From contig JAKZAN010000191.1 of the NCBI GenBank assembly GCA_023053545.1, forward strand, positions 1 through 64,000: a stretch of 64,000 nt of DNA, in the 5' to 3' direction. This stretch comes from Lepidurus packardi. Lineage: Eukaryota; Arthropoda; Branchiopoda; Notostraca; Triopsidae. The position numbers and the translations under genes are program-made. The notes under the pieces are model-generated. The model had not been told where the DNA came from and did no database searches. It worked only from the letters and a program-made list of their open reading frames with translations. This document shows, piece by piece, positions 1 through 64,000 of the stretch. Every line of letters starts with the position of its first letter. Positions within the stretch are counted from its first letter, which is position 1.

Positions 1-834
1 TATCCCGATTCTTCCAAATTCGTACCTGCTCCTGCGATATCCAAATCATGGCACAAACACTTGTCGCCACCTTTATCGACAACCCTCAAGTCCTTCAAAT
101 CGCACTATCCATCAAAGTACCCCCTGGTCCCTGAAGAGGTCTAAACTTCATCTCCAAACCATCCTTAGCCTTCTCTCTCACTCAGAAATTAAAGCATTTT
201 CCCAAATTGATTGTTCTCCTCTACAGATTGATGCGCCAAACAGCCAGGCTTATCTCCTCCTCAACTCCACTTCACTGCGTTCTCTCGACCTTGATACTCT
301 TACTCTCCAACCGATATCTATGAACTGCGCTAACTTAACCACCATTAGAGCTCATGAGAAAAATGCTTTGTTAGGGTTTGACAAATCCTTCAACAGTTTA
401 CTGCTGATAGATAAACTCTCTGCACAACAGGAGGAAATCCAACACTTTGACATGGGTCCTATGAATATGGCAGAAATTGTTTCCGCTAGCCCAACTATGG
501 CACTGTGCTGCACACAGACGAAATAGGAATTCTCGACTGACCTCTGCATGTAGCCGCAAAGCTACTGGAAGGCGATGGATTTCGAAGAGAAGGTTAACTA
601 CACCAAAAAAACTCCGAGTCCCTCAACCTATTCGACATCCGCAGCACATCACGCACCGTGTGTAGGCTAATAGATAGCCGCGAGGAGACTTTTGAGACAC
701 ATCTGTCCCTGTCAAAAATAATCGGCGATTATACCGTGCTTCACATCAGAGAAAAGGGTTTCATGAAAACGGAGCTGTTCATGACAGATGTGAGAAGGCC
801 TGGGATACAGTATGGATAAGTGAGCCGTTTATGA
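1..834 (+). CDS. 5'-truncated protein, propeller-like C-terminus, product unknown
   Basis: The left end of the window cuts this gene. Two open stretches are convincing but lie in different frames: about 136-530 (leucine-rich, with SLRSLDLDTLTLQPIS before the Met at 320) and about 545-834, ending at TGA 832-834 after text such as NLFDIRSTSRTVCRLIDSRE and LHIREKGFMKTELFMTDVRR. Repeated beta-strand-like segments with internal LFDI and VLHI patterns suggest a WD/propeller-type fold, which is an inference only. The frames must be joined by one or two short introns around 460-550 that I could not place. In-frame TAG/TAA are read as Glu. No family was recognised. Confidence 0.45.
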
Positions 835-1256
835 AGCTTACAGGGATATTTGTAGCAGGCCGGGACGTGAAGCCAGAGGGCAATAGGGAGAGACAGTTTA
901 TAAGAGTGAAATAGTGAGAAGAAAAGGAGAAGGAGTGAAAACACAGATTGTGCAGACACGCGTGGAAATATGAAGAGGGAATTTTTGGGGCAGGCGACAG
1001 ATCCCAGCGGCAGAATTCCATAGAGTTACTAATATTCTGTATCGACTTTTGAGATGCGGATTCCTTCTACTTGTTATACTCGAGTCATCAGATATTTCAT
1101 GTTCGGAACGTCAGACTAAATGCTAACTCAACCACTTTAACAAATAAGAGATACTAATGTCAATCCTGTTCCCATTCGGATTTTTACTCTCCTAAATTAT
1201 ATACATCGCACCACTCCTAAAATAGTAAGTCCATATCACCATGCCTCCCATCGCAT
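835..1256. other. Intergenic, no gene seen
   Basis: About 420 bp between the stop of the truncated left gene and the stop of the RAP-domain gene (convergent ends). No reading frame with conserved sequence was found on either strand when TAA/TAG are read as Glu. Probably two 3' untranslated regions. Confidence 0.5.
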
Positions 1257-3139
1257 TCATTTCTATATCATCCCCATTATCGTCTCATAAAGTCTCTTAT
1301 TCTCTCTCGGGTTCCCATTGAAATCCACCAGTCTGTGAATTGGTGCAACTGACACGTCCAAGTAAACTACCCTTATTCCATACGCCTCGCATAATCTCCT
1401 TTTCAGTCTGTTTTCGCCTCCTAGATCACCCACAGAGTTCTTATATTGCATGCCATGAACCTCCAAAAATACTAATTGCTACCGCATCTGTTGTGCTGGC
1501 CTTATGAGGAGGGCCAGGTCGATCTAGAAAACACAGAACCTCGGTTTCTCGATGACTGTGTACTGGGCGAGGGGTAAAAAGTGTCTCAGGCACTGGATTA
1601 TATGCTCCTCATATACATTATTTTTTGGTTTGCCCTTGGATTCAGATCGTGTATTGATGAATCCCGATGATATTTCGTTCTCTGTGTCTGAACACGAATG
1701 AACTCTGTCCTCCTTCGGGGCAATACAACCATAGAGCGAGGTGCTCGACTACTTACTCAACAACTTTTTCTATAAGTATTGGTTAATTATCAGGCTGTTA
1801 CTGTTATGGCAAAGCCTACATAGATGCTCTTCTCGTCTTCCTCCTTACCCACCTAAATTCTCTGGAAGCCTGATCGAGTGAAGCTTCTCCAGGCAATGCA
1901 GACATCGATGCAGAACTGCCTTCTCAGCCATTGACAGATTGGTAATTTAAGTTTTCTGGAGGATGCGGAGAATGGAGTGGACCAAATCATAGTCCTTTAT
2001 GTCTGCCTGCAGTAAGAAGGAGAGTATTTTGATGGCTGAGAATGTTGAACTGTTACGGTCCTCGATGAGATTTCGGAAGGCCGGACCCAAGATGTGGATG
2101 TAAAGAGCATCATCGATGGTGAGACTCTCCCGAGTATAAATTTCCATCAACTTCTCAATTTGTTCAGGCGTGAGTCTTCTGCTCGGCGTTTTACTTATAA
2201 GAACTAAGGTTTCGATGATTTCGGGATTACGCGCAGTCTTTCCACTACTCGATTATGTCGCAAGAAAAGCTATCAGTTCATCGGGGTCTTTTAGTCCCAC
2301 ATTGGGACTCTGATTCTTTGCCAAAGGCGACGAAAGCCTCCCTAAGGCTTTGTTGAAAGCGACACTCTTGGCTATGCAGGCCGGAACCTTGAATACCCTT
2401 TCGATGAGGTTGAGTAGTTTGATGTCAGTATTCTCAGAGTCGGCTAGTTTACTGTAGAGTGCTGGCAGCATCCTTGCAACGTATTCGGGCACCCTTCTGG
2501 GAACTTCAAACTTTTGAAATGCCATCCTGTCGAGGTTTTCAAGAATACGCTTACGAGTATCCAAAGGCATACTATGAATGAACTTAAGATAAGACTCTAA
2601 CAAGGGAGATCTTACAGTGGGATTTATCATGTTGTATGTGCCTGCGACTTCGGATAAGAATATCATATCCATAAGAACTGCATCTTTGTCGGTATCTTTA
2701 TTCAGGCATTTGTGTGCTTTTTAAATCTCTGACCAATGAACCTTCGATGACGTAAGTTTCATCAGCCTTTCGTAGGTGTCGATGGTTCTCGCAAAAGCAG
2801 CATCCGAATGGTAGGTATTCTCGAGTGACTGAAATGGTGTAGTTAGTCTCGACTATTTTGGTGAGATTGGTGCGGCTGGCCTGGATGGATTATGAGAGCT
2901 AGACCGACCAGAGGCGAAAGTTGTTGGGTGATAGGAGTGTTTCGAATGGGTTCTGGGTGTGGGCAGTTGATTATTGTTTCTAAGGAGGGGGAAGGACTGC
3001 CTCGGATTCGAGGAGAGTGTAATGCGAAGTGGCGGGGTTGGGATATTCTGATGGAGAGGGGTTTGCGGTAGAAGGAGAATAAAGATGCGAGTGTGTAGAG
3101 AGGGCGCTTATAATTAGCGAGGATTCGGTTTATCAACAT
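1257..3139 (-). CDS. RAP-domain protein, probably mitochondrial
   Basis: Two exons (3139-2909 and 2828-1257, 80-nt intron) give 600 residues ending at TGA 1257-1259. The first 40 residues have many Arg/Lys and hydrophobic residues and no acidic ones, as in a mitochondrial presequence. The C-terminal ~70 residues match the RAP domain pattern: FLEVHGMQY, then LKRRLCEAYGIRVVYLDV, preceded by PRFCVFEIDLALL. The middle is helical (for example the DAVLMDMIFLSEVAGTYNMI region), like the repeat arrays of FASTK/RAP proteins that act on organellar RNA. At least seven internal TAG/TAA codons read as Glu in helical, charged surroundings. The RAP assignment is fairly firm; the mitochondrial RNA role is inferred from the family and the presequence. 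Confidence 0.75.
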
Positions 3140-3409
3140 AATTGATAATATATAATGATTAAAAGGAAACGGGAATACTCGAATGTTCCTGAAGCATGAA
3201 GGGCCAAAGTTATTAGTCATATTGGCTTATCGGGTTGCCTAGCTCTAATCCCAAACTCCAGCGGCTCTTTAAAATAAATAAAATACACGCGCCAGGCAAC
3301 AGAAACAGACATGGGCGAACACAAAGGTCCAAGGAATATGCAGCCCTCCTATTTAACCCACTTTCTACCCGTTGAGAATTAGCCCAAATACTACCAAAGT
3401 CGTGCTTAG

Positions 3410-4642
3410 TCACTTGCCCACACCTTCTACTCCCAGATGTAAGGTCTTCACGCTGATGTTGCTGTTGGGAGTGTTGCTACTTGTATTTGCCAGTGTGCTT
3501 GCCCTCATTTTCTCCACGGACGACTCCCCACCTTTCTTCTTGGAGAAAACTAGATTCTTGGCACTCTTACCGAGAAATACATCCTTTAAGACCTGTTCGT
3601 CTTGCTTGCGCCGGTTGGACAGTTCCAGAAGACCAAACTTTTCCCTGAAATGTCGAAATATCGCCTCGGAGTCCTTGTTGTCTATGATTACCCACTTCGG
3701 AGGGAGAATATGCTTGAGCATTTTGTGGTAGTATCTATTGAAGTAAACCTCGTACATCGCTTCGTTCAGGTCAGAGAGTTCCTACAGGATGTTGATAAGG
3801 TTCTATAGTTCAGTCTTACTCAGCTATTAGTAGCTATTTATTGCCTTGCTGAGGTGCTTTTCAAGGAGCCCATAGAAATTGTAGAAATCGCGGGTAAGAG
3901 CCTCGATGAAGTCGATAATGTAGGAGTGTTCGGTGAGGTAATAACGACCGATACTGGTTATGGCGCAACGGATTTGCAGGACACTTTTGAGTGTGTTGAT
4001 GAGCTTCCAGACGAGGGTGAAATCAGGGCGTATAACTCTACAGTTGGCGAAGTTCTGGGCCTCCTCTACCAAGTCTTTATTGAACGCGAGCTTAGTAATG
4101 TAGGTGAGGTAGGGCAGAACCAGATATAGATGGAGGAATACGTTAATATCGTTGAAATTAAGAGTCTAATCGATGACAGTTCGGGCGTTGCTTAGGGATT
4201 TGTTGTTGCTGGTCGATGAGGAAGAGTACTCGAGGGCCGAGTTCTTGGGTTCTGTGAAGGTATTGATGCTGTTATGGAAAGATTTCTGCCCACGCAAAAA
4301 AGACGAGGGTTGGGTCAGCAACGTTGAGGTATCTTTGCGTACAATATTGATTCCCTGGAACTCAAGCTTCGGCATCTCCATAATGAAATCGCTCCACCCT
4401 AGATGTTCCACACACAGTAGGTGAAGCAGTATCAGCATTTTGATACGCACAGGAGCTTATTGTTTAGACTGAATTAGTTCAAGAAAGCGTTGAGCATTGC
4501 TTCGTCCCTCCTCGGAACGGAGGTCAAAGACATGGCGGATTTGTTTGTGGATCTCTTTGGGTTCGATACACTCCTTGCCTCGAAGTATCTTGGAGTCTTC
4601 AAGAAATAGGCGGAGTTTGCGGTATTTGATGAAGTTAAACAT
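3410..4642 (-). CDS. Helical protein, possible F-box at N-terminus
   Basis: One frame runs 411 codons from ATG 4642 to TGA 3410-3412, with five internal TAG/TAA read as Glu. The body is mainly alpha-helical and leucine-rich with no recognised domain. Directly upstream, in a different frame (about 4730-4650), lies GLPEQLLLRILTIVSS, which looks like the start of an F-box (LPxELLxxIL). Adding one C to the CCCCC run just before the Met would fuse this to the main frame, so the true start may be further upstream and a homopolymer indel is suspected. Function unknown; an SCF substrate adaptor is possible if the F-box is real. Confidence 0.6.
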
Positions 4643-4734
4643 CGCTTGGGCTGATTGGGGGAGGATACTATTGTTAGAATGCGGAGAAGAAGTTGTTCAG
4701 GGAGTCCAGAAGAAGAGGAATTTGTGAGTGTTTG

Positions 4735-5560
4735 GGATGCGATGGGCGGATCAAGGTGGGAATGCGTCGAGATGTGTATTATAGTAAGCAAGTTATTTTT
4801 CTGATTCTTGGCAGTGATGATAGTATGTAAATACGATAAATATAGGAGCAAACAAGCACACTGCATTAGAGATTTCGACCCCGCAGTATATTGTCCCGTT
4901 GCTCTTATTTGCACTCGATGCATGGGCAACAGTATAATATTATATAAAACTCAGTCGATCAGTGCTGTGGTGTCGGGCCTTTCGGGTGCACAAGCAGTCT
5001 CTAGTCTTAGATGGAGACTGTTTTTGCCAGATGAAGATATGCCCAAGATAGTATTATGGATGGGCGGTGACAGAGGAATGGTTTGCAATGTATGGTGGGC
5101 CAAGAGGAGTCAGATGAGAGGCATTGGTGAAATACATAGCATTGGATTTGAAAAATACTAAGATAAATAGGGCTAACAAAAATAGGAAATGGTTGTCTCA
5201 TTCCGATAGTTGGTTAGATAAGGGAGAAATAGGGATGTTCAGGTGAACTGTCCAGGAATAACTGACAGTTATTCCTTACATCTTTCTCTGCTTCTTGAAA
5301 ATTTAACTGTTCAATAGGTTATGAATCCCTACGCCAATTCAACCCACTACCCTCCTTAAAACTAACCCAAACCTTATACTCTTTATTTTGTTCATCTGCA
5401 TTATATTTCGTCTGTTTCTTCCATTCTATTCTTTTTCCCCATTCTTCCTCTCACCCCATCTCCACATTCACAAAACCATACTTATCTCACCACTTATAAA
5501 AGAAATCCACCAATCATAACTACAAACAGACGCTATCATTATCCTCCACTACCGCCTAGC
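4735..5560. other. Intergenic stretch with one inverted repeat
   Basis: No convincing gene on either strand. A 118-codon + strand frame (4808-5161) has no recognisable pattern and no start context. The stretch contains the inverted repeat listed separately and pyrimidine-rich tracts near 5400-5470. It lies between the 5' side of the F-box-like gene and the 3' end of the next minus-strand gene. Confidence 0.4.
5254..5276. repeat. Perfect 11-bp inverted repeat, 1-nt spacer
   Basis: AGGAATAACTG and CAGTTATTCCT flank a single A, making a near-perfect 23-bp palindrome in otherwise gene-free DNA. It could be a binding site for a dimeric regulator or fold as a hairpin in RNA. No further copy was noticed in the window. 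Confidence 0.6.
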
Positions 5561-5564
5561 ACTT

Positions 5565-6119
5565 TCACAGCGCCGCCCGAGGCACCTATCTCCACAGTCT
5601 CCGGCGGGCGATATGGTTTCGATAGGAATCCACCAGTGTCGCATATGCACTGGCCACCAGTTTGTCCATCCTGTCCACAGTCAAGGCTGGAGCGGAGCAT
5701 GCGTTCTGGTAGGCAATGAAGTCCATGATCTTCTCGATGCGCTTGTGGGCCCCGTACTCGTCACACACATTGTAATGGCTGGCCAAATTCTCTGTATGCA
5801 GATTTTCGTAGAAGCAATGGAGAAAGGTGCCGGTTGTGAATCTGTAGAAGCGGCGTTTCTTCTCGCCTTTGTAGTTGAGTTGGAAGAGCACATAGACGAA
5901 CTCTTTGTAGTTGCCCTTGAGTTTGAGAGCGAGGCCAGAGCATGAGTAGTCCTGACTCGACAGAAACTGATCCTCATACTTGATGGTTACTCCGGGCCGA
6001 ATGCGTATGTTTTTGACGAGTAAGAGTTCGGCAGTAGTACCTTCGAGGGCGAGCCTGGTTTTGATGAGTGTGTGTTTGGGTATCGGGGGATCTCCGATTT
6101 CCTACATGCGTTAGGTCAT
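5565..6119 (-). CDS. 184-residue protein of unknown function
   Basis: A single exon from ATG 6119 to TGA 5565-5567 (185 codons). The start MTERMEEIGDPP uses TAA and TAG as Glu. The first half is predicted beta-rich (LLLVKNIRIRPGVTIKYED, then FVYVLFQLNYKGEKKRRFYR), followed by helices and a basic tail. The beta-sandwich followed by helical segment loosely recalls the C-terminal part of Sec23/Sec24 COPII subunits, but the protein is far shorter than those and I would not name it on this basis. It appears complete, with its own start and stop. Confidence 0.65.
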
Positions 6120-6124
6120 GGACA

Positions 6125-6705
6125 GTGAGGGGGCTATGGTTGCGTGGATGAGTGTTTTTGAGGGGTTGATAGCTCTAAAATTGATGATTATTGATTATAA
6201 AAAATGTAGCTTGGTACTTTTAAACAGCAGACAGCGCATTAACTGTTTGTTGTGTGGCACTGTAACCCTAGAAAGAATCGCCTGAAGTCAATTTAGCGTC
6301 TCAACCGATGAGTAGAGGGAGAACCTGAGACCAATGATAGAGCATCCGCTATTTCTGACGGGCCACGCGAATACATCAGAAAATGTAAAGTAGTTTCAGT
6401 AACTAATTTAGTGGAAGTCCTATTGCAATGCCTTTTGATAGGATTGTCTATTAAAAGCGCAAAGGCTTCTGCTTCTGGATAGGGAAAATGATACAGTCTG
6501 TAGAACTATTATTAGTCTGAAAAGATAGGCAAGTGGTTGCCAAAAGTATGTGTGGTCGAAAGCATCTTCATGGGACTATGCATAGGAAATTACTAAGAAG
6601 CCACTGGGCTCAGAAGACATCAGAAACACTCCACAGGAAAATGTGCACAAAATTTAAGACAAACCGACGAAGAATAAGCTGGCCAAAAACTAAACATAAT
6701 TTAAG
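6125..6705. other. Intergenic, no gene seen
   Basis: About 580 bp between two minus-strand genes. Several short frames exist but none shows conserved or compositionally protein-like sequence. Likely the promoter and 5' leader of the 184-residue gene plus the 3' end of the EF-hand gene. Confidence 0.45.
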
Positions 6706-6710
6706 CATTC

Positions 6711-7310
6711 TCACCTAAAGCGTAGTGTCATCAAGAACATCACTTAGTTCTCTTTCAGAACCTGTCGAAACATCTCATACTTCACTGACCCGCTGCTTCC
6801 GTACTGCTTTATGAATCTCTCCCCCATCAGGCTCAGATCGTCCTGGCTATAACGCTTCGTCATTTTGTTAGGGTCGTTGTGCATCAAGTCCAGAGTCGAC
6901 ACCAGGTCCTTGATTCCCAGCTTGAAGTCTTTGTCTTCATCGAACAGCCGAAACAAGTACTTGAACTTGTCTTCGATGTTGGTGCTCATGTGGAACACTG
7001 CCAACATCTCTACGAAGATTTCGAAGCTCAGCTTTTTCTTATTAATCTTTTGGAGGTCCTATTCTACTTGCATTAAAATACGCTAGAATAGGATGTGTCT
7101 TCGGATGAACGGCACCTGACGCAGGTATTAAGGCTCTATCATGGAGACCTTTTTTACATCAAGTTTGCCGAAGCAGGCCTTCAGGATGGAGATTTCGGAC
7201 TGAGTAAAGGGAGGCTTTTCGGAAAGTTACTATTTCTTGATGGCTTGCTGTTCGGCGTGGAAGGCAGAGACTCCGTCCTGTCTGGCAGACCCATCAGCCT
7301 TATTTCCCAT
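6711..7310 (-). CDS. Calcineurin-B-like EF-hand protein
   Basis: A single exon of 200 codons starting MGNK, which fits N-terminal myristoylation as in calcineurin B and CHP/NCS-type sensors. The 199-residue length and order (N-terminal helix, two degenerate EF-hands, two C-terminal EF-hands) match that family. One recognisable loop is FDEDKDFKLGIKDL, with Asp at the 12th position instead of the usual Glu; other loops lack Ca2+ ligands, so binding may be limited to one site. Glu is coded by TAA in MIEPEYLRQVPFIRRHI. The stop is TGA 6711-6713; the frame passes a TAA at 6744-6746, so the last ten residues depend on TAA being sense. A regulatory subunit or Ca2+ sensor role is inferred. Confidence 0.75.
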
Positions 7311-7467
7311 TTCTGGCAGGTTGTAGTAGCGAGTGATAATGACTGGTTTTTCTATAAATACCTCGGACTAGTTTTGTTTATATTGATGTTGTGTCTGTTC
7401 GGATGTTTAAATAATATAAAATAATGACCTCGGCGTGGCAATTATTTTCAGTCTTTCCCACGCACCC

Positions 7468-8706
7468 TCATTTGGCAGGGGCGATCTCGCTCGTCTTCTG
7501 TTCCGCTGCCTTCTTCTTCTTGTCCTTCTTCTGCTCGCTCTTGTCCATCGAAGTCTACGCATTTCATTCAAATAGTTGTCATTCAGTCTTAAACAAAACT
7601 ATACCTTCAGAAGCTCAAGAATACCCTCATCCTGGATGCTGTTCTCAGTCTTGAACTTTGACTCGTCGATCGGCAGGCCCGTGATTGCGATGGTTCCACC
7701 TTGCAGCAGCATCACTGTGATCTTGAACTGAGCAACTAGCTCACCTTCCTTCTCACTCAGAACAGGGTAAGAGTTCAGCAGATCATGCTTCAAGCACTCG
7801 CTGACGCCCAGCTTAGTGGTGATCTCGTCATGGAAGGAGTTCAGGGAGAAACCGAGTGAAGGGTATCTGTTAAGAACTTCAGCAAGGAAAGCTCTACCGT
7901 GCTTAGTTTTGAGGGAGTAGTTTCTCTCAATAGCTCTCTTATAAACGGTGCAGCGAAGGTCGCTCTCCTTGAGCTTGCCTTCACCGGAGGTGACCAGGAC
8001 GTCTAAGGCGTAGACCTCATTGATGTTGAACTCATGATCTTCAACCTTCTGGTCGAAGGTTTCTTTACTAATGATGCAGTTGTTGCCATCGATCAGGTGT
8101 TTTTTGAGCTCATGAGAAAGCACACCTTCTACAGGGTTCACACCATATGAGGCAGTAACTTTCTCAATTGTCTTAGTAACCTGGTTGTTAACGAAGCCAG
8201 GCTTGAGCTGTCTCAAAGAAGCCTGAACCGCCTTGTAGGCAGCCAGAATTACATCAGCCTTCCGATTGGTGATGGGGGCAGATTGGTCAGACTGGACGAC
8301 AACAGTGTGGGCAACCAGGGCCATGAAACCGTCGATGTGGACACCGAGATCTACCTTAACAAGATCGCCCTCCTTGATGGTGGTGGAATCGTCGATGAAA
8401 GGTGAGTAGTGGCCTGCGATTTCGTTGATGGAAAGACAGGTAGGGAAGGCGATTCCCTTAGGGAAAGGCTTCTTGTTGTAGACCTTGGATACTTCGGTTT
8501 CAATGAGATTGTCACCGAAGATGCAGACCTCAACAACACGGACACCGACTTTGAGTTTCTTGAGTACCTGCTCGAGGACAGCTGTGAGGGAAGAAAGGAA
8601 GGGATGAGTGTAGGTGGGTACCGTTGGCGATTTTGCCTGCGGATTGATATTTATCGATGACGCCAGGGGTGGCGAGAGTTTCTTCGACGTATTCGTCTTG
8701 TTCCAT
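7468..8706 (-). CDS. PA2G4: PA2G4/EBP1-type aminopeptidase-fold protein
   Basis: Three exons (8706-8622, 8581-7605, 7554-7468; introns 40 and 50 nt) sum to 383 codons ending TGA. The sequence follows the proliferation-associated 2G4/EBP1 family throughout: GVRVVEVCIFGDNLIE, KGIAFPTCLSINEIAGHYSP, EGDLVKVDLGVHIDGFMALV, HELKKHLIDGNN, YALDVLVTSGEGK and the very basic C-terminal tail KKDKKKKAAEQK. These proteins keep the methionine aminopeptidase (pita-bread) fold without activity and bind ribosomes and structured RNA near the exit tunnel. Length (382 aa) matches the family. This is one of the few genes here with no internal TAG/TAA in the main exon, as expected for a highly expressed gene. Confidence 0.93.
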
Positions 8707-8881
8707 TTGTTGTGTTGGCTAGAAAAGGGATAGGGTTGGATAATAGTTTAATATTGTGAGTATTATAATTAAGGTTTAGTGGTTTAGATCTTAGTATTGC
8801 GTACAAATAATCATAATATTTACATCTAGCAACCATGTATCTACCTCCAACACTGGAATTCATTAAGTCAATCCCGTCCCA

Positions 8882-13685
<4,804 letters not shown>

Positions 13686-15810
13686 ATGAACAAGAGATAA
13701 GAAGAACCCGCACGACCCGACCAGACCATTATCGAAGAAAGGGCCCCCAACTCAGAAGTCATCAAACGCTACCTCAAGGGCAAGATGCTCGGCAAGGTAC
13801 GCTCCCCCTCCAATATATTCGTTTTTATTCATACTCTCACCACAGGGCGGTTTCGCTAAATGCTTCGAATTCACATCCCTCGACACCAAGAAGGTCTACG
13901 CTGCTAAGGTTATCGAGAAATCAACCCTCACCCGTTCCAAGGCTAAGGAAAAACTAACTTCCGAAATCAAGATTCACAAAAGCCTCAAATTCCCCTACAT
14001 CGTTGGCTTCGAACATTTCTTCGAGGATCCCGAAAATGTCTACATCCTTCTCTAGGTCTGTCCCAATCAGACTCTCAATGAACTTATCAAACGCCGCAAA
14101 CGTATCACGGAAGTCGAGGCCCAGTGTTACCTCTATCAGTTGGCTCTTGCTCTCAAGTATTTGCACTCTAACCGTGTCATCCACCGTGACCTCAAACTTG
14201 GCAATCTATTCCTTTCTGACAAGCTCGAGATCAAGATCGGCGACTTCGGACTTGCCGCCAAACTGGAATCTGACGGTTAAAAGCGAAAGACTATGTGTGG
14301 TACACCTAATTACATCGCTCCCGAAATCTTGGATAATAAAGTTGGTCACAGCTATGAGGTCGATGTCTGGAGTTTTGGTGTCATTGCTTACGCTATGCTG
14401 GTGGGTCGTCCTCCCTTTGAGACAAGTGATGTCCGCACGACCTACAACAAGATTCGCATGTGCAACTACACCTTCCCGGACTCCATCACGCTCTCCAAGG
14501 CTGCTAAAAGCTTTATCTCAAAGATGCTCCAACTCGAGCCAAGCAAAAGACTAACTGTCGAAGAAATTCTCAATCATGAATTCTTTACGACCAATCCCTT
14601 TCCTCGGACCCTTCCAATCGCCTGCCTCGCATGTCCCCCCAATGCCAACTTTATGAAGCAGTTCCAAAGAGATCCTTCTGTCGACACCAAGAAGAGCACC
14701 GAGAAGTTAAATTCCTCTAAGCTGCTTGAGGCTCCAGGTTCAAATACGGAGAGGGTCCTGTCACTGGGAGTGCAGAAACCTTCGAGCACGAGAGGCAGCA
14801 CTGAGCAGCTGCTGGGTCCTAGCCAGAGAGCCGCCAGTTCTACGGCACTGGTTGGGCATAAATTTACGTTGAAGAGAAAATAACATGAAGAGCTGCCATT
14901 CTTCGAAAACAAGGGCCCCGAAATCTGGGTGACCCATTTCGTGGAGAACTCAAAGTTTGGTATATGTTATCTGCTGAACTCCAACTGCACAGGCATGTAC
15001 TTCAACGACATGACGAATCTCATCACCAACTCCACCCTGTCTAAGGTCAAATACATCGAACCCACTGCCGAAGGTCCCCGCCAGCAAGTCTTTGACATGA
15101 ACAACACCGAAGCCTCCCTCGCTAAGAAGATGAAGATCATTAACCACTTCAACACCGAGCTCAGGAACAAGCGCGATGCTCAGGAAGCCCAAATGCGGCC
15201 GGAGGCCCGCATCAAGGCCGAGCGTCTCAAGTATAAGAAGGAGGCGGCAGAGTCAGCGATGCAAGTGTACGTTCAGAAATACATGACGACTGCGAAAGCC
15301 ACTATTTTCTGGTTCCCGAAAAATGCTCTGCAGATCATCTTCCAGGATAATACTGAAATCCTCATCAAAGAGTCTTCTAACGGAGTGTATGTCAACAAGT
15401 TTGGGGAGCGTAAGAACTTCAACTGCACGGACGACGTGCAGGGGATGTCTGACGACCTGCAGAAAAGATTCAGATACACCATGGAACTCCTAAAGGACTA
15501 CAAATCGAGGCCCAGGACCAACAGACTTAGTTCGAGCAGCAACAATCACCGCAACAGCAACGACGAAAACAGGAAACCGTCAGTCTCAAAGAACCAGAAC
15601 ACCGAACACAACAACGTGAGTGGTAGCAACAACAATAGTAACACGAATCTAGGAGGCATGGGACTGAAGAAGGAAAGTATGCCGAGCGTACTGACGGCTG
15701 GCACAAGCAGCACCCATAGGATGAGCACCTTGGGACAGATGGGCAGCAAGAAAGAGCTGCCTCGGAACTCGTCGTATGGGAGGTTTTTGGCGACAGACTC
15801 TGAAAAATGA
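13686..15810 (+). CDS. PLK: Polo-like kinase
   Basis: Two exons (13686-13796, 13846-15810; 49-nt intron) encode about 690 residues. The kinase domain carries [11 protein letters not shown] (Gly loop, the Ala before Lys typical of PLKs), [26 protein letters not shown] and [17 protein letters not shown] 14053-14055 in YILLxVCPNQTL and TAA 14278-14280 in the activation segment sit where other PLKs have Glu. TAA 14881-14883 is read through into two polo-box segments: [18 protein letters not shown] and, after a basic coiled linker, [14 protein letters not shown]. The tail is Asn/Ser-rich. PLKs drive mitotic entry, spindle and basal-body events. The stop is TGA 15808-15810. Read with the standard code, this gene would be split into separate pieces. 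Confidence 0.95.
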
Positions 15811-16016
15811 TATGCAAGTGAGGAAACAGGAGGAGAGTGGAGGAGCGAGTCCGGACTGGACCCTGTTCTAATTAGAATACCTGGGAGAATATTCGAATTA
15901 ATTTATTCGTTAGAACATCAATAAACTTTGAATCTGCTTTGAGGGGTCGACACCCGGACTTTGAAATCATAGCTACTTCTGCTGATACAGCCACATTCAT
16001 CAATTAACAACCAGAA

Positions 16017-17006
16017 TCAGTTCAGACTTATCTTTTCTATCTCGAAGATCTTATTTATGGCTTCCTAGAAGTTCTAAACCACATAAGAAGCCGGGTCCTC
16101 AGCGTCATTCTCCCCGCCTTTGAAGACGCCTGTCCTTGTCATGAAAGACTTCCATCCTATACTGTTGGCTCCTCGGATGTCTGCTCTGGGGTTGTCTCCT
16201 ATCATATAAAAGTTCCCTAGATCTCCGTATTTGAACTTCATATACTGTTCTACATAGGAAAATGCCAGCTTGGTGGGCTTCCCATAGATGATAGGATGGA
16301 TATCTTTCTTCAGATATAGCATCATGTGATTTTCAAGCACTCTCGTAAAAGGGCCCATGGCCATTCGAGATAGTGGAAACTGGCTGGCCCATATGATGTC
16401 GTTCTGCGAGGTGTAGTAAGGGGGATCGCAGACTCGGTAAAGATGGTCCAGCACCAATAGAGAAGTCTCATAAGGAGAGACATCGTTGAGTGTGAAGACA
16501 GCTTTTACATGAGGAAGAATCTATCGTGAGTTACGAGGCAGCTTAAAACCTGGTCTGTTTTCGAGCGCCAGCAATGTCCTCTAGAACTGCATATCAGCTC
16601 TCCAGAGTCCTTCTTTGATATGTGCGGGCATCTCATTGATTATCATGGTGTAAATCTCATCGGCTGTGATAAAGTTAGTTATTCCCAAGTCTTCAACGAT
16701 ACCCTTTATATCCATGCTGCCTGTGATCATGATCAGACCCTTGTCGCTCCATTTGAGAATTTCTGACTTGAGAGGAGTATGATTGAGTATGACATTTTCT
16801 TTGGAGAAATAGTCTTTGAATTTGAAGATTTGGTTCATCTTATCAGCTTTGACTTGCTCAGTGCTGCCGCCTCCATTGGTGAGACAAACAAAAGGTATTT
16901 GGCTTTATTGGATGCGGAGGAGGGAGGAGAGAGTACCGGGAATCTGGATTTTGCCTCGGATAAGCACTCCATCGATGTCAGTGACGATGGCTGGTAGTCT
17001 CCTCAT
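16017..17006 (-). CDS. HAD-superfamily phosphatase, HDHD5/CECR5-like
   Basis: A single exon of 330 codons. The N-terminal TDIDGVLIRGK contains the DxDG nucleophile motif; motif II is LTNGGG; the C-terminal half has IIYGKPTKLAFSYVE and MIGDNPRADIRGANSIGWKS, the metal-binding acidic motif, followed by TRTGVFKGG. This combination (NagD-type HAD with the C2 cap and DNPxxDIRGAN) is that of the HDHD5/CECR5 and YKR070W family, often mitochondrial, whose substrate is not settled. Length 329 aa is normal or slightly short; no clear targeting peptide. Internal TAG/TAA are read as Glu at six or more places. Confidence 0.85.
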
Positions 17007-17170
17007 TGATTTCCGAGGTTATCAAGCAACTAATCCAAAAAATAGATCAAATTCTACGTACCACAATGCGAACCAAACCTTTTAATTTCCGGCTTTGGTA
17101 ATAATATTCTGTTTTTAGGAAACACTGTTAAATTCTCCAAGGCCAGAGACGAAGCCTATAAGAAATGGAA

Positions 17171-19350
17171 TCAAGGTTTATCTGCTTTGACAAAGCTACT
17201 TTCCTGCAACCTGACCTTGTGGGGAGTCGTCATGATAAGTCTGCTGACGTCGTTGTACTTGAACTCTGCGTTGCTGATCTTTTCTCCGCTTTTGCTGAAC
17301 TACACGCATATAAATAAAAAGTAATGGTGAGATGATATTTTCTTACGATGTAGTCATATTTGCCTTTAATTATCTTGCTGAGAGTCCACACTACCACATA
17401 CTCTCCGAACCCACTCACGATGAATTTCTCGTTCACTTATTTGGTCTCGTCGAATTTTGCAGGGACCAGTTCATAGTCTGTTACTTTACAAACCTGAAGA
17501 TGCTCCAGCTTAATCCTCAGTTTGATTGGTTTGGGACGGTCTTCGATCTTGACTCGGTCTTCGTACAGGTCCTTGTCATCAGTGAAGGTAGGCAACAGGA
17601 TCAGATACTTAGAGTAGGTTGCAAGCAGCCACTTCCCATCCTTGGTAGTCTCCAAGTGCCTGACAGATTCCCCAAGGCCAGGATATTTAGCCGTAGCGTT
17701 CTTTCCGATCTCGTTTTTGTACAGCCTAATCTCGCCCGACTCCGATCCGATTGCAAGATTTCCTTTGCTCGTGGCTGCGATTTTGGAGAACAATGGGTTG
17801 GTCGAATACTCCTTGGACTCAGCCACTCCTGTCTTTCCAATACGAGGGTCCAGTCTATAGATATTCTTCTGGTCGACTGCAATGAATGATGAGAATTTCC
17901 CGATTTCTGCTAGTTTTTTCTAGGCACAAAAGTCCATGATAGGCTTATCAGAGGGCGTGTATGTCTCTACTATTTTCATCTCGTTCATGTCGAGATAGTA
18001 AAACTTGTTGTTGTCGGCAGAGATCAAAGCTTTGGAATCCTCGTCGTGCATGAGGATTTTAGTGGGGTAGATTGCATTTTTCTTGGGATCAGTGAGTTTA
18101 TTCATTTCCAATTTTTTGAGTTTCTTGTCTTCGTCGATGACCAGAATTTCCAGCTGGTCCGCCAACGAAACCAGGGTGCAGTCCGCAATTTTAGCCTGAC
18201 ACAGTACTCTTTTCTCTTCATATTTCTTCACGATTTCGTTGTCTTTGGAATTCACGGCTTCTTCGTAGTCTTTGTATTTCTCGTCCTCGATCTGGAGAAG
18301 GTCTCCCCCGGTGTAGAGTTTGACAACATTGCTGTTCAACTTGGGTCCCTTTTCCTCCTCGAGTTCCATTGCTTTGAGATACTCCATTTCCTCCTGGTTT
18401 TGAATGACATCTCTCATGTTCTGCTTGGTTGCGATCTCGTACAAACACTCTTGCATCGCAAACTTTACATTTATGGCGACGTCGTACTTGTCAAATATCA
18501 CCTCTACAATCTTAGTTTCATCGGCTCCGATATCCAACCATTTCATGTAGCTGTACGGAATATTGATCTCGTAGTTCAGATCCCTACTTATGCGCTTGTC
18601 CAGGATCTTATATCCCTGCCAATTGTAAACAAAAAAGCTGAAATCAAAGTTTCCCTTGTTTTTAATGCAGAATACGATGTGCTTGTGGATCGGTCTCCTA
18701 ACACCTCCTACGATATAGAAGAGACTGCCAGTATTAGCAATCTTAGTTTAGTCGAGCTGAATCTGCTTCAGAAGAACATCATTGATGGCTTCCTACTGCT
18801 ATTTCTCGGAATTCTCAGGAGGAGTCTCCTTTTTGGATTTAGAGGATGAGGCGCTTACGATTGAAGGTGTCTTAGAGTTCGTGGGCGAAGAATATACTGG
18901 AATATCCGAGACTTCGTTGCAATAGTCCAAATGGTCACTATGTTGATTTTCGGTGCTGGCTTCCTTCAAGGCCAGGCAAAATATGTTCTTGAAATCAGCC
19001 TTATTGACCTCGGGAAAGTAACATCCTACGTGAAGGATATTTGCAGTCGGAGTGTCTTTCTCCAAACTCCATTCAAAGCAAGCGTTATTTCCTAGCATGA
19101 ATGCGTAGAGCTAGGTGTCGTTTCCAATAGGGAAGTAGTAGTCCTTCTTCTGGCTTTTGGGATCGAGACTGCGGAAATGGATGAGGTAAAAGGAGTCGGA
19201 GTTTTTTTCAAAGGTAATTTCAGCAGAGTCAAAGAGATTGTCGCGCTGGTCTTTGTTGACCTGATAGAGGGTGCCAACCCATTTGTGGTCCTTGATGAGG
19301 GTGTCGAGTTGGGGTTTGCCGAGTCCCAACATGTTTTTGAGGAAGTTCAT
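17171..19350 (-). CDS. VID27: VID27-family protein
   Basis: Two exons (19350-17347 and 17299-17171, 47-nt intron) give 710 residues. The C-terminal half is the VID27 propeller: NIYRLDPRIGKTGVAESKEY, LAIGSESGEIRLYKNEIGK, YPGLGESVRHLETTKDGKWL, LLPTFTDD and ELVPAKFDE, ending FSKSGEKISNAEF. The N-terminal part has a PH-like start (MNFLKNMLGLGKPQLD) and an acidic linker with QNQEEMEYLKAMELEEEKG. Yeast Vid27 is linked to vacuole import and degradation of gluconeogenic enzymes, though its biochemical role is unclear. At least eight internal TAG/TAA read as Glu. Similar length to fungal homologues. Confidence 0.88.
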
Positions 19351-19544
19351 CGTGTCTGCTTAGTATTGTGGGTATGAGTTAAAATATGACTAGGTTTTTT
19401 AATAAAGCATGATACCATTTATGAGTAAAGAATCAGGCTATGATTTAGTTGAGATTTATTTACGTGAATTCACAGCGAAACACTCAGAATCAGCGAAGGC
19501 ACCCTCGTAATGTAATGTCATTCAGTCATAAAATATCAAGTCCT

Positions 19545-21197
19545 TCAAAAAGAGAATATCGAACCATACTCGCCTACGATTTGCAGTACGATCCCTCTCT
19601 CCACTCTCCCCTCTCGTGTCAACTGTTTCTTCTTAAAAATTGTCTCTAGTTTCGCACGCAGACTTTTATCAAACGCACCCGTTATTGTGAACAGTTGCAG
19701 TACTTCTTAGAACCTAACGCCATCCTAATTTGGACAGTATAGTTCTAAAGCCTTCTGCACCCTCTGTAACTTGGGCAGCATACTGTAAGTCACGACCTCC
19801 AGAATCACTAACTTGGAATTCATGTTTTCCTGAGGGGCAGGGTATAGTTTCCTGAGATCAGACTCGGATATCAGTAGCATGGGGGCAAGTTCCTTGGGAT
19901 TGAGGATGGTTTATCCGATTTTTAGATAGTTACTGATAATGTTATTGAGTTCCAGATGCTTAATAGTAGACTGGAACAGCTGTTTTCTTTGTTGGTGTTA
20001 GCTCTAAGTATATTTAGGCCTTGATAATGGTGAGGATTAAACTGAATTATAGACTTGGCCTGGTGGGGTTTGCTCTGATTGTTTCTTGAGTGTTCGCCCT
20101 TGCTGTTTGGTTGCGCTGCTCTAGGGTTGTTACTGTTTGGATTCATACTTCTAACTATATTTGCTCCGAGGAGCCCCCTAGGTTTAACCAGGAAAAGGGT
20201 TTTGACTGCCCTTCCTGATTCCTTTGGGGAGACCTTCGCGATTGTCAAGTATGGAGGCTATAGACTCGTTGAAGCAGTTTAGGAAATTGTACCCAGCTAT
20301 AGGCTCAGTAAGGTCCACTTTGTTCTGGTGGAGTTGTTCATAGATTTGGTTCTGGGCTTAGTCACGAGGAGAGCGGTGATAGGATCTTCCAAGTCCGATG
20401 TAACACTCATCGGTAAACAGTCTATTGAACTCGTTGATGCCAACGCGTTTCCCCTGACTGAAGGCAAAAGTGACAGGCGAAGAATTTGGAGTCGGGACTT
20501 ATGATTGCTTTTGGTTTTTCTCGGGATCGCTACCTATTTGAGATTCATCTTTTTTCTGGAAAGAACTCTCGTTGTTGTGCGAAGAGGCAGAGGCCAGCTG
20601 ATTGGGAATTTTAGACTATTTCTCGATGCCCTGCTATTTCGTCTGGCTACTCCTCCTCCCTTTGTTATTGTCAGCGAGCGAGCCAGTATCCACTCTGCCC
20701 ATAACCCGATTAAGCTCCTCGATATCGGGGGCGATTCCACCGTAAGGGTCCAGCATCATGATCATCTCCTCCACTTCCTCTGTTGTGTACTCCTCCTCCA
20801 TTAAATCCAAGAATAATTCAATATCGGCTTGCCCAATATAGCCGTCCTTGTCGGCATCGATTATTTCGAACATGCTCGCGATTTGCTATTTGCTGTAGCT
20901 GTCTTTCCAGGCAGGATACCCAGTTGTTTTTTCGCTATAACCTTCAGTCTCGAAAACGTGGCCACTAGGCAAGTATTCATCGCAGATCGTGGGTTTTTGG
21001 GCTGCTTCGTAGACTTCTGGAGAACAGATTTCGATGTGAAGATGGCTGTAGGACTCGCCTCCAGAAATATCCTTTTTGTCGGTGGGGAAAGGATAGGAGA
21101 ACTTGATTTTGTTGTTGCTATGGAAGGAATCGATATCGGATGGATCCTCATTATCGAGTATGAGGGAGCGTCTTGGGGTCAGGATGTTGCTGGTCAT
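19545..21197 (-). CDS. EF-hand protein with long disordered linker
   Basis: One uninterrupted frame of 551 codons from ATG 21197 to TGA 19545-19547, with over a dozen TAG/TAA read as Glu. An EF-hand pair lies at residues ~105-185: the loop DADKDGYIGQAD is canonical, and the second (LDPYGGIAPDIEE) is degenerate. A Ser/Gln/Glu-rich linker follows, and the last ~150 residues are helical (ELAPMLLISESDLRKLYP, KLQRVQKALELYCP, LQLFTITGAFDKSL), possibly a second EF-like module. Ca2+ sensing is inferred from the first loop only. No family name assigned. Confidence 0.75.
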
Positions 21198-21388
21198 TGG
21201 GGTTTAAGTAAGGAAGTCGGAATATTTATACGGATAAAATTTAGATGGGATGGAAATCCAAAATGGATATCTTACTTTATCGTAGCTATTAAGGCAGAGG
21301 ACATTTGGATGTCTGACTGATTAATTCGAGAGCCCTCCATTATTTATCCATCCCTGCATCGGACTCTAAACTGCAATACTTCCATTCC

Positions 21389-21892
21389 ATGTCTCAAATA
21401 CCCCTTCTCAAACACACACATTCTCTCCCCCCAGATCTCTCTTTCCGATCTTCTCCCCACCTTCTCAACTCCCTCACCATCTCTTAACTTCACAATAATT
21501 CCATTTTCCAGAAATGGCTTTCCCGAAATCCCAGACTCGCGCACATCTATCGCAAATCCAAGTCTCCTATCATGCTCCCTAAGATCGTCTAGATTATTGC
21601 CAGTTTCCACCAGACCATAGAAGAGGTCACTAAATTGTCGACTTTGCAATAGAAACAGAACTAACCACAGAGATGGGTTGAAGAAGTGAGGTAGATGCAG
21701 ACGGCATGTGATCAATTGAGCTTACAGCTGGAGTTGCGGCGGATAAAGACAAAAAAAACTGTGAAGCATGTCAGGCTATACAAGAAGATCGACGCAGACG
21801 CGATTGAGGGCTAGTTGGAGCAGGAGGGAGAGTGGATATCGAGGTGTCAATAATTTGAGAGAGTGTGCATGGGACTATAGAGATTTGCGTGA
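21389..21892 (+). CDS. Small coiled-coil protein
   Basis: 168 codons from ATG 21389 to TGA 21890-21892 with nine TAG/TAA codons. Read as Glu these give a strongly helical, heptad-like C-terminal two thirds (EIIASFHQTIEEVTKLSTL, WVEEVREMQTACDQLSLQLE). The frame is open upstream of the Met, so a 5' extension is possible. No family recognised. The coding strand is chosen because the antisense frame (21715-21344) makes no sense beyond chance. Confidence 0.6.
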
Positions 21893-22118
21893 TTTGAGGC
21901 ATATTTAGGCGTCTGCATATTTAGCAGGATCACCCAAGAGAGGAGGATCGATAGACTTAAGAGGTGCAGGGTTAATTAACTAATGGATATGATAAAGCAT
22001 TGGAGAATTAACGATTAAAAATAATATCTGTTGAGAAAATACCCACTTCGCTCCAAAAAATACTACACTCTCTAGCCAGTCTCTATCCACTACTTAATTT
22101 TCTCATATTAGCCAAGAC

Positions 22119-24371
22119 ATGAGACACAACACAGACATCCACTCCCAAACCACCCCCCTTCGCTCGCATTAGTATGGTGAAACCACCTTCCGCTGTCTTC
22201 CCCATCCCCAACCCATCCATTCCCCTAGTCCCGACAGCAATACTCCTGAGTCTGCTAGGCTCGACAGAACTCTCAGTCCTGTGCTCCACATTCGCAAACA
22301 GCCTCTCAAGCCAACCCATAACACCCAGCCCTTCGGCAACCAACCACATAGCCCAATGCAACAGACTCCTGCTCAACCCCACGCAACCCCAAAGTCAAGG
22401 ACCACACTATACCAGACTCACAATGAATCCCATGGTAGAATGAACCATATCACAAGCGAGAACGTGAGAAATGTTTTGGCATCAAACAATCAATCTAATG
22501 CTGCCATGACAAACAGAACCAAAATATTGGTAAGTGATAACAACATAAACACGGCTGGCAGGAATAAACATGAAATCGACCAACTTCGTGAGGAGAATGG
22601 ACACCTGAGGTCTAAGATCAAAGAAGTCTCCAACTTCCAGAGCGTGCTGAAGCTTACGTAGGATAAGAACCAGGAGCCATCTCCGACAGCTGTGTCTGAA
22701 CTGCGCAAGATAATTGTGAGTCTCGCATAGTCCCAGTACGTAAGAGATTCTTATTTACAGAATCCGAATACTCAGTACTCACAGCCTCTCCAGAACGCAG
22801 CATCGCAGAGCGATTTATCGAGTATTTTGAACAAAGTTAGGAGCCTCGAAATCTAAAACGAGAAGCTAGTCGAAATGCTGAAAAAGAGAGAAACCTATCG
22901 TGCTAGAGAAATCTAGGAACTCAAAAGAGCCAACGCCAAGCTGCTGAACTAACTCAACTCTCTGAAGTAGACATCGAATGGAGCAAGAACAGCGATCGCC
23001 GCATACAACTCCAATAAGAGCCTGAACGGTTCCATCAATCAAAGTAGTAATAAACTGGCCATCAACAAAATCAAAGAACAGTATCAGCAGAATCTGGACT
23101 CTGCCCAACAAGCTCTGGTACAGCAATTCAACAAACTACTCACAAAGTTCTAGCAGTCAATTTATTCATAAGCCATGTCAAAGGTTGATGGGTACATTTC
23201 TAAACTAAACACTGTCTCACGGCTCATTAGGATCAAGTACAAACTCGGAGTACCTGATAATACTCTCAGCTTCAAGGAGAGAGAAGTCGTTTATCTAGAA
23301 TAGACACGTAGTTTCGAGAACAGGGAGTTGGGTAGGGTCAGGAACTAGTTGAAAGCCCTTAAGGAATAGTATAATAGAGTCCTGGAAGACCAAGAGAGAC
23401 TTCAGGAAGACAACAAAATGATGGAGCATCTTATGACTGATAATAATTCATTTAAGCTTGAGCTGGTGAGGAAGAAGAGGCTGATTGAGAACCATGAAGT
23501 AAGAATAGCTGAGCTGGCCCAGTAACTTTAAGATCAAGCTGAGCGGCTGAAGATGACAAGCACAGCTGAAGGGCAAGAAAATAGAATTCAGAATCGATTC
23601 CAAGAGCTTAAGTAATAATACTCCAGCTAAAAAGAGAGACTCATAAGCTAGGTCTAGATGCTGAAAACCCAGCTAGTAACATGCCAATCCGATTTCGAAG
23701 CACTCAACAGTTAATTGCAGTCGAGGTAAGAGGCCTATATTCAGAAAAATCATCAGTCCGACTTGACTATTAATATACTGCGTTCTGAAATAGAAGTGTT
23801 GAACCTGGAAAATTAGAGCTTAAGAGATGAAACCAGCATGGTTCCGCAGCTCAAAGAGCGGATCCTCACGATTTAAAGGGAGCTCTTAGCAGATGAAGAG
23901 AGGATTAACGAACTGACTTCTTAGTTGTTGCAAACTCGAAATAAAAATGAGTAGAAAAACTTAGCAGCCAAAACAGAACTTACGCACATGGAGGCATTGG
24001 TTGACGAAGTCCAGCAAAGACTTGTAACCTACGAGCACTAGAAGAAAGACTTCCGATATCAGATTTCGATGCAGAACACGGTATTCAGTCACGGTATCAA
24101 GGAAAGATAGGAGCGAATCCGTGATTTGGAGGTTTGTTTAGGCTAGGAAAAAAACAGATACGCTGAGATGGAGTCAAAACACAAGATGCTGCAAACAGAG
24201 CACGAACAACTCGTGATCCGGAGCACAGGAATGAGCCAATAGGTATAAGGATAGAATTAGAAGAGGGAAAATGAGAGTTGTGCAGAGTTTTAGGATTTGA
24301 GGAAACTAAAAGAAGGCATCCGATAGATGAAGAGCAGACTAGGGAGGTAAACGAGTAGGATGCAGCCATGA
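22119..24371 (+). CDS. Long coiled-coil protein
   Basis: A single exon of 751 codons from ATG 22119 to TGA 24369-24371, containing over 35 TAG/TAA codons, among the highest density in the window. The first ~110 residues are Pro/Ser/His/Asn-rich and probably disordered; from about residue 140 to the end the protein is a near-continuous coiled coil (for example EIEELKRANAKLLNELNSLK and LRDETSMVPQLKERILTIER). Reassigned codons fall at e/g-type heptad positions where Glu is expected. Probably a cytoskeletal or basal-body scaffold; no specific family can be named. Confidence 0.85.
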
Positions 24372-24532
24372 TTTGAATGAGTGTTAAGGACTTCCTTCGG
24401 AGTGAGTTTTGTGAGTTTTCTTCTATTTATATGGTCAGGTGTAGTCTAATGATAAAGGATTTGTTGTCGTGGTAGCTTGGAGATATATAATATCTAAATT
24501 TTACAAAATCTGACTATTATTCACAAATCCTT

Positions 24533-25975
24533 ATGAACAAAGTCATACTATTTTGCGCCTTGTTCCTTGTGCTCTTCGCCCAACCTATCGAAGATGAAGT
24601 CATCAGCCCCCCCGTAACACAACAAACAACAACTTTCAATTATCGCCATCCGGCTCTCTTAGGGTATGTTCAATGTCAGTCGCGTCTATTCCGGTTACCT
24701 CAACACCACCTCCCCCAAAAGACAACTCCACTATGTATTGGTCGAGTCTCAGAGCAACCCTCTCAAAGACCCCCTTGTCCTTTGGCTGAACGGCGGACCA
24801 GGATGCTCGAGTCTGGAGGGCTTCCTTCATGAAATCGGTCCCTTTGCGGTGGGAAATGAGTATAAGGTGGGAGACTGGCTGTACGGGAACCAGTATTCTT
24901 GGTCTCGGAATGCCAACCTGCTGTTCCTGGAATCACCCGCAGGCGTGGGCTACTCTATTAATGAAGAGACTAACTTCCAATATAACGACGCTGTCACTGC
25001 AGACGATGCCTTTGCTGCTATCTACAACTTCCTGAAAACAAAAGGCAACATCTGGCGTAATAACACCTTCTTCATAACTGGCGAGAGTTACGCTGGAAAA
25101 TACATTCCCGACTTGGCTGTACGCATCCTCGACAACAATATGGTGTCCAGCAATCTGTACATCAACCTCCAGGGCATCCTCATTGGAAACGGCGTCATGA
25201 GTTTCTATGACGACTCCATCACTAAGTCCAGCATCCAGTACCTCGCCGATCACGATTTTCTGACTCCCCACCTCATGGAAATCTATTCCCAGTCCTGCAA
25301 AGTCGACTGGAATTCTCCCAGATGCGCCTTCTTTAAGAATGAATTTGATGAATTACGCGTCCATCTCAACCATTATAATGTCTATGAAGTCTGCAGAACC
25401 AGACCCCAGATCGCAGCTCTATACCGCGCTATGAACAACTAAACTTCAGAGGAAGACAATGAAGAACTCATTAAAGCGATTGAACAATGCAAAACATCAG
25501 TCGGAATGATGGACTATCTTCGCGCACACAAGGCCGAGTACAACATCAAGAGCAACAGATCTTGGACCCCTTGTTCTGGCATTAAGTACACTATAGATCA
25601 ATCTGGCTCCCTCGAGCAGTACAAGAGACTCCTTCTCAACAACGCTGTGAAGATCTGGCTGTACAATGGCGATGCGGATGACGTGGTGCCGTTCGGAGAC
25701 ACGCTGAAGAACCTGGACATTCTGAAGGTCTACCCGACTGGAGCTTGGACTCCTTGGTTCACTGGAGAGTACCATGCAGGTTTCTACCAGCCGTACAGGA
25801 GGATGACGATTATCACAGTGAAGGGTGCTGGACATATGGTAAGTGAAGAGGACAAGCAAATAATATGTAATTTAATGTATTTGTTGTGTAGGTACCAGAA
25901 GACAAGAGAGAAGCAGGCTTCCAGATGTTCTACAACTTCATCAAGAATAGACCCATAAATACGCCAGTGTATTGA
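24533..25975 (+). CDS. Serine carboxypeptidase (S10 family)
   Basis: Three exons (24533-24613, 24663-25838, 25892-25975; introns 49 and 53 nt) give 446 residues. The first 17 residues form a signal peptide (VILFCALFLVLFA). S10 landmarks: VYSGYLN, PLVLWLNGGPGCSSLEG (oxyanion and substrate motif), FLESPAGVGYS, the nucleophile in TGESYAGKYIP, Asp in YNGDADDVVPFG and His in VKGAGHMVPEDK split by intron 2. All three catalytic residues are present, so the enzyme should be active, most likely in food vacuoles or lysosomes. Two Cys pairs typical of the family are visible. Confidence 0.94.
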
Positions 25976-26106
25976 TAAGTTATTTGTTGTTAGGATTTGC
26001 TAAATCTTTGAGACTTGTGCCCAAAACTCTACTTTTAAGTCACCATCATTCTGTCATAAACCATTACTCATATTTAACTCACATATCCTAAAAATTGTAC
26101 TCTCCG

Positions 26107-27113
26107 TCAAATGTCGCTCATCATCCCGCCTAATTTGCGTATCTAACTTTTTGTGTTCGCAGTTATGGGGTTTCCAGGGGTTGGGGTTGGGGTTGGGGTT
26201 GGGGTTGGGGTTGGGGTTGGGGTTGGGGTGGGGTTGGGGTTGGGGTTGGGGTTGGGGTTGGGGTTGGGGTTGGGGTTGGGGTTGGGGTTGGGGTTGGGGT
26301 TGGGGTTGGGGTTGGGGTTGGGGTTGGGGTTGGGGTTGGGGTTGGGTTGGGGTTGGGGTTGGGGTTGGGGTTGGGGTTGGGGTTGGGGTTGGGGTTGGGG
26401 TTGGGGTTGGGGTTGGGGTTGGGGTTGGGGTTGGGGTTGGGGTTGGGGTTGGGGTTGGGGTTGGGTTGGGTAGACCGAGAACGAAGAGATTGGGGTGTAC
26501 TTTAGTGAGCACAAGGACTCCGCAGTCACTGATTCTGTTTTTGCCTAAAGTGAGTATGTAGATAGATCGAATCTGATGCATATGTATAGCTACTCAAAAG
26601 TCCTAGTCTTAATTAATGCTAATGGAATTTAAGTATCTTTAATTAGCAAAAATGGGGCCAAAATTACACCCTTACTCCTTGCAAACGAGCTAATGATACA
26701 TTCTGATGTATCCACACTCTCAGCATACACTTAACACTTAAAACTATACAAACTGTACCTAGATAAAGGTTCTTCAGGTTCTCCACCTTGTGAAGATAGA
26801 CCATCCCTCTGTCGCAGATCCGGTTGTCTCGGAGGTCCAAAGTCTGACAGTTTCGGATGCACTCGCTCAGGCATGGCATCATTGAAGAGTTTAGCCTGCA
26901 TCTGCAAATCGTCAGGTGCACGATACGCATGGACTTGAGCTTCTGTAGGGCCTGCTGCCATCTCCAGAGGCGAGTGCGAGTGCCCCCCACTGCCATGGTA
27001 CAGTCGAGGAGGTCGATGCGCCTGATGGTTTCAGGGAGATGGTCAAAGGCTTTCTCGAATAGGATGTCGTTTTGGAACTTTGCGTACATGTTTTCCTCAT
27101 CAAAAGAGTCCAT
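26107..27113 (-). CDS. LRR protein, paralog 1, interrupted by telomeric array
   Basis: Exon 1 is 27113-26759 (355 nt); a 214-nt intron follows (26758-26545); exon 2 starts at 26544 with [18 protein letters not shown]. At 26468 the coding strand runs into a 292-bp CCCCAA array; past the array the frame resumes as [15 protein letters not shown] and stops at TGA 26107-26109. Without the array the exons (355+76+70 nt) give 167 codons. The protein is an RI-type leucine-rich repeat protein of 166 residues beginning [14 protein letters not shown], with [18 protein letters not shown] and LKNLYLG. Its paralog at 46070 is the same size. As assembled, the array (292 bp, 1 mod 3) breaks the frame. Confidence 0.8.
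26177..26468 (+). repeat. Telomeric-type (GGGGTT)n array 1, 292 bp
   Basis: About 48 units of GGGGTT, G-rich on the + strand, with irregular units near 26220-26232 (GGGGTGGGGTT) and at 26340-26346 and near 26461 (GGGTT). It lies inside the second exon of LRR gene 1 (minus strand). The coding sequence on both sides matches the paralog at 46-47 kb. The insertion point corresponds, within about one base, to the position of a 31-nt intron in that paralog. Confidence 0.95.
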
Positions 27114-27581
27114 GATGTGGTAGTTTGTTAGAGTTTATGACTTTAGACAAATTAATTTAGGTCCATTCCACAAATTTGAACGAAGACCCTCTGTTTTTTA
27201 TAGCTATATTCCGAAGAATTGTTGAAGGGTTTCATGAGATACTGGTGCACAGTTCTGGGTCGTGTGAGAAGCCTTACCTAATTCCTAGATCCTCAGTGAT
27301 TGAACACGATCCGTTGCTCGCAACCCGATTCGGTAATGTGATTCCTTCTGGGCCAGGAAAATGCATCAAACTCGATCCCATCTTTCTTTCCCCTCACTGG
27401 GTTGTGGTAGACGACACTCTACGGGTCTGACTATCTCGGATAGATCATATGCAAAACAGACAATTCCAGTTTGGCGTGTTCACACTGAGACAATAGCCAA
27501 ATAGTCCATTTTACACCCTAGTTAATTAATATTAAACAATCCTTCTTCGATCAATATATTTACACCTCTCTTCTATCATAC
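27114..27581. other. Intergenic, one doubtful open frame
   Basis: About 470 bp upstream of LRR gene 1 and downstream of the GIDE-domain gene. A + strand frame, about 27173-27430, ends in TGA (27428-27430) and includes LATRFGNVIPSGPGKCIKLD, which looks somewhat protein-like, but has no ATG or clear splice acceptor. I make no gene call. Confidence 0.35.
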
Positions 27582-28359
27582 TCATTCAGGCAGCGTAGGC
27601 TCTTCCGTCAATTTCCGGTACTGCTTATGACCCATGTGGCCCAACACTATCACGCTCCCCACTCCACTCCAGATCTTCGCCCTCTTCATCAACTCCACGA
27701 TCCTCTTGTCCAGAAAATTCATAAGCGACTGCTTGTTCTCACCCATTATTATGCGCGGTTCTAGCGTGAGATGTGACTCGCCCTTCGCATCAGTGATTTT
27801 CGTCACCTTCCCCATGACTACTCCGATTTTCCCACATTGCAGTGCTCCTTCCTGATATTGGGTATTGCGGAGCCTATCCCAGATGCCAAGGTTGAGACGG
27901 GGTTGGATTTGTTCGGGGGTGGCAGAAGTCTTTTTGAGATTATATAGATACAATGCTGTAGAAGGTTTCTCGACCAGTACCCACATCAAAGGTGCCGAGC
28001 TATTTTCGTTAGCTGCATGTTTGTTATTTTTTTTATTCGATAGGAGCACTCTGCAGAGTGAAGCGCACCTTTTGTTCAGTCGAATGTAGATGATCATCCT
28101 GGGTCAGTCGAGTGTAGCTGTTAAGGACTGAAGGTTTGCCATCCACAGTGCTGAGTTCATAATCGAGTGCTGAAACGTTGCCACCTAATACTAAATTCCT
28201 CTGCAGTGGTAGATCATCAAGGGCGCGAATGTGGTCGAGACTGAAGGTTGGCGCTTTGTCCACATCCTGGAAGAGGTCAGTGTAGTAGCGTGCTTTTTTG
28301 AAGAGTAGGAAGCCAGCACCAACACAGCTCACACCGAGCAGCAATATTGTCTTCTACAT
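27582..28359 (-). CDS. GIDE-domain membrane protein without RING (MUL1-like)
   Basis: Start MEKTILLLGVSCVGAGFLLF (ATG then TAG = Glu), a single N-terminal transmembrane helix. Then a GIDE-type region: LPLQRNLVLGGNVSALDYEL, KVRFTLQSAP, and after a frame change at the A8 run near 28035, GALQCGKIGVVMGKVTKITD, LEPRIIMGENKQSLMNFLDK. The order matches the intermembrane-space (BAM/GIDE) domain of the mitochondrial/peroxisomal ligase MUL1/MAPL, but the protein stops at TGA 27582-27584 after PTLPE with no second helix or RING finger. Removing one A from the A8 run makes 259 codons; a true frameshift or an assembly indel cannot be told apart here. The start overlaps the 3' end of the next coiled-coil gene. 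Confidence 0.65.
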
Positions 28360-29336
28360 AATTAATATTAGGTAATTCCAACACTGAAGGTGGACTCGAA
28401 TCAATGGATGCGTCGAGATAAGCCTTGATCCGTGCAGGCCAAAAATTTAAAGATTGAAGTTCATCCAGATGAAGACCAGACATACAAATCCATTTCTACA
28501 AATCTCTATATTACGCTATCAAAGTTGTCCAGGTTCCTTGTTCTCCTCACTTGAGGTTTATCAGTACCACGTTTGGGTTTTCTTCCTTCCCCGTCTTCGC
28601 GTTCAGCTCTACTATACACTACTTGATCTACTGCGCCAACTCATTGTTTACCTTCCTCCAGACTTCGCACTCACGTATCATCGTTTAGTACTGAACGAAC
28701 ATGTCAGGCTGCTTAATTGCTTCTTGATAAGCCTTTGACTTTAGAGACAAGAAGTTCACCTTTGCACTATACTCTTCTATCTGTAGCTGCAGCTCCTGGA
28801 CCTTACGGGACTGTTCTTAATTCAGTTTGGTCGGAGGTTGCTTGAGTTTGTTGCTTTTTTCGCGGATATAGGTGATCTGTCCAGAAAGATACTGGTTGGA
28901 GGCCTGAAGCTGGCTGATTTCGATTTCTTGAGGGTTGGTTATGAGTGGCTGGTAGTTAGAACGGGACTTGGTCTTGAGGAGTAGATTAGCGTTAGGAGTG
29001 GAGATTGTATGATGAGAAGGCGAAAGGGAACTCACAGATGAAGTGCTGGAGATCTGGGGCTGAAGGGGCGTGTATCGTGAAATCTATTTTTGGAGTCTGC
29101 AGAATTCGGAATAATTCTAAACTACAACAAATTCAAGAGTTTTGAAAGACTCAGGAGTGTTGGGGGATCGTGAGTCGCGGTGGGCTCATCATGAGGGTAC
29201 TTACATTTTTGAAGTAGGCTTGGAGATTCATGAGTTGCTTTGTGTACTCAAAACCAGGCAGTGTTTGGGTTTCCCTTTCGAGGGATTTGAGGTGCTAGAG
29301 AGTGGCGAGTCTCTAGCGTTGTTCGTTCCTGTACAT
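28277..29336 (-). CDS. Coiled-coil protein
   Basis: Exons 29336-29205 and 29116-28277 (88-nt intron) give 324 codons. Starts MYRNEQRERLATLEHLKSLE; a Ser/Thr/Pro/Asn-rich middle is followed by a coiled coil (QLQASNQYLSGQITYIREK and KVQELQLQIEEYSAKVNFL). An upstream exon is possible because a splice-acceptor-like CAG precedes the first exon. Its last ~27 codons overlap the start of the GIDE gene in another frame; the real 3' end may differ by an unrecognised intron. Unknown function. Confidence 0.6.
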
Positions 29337-29540
29337 GGCTTCCAGGTTACTATGCTGTGTTAGGGTCCAATTATATTGCTTGATTAAGCATTATTGTTAT
29401 TTCCCACTAGGGTTGCGTTCACAGACCCTCTACCAATAAAAGGGGAACAATATTCTTAACTCCTGAAATAATTTAAAGTACCCAACCCCTACAGTTTTCT
29501 TCAATAGTTCGTTTTTAATTGGAAACGTATTCACTTCAGA

Positions 29541-30139
29541 TCATGAGAACGTCTTCTTAGTCATGATGTTGTAGAACTCTTCCTCCGACACCAACCCGTC
29601 GTTGTCTGCATCAGCACGCTCGATCATCTCGTTCAGTTCCGAGTCGTCGATAGTCTCTCCCAACTCCTTCGCCACTCTCCTCAGGTTCTTGATCGAAATG
29701 TAGCCTGTCTTCTCGTCGTCAAACAGGTTGAACACCTTGCGGATGTCTTCGCGAGAATCCTTGTCGGAGATACGGGCAGTCATCAGGTGGAGGAACTCCT
29801 AAAAATCGATCTGTCCGCTACCGTCGGCGTCAAGGTCGCTGATCATCTGGTAGATGGTCTGGTTCTTAGATTCGAAGCCGAGTGATGTCATGGCAGCCTT
29901 GAGCTCTGAATTCCTCGAACAGGTTCGGAAAAGAAGGTGTGGGGGTGGGTGTGAGGATAGAATTGGGTACCTTTGGGATCAATGGATCCTCCTCCGTCAG
30001 TGTCGAAGAGATCGAAGGCCTCCTTAATCTCAATGATTTCGTCTTCGGTGAGGCCGGGCCTCTCGTATGCTTTGGCGTTGAAGCCGGTCTTCTTGGGTGC
30101 GGGAGGGGCAGGAGCAGTGGTCTTGGCAGTTGTCCTCAT
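29541..30139 (-). CDS. Centrin
   Basis: Two exons (30139-29971, 29905-29541; 65-nt intron) encode 177 residues. A short Ala/Pro/Lys N-terminus is followed by four EF-hands: [39 protein letters not shown] and [14 protein letters not shown]. The order, [19 protein letters not shown]-type linker, and size are those of centrins, calcium-binding proteins of basal bodies and the contractile infraciliary network or, in peritrichs, possibly the spasmoneme (the EF-hand protein spasmin is a centrin relative). TAG at 29800-29802 (DFEEF) reads as Glu. Stop TGA; the final residues KKTFS lack the aromatic C-terminus of some centrins. Confidence 0.94.
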
Positions 30140-30683
30140 GTTGTTATAAAGTATGATTAGATGAGATAAAATGATTATGTAGGTACATTTGGATTCGTGC
30201 AATATTTCAATCGTCTGTTTTTGAAAATGATGTCTAGGCATAGTTTGAATGTGGATCTATTGTTAGAAGATAGTATCCAGAATCTGATTCGTCATCTTAA
30301 GAAGAACTCGAGCCGCAGACTGTTAGGAATGCACTCTTTAAATTTAAATAATTCTGCATCTCAATTAAACACATCCTCTACAGCCGTCACGGCCCCCACT
30401 CTTCTCCAGTCGCACTCGTGGGCACCGCATCCTCGATAAGATGCCCTGGCTTCCCCTGTTTGGGACGTGTGCAAGGTACCTTCTGCGACTGGGCAGGCTA
30501 GATGCACAATAACAGCCATCAGGATGCGCTAGTCCTAATTTTATGCACTAATATTTATTCTCTGCTCGGCTACATTATTCTTCCTACCAACTTTTCCATG
30601 AAGCTATCAAGATAATAACCTGCTCTTCTTTGCCACATTCTATAACATAGATTGCACTCTATAATCTGACCTCCATAAACTCA
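30140..30683. other. Intergenic between centrin and EF-hand/PH/kinase gene
   Basis: About 545 bp between two divergent genes. A + strand frame from ATG 30230 ([20 protein letters not shown]) is amphipathic for ~30 codons but then loses any protein-like character; I do not call it. Probably holds both promoters. Confidence 0.4.
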
Positions 30684-33131
30684 ATGTGCGGCTGCGTCTC
30701 CCAATCTTCCCACCCTCTCAGACTCCAATCCCACCACCAAAGCCCCAGTACCCAACCCAAAAACTATTCATCCTTACACATTTCCTGTCACCTTCATACT
30801 TAGTGGCCCAACTCGAGATCCATCTTGTCACTCTCATTTACCAAGACTTGGCTTTCCGCTCCAAAGACAACTATCTGACACGTGAGACCTTCAATACGTT
30901 CTTCCATCTTAATGGACTCTGGGGTGACACTGTATTCAAACGCTTTGACTACTCCAATAAAGGTCATTTGACGTTATAAGACTTTCTGACGGGGATCTAG
31001 AACCTAGTGAAAGGGACATTCTAGAGCCAGATACGGATGCTTTACGAATTCTACGCTAACTAGCAAGGGAACAGGCTGAGCTACAACCAGCTCCTCAAAA
31101 TGGTACACTTTAGATAAATAATATTGCAGCTGCCTTCTTTGGATTATCTCTTTTCGCGAATGAAGTTATTTTACTTTGCGATTGGAAGAATTCATATCAT
31201 AGCCTAGAGGAGGTTGTCCTTGACTGTCCAATCTTCTATAGTTCAGGCCGACTTCCTTCATATCAATATACATATTTCAGACTTACTAACCTATCTTTAA
31301 TAATCATGCTGAGTTTAGCTCTACAGCTACCCCAAAGACGAACTCAAGAGGATGCTTGATGACTAGGACTTCATCAGCAAACTCAATATCTACGAGCGCC
31401 AATACCACTTCGGCAACGATAGGCACATCCTCGAAGACAAAATTGTCTACGAACTCAACTCAGATCCAGACTAGCAACCTTCCTAAAACGGTATCGTGGA
31501 ATCGTCCCCATCACATTTCAACACTCTCAAAAGTATTAGCCACCGGGACGTGCTGAGAGACATCAACCTCACAAAAAATAGCCAAGCCTCCGAAGCAAAA
31601 CATAGTGACCAAAAGAAGACCGTCAAACCGAAGACAACCCACAGAGCCAGCATCGCCCATCTCTCTACCAACTTTCTACATCATCCCAACCGCAAAACAG
31701 CCAAGATTACCTCCAACCTGTCGGCAGTTGTTAGCAAATTCGCTCTCTACATCTTCAAGGAGTTTAAACTTAACAAAGACAAAGATTCCCTGTCCTATGA
31801 ACAATTCAAGTAGCTGATCCAAAAGCACAACAAAGTCTTCCTGTCGTACTTTTAAGGGTTCCATAGCTATGCCTGGAACTTAGACGACCAAGGTGTACCT
31901 CTTTTTAAGAAAATGACGGGTTGGATCTCGTCGGAGTTTGTTCTGCTGACCAAAGAGCGTAACCTGTAGCCCCGCTATCTACTGTATATCAAGAACACTC
32001 TGTTTGTTTTTAGGCGTCAAAAGGACAAAGTACCTTTGGAAATCAAAAACCTCGAAGGACTCTACTTATAGAACATTGAACACGAGGGGCTGAAAGGTTT
32101 TGTGCTGAAGCATAGAGATGGAGTGTATCCGGAGAACTGCTACATCCCCAAAAATCAGTAGCTATTCGAGTAGTGGAGCCGACATCTGAAGGAACTTCGC
32201 AAGTATCTAATCCACATCTTATCATTCTGCTTCTCACCATTCCTAAAATTATCATAGTAAATGCTCTATCGCAGACCTGTACCAGCTTAGCTAGAAAATC
32301 GGTGCCGGCAACTATTCCATCGTCTACAAAGGGACTTAAAAATAGACTCAGTGTCTTGTAGCTGTCAAAGTCGTTGAGAAATTCAAGCTATCCGTAGCCG
32401 AAAAAGAAGTTCTACGCAACGAATGCGCAATCCTAGAACTTTGCCATCATCCTTGTATAGCTCAGTACAAGTAGAAAATCGAGTCCAAGACCCATATCTA
32501 TCTAGTGACTGAACTCATCTAGCAAGGGGATCTTGATGACTATGTGCGAAAGAGTTCGTTTTTGGAAGAGTACGAAGCCAGTCACGTAGCCGGTCAGATT
32601 CTTGACGTCCTTATCTACCTCTCAAAGATGGGGGTGATCCACAGAGATCTTAAACCAGAGAACATTTTGGTCAAGCTGAGCAAGAATAATAAAGAGATTG
32701 AGAGAATCAAAGTCATTGACTTCGGATTTGCTGTCTTCAAGGACACTCTCACGACTCTACCCTCTCATAATAAATTTGTGGGTACCCCGAATTTCATCGC
32801 TCCTGAAATACTCAACTCTGAAGAGACGTACACCGAAAAGGTAGATATGTTCAGCTTAGGCTCCATTGTGTATTATATGCTCAGCGGTAGATATGCCTTT
32901 GACAGTGAGTTTTGCGAGTAGATTAACAAACTGAACGCCTAGTGTGTTTACTCGATTGATGATGGGCACTGGTACAACGTCTCAGCAGAGGCTAAAGATT
33001 TCATATCGCGACTAATGTCGAAGAAAGAAGATAGGATGGGAGCCGAGGAGGCTATGAAGCATCCTTGGATAAGGAAGCAGGACAGTCTCAGATAATACAT
33101 AGGGAAAAATAAAAAGAAGAAATACCTTTGA
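30684..33131 (+). CDS. EF-hand/PH-domain/protein kinase (CDPK7-like)
   Basis: Four exons (30684-30747, 30804-31102, 31319-32202, 32258-33131; introns 56, 216 and 55 nt) sum to 707 codons. Start MCGCVSQSS suggests palmitoylation. Residues ~25-120 are EF-hand-like with weak ligands (FKRFDYSNKGHLTLEDF). A basic linker and another EF-like segment (FKLNKDKDSLSYEQFK) follow. Residues ~330-430 form a PH-type domain (KMTGWISSEFVLLTKERN, RYLLYIKNTLFVFRRQKD, closing LFEEWSRHLKELR). Then a kinase: IGAGNYSIVYKG, AVKVVEKFK, VIHRDLKPENILVK, IDFGFAVFK, GTPNFIAPEIL, HPWIRK. This EF-hand/PH/kinase order resembles apicomplexan CDPK7 rather than canonical CDPKs (kinase first). Ca2+ and phosphoinositide control is inferred. 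Confidence 0.88.
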
Positions 33132-33204
33132 AGAACTGATTAATTTTTCCTAAGACACTCCACAACTGACCTATTCATTCACTCTGAAATCAATCTTCAT
33201 ACCA

Positions 33205-34137
33205 TCACTTACTTCCCTTCAATCCTTACAATTTACCGATAATTTATGTTACCAAAGCTTTAGCTTCGGTCAACCTCCTGTCGTTTGCCTCCTCTCCCTC
33301 CATCACAGGCAGCATCCTCGAATAGCGGTTCAAGATGTCAAAGCCCACATTCGACTGCAGTTTTCGAAGACAAATCGGACAGAGTTCGTACGGTTTCCGC
33401 ATACTCTCTTAAAGGTGGTTTGTCCCATTCATGACACAGTTGTAATAGATGCAGTGTCTCATCCCAAACATGTGTCCGATCTCGTGCACCATCACCTTTG
33501 CAGCACGGAAGAAAATTTTGCCGTAGTCTGTCTCATACGATCCTTTTTCAAAAAATCTTTCCTAATATCGTGCGAAAGAGAACACGCCAGTTCGATTTCT
33601 GATACTAGCAAGTCCGAAAACATAGTTCCACTCATCTCTGGGGTAGAGATCTGATAATGTAATGCCGATCAAACAGAACGCATCTGCAGGCAACTTCGAC
33701 TCCAGCTCTCGCAGAATTTGTGTTGCGTGGAATTGAATTTTACCAGTATACCCATTTGTCCTATGGGCCACATTTTTCATTTTTCTGATCTCAAGGGGCT
33801 TCAGGGTTTTGAGGGTCACAGTGTCATAGAAAGCCTCGCAATATGTTTGCAGCCTTTGAAGAAAGCTAGCAGGAATAGCGCTCTAAAGCGGAAGAATATA
33901 GATTGTGTTCCTCTTTGCATCAACATGGTTGTACATTTGACTTTTGTAGACATCGTATGTTTGACCTTCCTCCTCATGTTCCCAGAGCCAGTCTGAAGGG
34001 GAAGGCTTGGTGATGGGTTCGAAAAAAGGTGTAATTGCTTCAAGCGACCTGCGGACTTTGTCAGGAGCGCCTATCAGAGAGCCGAGACCTTGTTTGCGGG
34101 TGTATGTGTTGGGCACGTTGAAATGTGACTTCTGCAT
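33205..34137 (-). CDS. AMZ: Archaemetzincin zinc metalloprotease
   Basis: A single exon of 311 codons. The zinc site HEIGHMFGMRHC is followed at the right spacing by YNCVMNGTNHLEESMRKP and LCPICLRKLQ, the four-Cys signature unique to archaemetzincins. Upstream, CLIGITLSDLYPRDEWNYVF precedes FGLAS. The first Glu of HLEES is TAA 33409-33411; other family members have Glu there. Archaemetzincins are aminopeptidase-like metzincins of unclear physiological substrates. No signal peptide, so probably cytosolic. Length 310 aa fits AMZ2-type proteins. Confidence 0.93.
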
Positions 34138-34374
34138 GGGGATTCGATAATGATATTATGATAAAGTGTAGTATATGCATCGGTAATGAAGGGTATGATT
34201 CAGTCGATTATGAATTAAAATGGACGTAGATTACTTCAGTTTTTAAGAAACAAAGGTCAGAACAGAAGATTAAAGCCTAGAACAAACCGAAAGGCTGACA
34301 TCCTTATCCTCCAAACCACAAAATATGCAGAAGGCACACCTCTCATCTTAATAATACACGGACACCCAGTTTTC

Positions 34375-35420
34375 TCAATGTTGCCCTCCATTCGCCAGCT
34401 TCTCCTTCTATTCTGCTCCTTCTCCCCAAACTCCCTTTTCGTCTTCCTCATCATCATCTCCTCTGTCATGCCCCTTTTCCCTAGAATAATCCTATTCATG
34501 CTCTTTCGCTTCTTCCACGCCCTCCTCATCCCCCTCTAATTATTCGTGCTGGTCTCTTTAGTTATGATGGTGGCGCATCTACTTTCGCCCCAAAATCACT
34601 CCATTCGAACCGTAAGGTTCATAGACTCCTTCATCTCCTCCGAACTTGGTTGGCTGTTCTATCGGAGACTCTGAAGGCAGGTTACTGTCATCCAAAGACA
34701 TAGTCTTGACCTTCTTCTTCCTACGATTCTCTTCTAGCATTGGTGATATGTTGAGCTTCTTGGGTTTCTTTTTAACTTCCAGAGGGTATTCAGACTTGGG
34801 GGTAATGGCTGGACTGGCAACATAATGGACAACGATTTCCTCTTCACGTTTCTTGTCTGGAACCGTAGCATTAAGAAGTCTCCTTTATTGAAAGAATTCA
34901 AACATGTCCTGTATGACATTTTCTGGCTGCTCGAGTTCTGGTAGGTCAACCTTGATGCTAGTATAGACTAAAATTCACACTTTCCCGGAAATTTAAATAA
35001 GAAAATGATGTTTTACACTGGGCAAGACTATCTTGGGTGATACCGGGTATTTGGAAGTACTTCGCTAGACTATAGACTCATAAAATGCTGTCAACATCGG
35101 TCGAAATTACTTGAGTACAAGAGCACAGACGGTATCTCTCTACTGGGTGGTTCTCAGCTGGATCTGCTGGATTTATTGTTCGAGTCTGCAGATGTGGTCC
35201 AACATTGGAATCGTGACTTCAGTCCTGCCTGCCGACATTTGAAAGTTAGAAGATGTGGTTGGTTATTGATTATACATTCGGGGTAGTCTCGGTAGATGTT
35301 GAGTTCTTTTCTTGGGGGGAAAGCGATATCAAGGTTGGGGTCATTGGTTTTGCGTTTGTCTTTGGGCTGCTTCTTGATTTTTTTGGGGACTTCGGGATCG
35401 TACTTGGGCTTAGATGCCAT
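34375..35420 (-). CDS. Charged protein, acidic C-terminus, unknown
   Basis: Four exons (35420-35276, 35228-35111, 35069-35019, 34957-34375; introns 47, 41, 61 nt) join in phase to 299 codons. Start MASKPKYDPEVPKKIKKQPK (basic), a central RTEVTIPMLDHICRLEQEIQ and NLAKYFQIPGITQDSL, then VIQDMFEFFQERRLLNATVP, and a final run of Asp/Glu/His. The N-terminal basic and C-terminal acidic split suggests a nuclear or nucleic-acid-associated protein, but this is inference; no family recognised. The exact phasing of three small introns supports the model. Confidence 0.7.
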
Positions 35421-35783
35421 GGTTTTTAAGAAGTTGAAGAGGAGTGGAAAAACGAGGCAAAACTTGACAAAATATTTTATGTTTTTTAAAGAGCTAGTCA
35501 ATACATAGGGGCTTGTGTTTTTGGAATTTTTGTTATTGTTGCGATTCTTTCTTTCCCTCAATTTAGATCGTAAATATGGATATCTTGCAGATAGGGGCTA
35601 AGCCGAGCATTTATCTGTCATGTCAGTTTGGACAGGCAGTAATTCAAGAAGGTATTGGGTACTAGTCACGAATATGTTCAAGGCTCATACTCATTAAAAT
35701 CTAAAAAATACCTCTATCGCTAATCTCGAAAGAGTCAATAAACACAAACATAGCCACAAGTCACACTCAAGACCAATCACATT

Positions 35784-37622
35784 ATGGACCAAATAAAACT
35801 GTAGCCCGACCATAAAAAACACAATAAGAACACGAAGGAGCCAGACCCCAAGGACAAAAAGACTATCGACTCCACCAAGCCCCTCGATAAAACTACCAAG
35901 CCAGAACCTAGCCCCAGCACTAAACCCGATCCAAGCAAACTCCAGAATAATAAACCACAGCCACAGCCACAGCTGCAGCCACAAAAACAGCTTCCAACTC
36001 TCAATAAACAACAACAACAGCAACCGAGTCAATTAGACCCTAAGGCTACAAAAAACCCTACGAATAATGCTGCCAACAGCAATCCTGTTCCAAAAGGTAA
36101 AAATTAAGATCCCAAAAGAGCTAACCCCCAGCAACTACAAAATAACACAAACCCCCAGCAACTACAAAAGCAGCAAAGTAATCCTAAGCTTGATTCCACT
36201 AAAAACAACACTGCAAAGAATAGTCCTAGCAAACAGCCTCCTGCGACTGATAAAGTCACCAAGAAGGATATGAGTGCCTTGAACAACATTTAGTACTCGA
36301 AAAAGAGCATTGCTTCTAATCTGAGATAGCTGCTTAACCAGTATAATGAGCTGAGCAATAATGAGTTCATTCTGGGTGGCACTGGACGCGATGCTGTCAA
36401 AGAGCAGAAAATTAAGTAATTTCTAGAAGTGTTACAGCAAGAGAAAAAGTAACGTCGCATCAAGATAAGGAGACTCAGGAAGTAGGAATAGGAAATGCGA
36501 AGGAGCAAGGAGGAGCACGAGGTCAAGTTCGAGAAGGAAGTCGAGCAAAAAGAACGCAAAAAATCAGTCTAATAACGGCTCAAGCGTAAGCTCCAAGAAA
36601 TCAAGCATAACCAAGAAGAGAGAGCGAAGGAGAAAGAACGGTGGGAGGAATTCTACAAGCAGTTTAAGAATGAGAAGCCTGTGTTTCTCTTGAAGTTAGA
36701 AGAGGAGAAAGAAAAGGAGCGGCGCGAGCAGTAGGAGCTGGAGGAGAAGCTAGCACATATTCGCAGCAAGTACAAACCTCTGGATTCGAAGGATTTCGAG
36801 GAACACGAGGCCAAGTACGAGGAAGCTCGGGAGGAGCTGACAAAGAAGAAAGAGTTTGAAAAGGCCATGTACATGCGAGAAATTCAGAAGGAGAATGAGA
36901 AACTGGATTCGTTATGGCGGGGCAAAGGCCATAAGTACTTATAACTGTAGGAGCAGTAAAGGATCGAGAAGCAAAAAGAACCGGCGACGAAGTTACAGAA
37001 GATCCGCTAGTACGAAAAAATGGTGAGGATGAACTTATTGCCGAAAACATCACGCAGACGCGAACTCAGCAGGGAGAGTCTAGACTTGGGCGAGGAAGTC
37101 AAATCAGAGACAAGCGAGACCAAGAAGCGTCGACGCTACAGGTTTATCAACGGCATCTCTCTCGGGGAGGTCATCGAGGTTGCTCCGCCCAAGAGGACTG
37201 AAGCAGAGGCACGCCAGCTTGGCAACCAATATCTCCACATGCTTCGCAGTCTCCCTAAGAAACCCAAGCATCAGCGCTCAGATAGTTCGGAGGAGTCAGA
37301 ATTAGCGACGCCCAAAATATTGGTAAACAAGCAACCAATTTAGAGGTACATCCGAGACAAAAACCCATTATACGATTCGGCAAAGCGAAGGAGATTATCA
37401 GTGCAACTACCAGCTGACGCGACCAAGTAGCAAGTGGAGTCTATCCTTTCGAAGCTGAAGTCACAGGACAGAAAAATTCTAGACGAAGAAAAGGTGCTGA
37501 AGTTCCAGAACCTGCCGAGCATCGTGGATTACCACGAGAAGCAAAAACATATCACTGACAGAATAGTAGACAACATCGAACTCAAAATCAATATTTTGAG
37601 CAAGATGACACCCTCCAACTGA
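35784..37622 (+). CDS. Lys/Glu-rich coiled-coil protein
   Basis: A single exon of 613 codons, stop TGA 37620-37622, with about 24 TAG/TAA codons. The first ~165 residues are Lys/Pro/Asn/Gln-rich and disordered, with many CAA/CAG Gln codons, so the reassigned codons are not needed for Gln. Then a highly charged helix with R-R-L-R-K followed by repeated Glu and KERWEEFYKQFKNEKPVFLL. C-terminal part has GISLGEVIEVAPPKR and SLPKKPKHQRSDSSEESE. Similar in style to ciliary or RNA-processing scaffold proteins; no family name justified. Confidence 0.78.
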
Positions 37623-37758
37623 AGGTCGCCGAAGGACGGTGCCAGCATTTAATATAGACCCTGCACGATCGCACAAACTCATTTATTAGATCATTGACAA
37701 CTATATAAAATAGGATTGGATCGCAGAGGAATTACACTCTGCCTTTTCGATCGCACGA

Positions 37759-39108
37759 TCACCAGCCGTTGTCCTGGGGAGTAGCCGCACGGCTGCTATT
37801 CTTCTCGATTTTGTCGTGAATGAACCCCATTAACGACTACTGGTTCTTGTTGAGGTTCTTCAGATCGTCATCCAGACACTGGAATTCCCGGCTCATTTCT
37901 TAGTAAACATCATCCTCCTCGCAAATTGACTTGATCTCTTTGTTAATGTTGTTGAAGGTCTTCTTCAGTTTTTTGTACTTACGCTCGTACTGTTGTTGCT
38001 CCAACGGCGTCATCAGGATGGTTCCTTTGCCTCTTTTGTGTCTGTAGACGAACTGGATAAGACTTGCTCCAGCTTACCTGAGAGCCTGTTTCTTTTCCAA
38101 TTTTTTGACCAGCGAAAGAACCTTTAATTATCGCTGCTACATCTGGAATGTATTAGTGAGGACAACCACCATGATCGAGACGATAAAGATACCCCAAATA
38201 ACCAGCACAATACAGATTATCCGACCGAAAAGAGTGCGAGGATAGTATTCACCGTAGCCCACCGTCGTCATTGTAATGATAGTCAGCCAGATCGAGTTGG
38301 ACAGGTACTCGAACTGGTAGTTGAGGCTGATCAAGTTAGGGTCTAGTTTCACCAGCTCACGCTCGCACACTCTGATCGCAAAGCTGAACAGGAAAATACT
38401 CGTGAAGAAAGCTGAGCCAATGAGCTGGGTCGGATAGTCCTTGAACATGCATTTAAGAGCAAACATGAAGTCTGCCTTGCAGAGGTACATTTTGGACAGC
38501 CGATTAGATCGAGGGTTCATGTATTCGGTATTGTTCATGAGGGAGCGCAAAACAGTGTAGAGCCGAAGAAGACTCAGTAAGGTTAGCAGATAGTTGTATT
38601 TAAAAGAGTAAGTGACTTGGTCTTTATAGTCGGCGGTCTAAAAGAACATATCGTTGATAAGAGGGTAGGGCTGAAGCAGCAGGATGAAGATTTAAAAAGC
38701 CAGCGAAAGAGAACGCGAGCGCGTCATCTAGCTTTTGAAGACGTTCTTCTGGTAGTACTCAAGGTCCAGTTTGGCATACTCTCGGAACACACTCATGGGT
38801 ATTTCGATGCAGGTACAACCGAAGATCAGGTAGAGGATGACGTTGACGAGACTGGTGTACTTATTAGTAGTGTTGATGAAGTCGAACTCGTAGTAGATGA
38901 TGAGGAGGCTCAGATTGATGATCATGATTCGATTGAGGCTGGACTCGAGACTGATGAAGCGTTAATAATATAGTTTGGTAGTTCTACCGTTCTCCATGAT
39001 GTTCTGCTCCTTTGGAGGGTCAGGGAACGTGAAGGTAGGAACCTCAGACTGAGAAGAATCGATGGGGTCCTGGTCAGGAGAAGAGTCGTCCTTTTGTTTG
39101 ACTTCCAT
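37759..39108 (-). CDS. Potassium channel, six-TM, SK-like
   Basis: A single exon of 450 codons. Hydrophobic segments include NLSLLIIYYEF, LVNVILYLIFGCTCI, IFILLLQPYPL, YNYLLTLLSLLRLYTVLRS, LIGSAFFTSIFLFSFAI and IICIVLVIWGIFIVSIMVV. The pore helix and filter read SIWLTIITMTTVGYGEYYPR (TVGYG, K+ selective). The S4 equivalent is poor in Arg. After S6 comes KVLSLVKKLEKKQALREAGA then LIQFVYRHKR, recalling the calmodulin-binding region of small-conductance Ca2+-activated channels, and a coiled tail. Ca2+/calmodulin gating is an inference. Ciliates have many such channels controlling membrane excitability and contraction. Confidence 0.88.
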
Positions 39109-39439
39109 TGTGAAGAGTAATTTAATATTTGTAATTCTATGGTTTTTCTATTCTGGAGAAAAGTTTCTATGAATGATAACACACAAGGGGGCAACTTAGA
39201 TAACTGAGTAAAGCCTCAGGTAATATCAACGTGTTTTAGGGTGCTGCAAGAAGAGGTACCACTTCGTAGGGCAGAATAACATTTCAAGGTCTGCCCAGCA
39301 ATTAATTTCCAAAACAATAATGAACCGGATAAGAAGTCTAGAAGCGAGTCCCATAGAACCTACATAAATTCTTGTTTGCTCGAACTAGATAATATTTCAT
39401 GCCTTGCCCAATTTATCACACGCCCCTTACTGCATTCCC
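39109..39439. other. Intergenic, no gene seen
   Basis: About 330 bp between the K+ channel start and the stop of the next minus-strand gene; no plausible frame. Likely channel promoter. Confidence 0.4.
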
Positions 39440-40374
39440 TCAGCAAACAGAAGAAAAGCATAATGACTCTTTCCTTTTCTTCTTCTATTCGGGTAGTGTC
39501 TATTTTTGACGCTGCCCCAAGTTCATGTTACTACTGATGCTCTCGCCTGCTACCTTTCCCTCTTCTTCTTACTTTGCCCTCCCCTAGACTCTCTCCGTCC
39601 CCTTCATACTGCTTCTTTTCGCAAGAGGTGCTTCAGTCTTTTTCGGCTCTCTGCGAACGACAGAGTTCACATTTTTTATTTGGATAGTTATGGAATCGAC
39701 TCTTGTCTCTAGGAGCTTCTGTTCATGATCGAGACTCGGCATATCCATCTTAGCACGACCATTCCGTTTGGAAAGTCGGAGGATATAGTGTAATACGTTC
39801 AAACTCAACTCCATTCCGAGAACTTCGAAATTCTCAGTGTTTAACCGAACTAGGGCTTTTCGCACTCCGTCTGACACAGAATCTTCGATGGATATAAGGA
39901 GCTGAGTCTTAGGAAGAGGGAGGCTAGCGAACTCGGGAAGGGCGTCAGTCTCCAGATAGAATGTGAGTATCTTGGAGGTTTGAGGGATCGACGAAGTGGT
40001 CTTGTAGAAATTAGAGTTGCTTTCGGGTTTGGGGGAATTGAGACGTAGTGTAGATGTCAACTTAGAACCTCCTGGCAGTTGTGGCTGTGAGGATATCTCT
40101 GCGTCTGTGTGGTTGGGGATGAGGATGTTTTGTGAGAACGAGTCCTGACTAGATGTGTGATGGGTGGAAGGGGTACCTGGGGATATCTGTTCCTGGCGGA
40201 TCGGTAGCGATTCTATTTGTTATTTGCTGTGGGGGAGCCTGAGTTTGTGAAGAACGTGGTTATTGTGGAGGGGTTACCTTGACTGCTGCTGGAGTCAGAC
40301 GAATCCTACATTAATGGGTGTTGCTGGTCTGAGTATATAATGTTAATATTCTGGCACTTTTAAATTTTGGCCAT
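39440..40374 (-). CDS. Unknown protein, Ser-rich N-terminus
   Basis: Two exons (40374-40177, 40144-39440; 32-nt intron) join to 301 codons. The N-terminus MAKIEKCQNINIIYSDQQHP leads into an acidic/Ser stretch; the folded part has SKILTFYLETDALPEFASLP, KTQLLISIEDSVSDGVRKAL and GMELSLNVLHYILRLSKRNG; the tail is basic. The pattern of alternating strands and helices suggests a small globular domain, not recognised. Internal TAA/TAG read as Glu. The 32-nt intron is among the shortest in the window. Confidence 0.6.
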
Positions 40375-40734
40375 GTTCCTCACGGTTTCTTAGGTGTGAT
40401 ACCCAGCTGCGAATATAGGATGCACTCAGATAAAGAAAAACCCTGGGGCCTTGGATGTTTGGCTGGATTCGATAGGGAAGAAAAGGGCAGAAACAGAAAA
40501 GTATGGATGCCCAGCGAATTGAACAGGAGGTATGTGGCAAATAAATGGGTGGGAACACCACGGGTCCGGAACTATGCTGGACGAGGGATTCAACAACCCT
40601 GCAGTATCCTATCAAAGGCACAGCAAGAAGGTTCCCAAAATAAATATTAGCAATTAATTAATTAATATTTATTCCTTGCTATTATAATATAAAGAATAAT
40701 CATTCTTGTTCCTCAAATACCAACCTAAAACACA
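40375..40734. other. Divergent promoter region upstream of RPS7
   Basis: About 360 bp between the unknown minus-strand gene and RPS7. A + frame (40396-40650) includes GFDREEKGRNRKVWMPSELN but its only start is GTG and it has no family match; not called. AT-rich tract 40645-40700 precedes the RPS7 ATG. Confidence 0.4.
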
Positions 40735-41461
40735 ATGGCCTCCAGATTCTACAAGAAGACCAAAGTAAATACCTCTCAACACACATCCTTCTTCTACCTC
40801 ATCCCAGGACTTTACTCCCCTCGAGACCCAAGTCGGACAAGCCCTCATCGAAATTGAAAACTCTGCTGCCGAACTCAAGGGTTTCCTCATCTCCAAGGCC
40901 ATCGAAGTCCAGGTCTCCCAGGACAAGAAGGAGAAGCCTGCCGTTGTCGTCTTCATCCCGTAACCATATTCCCTTTTTATCACCCAATTTCTCCGATGCA
41001 TGTCGTAGTTACCATCTGATCAAGCAACTGCATGCTAACTACAAAAAACTGTCTGTTGAGTTCGAGAAGAAACTCAAGACTGTCGTTCTTCTGATTATCA
41101 CCAGGACCATCCAGTCCAGATGGATCAAGGTATGCTTCCTCCCATAGTCACCCTTGTCTCCCCATCAACAAAACAATCACAGCTCAGAAAATCCCAAACG
41201 AGACCCCACTCCAGAACCCTTACTGCTGTGCACGAGGCTATTCTCGACGATCTCGTCCTGCCCGCCAACATCGTTGGCAAGAGAACTAGAGTGAGACTGG
41301 ACGGCTCCAGCTTCATGAAGGTGATCGTTGACAAGGCTGAACAGCACAATCTGGACGACAGAGTCCCCGCTATCAAGGCTGCCTACAAGCTGCTGACAAC
41401 CAGGAATATCGAGATTGAGTTCGCCCAGGACCCCACCTACCACACTTTGAGAAGAAAGTGA
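40735..41461 (+). CDS. RPS7: 40S ribosomal protein S7 (eS7)
   Basis: Four exons (40735-40764, 40808-40959, 41009-41129, 41183-41461; introns 43, 49, 53 nt) give 193 residues, the normal eS7 length. Diagnostic segments: KEKPAVVVFIPYHLIKQLHA, EFEKKLKTVVLLIITRTIQS, TRPHSRTLTAVHEAILDDLV, PANIVGKRTRVRLDGSSFMK and the C-terminal FAQDPTYHTLRRK. Stop TGA 41459-41461. The coding exons contain no TAG/TAA, in line with strong codon bias in ribosomal genes. Three small introns make this a good calibrator of intron size for the genome. Confidence 0.96.
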
Positions 41462-41769
41462 GCAATGAAGTGGTCTAGTCTGCAAACAAAGAACAATAAG
41501 CACTGTTGAGAAGGATAATGAAGGAAGCACAGTGTTTTTGATGTTGTTGCTTGTTTGCTGACAACAAAGATATCTTATTTAAAACAAAGACCCAGTCATG
41601 GCACCACGTTGGTAGTGTTTACGATTTACAGCCCAGTAGTCGGGTTCAGCAGATTCAATTGATTGTATGATCCCATACAGTTTCGGTTGCTTCGATTCTG
41701 ACTCATCCATGCCCACATATAAATATTTGCAACTCATAAATACTGCCTTATCCAAATAACCTCATCAGA
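41462..41769. other. Intergenic (convergent 3' ends)
   Basis: About 308 bp between the stop codons of RPS7 (+) and the RNase H2 subunit C gene (-). No gene seen; expected to hold two 3' untranslated regions. Confidence 0.45.
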
Positions 41770-42165
41770 TCACTCGTGCAGAAGGTGTTGGATCAAAGCC
41801 CACTCTTTCGCCTTAAGCAGGCGGCTCTTCTTCGTCGGCACGTCAACACTCCACTCCTGTATTTTATATACCTCCTGCAGGACTAAATCTTAATGTTCAG
41901 CCTCTTCGACTGCCAAGTATACTTTGAACTCATCTTGCTCGAAACCCTCCTTTGCACTATAAAGTTTGCGTCCTAACATGTGGTTAACTAAGTGGGTGTC
42001 GCAGTGGGTAATGGTTGGGGTGAAGTATGCGTCGACATGGGCAGGACCTTGGTACTTGGTGATGCATGGGATGGTGTGTATGAGAGGGATGGAAACTGAG
42101 TCATAGGCAAGTTCGAAGGTATTTTGAGATTGGTTATGATGGGGGTGATGGGCAGACGAAGCCAT
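41770..42165 (-). CDS. RNASEH2C: Ribonuclease H2 subunit C-like
   Basis: A single exon of 132 codons. IHTIPCITKYQGPAHVDAYF followed by TPTI, then MLGRKLYSAKEGF and FKVYLAVEEAEH, follow the RNASEH2C pattern (hLPC.I...GPA.V..YF.P....GR.L.G). The tail WSVDVPTKKSRLLKAKEWAL corresponds to the family's C-terminal strand and helix. RNase H2C is a non-catalytic partner stabilising the complex that removes ribonucleotides from DNA. Small size (131 aa) is normal. Identification is by pattern, moderate certainty. Confidence 0.75.
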
Positions 42166-42413
42166 GTCGGGATGAATTGAGAGACTGTTTTTAGTGGCGC
42201 AAGATGTAAGTTCCTAGTTACCTGGATTTAAATTGGTGATTTGCGCTAAAAGGATGCCACATATTTAGCATGCATGAAACTAGGCACAACGCATGCAAGC
42301 ATTGGATTTACAAAAACTGTGTTTCTCTATCGGGACTCCCTTCCTCTTTTAATCCTGAACCCAGAATATAACTACATACTACTCCACTAATTTCTAGCCA
42401 AAACTTCAAATGC

Positions 42414-42931
42414 TCACCCATACTGCAGGGGCTCGCAGCAAGAAACCCGGATCTCATAAATCTTGTGTCCTTCCTTATCCGTATCTGTCCTCCCGTAGTT
42501 CACCGCAAGGTCGCCCAACCTAGCATCATTGCTTGGCATGAAACTATCCTTCACGAACACATTCTACAAACAGCAGTACAGTACAGTTATTTCAGGTAAC
42601 TCGATAGAGGTACGTAGTCGATGCGGTACTCATTGTATAGCTGCCTTTTGAGATCGATGATGCGGTCGGTGGGTTTCATGAGACGAGAACCGCTATTGCC
42701 TGCGCCGATGATGAACTTAACTGTGACTTTGATTTGTTCTGCGAAGCGGTAGCTGTTTTTGAGGAGCTAGTGTTCCTGGGTCTACGTGGGGTTATCTAGG
42801 ATCATCTGGTTCGGGTGCAACTTCTTCGATTTAGTGCTGAATATCGCAGGTGCTGGAGCAGAGATAGAGTCTTTAGAGTTTATTATCTTTAATGTATAAT
42901 AGTTTCCCGAACACAAACACTAAAGCATCAT
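42414..42931 (-). CDS. Unknown 155-residue protein, ubiquitin-like segment
   Basis: Two exons (42931-42614, 42563-42414; 50-nt intron). Text such as QIKVTVKFIIGAGNSGSRLM, TDRIIDLKRQLYNEYRIDY and FMPSNDARLGDLAVNYGRTD has the beta-strand / helix / LxxL layout of a ubiquitin-like fold, then a C-terminal KIYEIRVSCCEPLQYG. No named family. The ATG lies only 14 bp after the stop of the F-box/coiled-coil gene on the same strand. Confidence 0.65.
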
Positions 42932-42945
42932 CGTTCCAAGGTCTT

Positions 42946-43968
42946 TCAGTTGCTCGGAGGTTGTTTCTTGCGGATAATTTGCTAGATTTTCCTTAACACC
43001 TCTCGTGCTTCGTTGGATATCGTTTGCTCATCCTCCACCTCCTTCGCCAAGGCCTTTAGTTTCTTTATCAGAAGCTCTTTCTGACCCTGCAATCTCTCTC
43101 TGTCCGCTTCCAGACCTTCTATCTTGATCATTTTCTCTTTGAACTACATCGTAGAATTCAGCATAGAGAATGGGTGTTTATGATGTTACCAGTCGATTGT
43201 GCTCATTTACCAGTTCAGTTATGTGGTTTTCGCAGTCTTTGCCTATCGATTGGAGTTTTTCGAGTTTTTCTTCCCTGACTAAATTCTTATGCAGATACGC
43301 CTCCTTCGCCTTGGCTTCCTCACTCAGTAGATTGACTAATGCACGGGATTTTGTATTCAGTGACCTTTTAGCGGCGTCGATCTCTTTAACTTTTTGCATA
43401 AGGACTAGGATATTCTAGGTGGGTCGGTTCCGATCATATTTTTAGGCTATTTAGGGTGCTTACTGTGTTCATGGTCATGATTACTGCTTACAGGTCATCG
43501 TCATCATCCTCAAAGGGGGTGCTAAACTTTTAGTTCCCGAAGTCAAAGGATGACAGATTGAAAACAGGTTCTTCGACCGGTCGGGCGATTTCTACCACGA
43601 TTGGTCTGAGCGCAGTCAGCATCCTGTAGCCGAAAGGAGAGTACACCATTCTAACCATACCCTGAATGATAGAAAGTCAGGCCGTAGCCAGGCATCAATG
43701 AGCTGCTTAATGAGCGTTTCTACCTGTAGATGGTTTTGCAGGTGGCTGCAAAGTTGAGGACGTCCCTCTCATCGAGGCAGCACAGGAGGATGTGGAGAGG
43801 GACGAGGTTGGTCTTGAATATCTTTCTAAGTACGCTGAAAATGAGTTTGTTGTTCTGGAAGGTGGTCCTGTTGAGCGCAATGGAGTCGTACTCGCTCTTC
43901 TCGAGGTCGTCGATAAGGTGTTGGAAGCCGGTCTGTATTTTTTATATCTTTTCCAACTCTGCCTGCAT
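42946..43968 (-). CDS. F-box-like and coiled-coil protein
   Basis: Four exons (43968-43661, 43623-43464, 43414-43190, 43143-42946; introns 37, 49, 46 nt) join in phase to 297 codons. N-terminal coil MQAELEKIEKIQTGFQHLID; then an F-box-like segment VPLHILLCCLDERDVLNFAA with CKTIYREKRSL; an acidic FSTPFEDDDDDLEAVI; then a coiled coil (KVKEIDAAKRSLNTKSRALV, MIKIEGLEADRERLQGQKEL). The layout is that of minimal F-box proteins of ciliates, possibly SCF adaptors, by inference. An additional 5' exon around 44000-44060 (YERAEVYRQREAAEYL) is likely but its start was not found. Confidence 0.7.
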
Positions 43969-44114
43969 CTGAAATGCCTAGTTTTATGAATTAATCTACA
44001 GATACTAAGCTGCCTCCCTCTGCCTATACACTTCGGCTCTCTCATAGAAACAATACTTTGACACATAAAAAACATGTTTGGTTTCACTATTTCTAAAATT
44101 CTATGCTGCACCAC

Positions 44115-45177
44115 TCAAGACTTCTTCTTCTTGTTGGCTTTCAGGATCTGGAAGCTGCACATCAGCGACTCATCAACACTCATCAGCGCACCGCTGTTGT
44201 CGAACTCTCCGCAGTAGTTAGGGGCTGAGAATATTGTCACTAACTGTCTCTTCGCGAAGAACTCATAGCCTTCCTCCACTACTTGATGTGCTCGGCACAC
44301 CAGATCCAGGTCATGAGTCTTCAGGAAGTTACTCACGACGTCAGATCCGAAGATAAAGCTCACTCCTCTTTCATTTTCAGCCCAGCCGTTTAGGTCTTTT
44401 TCGGGGTCTGACCACAGTAGATCGCAAAGGAGGCCTAAATACATCAAATTAACATAAAGGGACTGAACATACCTTGGTCCGGAACTTCTACAGGTCTGAC
44501 AATCTTGTGGATCTGGTCGAAGTTTTCAAGCTGAGGACTGAGTCCACCATGCATGCAAATGATCTTCTCATCGATAATGGCGCAGACCGGCATGACGTTG
44601 AAGCAGTCAGAAAAGGTTTTCCACAGTTTCAGATTGTACCTCCTCTTGCCTTTGATTCGAATTAAATATTAGAATGAATTGGAATGATGGTTTAGAAAAG
44701 GAGCTCGATTACATTCGTCGTAGAAACCATAGATCCTGTTGATGCTAGAACACTCGTGGTTGCCTCGCAGCAGGAAGAAGTTCTCAGGGTACTTGATTTT
44801 GTACGACAGCAGCAGGCACATCGTCTCGATCGACTGTTTGCCTCTGTCGATGTAGTCGCCTAGGAACAGGTAGTTAGCATCGGGAGGGAATCCTCCGTAT
44901 TCGAAGATCTTCAGCAGGTCCGGATACTGTCCATGCACATCGCCTATTTCCGATCAGAAGTATGTGAGGGGTTGGGGTATTGAGTTGAGGGAGGCGTACC
45001 ACAAATCTTGATGGGGGCTTCAAGCTCGAGTAGCATGGGCTGTGAGAGAAAAATCTATCTGGCTTTGACGCAAAGTGCGCGTATTTCTGATTCGATGAGT
45101 TTGACCTCCTTGCCCTTGGATTCGAGGAGTTTCTCGATGATCTTGTCGATGTCTATTTCCTGGATGTTCTCTGTCAT
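44115..45177 (-). CDS. PP1c: Protein phosphatase 1 catalytic subunit
   Basis: Four exons (45177-45000, 44943-44713, 44649-44473, 44434-44115; introns 56, 63, 38 nt) give 301 residues. All PPP motifs are present: [59 protein letters not shown] and [22 protein letters not shown]1-type features include [20 protein letters not shown] and a short Lys/Ser tail. TAG 45055-45057 replaces the invariant Glu of REIFLSQP. Stop TGA 44115-44117. An essential serine/threonine phosphatase with roles in cell cycle, metabolism and, in ciliates, ciliary beating. Confidence 0.97.
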
Positions 45178-45790
45178 GGAGTGAGTCTGAGATGGATCGT
45201 GTTCTAAATATTTCCTCTCGTGTTATAAGTATTTATTGATTATAGAGCGTGTGTTTGCCTCTTTATAATTTGAGGCAATCCCATCTTGCAATCACACCAT
45301 AATACATGCTTATTCGGTAGTTTTAAACCCTTCAAAACTCCAGAATCCAGAAATGTAACCTGCATTCATGCATAGTCCCTGCATACAACATCTCCCCATC
45401 ATCGGATCATGCATACTCCCGCCATCCACAGCGACTCAGCTCCACCGGCAACGAGATCCTTCTTAGTTTGTGGCTACTCGGTCAAATATCTGGTGGTATA
45501 GCATCGTCTGAGGGTGTGCATCTCAGCATTTAGGCAGATATTTGTGCAATCTGACTGGCTACGGGTTGAGTTGAACATCTTAGTTGATCACAAAAACACA
45601 TCTAATACAAGAGGCTTAAATTTCTATAAAGTGTTAGGCTTTTCTTCGACTACAGACGAGTGTTGTATTTATTGACATTACCCAGCAAGACCAATATTTT
45701 TTGCACTTGATCCCATTTAATATAGTTTAGCAGGTGTTCTGCCTCCCTCCTGCTTCTTTCATATACTCTCTGTCCTGATTTCTGGTCGAC
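45178..45790. other. Intergenic, no gene seen
   Basis: About 610 bp upstream of PP1. I found no protein-like frame. Contains AT-rich segments near 45220-45260 and 45590-45720. Confidence 0.4.
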
Positions 45791-46065
45791 TCAAGCGGTA
45801 TCCACCTCTTCATCATCATCTTGTGATGGATTGTATGGGTTCAGACACTTTCTAAAGTGAGTATGGAATTCCTGCACCTAATCGATACTGGAAGTTCTTC
45901 TCTCGCACAACCGAGCAGGTAACTTTAGCGAAACATTGGCTAGTTTAGACTCCGAAGGACAACCCCTATCATAAATAAAACATATTAAATCCCTACAGCA
46001 AAACCTTACCCACTCTTTTTAGATTTACGATAAGGCGTCCCCTTCAACTCTTAGACCTCTCGCAT
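45791..46065 (-). CDS. Small acidic-tailed protein, 76 residues
   Basis: Two exons (46065-46010, 45965-45791; 44-nt intron) make 77 codons: MREVEELKGTPYRKSKKS, then CPSESKLANVSLKLPARLCE, FHTHFRKCLNPYNPSQDD and an acidic end. The second residue pair uses TAA as Glu. It is too short and too interrupted for a standard-code ORF search. The ATG lies 4 bp from the ATG of LRR gene 2 on the opposite strand, so the two must share a promoter or overlap in their leaders. Unknown function. Confidence 0.55.
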
Positions 46066-46069
46066 AACA

Positions 46070-47064
46070 ATGCATGCATTCGAAGAAGATGACATGTACG
46101 CTAAGTTTCAGAATGATATTCTTTATGAGCAAGCCTTCGACCATCTGGGAGACTCAATTCGCAGGCTCGATCTCCTCGACTGCACCATGGCTGTCGGAGG
46201 CACTCGCACTCGTCTATGGAGATGGCAGCAGGCTTTCCAAAAGCTGAAGTCGCTGCGTCTAGTGCAGGTTACGATCAGTCGGTGCCACTTCAATTCCTCC
46301 ATGATGGAAAGTCTGAGCGAAGGCATCAAGAACTGCCAGACCTTAGATCTGCGTGACAACCGAATCTGCGACAAAGGAATGATCTACCTGCACAGACTAG
46401 CAAATCTTAAGAACCTTTATTTAGGTACTGCTTCATTTGGAGTCGGAATTGTGGTTTGTAAGAGAAGCGGAGTGTTAGTATTGGTGGGTATGAGGAGTGC
46501 TGGCTTTGGAGGCAGAAGAGACGTGCAGGCTTAGTTATATTTGAAAATAACACATGTTGAAGTATGTCGATTGCCAATAGTACTAATATCTGACTTCTGA
46601 GACACAATATATTAATTCTGTAACCCAAATTAAATCCCCCATTCCAACCTTATTCCTCATCTATACTTTTCTGGAACCCCGCTCACTCCCTAGGTAAAAA
46701 TAGAATTGGGTTGGGGTTGGGGTTGGGGTTGGGGTTGGGGTTGGGGTTGGGGTTGGGGTTGGGGTTGGGGTTGGGGTTGGGGTTGGGGTTGGGGTTGGGG
46801 TTGGGGTTGGGGTTGGGGTTGGGGTTGGGGTTGGGGTTGGGGTTGGGGTTGGGGTTGGGGTTGGGGTTGGGGTTGGGGTTGGGGTTGGGGTTGGGATCGG
46901 GAACACTGGTGCTCTCGCCCTCGCCCTCTTCGCCAGAAATCAACTTAAGTGGCTCCTCCTCAGTAATCAATGCTCTTGGTAATTAAAACATAGTCGGAAA
47001 TCCCATTTCTGCCCAAACTAAGGCCGAAATCCGGAGATTAGTGGACGGGATGACAGATATCTGA
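46070..47064 (+). CDS. LRR protein, paralog 2, interrupted by telomeric array
   Basis: Exon 1 is 46070-46424 (355 nt, the same length as in paralog 1); a 269-nt intron; exon 2 begins at 46694 (GKNRI), is broken by the array 46707-46897, and resumes as [20 protein letters not shown] to 46962; a 31-nt intron; exon 3 46994-47064 encodes [19 protein letters not shown] and the TGA. Without the array: 355+13+65+71 = 504 nt, 167 residues, and the joined [15 protein letters not shown] is a textbook RI-type LRR. As assembled, the array (191 bp, 2 mod 3) shifts the frame. TAG at 26143 in paralog 1 corresponds to GAA 47026 here. Likely an LRR adaptor; partners unknown. Confidence 0.8.
46707..46897 (+). 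repeat. Telomeric-type (GGGGTT)n array 2, 191 bp
   Basis: About 31 perfect GGGGTT units with partial units at both ends, inside exon 2 of LRR gene 2 (plus strand, so G-rich in the sense strand). Left junction AGAAT/TGGG, right junction GGGAT/CGGG; removal leaves AGAATCGGG, or equally AGAATTGGG if the GGG direct repeat marks the ends. Confidence 0.97.
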
Positions 47065-47380
47065 GTGGGCTGCACGATATCGATTCTCTGGCTAGTTGGC
47101 TAGAGTATGATTGTAGAGTGGGATGTTTTGGAATATGACGATGGTGTATCCTGCATTGACGAAGAATTCTAAATAGGAGGCGATTTGATGATCATAGAGA
47201 TAAAGGGGAAAACAGAGTAAAAGTATTTATATTAGAATTCCCGTAGCCTGATGCCAGTATTTGGTGAATTTATGCCATGATAGTACTAATACTTAATGAA
47301 TACTGAGAGTTGTGAGTTGATATGAGTCAAAAGCAGAGATACAGCAAGCTAATTCAACTAAGAATCCCATAGAGAGCAAA
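47065..47380. other. Intergenic (convergent 3' ends)
   Basis: About 316 bp between the stop of LRR gene 2 (+) and the stop of the TPR gene (-). No gene seen. Confidence 0.45.
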
Positions 47381-49951
47381 TCAGGACATGGCTACTACTC
47401 TCAGTCTATCCCCAGTTGGCTTTGTTCCATCGTCCCTCCGCAATCTCAATTTACGTTCTTTGTAACAGAAACATTGATACCACTTTGATTCTACTTACCA
47501 AATCAGATGACAACGTGACAACTTTGGATTACGGCTGACGTGCTCGAGTGTCATATCAGAATCAAGTAACCATGTCGTGCCTGCAGACTGTTCAGAACAT
47601 AGTTCGAGTTCGTGTTAGGGAGTCATCGCAAGATACTTGTTTAGATGATTGTTGTAGAAGCTGCATGCCTAGGGTTTGTCGTTTTCGGACGACTGCACTT
47701 TGTACCACACAAAATTAGACTTTAGCGATTCGACGGACAAAAGTATTGGTTTACCGATAGTGTTTATGGCAATACACTTAGATTTTTATTTGTTTGAGAG
47801 AGTCACAGGTGTTTTAGTAAGTCTTTTCACAAAAAAGCTGACCTCTGGAAGTTGTACTCTGCTGTAACTGACTATTTCTATCAGAAATTCTAATGTCAAA
47901 AGCAACACTGTTTTCTTGCTGGTTCGCGTACCTTTGGTTCTGAGTTCTTTGTTAAAGGATTCGATAAGCCTCGTTCGGATAGTATTTGAGGGACACTAAT
48001 TGATTCCATTTTTTTTCCTCGTTTTTGATGGTTCTAGACTGGATTGAGATCTAATGAAAGAGTTATCGTTGTAAGGGATTATTGTATGGGAAACCAAAGT
48101 ATAGTCGGTCTCTGGAATGCGGAGGATGATCTCTTCAAGCTATTTCTGGAGAGACTGGGACTCGTGGTAGTATGAGTTATAACACTCGATCTTCTTCCGC
48201 AAGCTATTGACTTAGGATGTATTTTTATTTTCTTATCGAGAATACTTTTACTCTATATCCTTTAAAAATTGACCTAACTACGGCATCTCTTTCTCTATTA
48301 GTTGTGAGGCCTATTAGTCTTCCAAATATTGACCTATATGATTTCCCCCCAACCCGTACTTCATCAGTCCTGTTATGGCAACTCTCAATATTCTACTCAA
48401 CAAGCCTTTGTCCACCACCCTCTCACTAGTCTCGGAAACATTCAGTCTTTCCATCAGCCTCTCTGTTTGAGCAGCTTAAGGTTTTTCCGGTCTCTATTAA
48501 TTGGTATGTCGGGATAAAGATGACATTTACAACCCTGAATTTGCTACAGAGGGATTAGAGAGACGACTTTGTTTTTTTAGGGCACTTCGAGACTATTGCC
48601 TTTCTTTGAGGTCTCGAATAAGGGTTATATTATATCCATTATTTCCCTATAATTTGGGGGATATCAATTGCTCTTTCATATCTAGGGATCGAGATTAAGG
48701 ATTCTAATTTTGAACCTGGGAGAATATGGGGAGATCGCCCTTCGTTTGTTGAATTTGGTCCCGCGTTTCTGTAGGTTGTAAATCCTCAGTGAGTAGCCTT
48801 GAGGCTTATTCCAGAGACTTCTGTAATGGATTTTCTTCGAGTTCCTTAATAGTTTGTAGTGATCTTCTACTTCGCCTCCAGGAGTTACCAGAGTTCCTAG
48901 TCTTCTGCAAATCGTCTAGCCGCCTAACTGCCTGCTAGTCTTGAGGATCGATTTTAATTGCTTATCTAAAACATGATTATGCTTTGAGTGAGTCTTTTAG
49001 GTGATCCTGGTAAAGAATTGCTAATTCGCGGTAGATTTCGGAACAGCTATCATCGGCCCTGATATAGTTCTCGTAGCGACGTACGGCCTTGGTAATTTAT
49101 CCCATGGAAGTATATTGTTTCGACAGGTAAATCGTCGCCGGCGCATAGTCTTCACATTCTTATGCGTTTTCCAGGAATAACACTGAACCTGCATTATTAT
49201 CCATTTATCGCAGTATCTGAGCATGCAGCAGAATAGCAGCCGGAAACCCAGGATTTCTTCCAAGTGCTTCTTTTGTGCACTAGAGAGCTATACTCAGTCT
49301 ATTGAAATGCCTTTGGCTAACTGCTTACCAATACAACGGTAGATGTGCTTGCATTGATAGTTCACGAGCTCTATGAAAGTATTACAGGGCTTCTGTGTTA
49401 TCCTCAAGACAGCTGAGAGCAGCGATTCTAGTGCAAGCTTCCATGTGATTGGGGTTCAACTGAAAGACCTAAGAGAAACACTGAAGGGCTTTCCTATTCT
49501 ACTTTAATTCCTACAGAATGACACCTTTATTAAAAAGCGAGGGTGCATGTTATCTGTTATACTACAAAGTCTTTTCGTAAAATTCCAGACTCTTTATCTT
49601 GTCGCCCTTCAAATGATAGATCACTCCTCTCCCATAATAGCCTTCATACAACTATGGCTCTTGTGCGATCATCATCTCATAAATTTCATCAGCCTCCCGA
49701 AGCCTCAGCTGACTAACTAGAATAAAAGCTTTATTGAGGTTTGCCGATCGATTATGGAATTCGAGAACAGTTATTTGATGGTATATTTTTAGTGCTTCTT
49801 ATGGATCATCAAGTCTGAGACGGAGGTAGGCAATTCTAAGAAGCAGACTGATATTTTGAGGGTCGGATCGGATTTTGTATTCTAGGTTAGGTATCTCTTC
49901 GAGAGGGTTGATGAAGCATGGGGATGGGATTGAATTTTGGATGACAGACAT
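47381..49951 (-). CDS. Large TPR-repeat protein
   Basis: One frame of 857 codons from ATG 49951 to TGA 47381-47383 with several dozen TAG/TAA codons; the standard code shows only fragments here. The N-terminal half is TPR repeats: LLRIAYLRLRLDDPEEALKI, YEGYYGRGVIYHLKGDKIKS, PSLFNKGVILEELKENRKAL, AAILLHAQILREMDN, ATIYLSKQYTSMGEITKAVR, ELAILYQDHLKDSLKAESCF. A charged Ser-rich linker and a coiled segment (YYHESQSLQKELEEIILRI) follow, and the last ~200 residues look globular and beta-rich (FVWYKVQSSENDKPEACSFY, NKYLAMTPEHELELC). Possible intraflagellar-transport or BBS-like scaffold, by style only. Confidence 0.85.
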
Positions 49952-50168
49952 GGGTGGGAATAAGGTGGTTGCGAATGTTTAGTGTTCGGAATGCAGAGCC
50001 AAAATAGTTTGTGGATTGTGGTCGCCAGAAGTGGTATGCGTGTAGAGTCTTATTAGATTGACTAGATATAATAAATTAGATGAAACTAAAGTATTCAAGA
50101 TAATGGGATAATGTAGTATACGCTGAATGTGGAGCCAGACAACAATGCATAGATACTGAGGCAGCCTA

Positions 50169-50663
50169 TCAACACAGCACATTGCTAAGTTAGAAGGAAC
50201 CATCCAATTTATCCATGATTATGCGCGCGTCAGAACTCCAAATTGTCGTATAGAAAACTAGTTCACTCTCGATGTTCTGTCTTTCCCGAACTCTCCTCCG
50301 CAAATAAAGACTCATAAAACACACTACCAAATATCTATACACCCCATAAGCATGGTCCCAAAAAACACAAACAAACCCATCCAACCCACCAAAACATAAC
50401 GCCCTGATAACAACCTCCACAATCAACAGCCACTCCATCATTCTATTGTTGGCTTCGACTTTGAAGACGAATTCCTAGAACCTCCCAATGTTAGTCTTAG
50501 CGGGCTCTTTCGCAATCTCTAATATCTCGAGCGAGAAGGCAGGAGAATCAAAATATAAACATCCACCCAGAGTCCCTAGCCTAACAGATCCAGCCTTCCA
50601 GCAACAAGCTCCAGACCCAGGCGTCAACACATGCTGCCCAACAGAACCCAGATCTGGCCACAC
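50169..50663 (-). CDS. Possible membrane protein (partial model)
   Basis: An open minus frame ending TGA 50169-50171. It reads FSLEILEIAKEPAKTNIGRF, then FKVEANNRMMEWLLIVEVVI, a second hydrophobic stretch VYRYLVVCFMSLYLRRRVRE, and DARIIMDKLDGSFELSNVLC. Hydrophobic segments followed by basic residues look like membrane helices. Another hydrophobic frame upstream (about 50820-50720, NVIGLGCLLVSFL) may be a further exon. The opposite strand is also open over part of this range, so I hold this loosely. Confidence 0.35.
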
Positions 50664-51660
50664 CGGGAAGGCATTAGCAAGACATCCATGCCTGAAGAGA
50701 CTGTCCAGCCAGAAACTCCGCTAATGTTATCAACCTTAACTGATCGGAGAAAACTGACCAATAAACATCCAAGTCCAATCACATTGACATAATTGAAGCC
50801 TTCATACAACAACACTATGTTCGAGTCTCAAATAAGCAGGACTCGAGTCTCATCTCCATACAGAGTTGATTTGCACTCGTAAAAGATCGGACTGAATGTG
50901 AGGGATGCCTCGGCCTAAAGGAGCATTTTTTCGACCTTCAACCCTCGGCCAAGAACGAAACATATTAAGGGTAATGGATACAGCTGTGGAAATTCTGGGT
51001 CATCGAGCTTTAGACATCATTCTATCGAAGTTGGGGGAAGACACCACAAGGTGGTGCACAGCTATGAAAGTCGTTCAAACTATGGGGGAAAGAGCAGAGG
51101 AAAAGGGGTGATGACGAATAATGTGCGCGGGGGCGGAGTGGGATACAACTATAAAAACCTGAATCTACTGGCCAGGAAAGGGAGTACACAGGTAGAAAAA
51201 GAATAGAGCATTGTGCGGACAATATAGTTTCTGAAATCCCTCAAGAATCCTTTATGATAATGTTAATATTGGTGGACCATCCATGTTGCGAAGTATAATT
51301 CATCTTAGGAGCATATGTGGGAGGCTTTGGGTTCCCAGTATGCCTGGTTCACAAGGCTAAAGCTTAGTATTCCCATCTGTATAGGCGATTCGTTGGCTTT
51401 CTTCGGTTTCGCTTCCTGCCGCCAAAGGAACGGTAGTTTTACTGGTTAATGAGGAGAGCCTGGAGGCTGCAAGTGGGAGCACCAGGCAAATATAAATAAA
51501 GAAAAGACGAGTTTCACGGACTGATATAATTTAGACACATTGAACATATCATGGGTATTTTTTTGAAGGGGCAAATCATCTTCCTATAATATAGATAATT
51601 TTACTACCCACACCTTCCATATTTACACCATACTAAACACATATATGCATACATACTTAG
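50664..51660. other. Mostly uncharacterised, weak open frames only
   Basis: A + strand ORF from ATG 50905 to TGA 51109-51111 (68 codons, MPRPKGAFFRPSTLGQERN) is possible but unsupported. 51115-51660 shows nothing protein-like. It probably contains the promoter of the downstream + strand gene at 51661. Confidence 0.35.
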
Positions 51661-53712
51661 ATGACTTCCCAAACTCCTCACAACCCAACTCCTGTCCCAC
51701 TCCCCTTTAACATTTCCCATTAATCCATCCCTCAGGCATCTCTTCTCTCCGACCACCACCAAGAACAGGAGCTTGTCAACAAACTTTCCCAGTTTGTCAG
51801 ATCCAGAGTTTTACACCGTCTCTCTCTCAATATCACTTCTTCTCTCGACAGATAAGGACCTCCGACTCCTTAGCAATAAGCAGAAACTGCACCGAAATAG
51901 CCTATTGGAGCACGCTCGAATGCAAAAAGGAAGACTGTGAATGGTTACCCAAGAATTAGCATCAGGGAGAAGGCTTAGGAAATCCTTGAAAAGATAAAAG
52001 TTAAATAACAAAGTGATTAGGATAAGTTCAATAAGATATTGAGGCCTTTTTAGAAAATCGAAACATACGTTGACATCAAGAATTTCATCCAATAGCTTAC
52101 CATTCAGGAGGAGTAGTAGTGTCTTGGGAAACAGTCTGCACACAGGCACAGCCAATTCAGACCAAGGAGTAGTGCCGAACAGGGTGTGATGACCGCGGAT
52201 GGCGAGAATAGTAGAAACTTAAAAATATAAAGCCCCCAAAAAAGGGACCTAAACTTTACAACCTAAATAGGTCAATTAAATTAGCCTCAGACCATGTTCA
52301 ATTGTATAGACCTCTTAGGGAATACTTCCCATATTTCCCAAACTCACAACTATTAGACTAACGATCAGGAGGAAATTGCTCCCATTCTGGAAAAGGTGAA
52401 CCTAGCCGTCGCCCAAAAAATCAACCACAGTATAGTCAGGGAAGGAAAGGTTGTCAGGGACTGTGTGGAACTGTTCTATCAAAATAGTCAATACTCCCGT
52501 TTGAGTCTCGACTAAAGAACCGATGTTGACACCTTTGAACTCGAGCTCTATGAGAAGCTGTTCAACCCTCATAACATTTAGATGTTCAGGAAACCACCAA
52601 CGACGAACAACCACAACAGTAGTGGACCAGACAAAAATAAAAGTTAGTCCACGGGTCAACGATCCTTGGTTCGGCGTGATGGAGTAAATCTGACTAGGGA
52701 TAATAACAGCAGCCTGTCGGCGATGCCTTTAGTGGATGAGAAGTTCTACAATGACTTCAAGTAGAAAGCCACTATGGTAGAAGCCAAGCTGCAGAAGATG
52801 CTTTCCCAAATGCATAATAAAAAATGGAAAACCCCAGCAGCCACATAAGCTACCAAAAGATAGATCTTGGCCCAGCCGAAAGAAGAAGACTCGGATGAAA
52901 AAACAAGCAAACCCATTCTGGATGCAAAGTACAGAATTTATGCTTCACACGCAGCATTCGATTTCAAAGATTCGAAAAGCTATGTAACCTCTCGCAGTAA
53001 AGTCAGTGCAAACAACCATCCTCCCAACATTACCAGGGCCCATCAAAATGATACAACTGCTTGCAGGCAAGTGCTATCTAAACACATGACTATCAAGAGA
53101 CCACCGAAAATATAACCAAATCGCTCTTCCAAGAAATATCGAACTTAACCCACGGATGCCTCCTTCCACACAATATCTGATGACAATGTTACATAGCCTT
53201 AGACCCACGTCAATCCAAAGACTCTAGTCGGCAGCACGACTGATGCATAATAGAGGAGAAGGAGAAACAGAAACCCATCAGCTGATGCTCATTTGAATAC
53301 AACGGTCCAAAGCAAATCCTCCAGTGTCAAGTACTCGAATTTCAGGATGCAGGAAAAACTAAGTAAACGTGAGGCCACTCTGAAAGAGATTAAGCTCCTC
53401 AAATAAAACTACAATTTTAAGAAACCTTTGGTGAAGGGAAGCATCCTAAAGAAGTTGTACGACTTCATTTACAAAGTAGAAGACGATCAATTCCATCTAA
53501 ATCGAAAAAACACACTTCTCCACCATGATTTAAACAAGCTAGACCAAATCAAAGAAATGGACTTCGATAAGTTTGTCGAAGAAAAGGTCATGGTCAATGT
53601 TGATGAGATGAGAAGATTATCAGCGGAAGCTTGGCCTAACGCTAATCAGAATATGGAGAGGCAGTCGAGCAGAATCCTGCGCAAAATATCTCGAATAGGG
53701 GTTCAAAAATGA
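51661..53712 (+). CDS. Unknown 683-residue hydrophilic protein
   Basis: One frame of 684 codons, ATG 51661 to TGA 53710-53712, with about 35 TAG/TAA read as Glu. Low-complexity Asn/Ser/Thr/Lys regions alternate with helical segments (EDKFNKILRPFEKIETYVDI, EEIAPILEKVNLAVAQKINH, KFYNDFKEKATMVEAKLQKM). The C-terminal ~120 residues are the most ordered: KREATLKEIKLLKENYNFKK, GSILKKLYDFIYKVEDDQFH, MDFDKFVEEKVMVNVDEMRR. No family recognised. Exact divisibility and a single stop make the gene itself secure. Confidence 0.8.
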
Positions 53713-53802
53713 ATCCGCACCGCCAGAATCATATAGTTTCGTCTGACTTCGTGTTGACACTGACGAATTGATTATCGAAATTATCTTAATATTCGTTCTT
53801 CC

Positions 53803-54597
53803 TCACTTCTTTTTTGGTTTCTTTGATCCGTTAGTTAGTCCTGCAACCGCTTTCGATAGTTTATCCTTGAAGGATTGATTGTTGGACACCAGAAGATGCT
53901 AGAATACGTCCTTCACGTCTATATCCATCTGCACGTCTTCGAATGAGCTGTCTAGAGCATCTTCTTAATCCATCCTAGTTTGATGCAGAGTCTCAATCAA
54001 CTTTGCAGCAGCCGGATTAGCACACTGATCTCCTGATGCCTCCTCCTCTATGAAATCCTCACATCCATCTTAAGAATGTGTTTAGGAACGATCGCTGCGT
54101 TCCTGTTGAGAATGTTATTATGATTTTTGATGTTTAGCTTTCTCCCTGGAGTTACCCTTGCTTTTTGCCCTGCCTAAATATGATGCTTTGGTAGGACCTG
54201 TAGTTTATGCTAACTTCTTTTTATTCTTGAGAATGTGTATCTTGGTTTCCAGCATCTATTTCTGATGGTCCTGCTGGCCTAGTTAAGCCTTCGTCTTGTT
54301 TTTCCGAGCCAGTTTGGCACGCCAGTTCAATGTTGCATCAGCTTACCGCATGACTTTATCAATTTCAAGCTGGTCAAAGGTACAGTTATATTCTTTGGGA
54401 TGCACAAACCCTCCTTCTCGGTTTTGGGTTTTGCGTAACTGGTTTTCGAGCATCGCCTTAATCTCTTGAGGAGAATACATCTGGACGCCTTCTGCCGAGA
54501 AATGTGCCTGTTGGGGGTTGTTCTAAGTGATGTTGAGATGGGAGCGATCTCGGACCGTCGCCCTCGAACCGACTTGGTTTCGCAGATTCGTAGTCAT
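53803..54597 (-). CDS. Unknown charged protein, 264 residues
   Basis: One frame of 265 codons. MTTNLRNQVGSRATVRDRSH; then MYSPQEIKAMLENQLRKTQN, EYNCTFDQLEIDKVMREADA, a basic helix RAKLARKNKTKAELGQQDH, a Gln/His/Ser-rich acidic linker, and a final NQSFKDKLSKAVAGLTNGSK plus a Lys tail. Many TAG/TAA as Glu. The tail resembles nuclear localisation sequences. A run of about 18 T lies just upstream of the ATG on the + strand. Function unknown. Confidence 0.7.
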
Positions 54598-54686
54598 GAG
54601 TAATGCGAAGAATTTTTTTTTTTTTTTTTATGAGGTATGGAATGAGTGTTCAGTTTTATTAATATACAAGACTTATTCATGTTTCA

Positions 54687-55706
54687 TCATCTACCCTCAA
54701 ACCTTATCCCTAAAAGCTCTTCACTCCGTTGCCATAGTCTTTCTTGGTTCACTACATCTAAAGCCGCAGGGTTCACATCAGAAAGCCCGCAGTCCGCGTA
54801 ATACCCACCATTCTTTAGGTTCTCAGATTTCTCTAATATCGTATAAAGACTAGTCTGGGCGCCTTGGGTAGCGTTCTTGGACAACATAAAAAGAAAGGGG
54901 TAGAGCATGTAAATTAGAGCGCGTTTCCAACCAGTCACCATATACCGCGACAATTCGGTGCGAACCACGCCTGGATGAAGGCTAAGCACTCTGGCATTGG
55001 GGTTTATAGCCTGGACTCTACGTGCCAACTCTTGTGCGAAGAGCACATTGGCCAGCTTACTTCTAGAGTACTGCATCCCAGCGTTGTATTCGAGTTTACC
55101 ATCGAGATTATCGTAGTCGATTACCACAGGTTATTTACGGTTTGCAATCGATCTGAGATGAGCTTTACTGCTAACATTGATGATGCGCAGATTGTCACTG
55201 ATACGCAGTAGATCCCAAAGACGACACGTCAGAAGGAAATGACCCAGGTGGTTCACACCCATCTGCATCTAAAATTGTTCCTCAGTCAGCGTCAGCTCTG
55301 GCAGCATCATGACACCTGCGTTGTTGACTAGGATATCCACGCGGCTGAATTTTTATCTCATTTCCTGGGCGAAGGCTTCGATTGATGCCCGTGATCCTAG
55401 GTCCAACCTTCGCCACTAAACCTGCTTGTTACCGGAATTTTTGCGTATGTATTCGACGGTAGCCTTGCATTTATCGGCGTCTCTTGCTGCGATGACGACG
55501 GTACATCCTTCTCGCGCGAGTCCGAGGGCTGTCTCTCGACCTATTCCAGTATTGCCACCTGTAACGATGGCAACATTGCCTGTTAGGTCTCTCCTGATTT
55601 TACAGACTCCTCCGTTGAAGTAATTCTTGGCGAGGAAGAGGAGAGAAAAAGTAGCAAGACCGAAAGCTAGTTTGGGAGTTGAGATGTTGTTGAGGCTGAT
55701 TTTCAT
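54687..55706 (-). CDS. Short-chain dehydrogenase, retinol-dehydrogenase type
   Basis: A single exon of 340 codons. An N-terminal membrane anchor ([18 protein letters not shown]) precedes a complete SDR domain: [20 protein letters not shown] (cofactor loop), [31 protein letters not shown] (NNAG), INVSSKAHL (catalytic Ser region), [12 protein letters not shown] (YxxxK) and [14 protein letters not shown]. The Arg after the second strand suggests NADP(H). This is the RDH11-14 / WWOX-like class, ER or mitochondrial membrane; the real substrate in a protist is unknown. Five internal TAG/TAA as Glu. Length 339 aa is typical. Confidence 0.92.
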
Positions 55707-55956
55707 GAAAGTTATATTCTGAGATGAAGTAAAGATATTAATGGTGGATGTCGGGATATTGATATAGGAGTGGAATAGTATTGTGACTCTGAAAGAGGAG
55801 AAAGTGCAAGCGAGGTAGTCGATGCAAAACCATTTGTTTAATTAATCTACCTAAATCCCGACAAAAGGAAGCAAACAAAAACTAGATTAGTCAAACACAA
55901 ATCTTAAAAATAAACGATACACTACATATCCATCGCCAACAGCCCATACATACTTC

Positions 55957-56856
55957 ATGAAAACCCAAACCAACTCTCTTCTCATCGCTATGGCACTCGC
56001 AATAACTACCTTTTCTCTCATCGTCAACCCAGACTCCCAGCCTCAGCAACAACACCCGCTACAGACCCATACTCATCCCTCCCATACAAGCAACCCATCA
56101 ACCATGCCTCTAAACTTCAATTAAACACTCTAAGATCCTCCCGCTGATCTTGATTGGCGCCGATCGATACAAATCTCTGAACCCAAAAACCAAGGGCAGT
56201 GTAAATGTTCCTGGGCGTTTACGATTGTAGCAATCAGCGAGGCTTACCTTGCTAAAAAATACTCCGGTCTTTTTTAGCTTTCTGCAGAATACCTTCTTGA
56301 ATGTAGCGACAGATCTGATTGCGCAAACGATAACCTGGTTACAGAAGGAGTTGAACGACTCCGCACTGCGACTGGCCTACCTCTCGACTCGAGTTATCCC
56401 TACAAAGCCCTCACTTAATCTGAAGGAAAACCTTAAACTCCTGGTATATGCACTAGGCCGTATATCGTAAAGGTAACAGATGTCATCGAGATCAAAGAGC
56501 TAACGACTTTTGAAGACATTAAACTATAGCTAGTAAATGGACCTATTGGAGCTTCGATGGTTGAATAGCCTGGATTTGAGAACTTTAACGGAAGCATACC
56601 CTATATTTGCAAACCGGAATCCTCAGAAAGGACGGCGAACCACACCCACGTGGTTACAATTGTGGGATATACTAAGGAAGGGAATTATATCGTGAAAAAC
56701 TCGAGGGGAACTGACTGGGGAGACAAGGGTTATGCTTTGGTTAGCTCTGATGAAAAGCATAATTGTGGTATCGGAAAGTTGGTGATTGTTCTCGAGGGGA
56801 AACTTTTGGGCTTATGCCTTTTGGTTCTCTGCCTGGCTGTAGTGCTGGTATTTTGA
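55957..56856 (+). CDS. Papain-like (C1A) protein with Ser in place of catalytic Cys
   Basis: A single exon of 300 codons. N-terminal signal/anchor (SLLIAMALAITTFSLIV), a short Gln/His/Pro spacer instead of a full inhibitor prodomain, then a papain fold: LDWRRSIQISEPKNQGQCKC followed by SWAF. Aligned with NQGSCGSCWAF, the nucleophile Cys is Ser (residue 85). FELSAEYLLECS corresponds to LSEQxLVDC (TAG = Glu). The active-site His is in NHTHVVTIVGYT and the Asn in IVKNSRGTDWGDKGYALV. The C-terminus is a hydrophobic helix (LGLCLLVLCLAVVLVF), so it is membrane-anchored. Ser-for-Cys papain homologues (e.g. some Plasmodium SERA proteins) are mostly considered inactive or atypical. Confidence 0.85.
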
Positions 56857-56954
56857 TTATTTAGCCAATGTGCTTCTTGACTATTGGATTTAAGACACCT
56901 CTGATTTTTGTTTCAAGGATGGACCACTTAAAGTTATCCCTATAAAATAAAATG

Positions 56955-58948
56955 TCAAGCAAGCTTTGGAGGTTGAGGAACTCCCGAATGTCTGGGACTC
57001 TTTTTGTCCTTTAGTGTCGGCACCGGCTCATATTTATGGTGGTTGTACCCTTCGCTTTCAACCTTCTCATACATAGATATTTTCTTTCTGTTGATTTTGT
57101 TGTCTGTCGATTTCTTTAGCACAAAGTATTCTGCATTCCGGCCTATACAGGGTGCCTTCTTGGGCTTGCCTCGACGAATATACCTTTCGTTATCCTTGTG
57201 CTCTTCCCCACCGAAAATCATAGCATTTCGGTATTATCCATCTTCTTTATCGGATTCTACGGTATTCTTCTTTATCACTAACGGTGAACTGCCAACGCGA
57301 AGGGATTTCTTTTTGTAGGTGTGATGGTTTCTAGAATTTAACTTCACTCGCTAAGGAGCTAAGCTGTTGCAGCTACTTTTTTGGACAGTCTGATAAAGCT
57401 GTTGTTATTTATCGTTTCTGAAAGGACTTCGCATTTTTTGTTTTCGAGCTGTTGTGTTTTTTAGAGCAACCTAGTTGTTGATTCGAGGACTGTGAATCGT
57501 GGATCCGTTCTTGATGGTGGATTTGTTCTGATTGCTACTAGCCCTGTCGGTATAAGGAGATTGATCCATGTTATTGGAAGATGTCAGATAGTCTTCGAAT
57601 GCCTCGCATCTTAGGTGATGAAATCCTGAATGCCGATTATTGGGGATCTTCGGCTTTTTAGGAACTACTGAAGAAGTCTGAGGATATGGACTCGGTGTTT
57701 CCATTTCAGGAAAAAGGATTTTATTATGGCTATACGAAACCGTGGTCGAGGAACATCCTTACAACACATTATTAGCAACTCCTCCTCGCTCTAACTTTTT
57801 GCATAGCAGATGATAAAGTGTAGTCGCAAAGTTATGCTTATTCTACTACAGACTCTGCCTGGCATAGCTAGCCTAAACCCCGTAGGTCTCCATCTCTCCC
57901 AGCACTGCAAGGTTGAAGGTTTCCCGAACTCTTTCTTTATAGTCTTGGTAGTATTCCTTGCAGTTCTTGACCAGCCATCTATGGAATCTGATCTACTCCA
58001 TTCTGTATCTCTTTTTTCGATCCTTATGCAGGATATTCCTTAATAAATCTTTCAAGTCTTCACTCGTTTCGGTAAGGAACTCTAACTCTTCCGTGGTTAT
58101 CTTCTTGTGCAGTTTCTTGATATCCGGATCCTCAAAAGGCAAATACCCACAAGCCATTGCAAAAAGCACTACCCCTGAACTCCAAAGATCAGTTTCTATG
58201 GGGTAGTAGCTTGCGCCGATAAGCATTTCCGGAAGTGCATAACAGGGTGATCCGCATGAACTGTGTAGCTCTTTAGCACCTTCGAATATTGTGCTCAGGC
58301 CGAAGTCAACTATTTTGATATCTAAACTCGGAGTCAGAAGAATATTCTAAGGCTTCATGTCTCGATGGGTGACATTAAGAGAGTGCATATAGCCGATAGC
58401 TGAAAGGAGCTGGGAGAATATGCGTGCAACTTCCCTTTACGGGAGTCTTTGATGATTTTTGATATAGTCGAAGAGCTCTCCATTTTCAACTAGTTCCATG
58501 GCGATGTAGAGATGGGTGGTACTCTCGAACATCTCGTAGACGCGTATGATGTGAGGGTGTCGCATCTGTTTGAGGATGTGCATTTCCTTGGCGAGTCGTT
58601 GGGTGTCATTTTTTCGAGTGATGCGTTACTTGTCGAATACCTTGATGGCTACCTGTAGGAAACCAATAAGACGATGGAGTGGAGTTATTTGTGTTAAAAT
58701 GGAAACGAGAGATTCTGGCTGAAAAACTTATAGCCGCAAATACTAAATATCATAAGAATTAAAAAATTGGATTCCCTTTTACTCAGTCAGCAGATGGGTC
58801 CCTAGTTTGACTTTAGCGAAGGTGCCTTTGCCGATCGTGTGTCCTGTCCTCTACTTTCCATATGCCATAGTTCAGATTATGAAGGGAGCAGCATACCTAT
58901 TTAGTAGGAGCCGATGACTTCTCGTGCGATACTTTCAGTAGCCTTCAT
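56955..58948 (-). CDS. SNF1/AMPK-type protein kinase with long C-terminal tail
   Basis: Three exons (58948-58897, 58843-58776, 58652-56955) sum to 606 codons. Kinase motifs: YEIGHTIGKGTFAKVKLG, VAIKVFDKERITRK, MELVENGELFDYI, THRDMKPENILLT with the E as TAG 58347-58349, VDFGLSTIFEGA, SCGSPCYALPEMLIG, DLWSSGVVLFAMACGYLPFE, and RFHRWLVK closing the domain. The tail (about 330 residues) runs on without TGA through SYARQSLEENKHNFATTLYH to a basic, Ser/Pro-rich end; a standard-code search would split it off as a separate ORF at 57704. Intron 2 (58775-58653) reads GG..AG, not GT..AG; see findings. CaMK/SNF1 class; the exact subfamily is not settled. Confidence 0.88.
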
Positions 58949-59398
58949 CGGGGGGTTTAAAAGGGTAGGGTCAGAGTAACAGGACTGATATGATAAGGAG
59001 ATCGTGGATTGTGATCAGCAAAGGATTGAGTTATTGTTGTGAGGATGGCCAATATTTTGATTGGATTGCTTGTATAGGAGTGTTTATCTTATATTTGAGG
59101 AGTCTGATGTGATTATTTTATTTTTATATTAAAATTCAACGCTGCCGACTATTAAATGCAGGTCATAACAATGCAACATCGTCAATAAGGTGAGACCGAC
59201 CACAGATCCTGATTCGAGCCCCCGATTTGGAAGCCGGCATGGTAAGTATGGGTGTCGATACTGGCACGCATGAACCACTTTCGGGCAACTCTTACACCTA
59301 TTTGAATCGCATTTAATTATTATGGATAAACTAGTCCTTTTCCGATTTTTGTATTGCTATATAAGAAATGGACTTCACAAATGAACCATTGTTTTTCT
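58949..59398. other. Intergenic, no gene seen
   Basis: About 450 bp between the kinase start and the aquaporin stop. A stretch near 59190-59260 with GATTCGAGCCCC looked tRNA-like but does not fold. Probably the kinase promoter. Confidence 0.4.
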
Positions 59399-60091
59399 TC
59401 ATGCCTCGATCTTTCTCGGGTAGAAAGGAACATATACGTAGTCATAGTAGATCGCTGCTACCAGTGCTCCCAGCAGAGGCCCGATGATGAATACCCAGCA
59501 GTTGTATAGCGACGTCCAGTCCCCGTTGATCACTCCATTCATGAAGGTCAAGCCGATGCCCACGCCAGGGTTCAGACAACCGCCGGTGTGAATCGCGAAG
59601 TGTCGAGAGAAGAACAGCGCCACTGCGATGATCAGCCAGCAAAGGAAGTTGTTGGGGGTGAAGTTGGTTTGCTCGTGGGTCACAACGAGAATCGTGCAGA
59701 CGAAAACGAATGTGCCGAATAGTTCAGAAATTATATCCCCTGTGAAAACTCGGGTTGTCGTATATGTGTAGGAGGGACCGTGGAGCTCACCGGTGCAGAA
59801 CCATGAGAAAAATCCACCCAAGCATGCCCCAAGGACCTGGCCACCCCAATAGTTGAGCATGGTACCAAAGGAGAAGGGACGAGAACGTTGGCAGTAGATG
59901 CCAAAGGTGACGGCGGGGTTGACATGACCACCACTGAAGGGGGCGCTAATGATGATACCAGCGAGGAGGGAGAGTGCGACAAATGTATCGCCAAGTATGG
60001 ATTTGCTGGAGTTGGAGACTCCGAAAGCGAGGAGGAGTGTGGCGAGTGCTTCGAAGAGAACGATTTGCTGTGTTTTGGTGAGTCTAGTCAT
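59399..60091 (-). CDS. Aquaporin / MIP channel
   Basis: A single exon of 231 codons starting MTRLTKTQQIVLFEALATLL; an upstream in-frame Met exists but the extension is not conserved-looking. Six hydrophobic helices and two half-helices: SGGHVNPAVTFGIYC (first NPA) and HTGGCLNPGVGIGLTF (second motif NPG instead of NPA). GGQVLGACLGGFFSWF, IISELFGTFVFVCTILVVT and FIIGPLLGALVAAIYYDYVY are other typical helices. Arg is not found at the usual position after the second motif, so selectivity is uncertain. Water or glycerol flux, perhaps at the contractile vacuole, is inferred. Confidence 0.92.
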   Translation of the reverse strand: MTRLTKTQQIVLFEALATLLLAFGVSNSSKSILGDTFVALSLLAGIIISAPFSGGHVNPAVTFGIYCQRSRPFSFGTMLNYWGGQVLGACLGGFFSWFCTGELHGPSYTYTTTRVFTGDIISELFGTFVFVCTILVVTHEQTNFTPNNFLCWLIIAVALFFSRHFAIHTGGCLNPGVGIGLTFMNGVINGDWTSLYNCWVFIIGPLLGALVAAIYYDYVYVPFYPRKIEA

Positions 60092-60517
60092 GGTGAGTGG
60101 GATGTGATTATATGGATAATTGAATAGAATTGTTAGTTGTGCAATATGGAGTGGTATGAAGAAAGAGATGAGAAATATTGATTTATTGCGTATTTTACGT
60201 AACTTCTCCGAAAATGGCAAGGAATAGGAAAACAGATTGTGAGCAAAGTCTGTCTTCATCGCTATCTATTTTACCACAGATATTTGAAAAGTAAATGGGC
60301 ATCGAGTTTGGGCCCCATCACTTCCTGTGTCTTACACTCACAGCTCGGACTCTTTGTCTACAGTCATTTTATCAAAATACTCCGGTTACAAAACTATCCG
60401 AATACCAACACGAAATACTCCTTAGTTACTAAAATATATACACATATCCTTCACATTCCTCATCGACTCTACAGTCCTGCTCCACTCGCCTTGCTTCCAA
60501 CAACTACTCACTCTACC
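60092..60517. other. Intergenic, no gene seen
   Basis: About 425 bp between the aquaporin start and the transporter stop. Open frames on the + strand (60239-60700) are antisense shadows of the transporter and show no family pattern. Confidence 0.4.
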
Positions 60518-62207
60518 TCAATACTTATAGAACTTGTCTTCCTACCAGTATCGGCGTCCATCGATCTCATCCTTAAGCTAGTGGATACTGGTGTTCGGCA
60601 TCTTCCTGCTAATCGGTATCACGACCACTCCGACACCAAACAGTACCCAATAAAGCACCTCCAAGTTGTTTTTGAAAATATAAGGTATCACTCCTCCTAG
60701 TGACGCTCCACACATCACGAATCCGTAACCCATCACACGGAATATTGTAGGGAAAGTCTCCACCCCCCAAATTACCATTATTCCATATCCAGTCGCTCCG
60801 ATAAAGCGGATCACCACCGAAAAGATTAAGTTGGGTATTTCGCGTGACTAGTGCTCCGTTGAATAATACACTATTTCTAGAAGAAGGACTGCAAGAACCA
60901 GCAGCCCTATCTGGCGGTAGACTGACCTATTGATTTTCTTGATGATAAAGCATAGAGTGATGTTGGCAATCGTGGTAGTGACGGACATCATAGATCCGCG
61001 CACATAGGCTGACACATTGCCATCTAGAAGGATCTGGGCAGATACCATTGAGAACTTGAGAATAAATAGCGAAAAGAAGCCTGTGACAAGGCGTCTCTTC
61101 AGTGATGGAAAGTACAAAGCTCTTGGATAGCTGAGAGTATTGAAGTTCTGATAATCGTCAACCCAGCGACTACGCGATAGATCGATGACCACTCTTTCGA
61201 AGTTATTCTTTGCCGCAATACGATTTAATAGATTGAGACCTTTGATTTTATTGCGGGTGAACACAAAGCGAGGAGACTCTACGGTATAACCCATGAGAAA
61301 GTTGCAGAGAAAAGCGGGTCCGGCAATCATAATGAGTATGAGCATACTAGAACCCAGGGCATTTATCAGAGGTTGGGCTACTAGGCTGAGAATAACCTCA
61401 CCGACGCCGAGAGAAGCTAGAGCAACAAGACTGCCAATCGACCTAAATTCATTGTCTAATTTCATTATTTTAGAGTTCAAAAAAGAAGAAATAACTTTGA
61501 ATTGTTTGATAGTTAGTTGTCCTGTCTTAAGACGATCAGTAACATTAGGGATGTGATACAAAAATATTAGCGTTACTTGATTCTTCGAAGAGGATGGTGA
61601 GTTGGAGTAAAAGGGTTGGAAGACAGTTGATGGCTGCTAAGGTATACCCAAATGTTATCAGGAACTGGGTTTGCGCTAGAGAGAACACCATTAGCCCTAA
61701 TATAAAGAATCTCCAGGAGATCTTGATAGCTACGAGTCTTCCTTTATAGTCGCCTACCATGCCGAAAATCAAATACCCAAAGATGGACAACATTTCAGGC
61801 ATCACTTTATATAGAAGTCTTATTGGTTGCTTATCACAGAAGAGCCCGAACTTATGTGTGAAGGTGCCTACATTTAGTACATCCGTTTCAGGGTTAAATA
61901 TATGTATGTTTGGGCCGCTATTGCACACATAGTCTTGGCACTCCTGCGCAGTGAAGTCTGGGTTGTGCGGACAGAGGTACACTGGTTCTTGAAAGGTATA
62001 AAGCTGTTGGAAGAGGAAGAAGGAGGAAATGACCCAGAACGGTGCGAAGCTGAGAAGAATTTTTTTTTGATATGCATTTTGGAGACCTACAGACTCGAAA
62101 CACTACTGGAAGGTGCGAAGTTGCTGTCTTTCCTCATGGATAGCAGAATCTTCTGGGACAGATTCTACTTCGGTGAGTGCTCGTAGAGAGGAGTCATGGC
62201 TCTCCAT
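60518..62207 (-). CDS. Major facilitator superfamily transporter
   Basis: Two exons (62207-61577, 61521-60518; 55-nt intron) join to 545 codons. Cytosolic N-terminus (MESHDSSLRALTEVESVPED), first helix ILLSFAPFWVISSFFLF, a large Cys-containing extracellular loop (PHNPDFTAQECQDYVC), then the MFS signature GYLIFGMVGDYKGRLVAIKI, a central loop after LLLQLTILFEES, and the second six-helix half with GSLVALASLGVGEVILSLVA and VIRFIGATGYGIMVIWGVET. The large loop after helix 1 and the overall layout recall SLC22 organic-ion transporters. The C-terminal tail NTSIHELKDEIDGRRYW uses TAG as Glu. Substrate unknown. Confidence 0.85.
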
Positions 62208-62339
62208 TTTTGATATTCGGGCTCTAGCAATGACTAGTAGAGTAGGACTTGGTTCGCCTTTGTATAATTAGTTGTGGGGTATTTATAGAGAGAGAAGGGT
62301 TGGGTTTTTTATTTAGTTTTTATTCGGCAATGGCCTCAG

Positions 62340-62751
62340 TTGACCTTTAAGAGGCATTTACTACCTTAAACTCTGTGTATTTATGATTGTCAATGCAGAT
62401 CCAATTATACAAATAACAGCACCTGTTGTGGCTATTCGACTTTATTTGCGATCCCAGAGACATACGTTGGCTCCACCGGTGGTTGGGGTTGGGGTTGGGG
62501 TTGGGGTTGGGGTTGGGGTTGGGGTTGGGGTTGGGGTTGGGGTTGGGGTTGGGGTTGGGGTTGGGGTTGGGGTTGGGGTTGGGGTTGGGGTTGGGGTTGG
62601 GGTTGGGGTTGGGGTTGGGGTTGGGGTTGGGGTTGGGGTTGGGGTTGGGGTTGGGGTTGGGGTTGGGGTTGGGGTTGGGGTTGGGAAACATCTCAAAAAT
62701 AGTACTCTTCACTTCTATATGTCTTTTCCCAGAGTATAAAGTCTAGTTCAT
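62340..62751 (-). CDS. Small membrane protein interrupted by telomeric array
   Basis: The frame starts at ATG 62751 (MNETLYSGKRHIEVKSTIFE, 23 codons to 62683), is broken by the 202-bp array, and continues from 62480 as TGGANVCLWDRKESRIATTG followed by a hydrophobic helix VICIIGSALTIIN. With the array removed the two parts are in frame. No in-frame TGA follows before the MFS transporter start, so the true 3' end is unknown: a short intron near 62370, or an extension into the transporter gene, are both possible. Unknown family; one transmembrane helix. The coding nature of this locus rests on composition and is weaker than for the two LRR genes. Confidence 0.45.
62481..62682 (+). repeat. Telomeric-type (GGGGTT)n array 3, 202 bp
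   Basis: About 33 perfect GGGGTT units, G-rich on the + strand as in arrays 1 and 2, ending at CCGGT on the left and GGGAAAC on the right. It interrupts a minus-strand open frame that resumes in register if the array is deleted (202 = 1 mod 3). Confidence 0.97.
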
Positions 62752-63576
62752 CAAGAGGAAAAGTACGGTATCTGATCTGCAGTCCCTCACTAAGAATAAA
62801 GCAGACAGAGCACACATAGGCACATACTTAATGGGCCCTGCAGATTAAGAGGATCAAAAGACCAAGATGAAGAAATACCATTTCTATGCATATGTTTCGT
62901 ACTGTTACTGAGTGGACAAGGGTAATTAAATGATCGAGAGCAGTTTTGTTTAAATTGAGGGGTAATCAGAGATATCGATTATGAACACTGTCCAGCTGAT
63001 AAAGGAGTATGGCTATGGTTCATTGGGCTTAGATCGAGTATAGGAAATGATAGTTTTAATGATTTAGTTTCGTTAAGATCAGATAAGAAGTAGGTGGGTC
63101 TGATATACAAAATATTTAAGCTAGTTTTTGGCGCCCAAATTCGACTGTCCGCCACCTAGCACATTTCTACTTCTATTTACCCATTATTTTTAGTAACCCG
63201 TTTCGAACTAAAAGAATGCCTACACATCATCGGTATTTGGAACTCCTGCATACGCAAACATATCCATGCTAGGCACCAACAGCAACTACTGCAACACTCA
63301 GAATTCAGAAGTCAAATATTGGCTTCGATCCTGAAGACAAGTGGCTGATGATATTAGAGTGTTCTGATATGTGATGATGATTCTCATGCCAGGTTTTCCA
63401 AACTCAGAGTGTCCTCCTATTGCTATTAACAAAAAATAAAAACCATTTATAATCATAACACCCTTTTACTATTTATCTCTTGCCTCCAAATATTAAACAG
63501 TCTCCATCATCACTTCTCCTCCGACTTACTCTCTCCATAATTATCAGACCCTCACCCCTCCAAAGTCTTACAAACC
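62752..63576. other. Intergenic, no gene seen
   Basis: About 825 bp, the longest gene-poor stretch in the right half. AT-rich parts near 63420-63480. I found no protein-like frame on either strand. Confidence 0.4.
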
Positions 63577-64000
63577 ATGGGAATCGAAGGACTACTCATG
63601 AAGCTCAAGGATGTCGTCACCCCCAGACACATCAAAGACTATGAAGAGCCCAGACCGTGGCAGTCGATTCCTACGCCTGGTACCAACCAGCATCACGCAT
63701 CCCTGATCCATTACCCACATAGCATTGTTGTTTTCCTTGTCGATGTCTGATGAACATAGACTGATATTTGAATTTTAATGTAGGTTGCACCGGATCATTA
63801 AAGGAAGTTGTTCAAAGTAGCTTTTGCAGAACAATAATGTGTCGGATAGGTTCATCAAAGAGTGCATTTTTCGGATCGACACAATCAATCGGATGGGCGT
63901 CAAACTCATCATGGTGTTCGACGGAGGCAGACTCCTCTGCAAAGAGGGAGAGGAAGAAGCTCGCAAAAAGTAAAACATATTACATAAGTCTTTACCTTGG
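63577..64000 (+). CDS. EXO1: Exonuclease 1 (XPG/Rad2 family), 5' part
   Basis: Exon 1 63577-63679, a 104-nt intron, exon 2 from 63784; the window ends inside the gene. Start MGIEGLLMKLKDVVTPRHIK is the XPG N-terminus in its EXO1 form (MGIxGLLxxLK). AVDSYAW, then LHRIIKGSCSKELLQNNNVS, and GVKLIMVFDGGRLL (metal-binding Asp in FDGG) follow, as in EXO1. TAG 63818-63820 is the E of CSKEL. Exon 1 needs one extra base near 63645-63655 to join HIKDYE to AVDSYAW; a probable one-base deletion in the assembly or a real frameshift. Function: 5'-3' exonuclease in mismatch repair and end resection. Confidence 0.85.

Follow-up and report, generated by a model that had tools for sequence, protein, structure and literature searches.

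Strand-biased telomere-repeat arrays inside ciliate contigs of a mixed assembly: probable ends of shorter telomere-capped isoforms

The addition of telomeres at alternative sites is well known in ciliates. Published work reports 46,705 potential sites for such addition in Blepharisma (PMC9942806), highly variable telomere addition sites in Paramecium bursaria, about 30% of them in coding regions (PMC7702705), and many chromosome isoforms in Oxytricha (PMC6937825). The P. bursaria reference itself consists of artificial long contigs that were deliberately built from overlapping minichromosomes (PMC7702705).

The DNA analyzed here, referred to as the window, is a stretch of 64,000 nucleotides that makes up positions 1–64000 of a contig of 68,175 bp (C180), the end of which is capped by a (GGGGTT)n telomere. 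The same repeat is also found in the interior. A 12-mer of the telomere unit had 104 matches in the window and none in 100 shuffles of it, and these matches, along with TRF, delimited three long internal (GGGGTT)n arrays on the + strand: 26177–26471 (site 1), 46706–46895 (site 2) and 62478–62685 (site 3). TRF by itself placed them at 26177–26470, 46708–46895 and 62481–62685. All three are within a few bases of the positions given in an earlier note on this DNA.

These arrays are very probably the ends of shorter, telomere-capped isoforms that were carried into longer contigs by directional assembly. The earlier note had listed an assembly effect at alternative telomere-addition sites as one of three candidates, and it is strongly favored among them; the other two were telomere-repeat internal eliminated sequences (IESs) and telomerase-mediated insertion at double-strand breaks. 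The observations that bear on the choice are the strand bias of the arrays, their exclusion from left contig ends, their telomere-like length, in part their phase, and the subtelomere-like character of the left flank.

Arrays and genes in the window

Two of the arrays are inside LRR genes, one on each strand. The gene at site 1, on the minus strand, has its first exon at 26759–27113 (77% identical to exon 1 of the site-2 gene), followed by a 214-nt intron at 26545–26758, predicted from the paralog and from GT-AG borders. Its second exon precedes the array at 26472–26544, with a border that is ambiguous by a few bases, and the 3’ part after the array is at 26107–26176, up to a TGA stop. The gene at site 2, on the plus strand, has its first exon at 46070–46424 and a putative intron of 269 nt at 46425–46693. 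Its second exon starts at 46694–46705, before the array (this border is also ambiguous by a few bases), and resumes after it at 46896–46962. A putative 31-nt GT-AG intron at 46963–46993, at the position of the array in the site-1 paralog, and a last exon at 46994–47064, up to a TGA stop, complete the gene. The site-1 array falls within 1–2 bases of the position of this short intron, a match that is unexplained though probably a coincidence.

With the arrays deleted, the coding sequence is 501 nt (166 aa) at site 1 and 504–507 nt at site 2 (167 aa, or 168 aa when an ambiguous codon is included), in line with the 501 and 504 nt of the earlier note. The residues of the two array-free proteins correspond along their length, and both proteins match LRR in Pfam. 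When exon 1 was used to query the genome, the matches listed were these two paralogs only; among 38 candidate homologs of the array-free protein, none reached an E value of 0.001. At the array position of either paralog, the other has uninterrupted sequence, save for the putative 31-nt intron of the site-2 gene. For this reason, insertion without loss of sequence at sites 1 and 2 is well supported, as judged from this comparison of the two genes.

Spliceosomal introns were considered for these arrays and rejected. On direct reading, the borders of the site-1 and site-2 arrays have no usable GT donor with an AG acceptor. On the sense strand, the array is C-rich at one LRR site and G-rich at the other. 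The earlier note observed that none of the array lengths is divisible by three, a point that carries little weight because the G/T borders are ambiguous and the lengths vary with their placing.

The clean excision that restores the two reading frames could be taken as a sign of telomere-repeat IESs – germline inserts that are removed from the soma – in a contig that would then represent germline or unprocessed DNA, and the telomere-capped, ciliate-like nature of the contigs is also in keeping with such inserts. Evidence against this reading comes from the rest of the assembly, below.

The claim that all three arrays sit in coding exons holds for sites 1 and 2, in the LRR genes, and fails to find exon support at site 3, where coding evidence was found on neither flank. 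Frames spanning the joined flanks of site 3 score −0.115 to +0.011 per codon, and a Pfam search with two minus-strand frames of the right flank gave no match, a result still compatible with a short or unusual exon. By eye, the array is between a minus-strand transporter-like frame and a plus-strand nuclease-like frame, neither with Pfam support. The transporter-like frame by site 3 itself scores low (−0.051 per codon), so the coding score is not decisive there. An exonic position for site 3 is not supported.

Orientation, position and length of arrays across the assembly

The assembly (344 contigs, 108.6 Mb) is mixed: C1, of 14 Mb, has an open frame that by eye resembles C2H2 zinc-finger sequence; the GC content of C344 is 60% over its first 10 kb; several contigs have AT-rich satellite at their start; and only some of the contigs from C73 on are small and telomere-capped. 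Because the assembly also holds these zinc-finger-like, AT-satellite and GC-rich contigs, the ciliate probably came along in an animal sample, as a cobiont or contaminant. Reading frames of the ciliate contain TAA and TAG, which in long frames free of TGA are about as frequent as the background predicts, and both were assumed to encode glutamine; one 394-aa frame, a carboxypeptidase (Pfam S10, E 1.6e-90), continues past a TAA. Several contigs have exact sizes – 25,000 bp (C10), 125,000 bp (C76), 110,000 bp (C78), 70,000 bp (C166), 62,500 bp (C193) and 65,000 bp (C198) – and such round numbers suggest cuts at fixed bins by a scaffolding step. The stretch C104:1–320 reads as N.

At least 64 arrays on 52 contigs were listed, from pattern rows for the 3’ border of arrays and from loci read as sequence. 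Fifteen of the 64 are known from pattern rows alone, with long size assumed (C74, C76, C141, C166, C175 twice, C181, C196, the second of C216, C244, C246, C285, C312 twice and C330). For one border pattern, the matches listed extend to C193, so that an array on a later contig is missing if the five bases next to a full unit include no A or C. Length was measured in 45 arrays, each an unbroken G/T run of at least 100 bp that does not run off its stretch. This set leaves out arrays broken by an A or C (C169, C195, C265 and the inner array of C313) and the short native repeats of C93 (two), C306 and C341, which are runs of (GGGGTT)3–4, three forward and one reverse. Flanks were measured at 43 sites, the same set minus the arrays of L013 and L026, which end at most 15 bp from the right contig end. 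Measurements of size and flanks scanned G/T runs only; strand counts took in both strands. At L022:1520–1560, a GATTGGTT-like simple repeat directly follows the array.

All 43 long interior arrays read as sequence are G-rich on the + strand of the contig, whatever the direction of the gene. In a census of both strands of the window and 50 fetched array loci, there were 49 runs of at least 40 bp on the + strand, 45 of them the measured arrays, and none on the − strand. All 49 are G-rich reading away from the left flank, the chromosome-end orientation and one-sided cap expected of alternative telomere addition. Forward and reverse rows numbered 43:2 and 45:3 for two of the 3’-border patterns, and the five reverse rows came from a three-unit native repeat of C341 (four) and the start of C124 (one). 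A third border pattern, with several rows per array, gave 233 forward versus 5 reverse rows, the reverse ones being outside the matches listed. Contigs with at least two listed interior arrays have them in one orientation, both within and between contigs. If contig orientation is taken as arbitrary, the agreement of 45 contigs by chance has a probability of ca. 6e-14 (0.5 to the power 44, by our arithmetic).

A + bias across contigs cannot stem from the DNA itself, as DNA cannot know which of its strands is printed. The differing sense-strand orientation between genes, to which the earlier note had drawn attention, is accounted for in the same way, because the orientation of an array is tied to the contig and not to the gene. 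The orientation of IESs should likewise ignore the contig, yet the arrays are + throughout, a contradiction that makes the IES reading very unlikely.

Telomerase repair of breaks has been proposed for the short interstitial telomeric sequences of vertebrates, and telomere repeats inserted at double-strand breaks would be compatible with the lossless insertion at two sites and the loss of sequence at another, as well as with target-site duplication that is not above chance. Such repair predicts orientation that is independent of assembly coordinates, and the row counts of 43:2 and 45:3 and the 49:0 runs contradict it; the reading is very unlikely. It is also hard to credit that the arrays are physically internal in somatic chromosomes, with a polarity that would be fixed, for example, by a telomerase confined to one arm or to one replication strand, and tolerated through removal from the DNA or RNA before use.

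The position of the arrays agrees with the reading as carried-in isoform ends. Forty-two arrays on 36 contigs were read as sequence and lie more than 1.2 kb from the right contig end; all are 16,586 bp or more from the left end, and the closest to the right end is 2,180 bp from it. Under uniform placement, the empty left stretch has a probability of 6e-6 (4e-5 with one array per contig), with the limit of 16,586 bp chosen post hoc, after the data were seen; for a fixed first 10 kb without arrays, P is 0.001. When those known from pattern rows are included (53 arrays on 45 contigs), the limits do not change and the P values become 2.7e-7 and 3.7e-6 (one per contig). The test set aside 11 of the 64 listed arrays, all less than 1.2 kb from the right contig end. 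Six of these are 174–769 bp from that end, as expected of ragged alternative ends, and five are within 14 bp; among the long interior arrays, one reaches to less than 1 kb from the right contig end.

The empty left stretch would fit contigs that were built from a capped left end, with the first read-length free of carried-in tails. The absence of arrays from the first 16.5 kb of contigs also argues against telomerase repair. Of the 40 array contigs examined, 34 begin with a telomere – that is, they look somatic, which is contrary to germline IESs.

Interior arrays have a median length of 190 bp (125–333 bp, n=45), and terminal telomeres 214 bp (100–276 bp, n=15). The outer end is ...TTGGG in 17 of 45 interior arrays versus 10 of 15 and 20 of 34 terminal telomeres. 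Length and outer phase are thus as alternative telomere addition predicts, in that GGG is the commonest ending in both groups, with a match in phase that is partial. Many interior arrays look as if they were complete telomeres with a molecular end of their own, and lengths like those of whole somatic telomeres are a further point against telomerase repair.

Flanking sequence and loss at the arrays

The sequence on either side of the arrays was compared by GC content and by a coding score that rests on codon usage, with long TGA-free frames of the array loci as the training set for the model. The score is weak for short or intron-rich genes; sites 1 and 2 are unflagged, and L055 and L060 read as genes by eye. 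The left 150 bp of interior arrays have a GC content of 0.371 and are coding at 1 of 43 sites, and the right 150 bp have 0.438 and are coding at 11 of 43; control windows from the same loci have 0.436 and 1932 of 5000. Left and right flanks differ in GC (Wilcoxon P 1.1e-6), and the right flank compared with the control for coding score gives a P of 0.10. The inner flanks of true terminal telomeres (n=14) have a GC content of 0.363, with 0 of 14 coding. The left flank is AT-rich, gene-poor and subtelomere-like, and the right flank looks like ordinary interior. This asymmetry is evidence against both IESs and telomerase repair.

Some 150 bp further in, the left flank has a GC content of 0.427 and is coding at 11 of 43 sites. 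Because the right flank resembles this inner sequence, a stretch not far from the array length seems on average to have been lost at arrays. By the score, coding sequence is on both flanks at 1 of 43 sites versus 736 of 4000 control points. The earlier note had named a mostly intergenic location genome-wide as a finding that would refute its reading. By the score the location is largely intergenic (1 of 43 left and 11 of 43 right flanks coding), although the score misses exons, those at sites 1 and 2 included. Exonic arrays are more frequent than 1 in 43, yet apparently still a minority.

The loss of sequence can be followed at one locus on C316 (L060). Its left flank ends in MKAFILVGG, presumably the start of a mannose-1-phosphate guanylyltransferase. 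The right flank enters the GMPPB-like protein near residue 59–61 (extrapolated without gaps), with query residues 30–31 aligned to residues 88–91 of solved GMPPB chains, and the gene is missing about 50 codons at the array, leaving introns aside. When the genome was searched for the domain, the matches listed were just the C-terminal part at C316, complete domains on C186 and C51, and parts on C1; a genome search for an array-free second copy of the left flank returned only the flank itself. Deleting the array to restore the frame, as the earlier note proposed, therefore works at sites 1 and 2, where the paralogs support each other, and not at C316, where the ca. 50 codons are missing.

We considered whether each array stands in for as much sequence as its own length; this rule is not general, since sites 1 and 2 lose nothing; the points that fit it are the average displacement of ca. 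150 bp and the ca. 50 codons lost at C316. At L062:2107–2340, the last 13 bp before the array recur just after it, and the 3’ part of a SNAP-like gene makes up the right flank.

The flanks also bear on whether the assembler, or ligation during library preparation, joined a complete chromosome end to an interior fragment that is unrelated to it. The left flank does resemble a chromosome end and the right flank a random interior point, and L063 has matches to RNA-recognition motifs on the left and a PRP21/SURP-like gene, apparently without its start, on the right. However, the flanks of sites 1 and 2 are one gene in register, and the two flanks of L055, like those of L060, read as a single gene (by eye, and for the right flank of L060 also by search). 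Chimeric joins are an unlikely explanation for the arrays as a whole and may apply to some of the other sites.

Repeats between the 400-bp flanks reach 13 at the junction in L062 and 13 at a distance in L016; the control has a 99th percentile of 12 and a maximum of 36. Direct repeats of at least 2 bp at the exact array borders were found at 4 of 43 sites versus 7.7% of mismatched pairs, with borders set at the first A or C, so that the count may pass over repeats that contain G or T, such as TA. No junction repeat above chance was seen that would point to IESs, by a test that is weak for repeats of this kind.

Probable assembly origin and known systems

Under the favored explanation, the contig would be the macronuclear chromosome of a ciliate, assembled together with the DNA of the animal and of other organisms. 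At each array site, some copies of the chromosome would end in an added telomere and others would continue. If the assembly builds a contig in one direction, the tail of a telomere-ended read (125–333 bp) could be carried into the contig, and a read from the longer isoform would then take over beyond it. An assembly step in which a read may overhang by a few hundred unaligned bases would let tails enter in one direction only. Each array would then be the genuine end of one chromosome copy, placed by the assembly inside a longer one, and no molecule need hold an internal array. The isoforms themselves and the stitching step, which is a matter of assembler behavior, are what we infer from the orientation, position, length and flanks.

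Some points count against this explanation. The match in phase is partial. The loss is uneven – none at the LRR sites, about 50 codons at C316, ca. 150 bp on average – and no single stitching rule yet covers these cases. Two of the three sites in the window are exonic, both in one gene family of two members. The arrays are nevertheless most likely an assembly error that exposes a known habit of ciliates, rather than a new kind of DNA insert. No description of telomere tails carried into contigs in this way was found in the literature searched; one may exist.

If the arrays were left in place, annotation would turn them into frameshifted pseudogenes, exotic introns or telomere-repeat IESs. They probably mark where the chromosomes of the ciliate are cut and capped. 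Tests for strand bias and for exclusion from the left end are a cheap and general check for telomere tails in long-read contigs of genomes with many chromosome ends.

Each of the known systems shares some features with these arrays. As with ciliate IESs, their removal restores the reading frame at two sites, but the arrays here are nearly pure telomere repeat, strand-biased and on telomere-capped contigs. As with interstitial telomeric sequences, tandem telomere repeats are found between unique DNA, but those sequences are real loci with an orientation that should be independent of contig coordinates, and the orientation here depends on them. The alternative telomere addition of Blepharisma, P. 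bursaria and Oxytricha likewise places the telomere repeat at interior, variable sites, some of them coding. The difference is that in those ciliates telomere-ended reads are seen against the contig, while here the telomere is inside the contig, and always in one direction.
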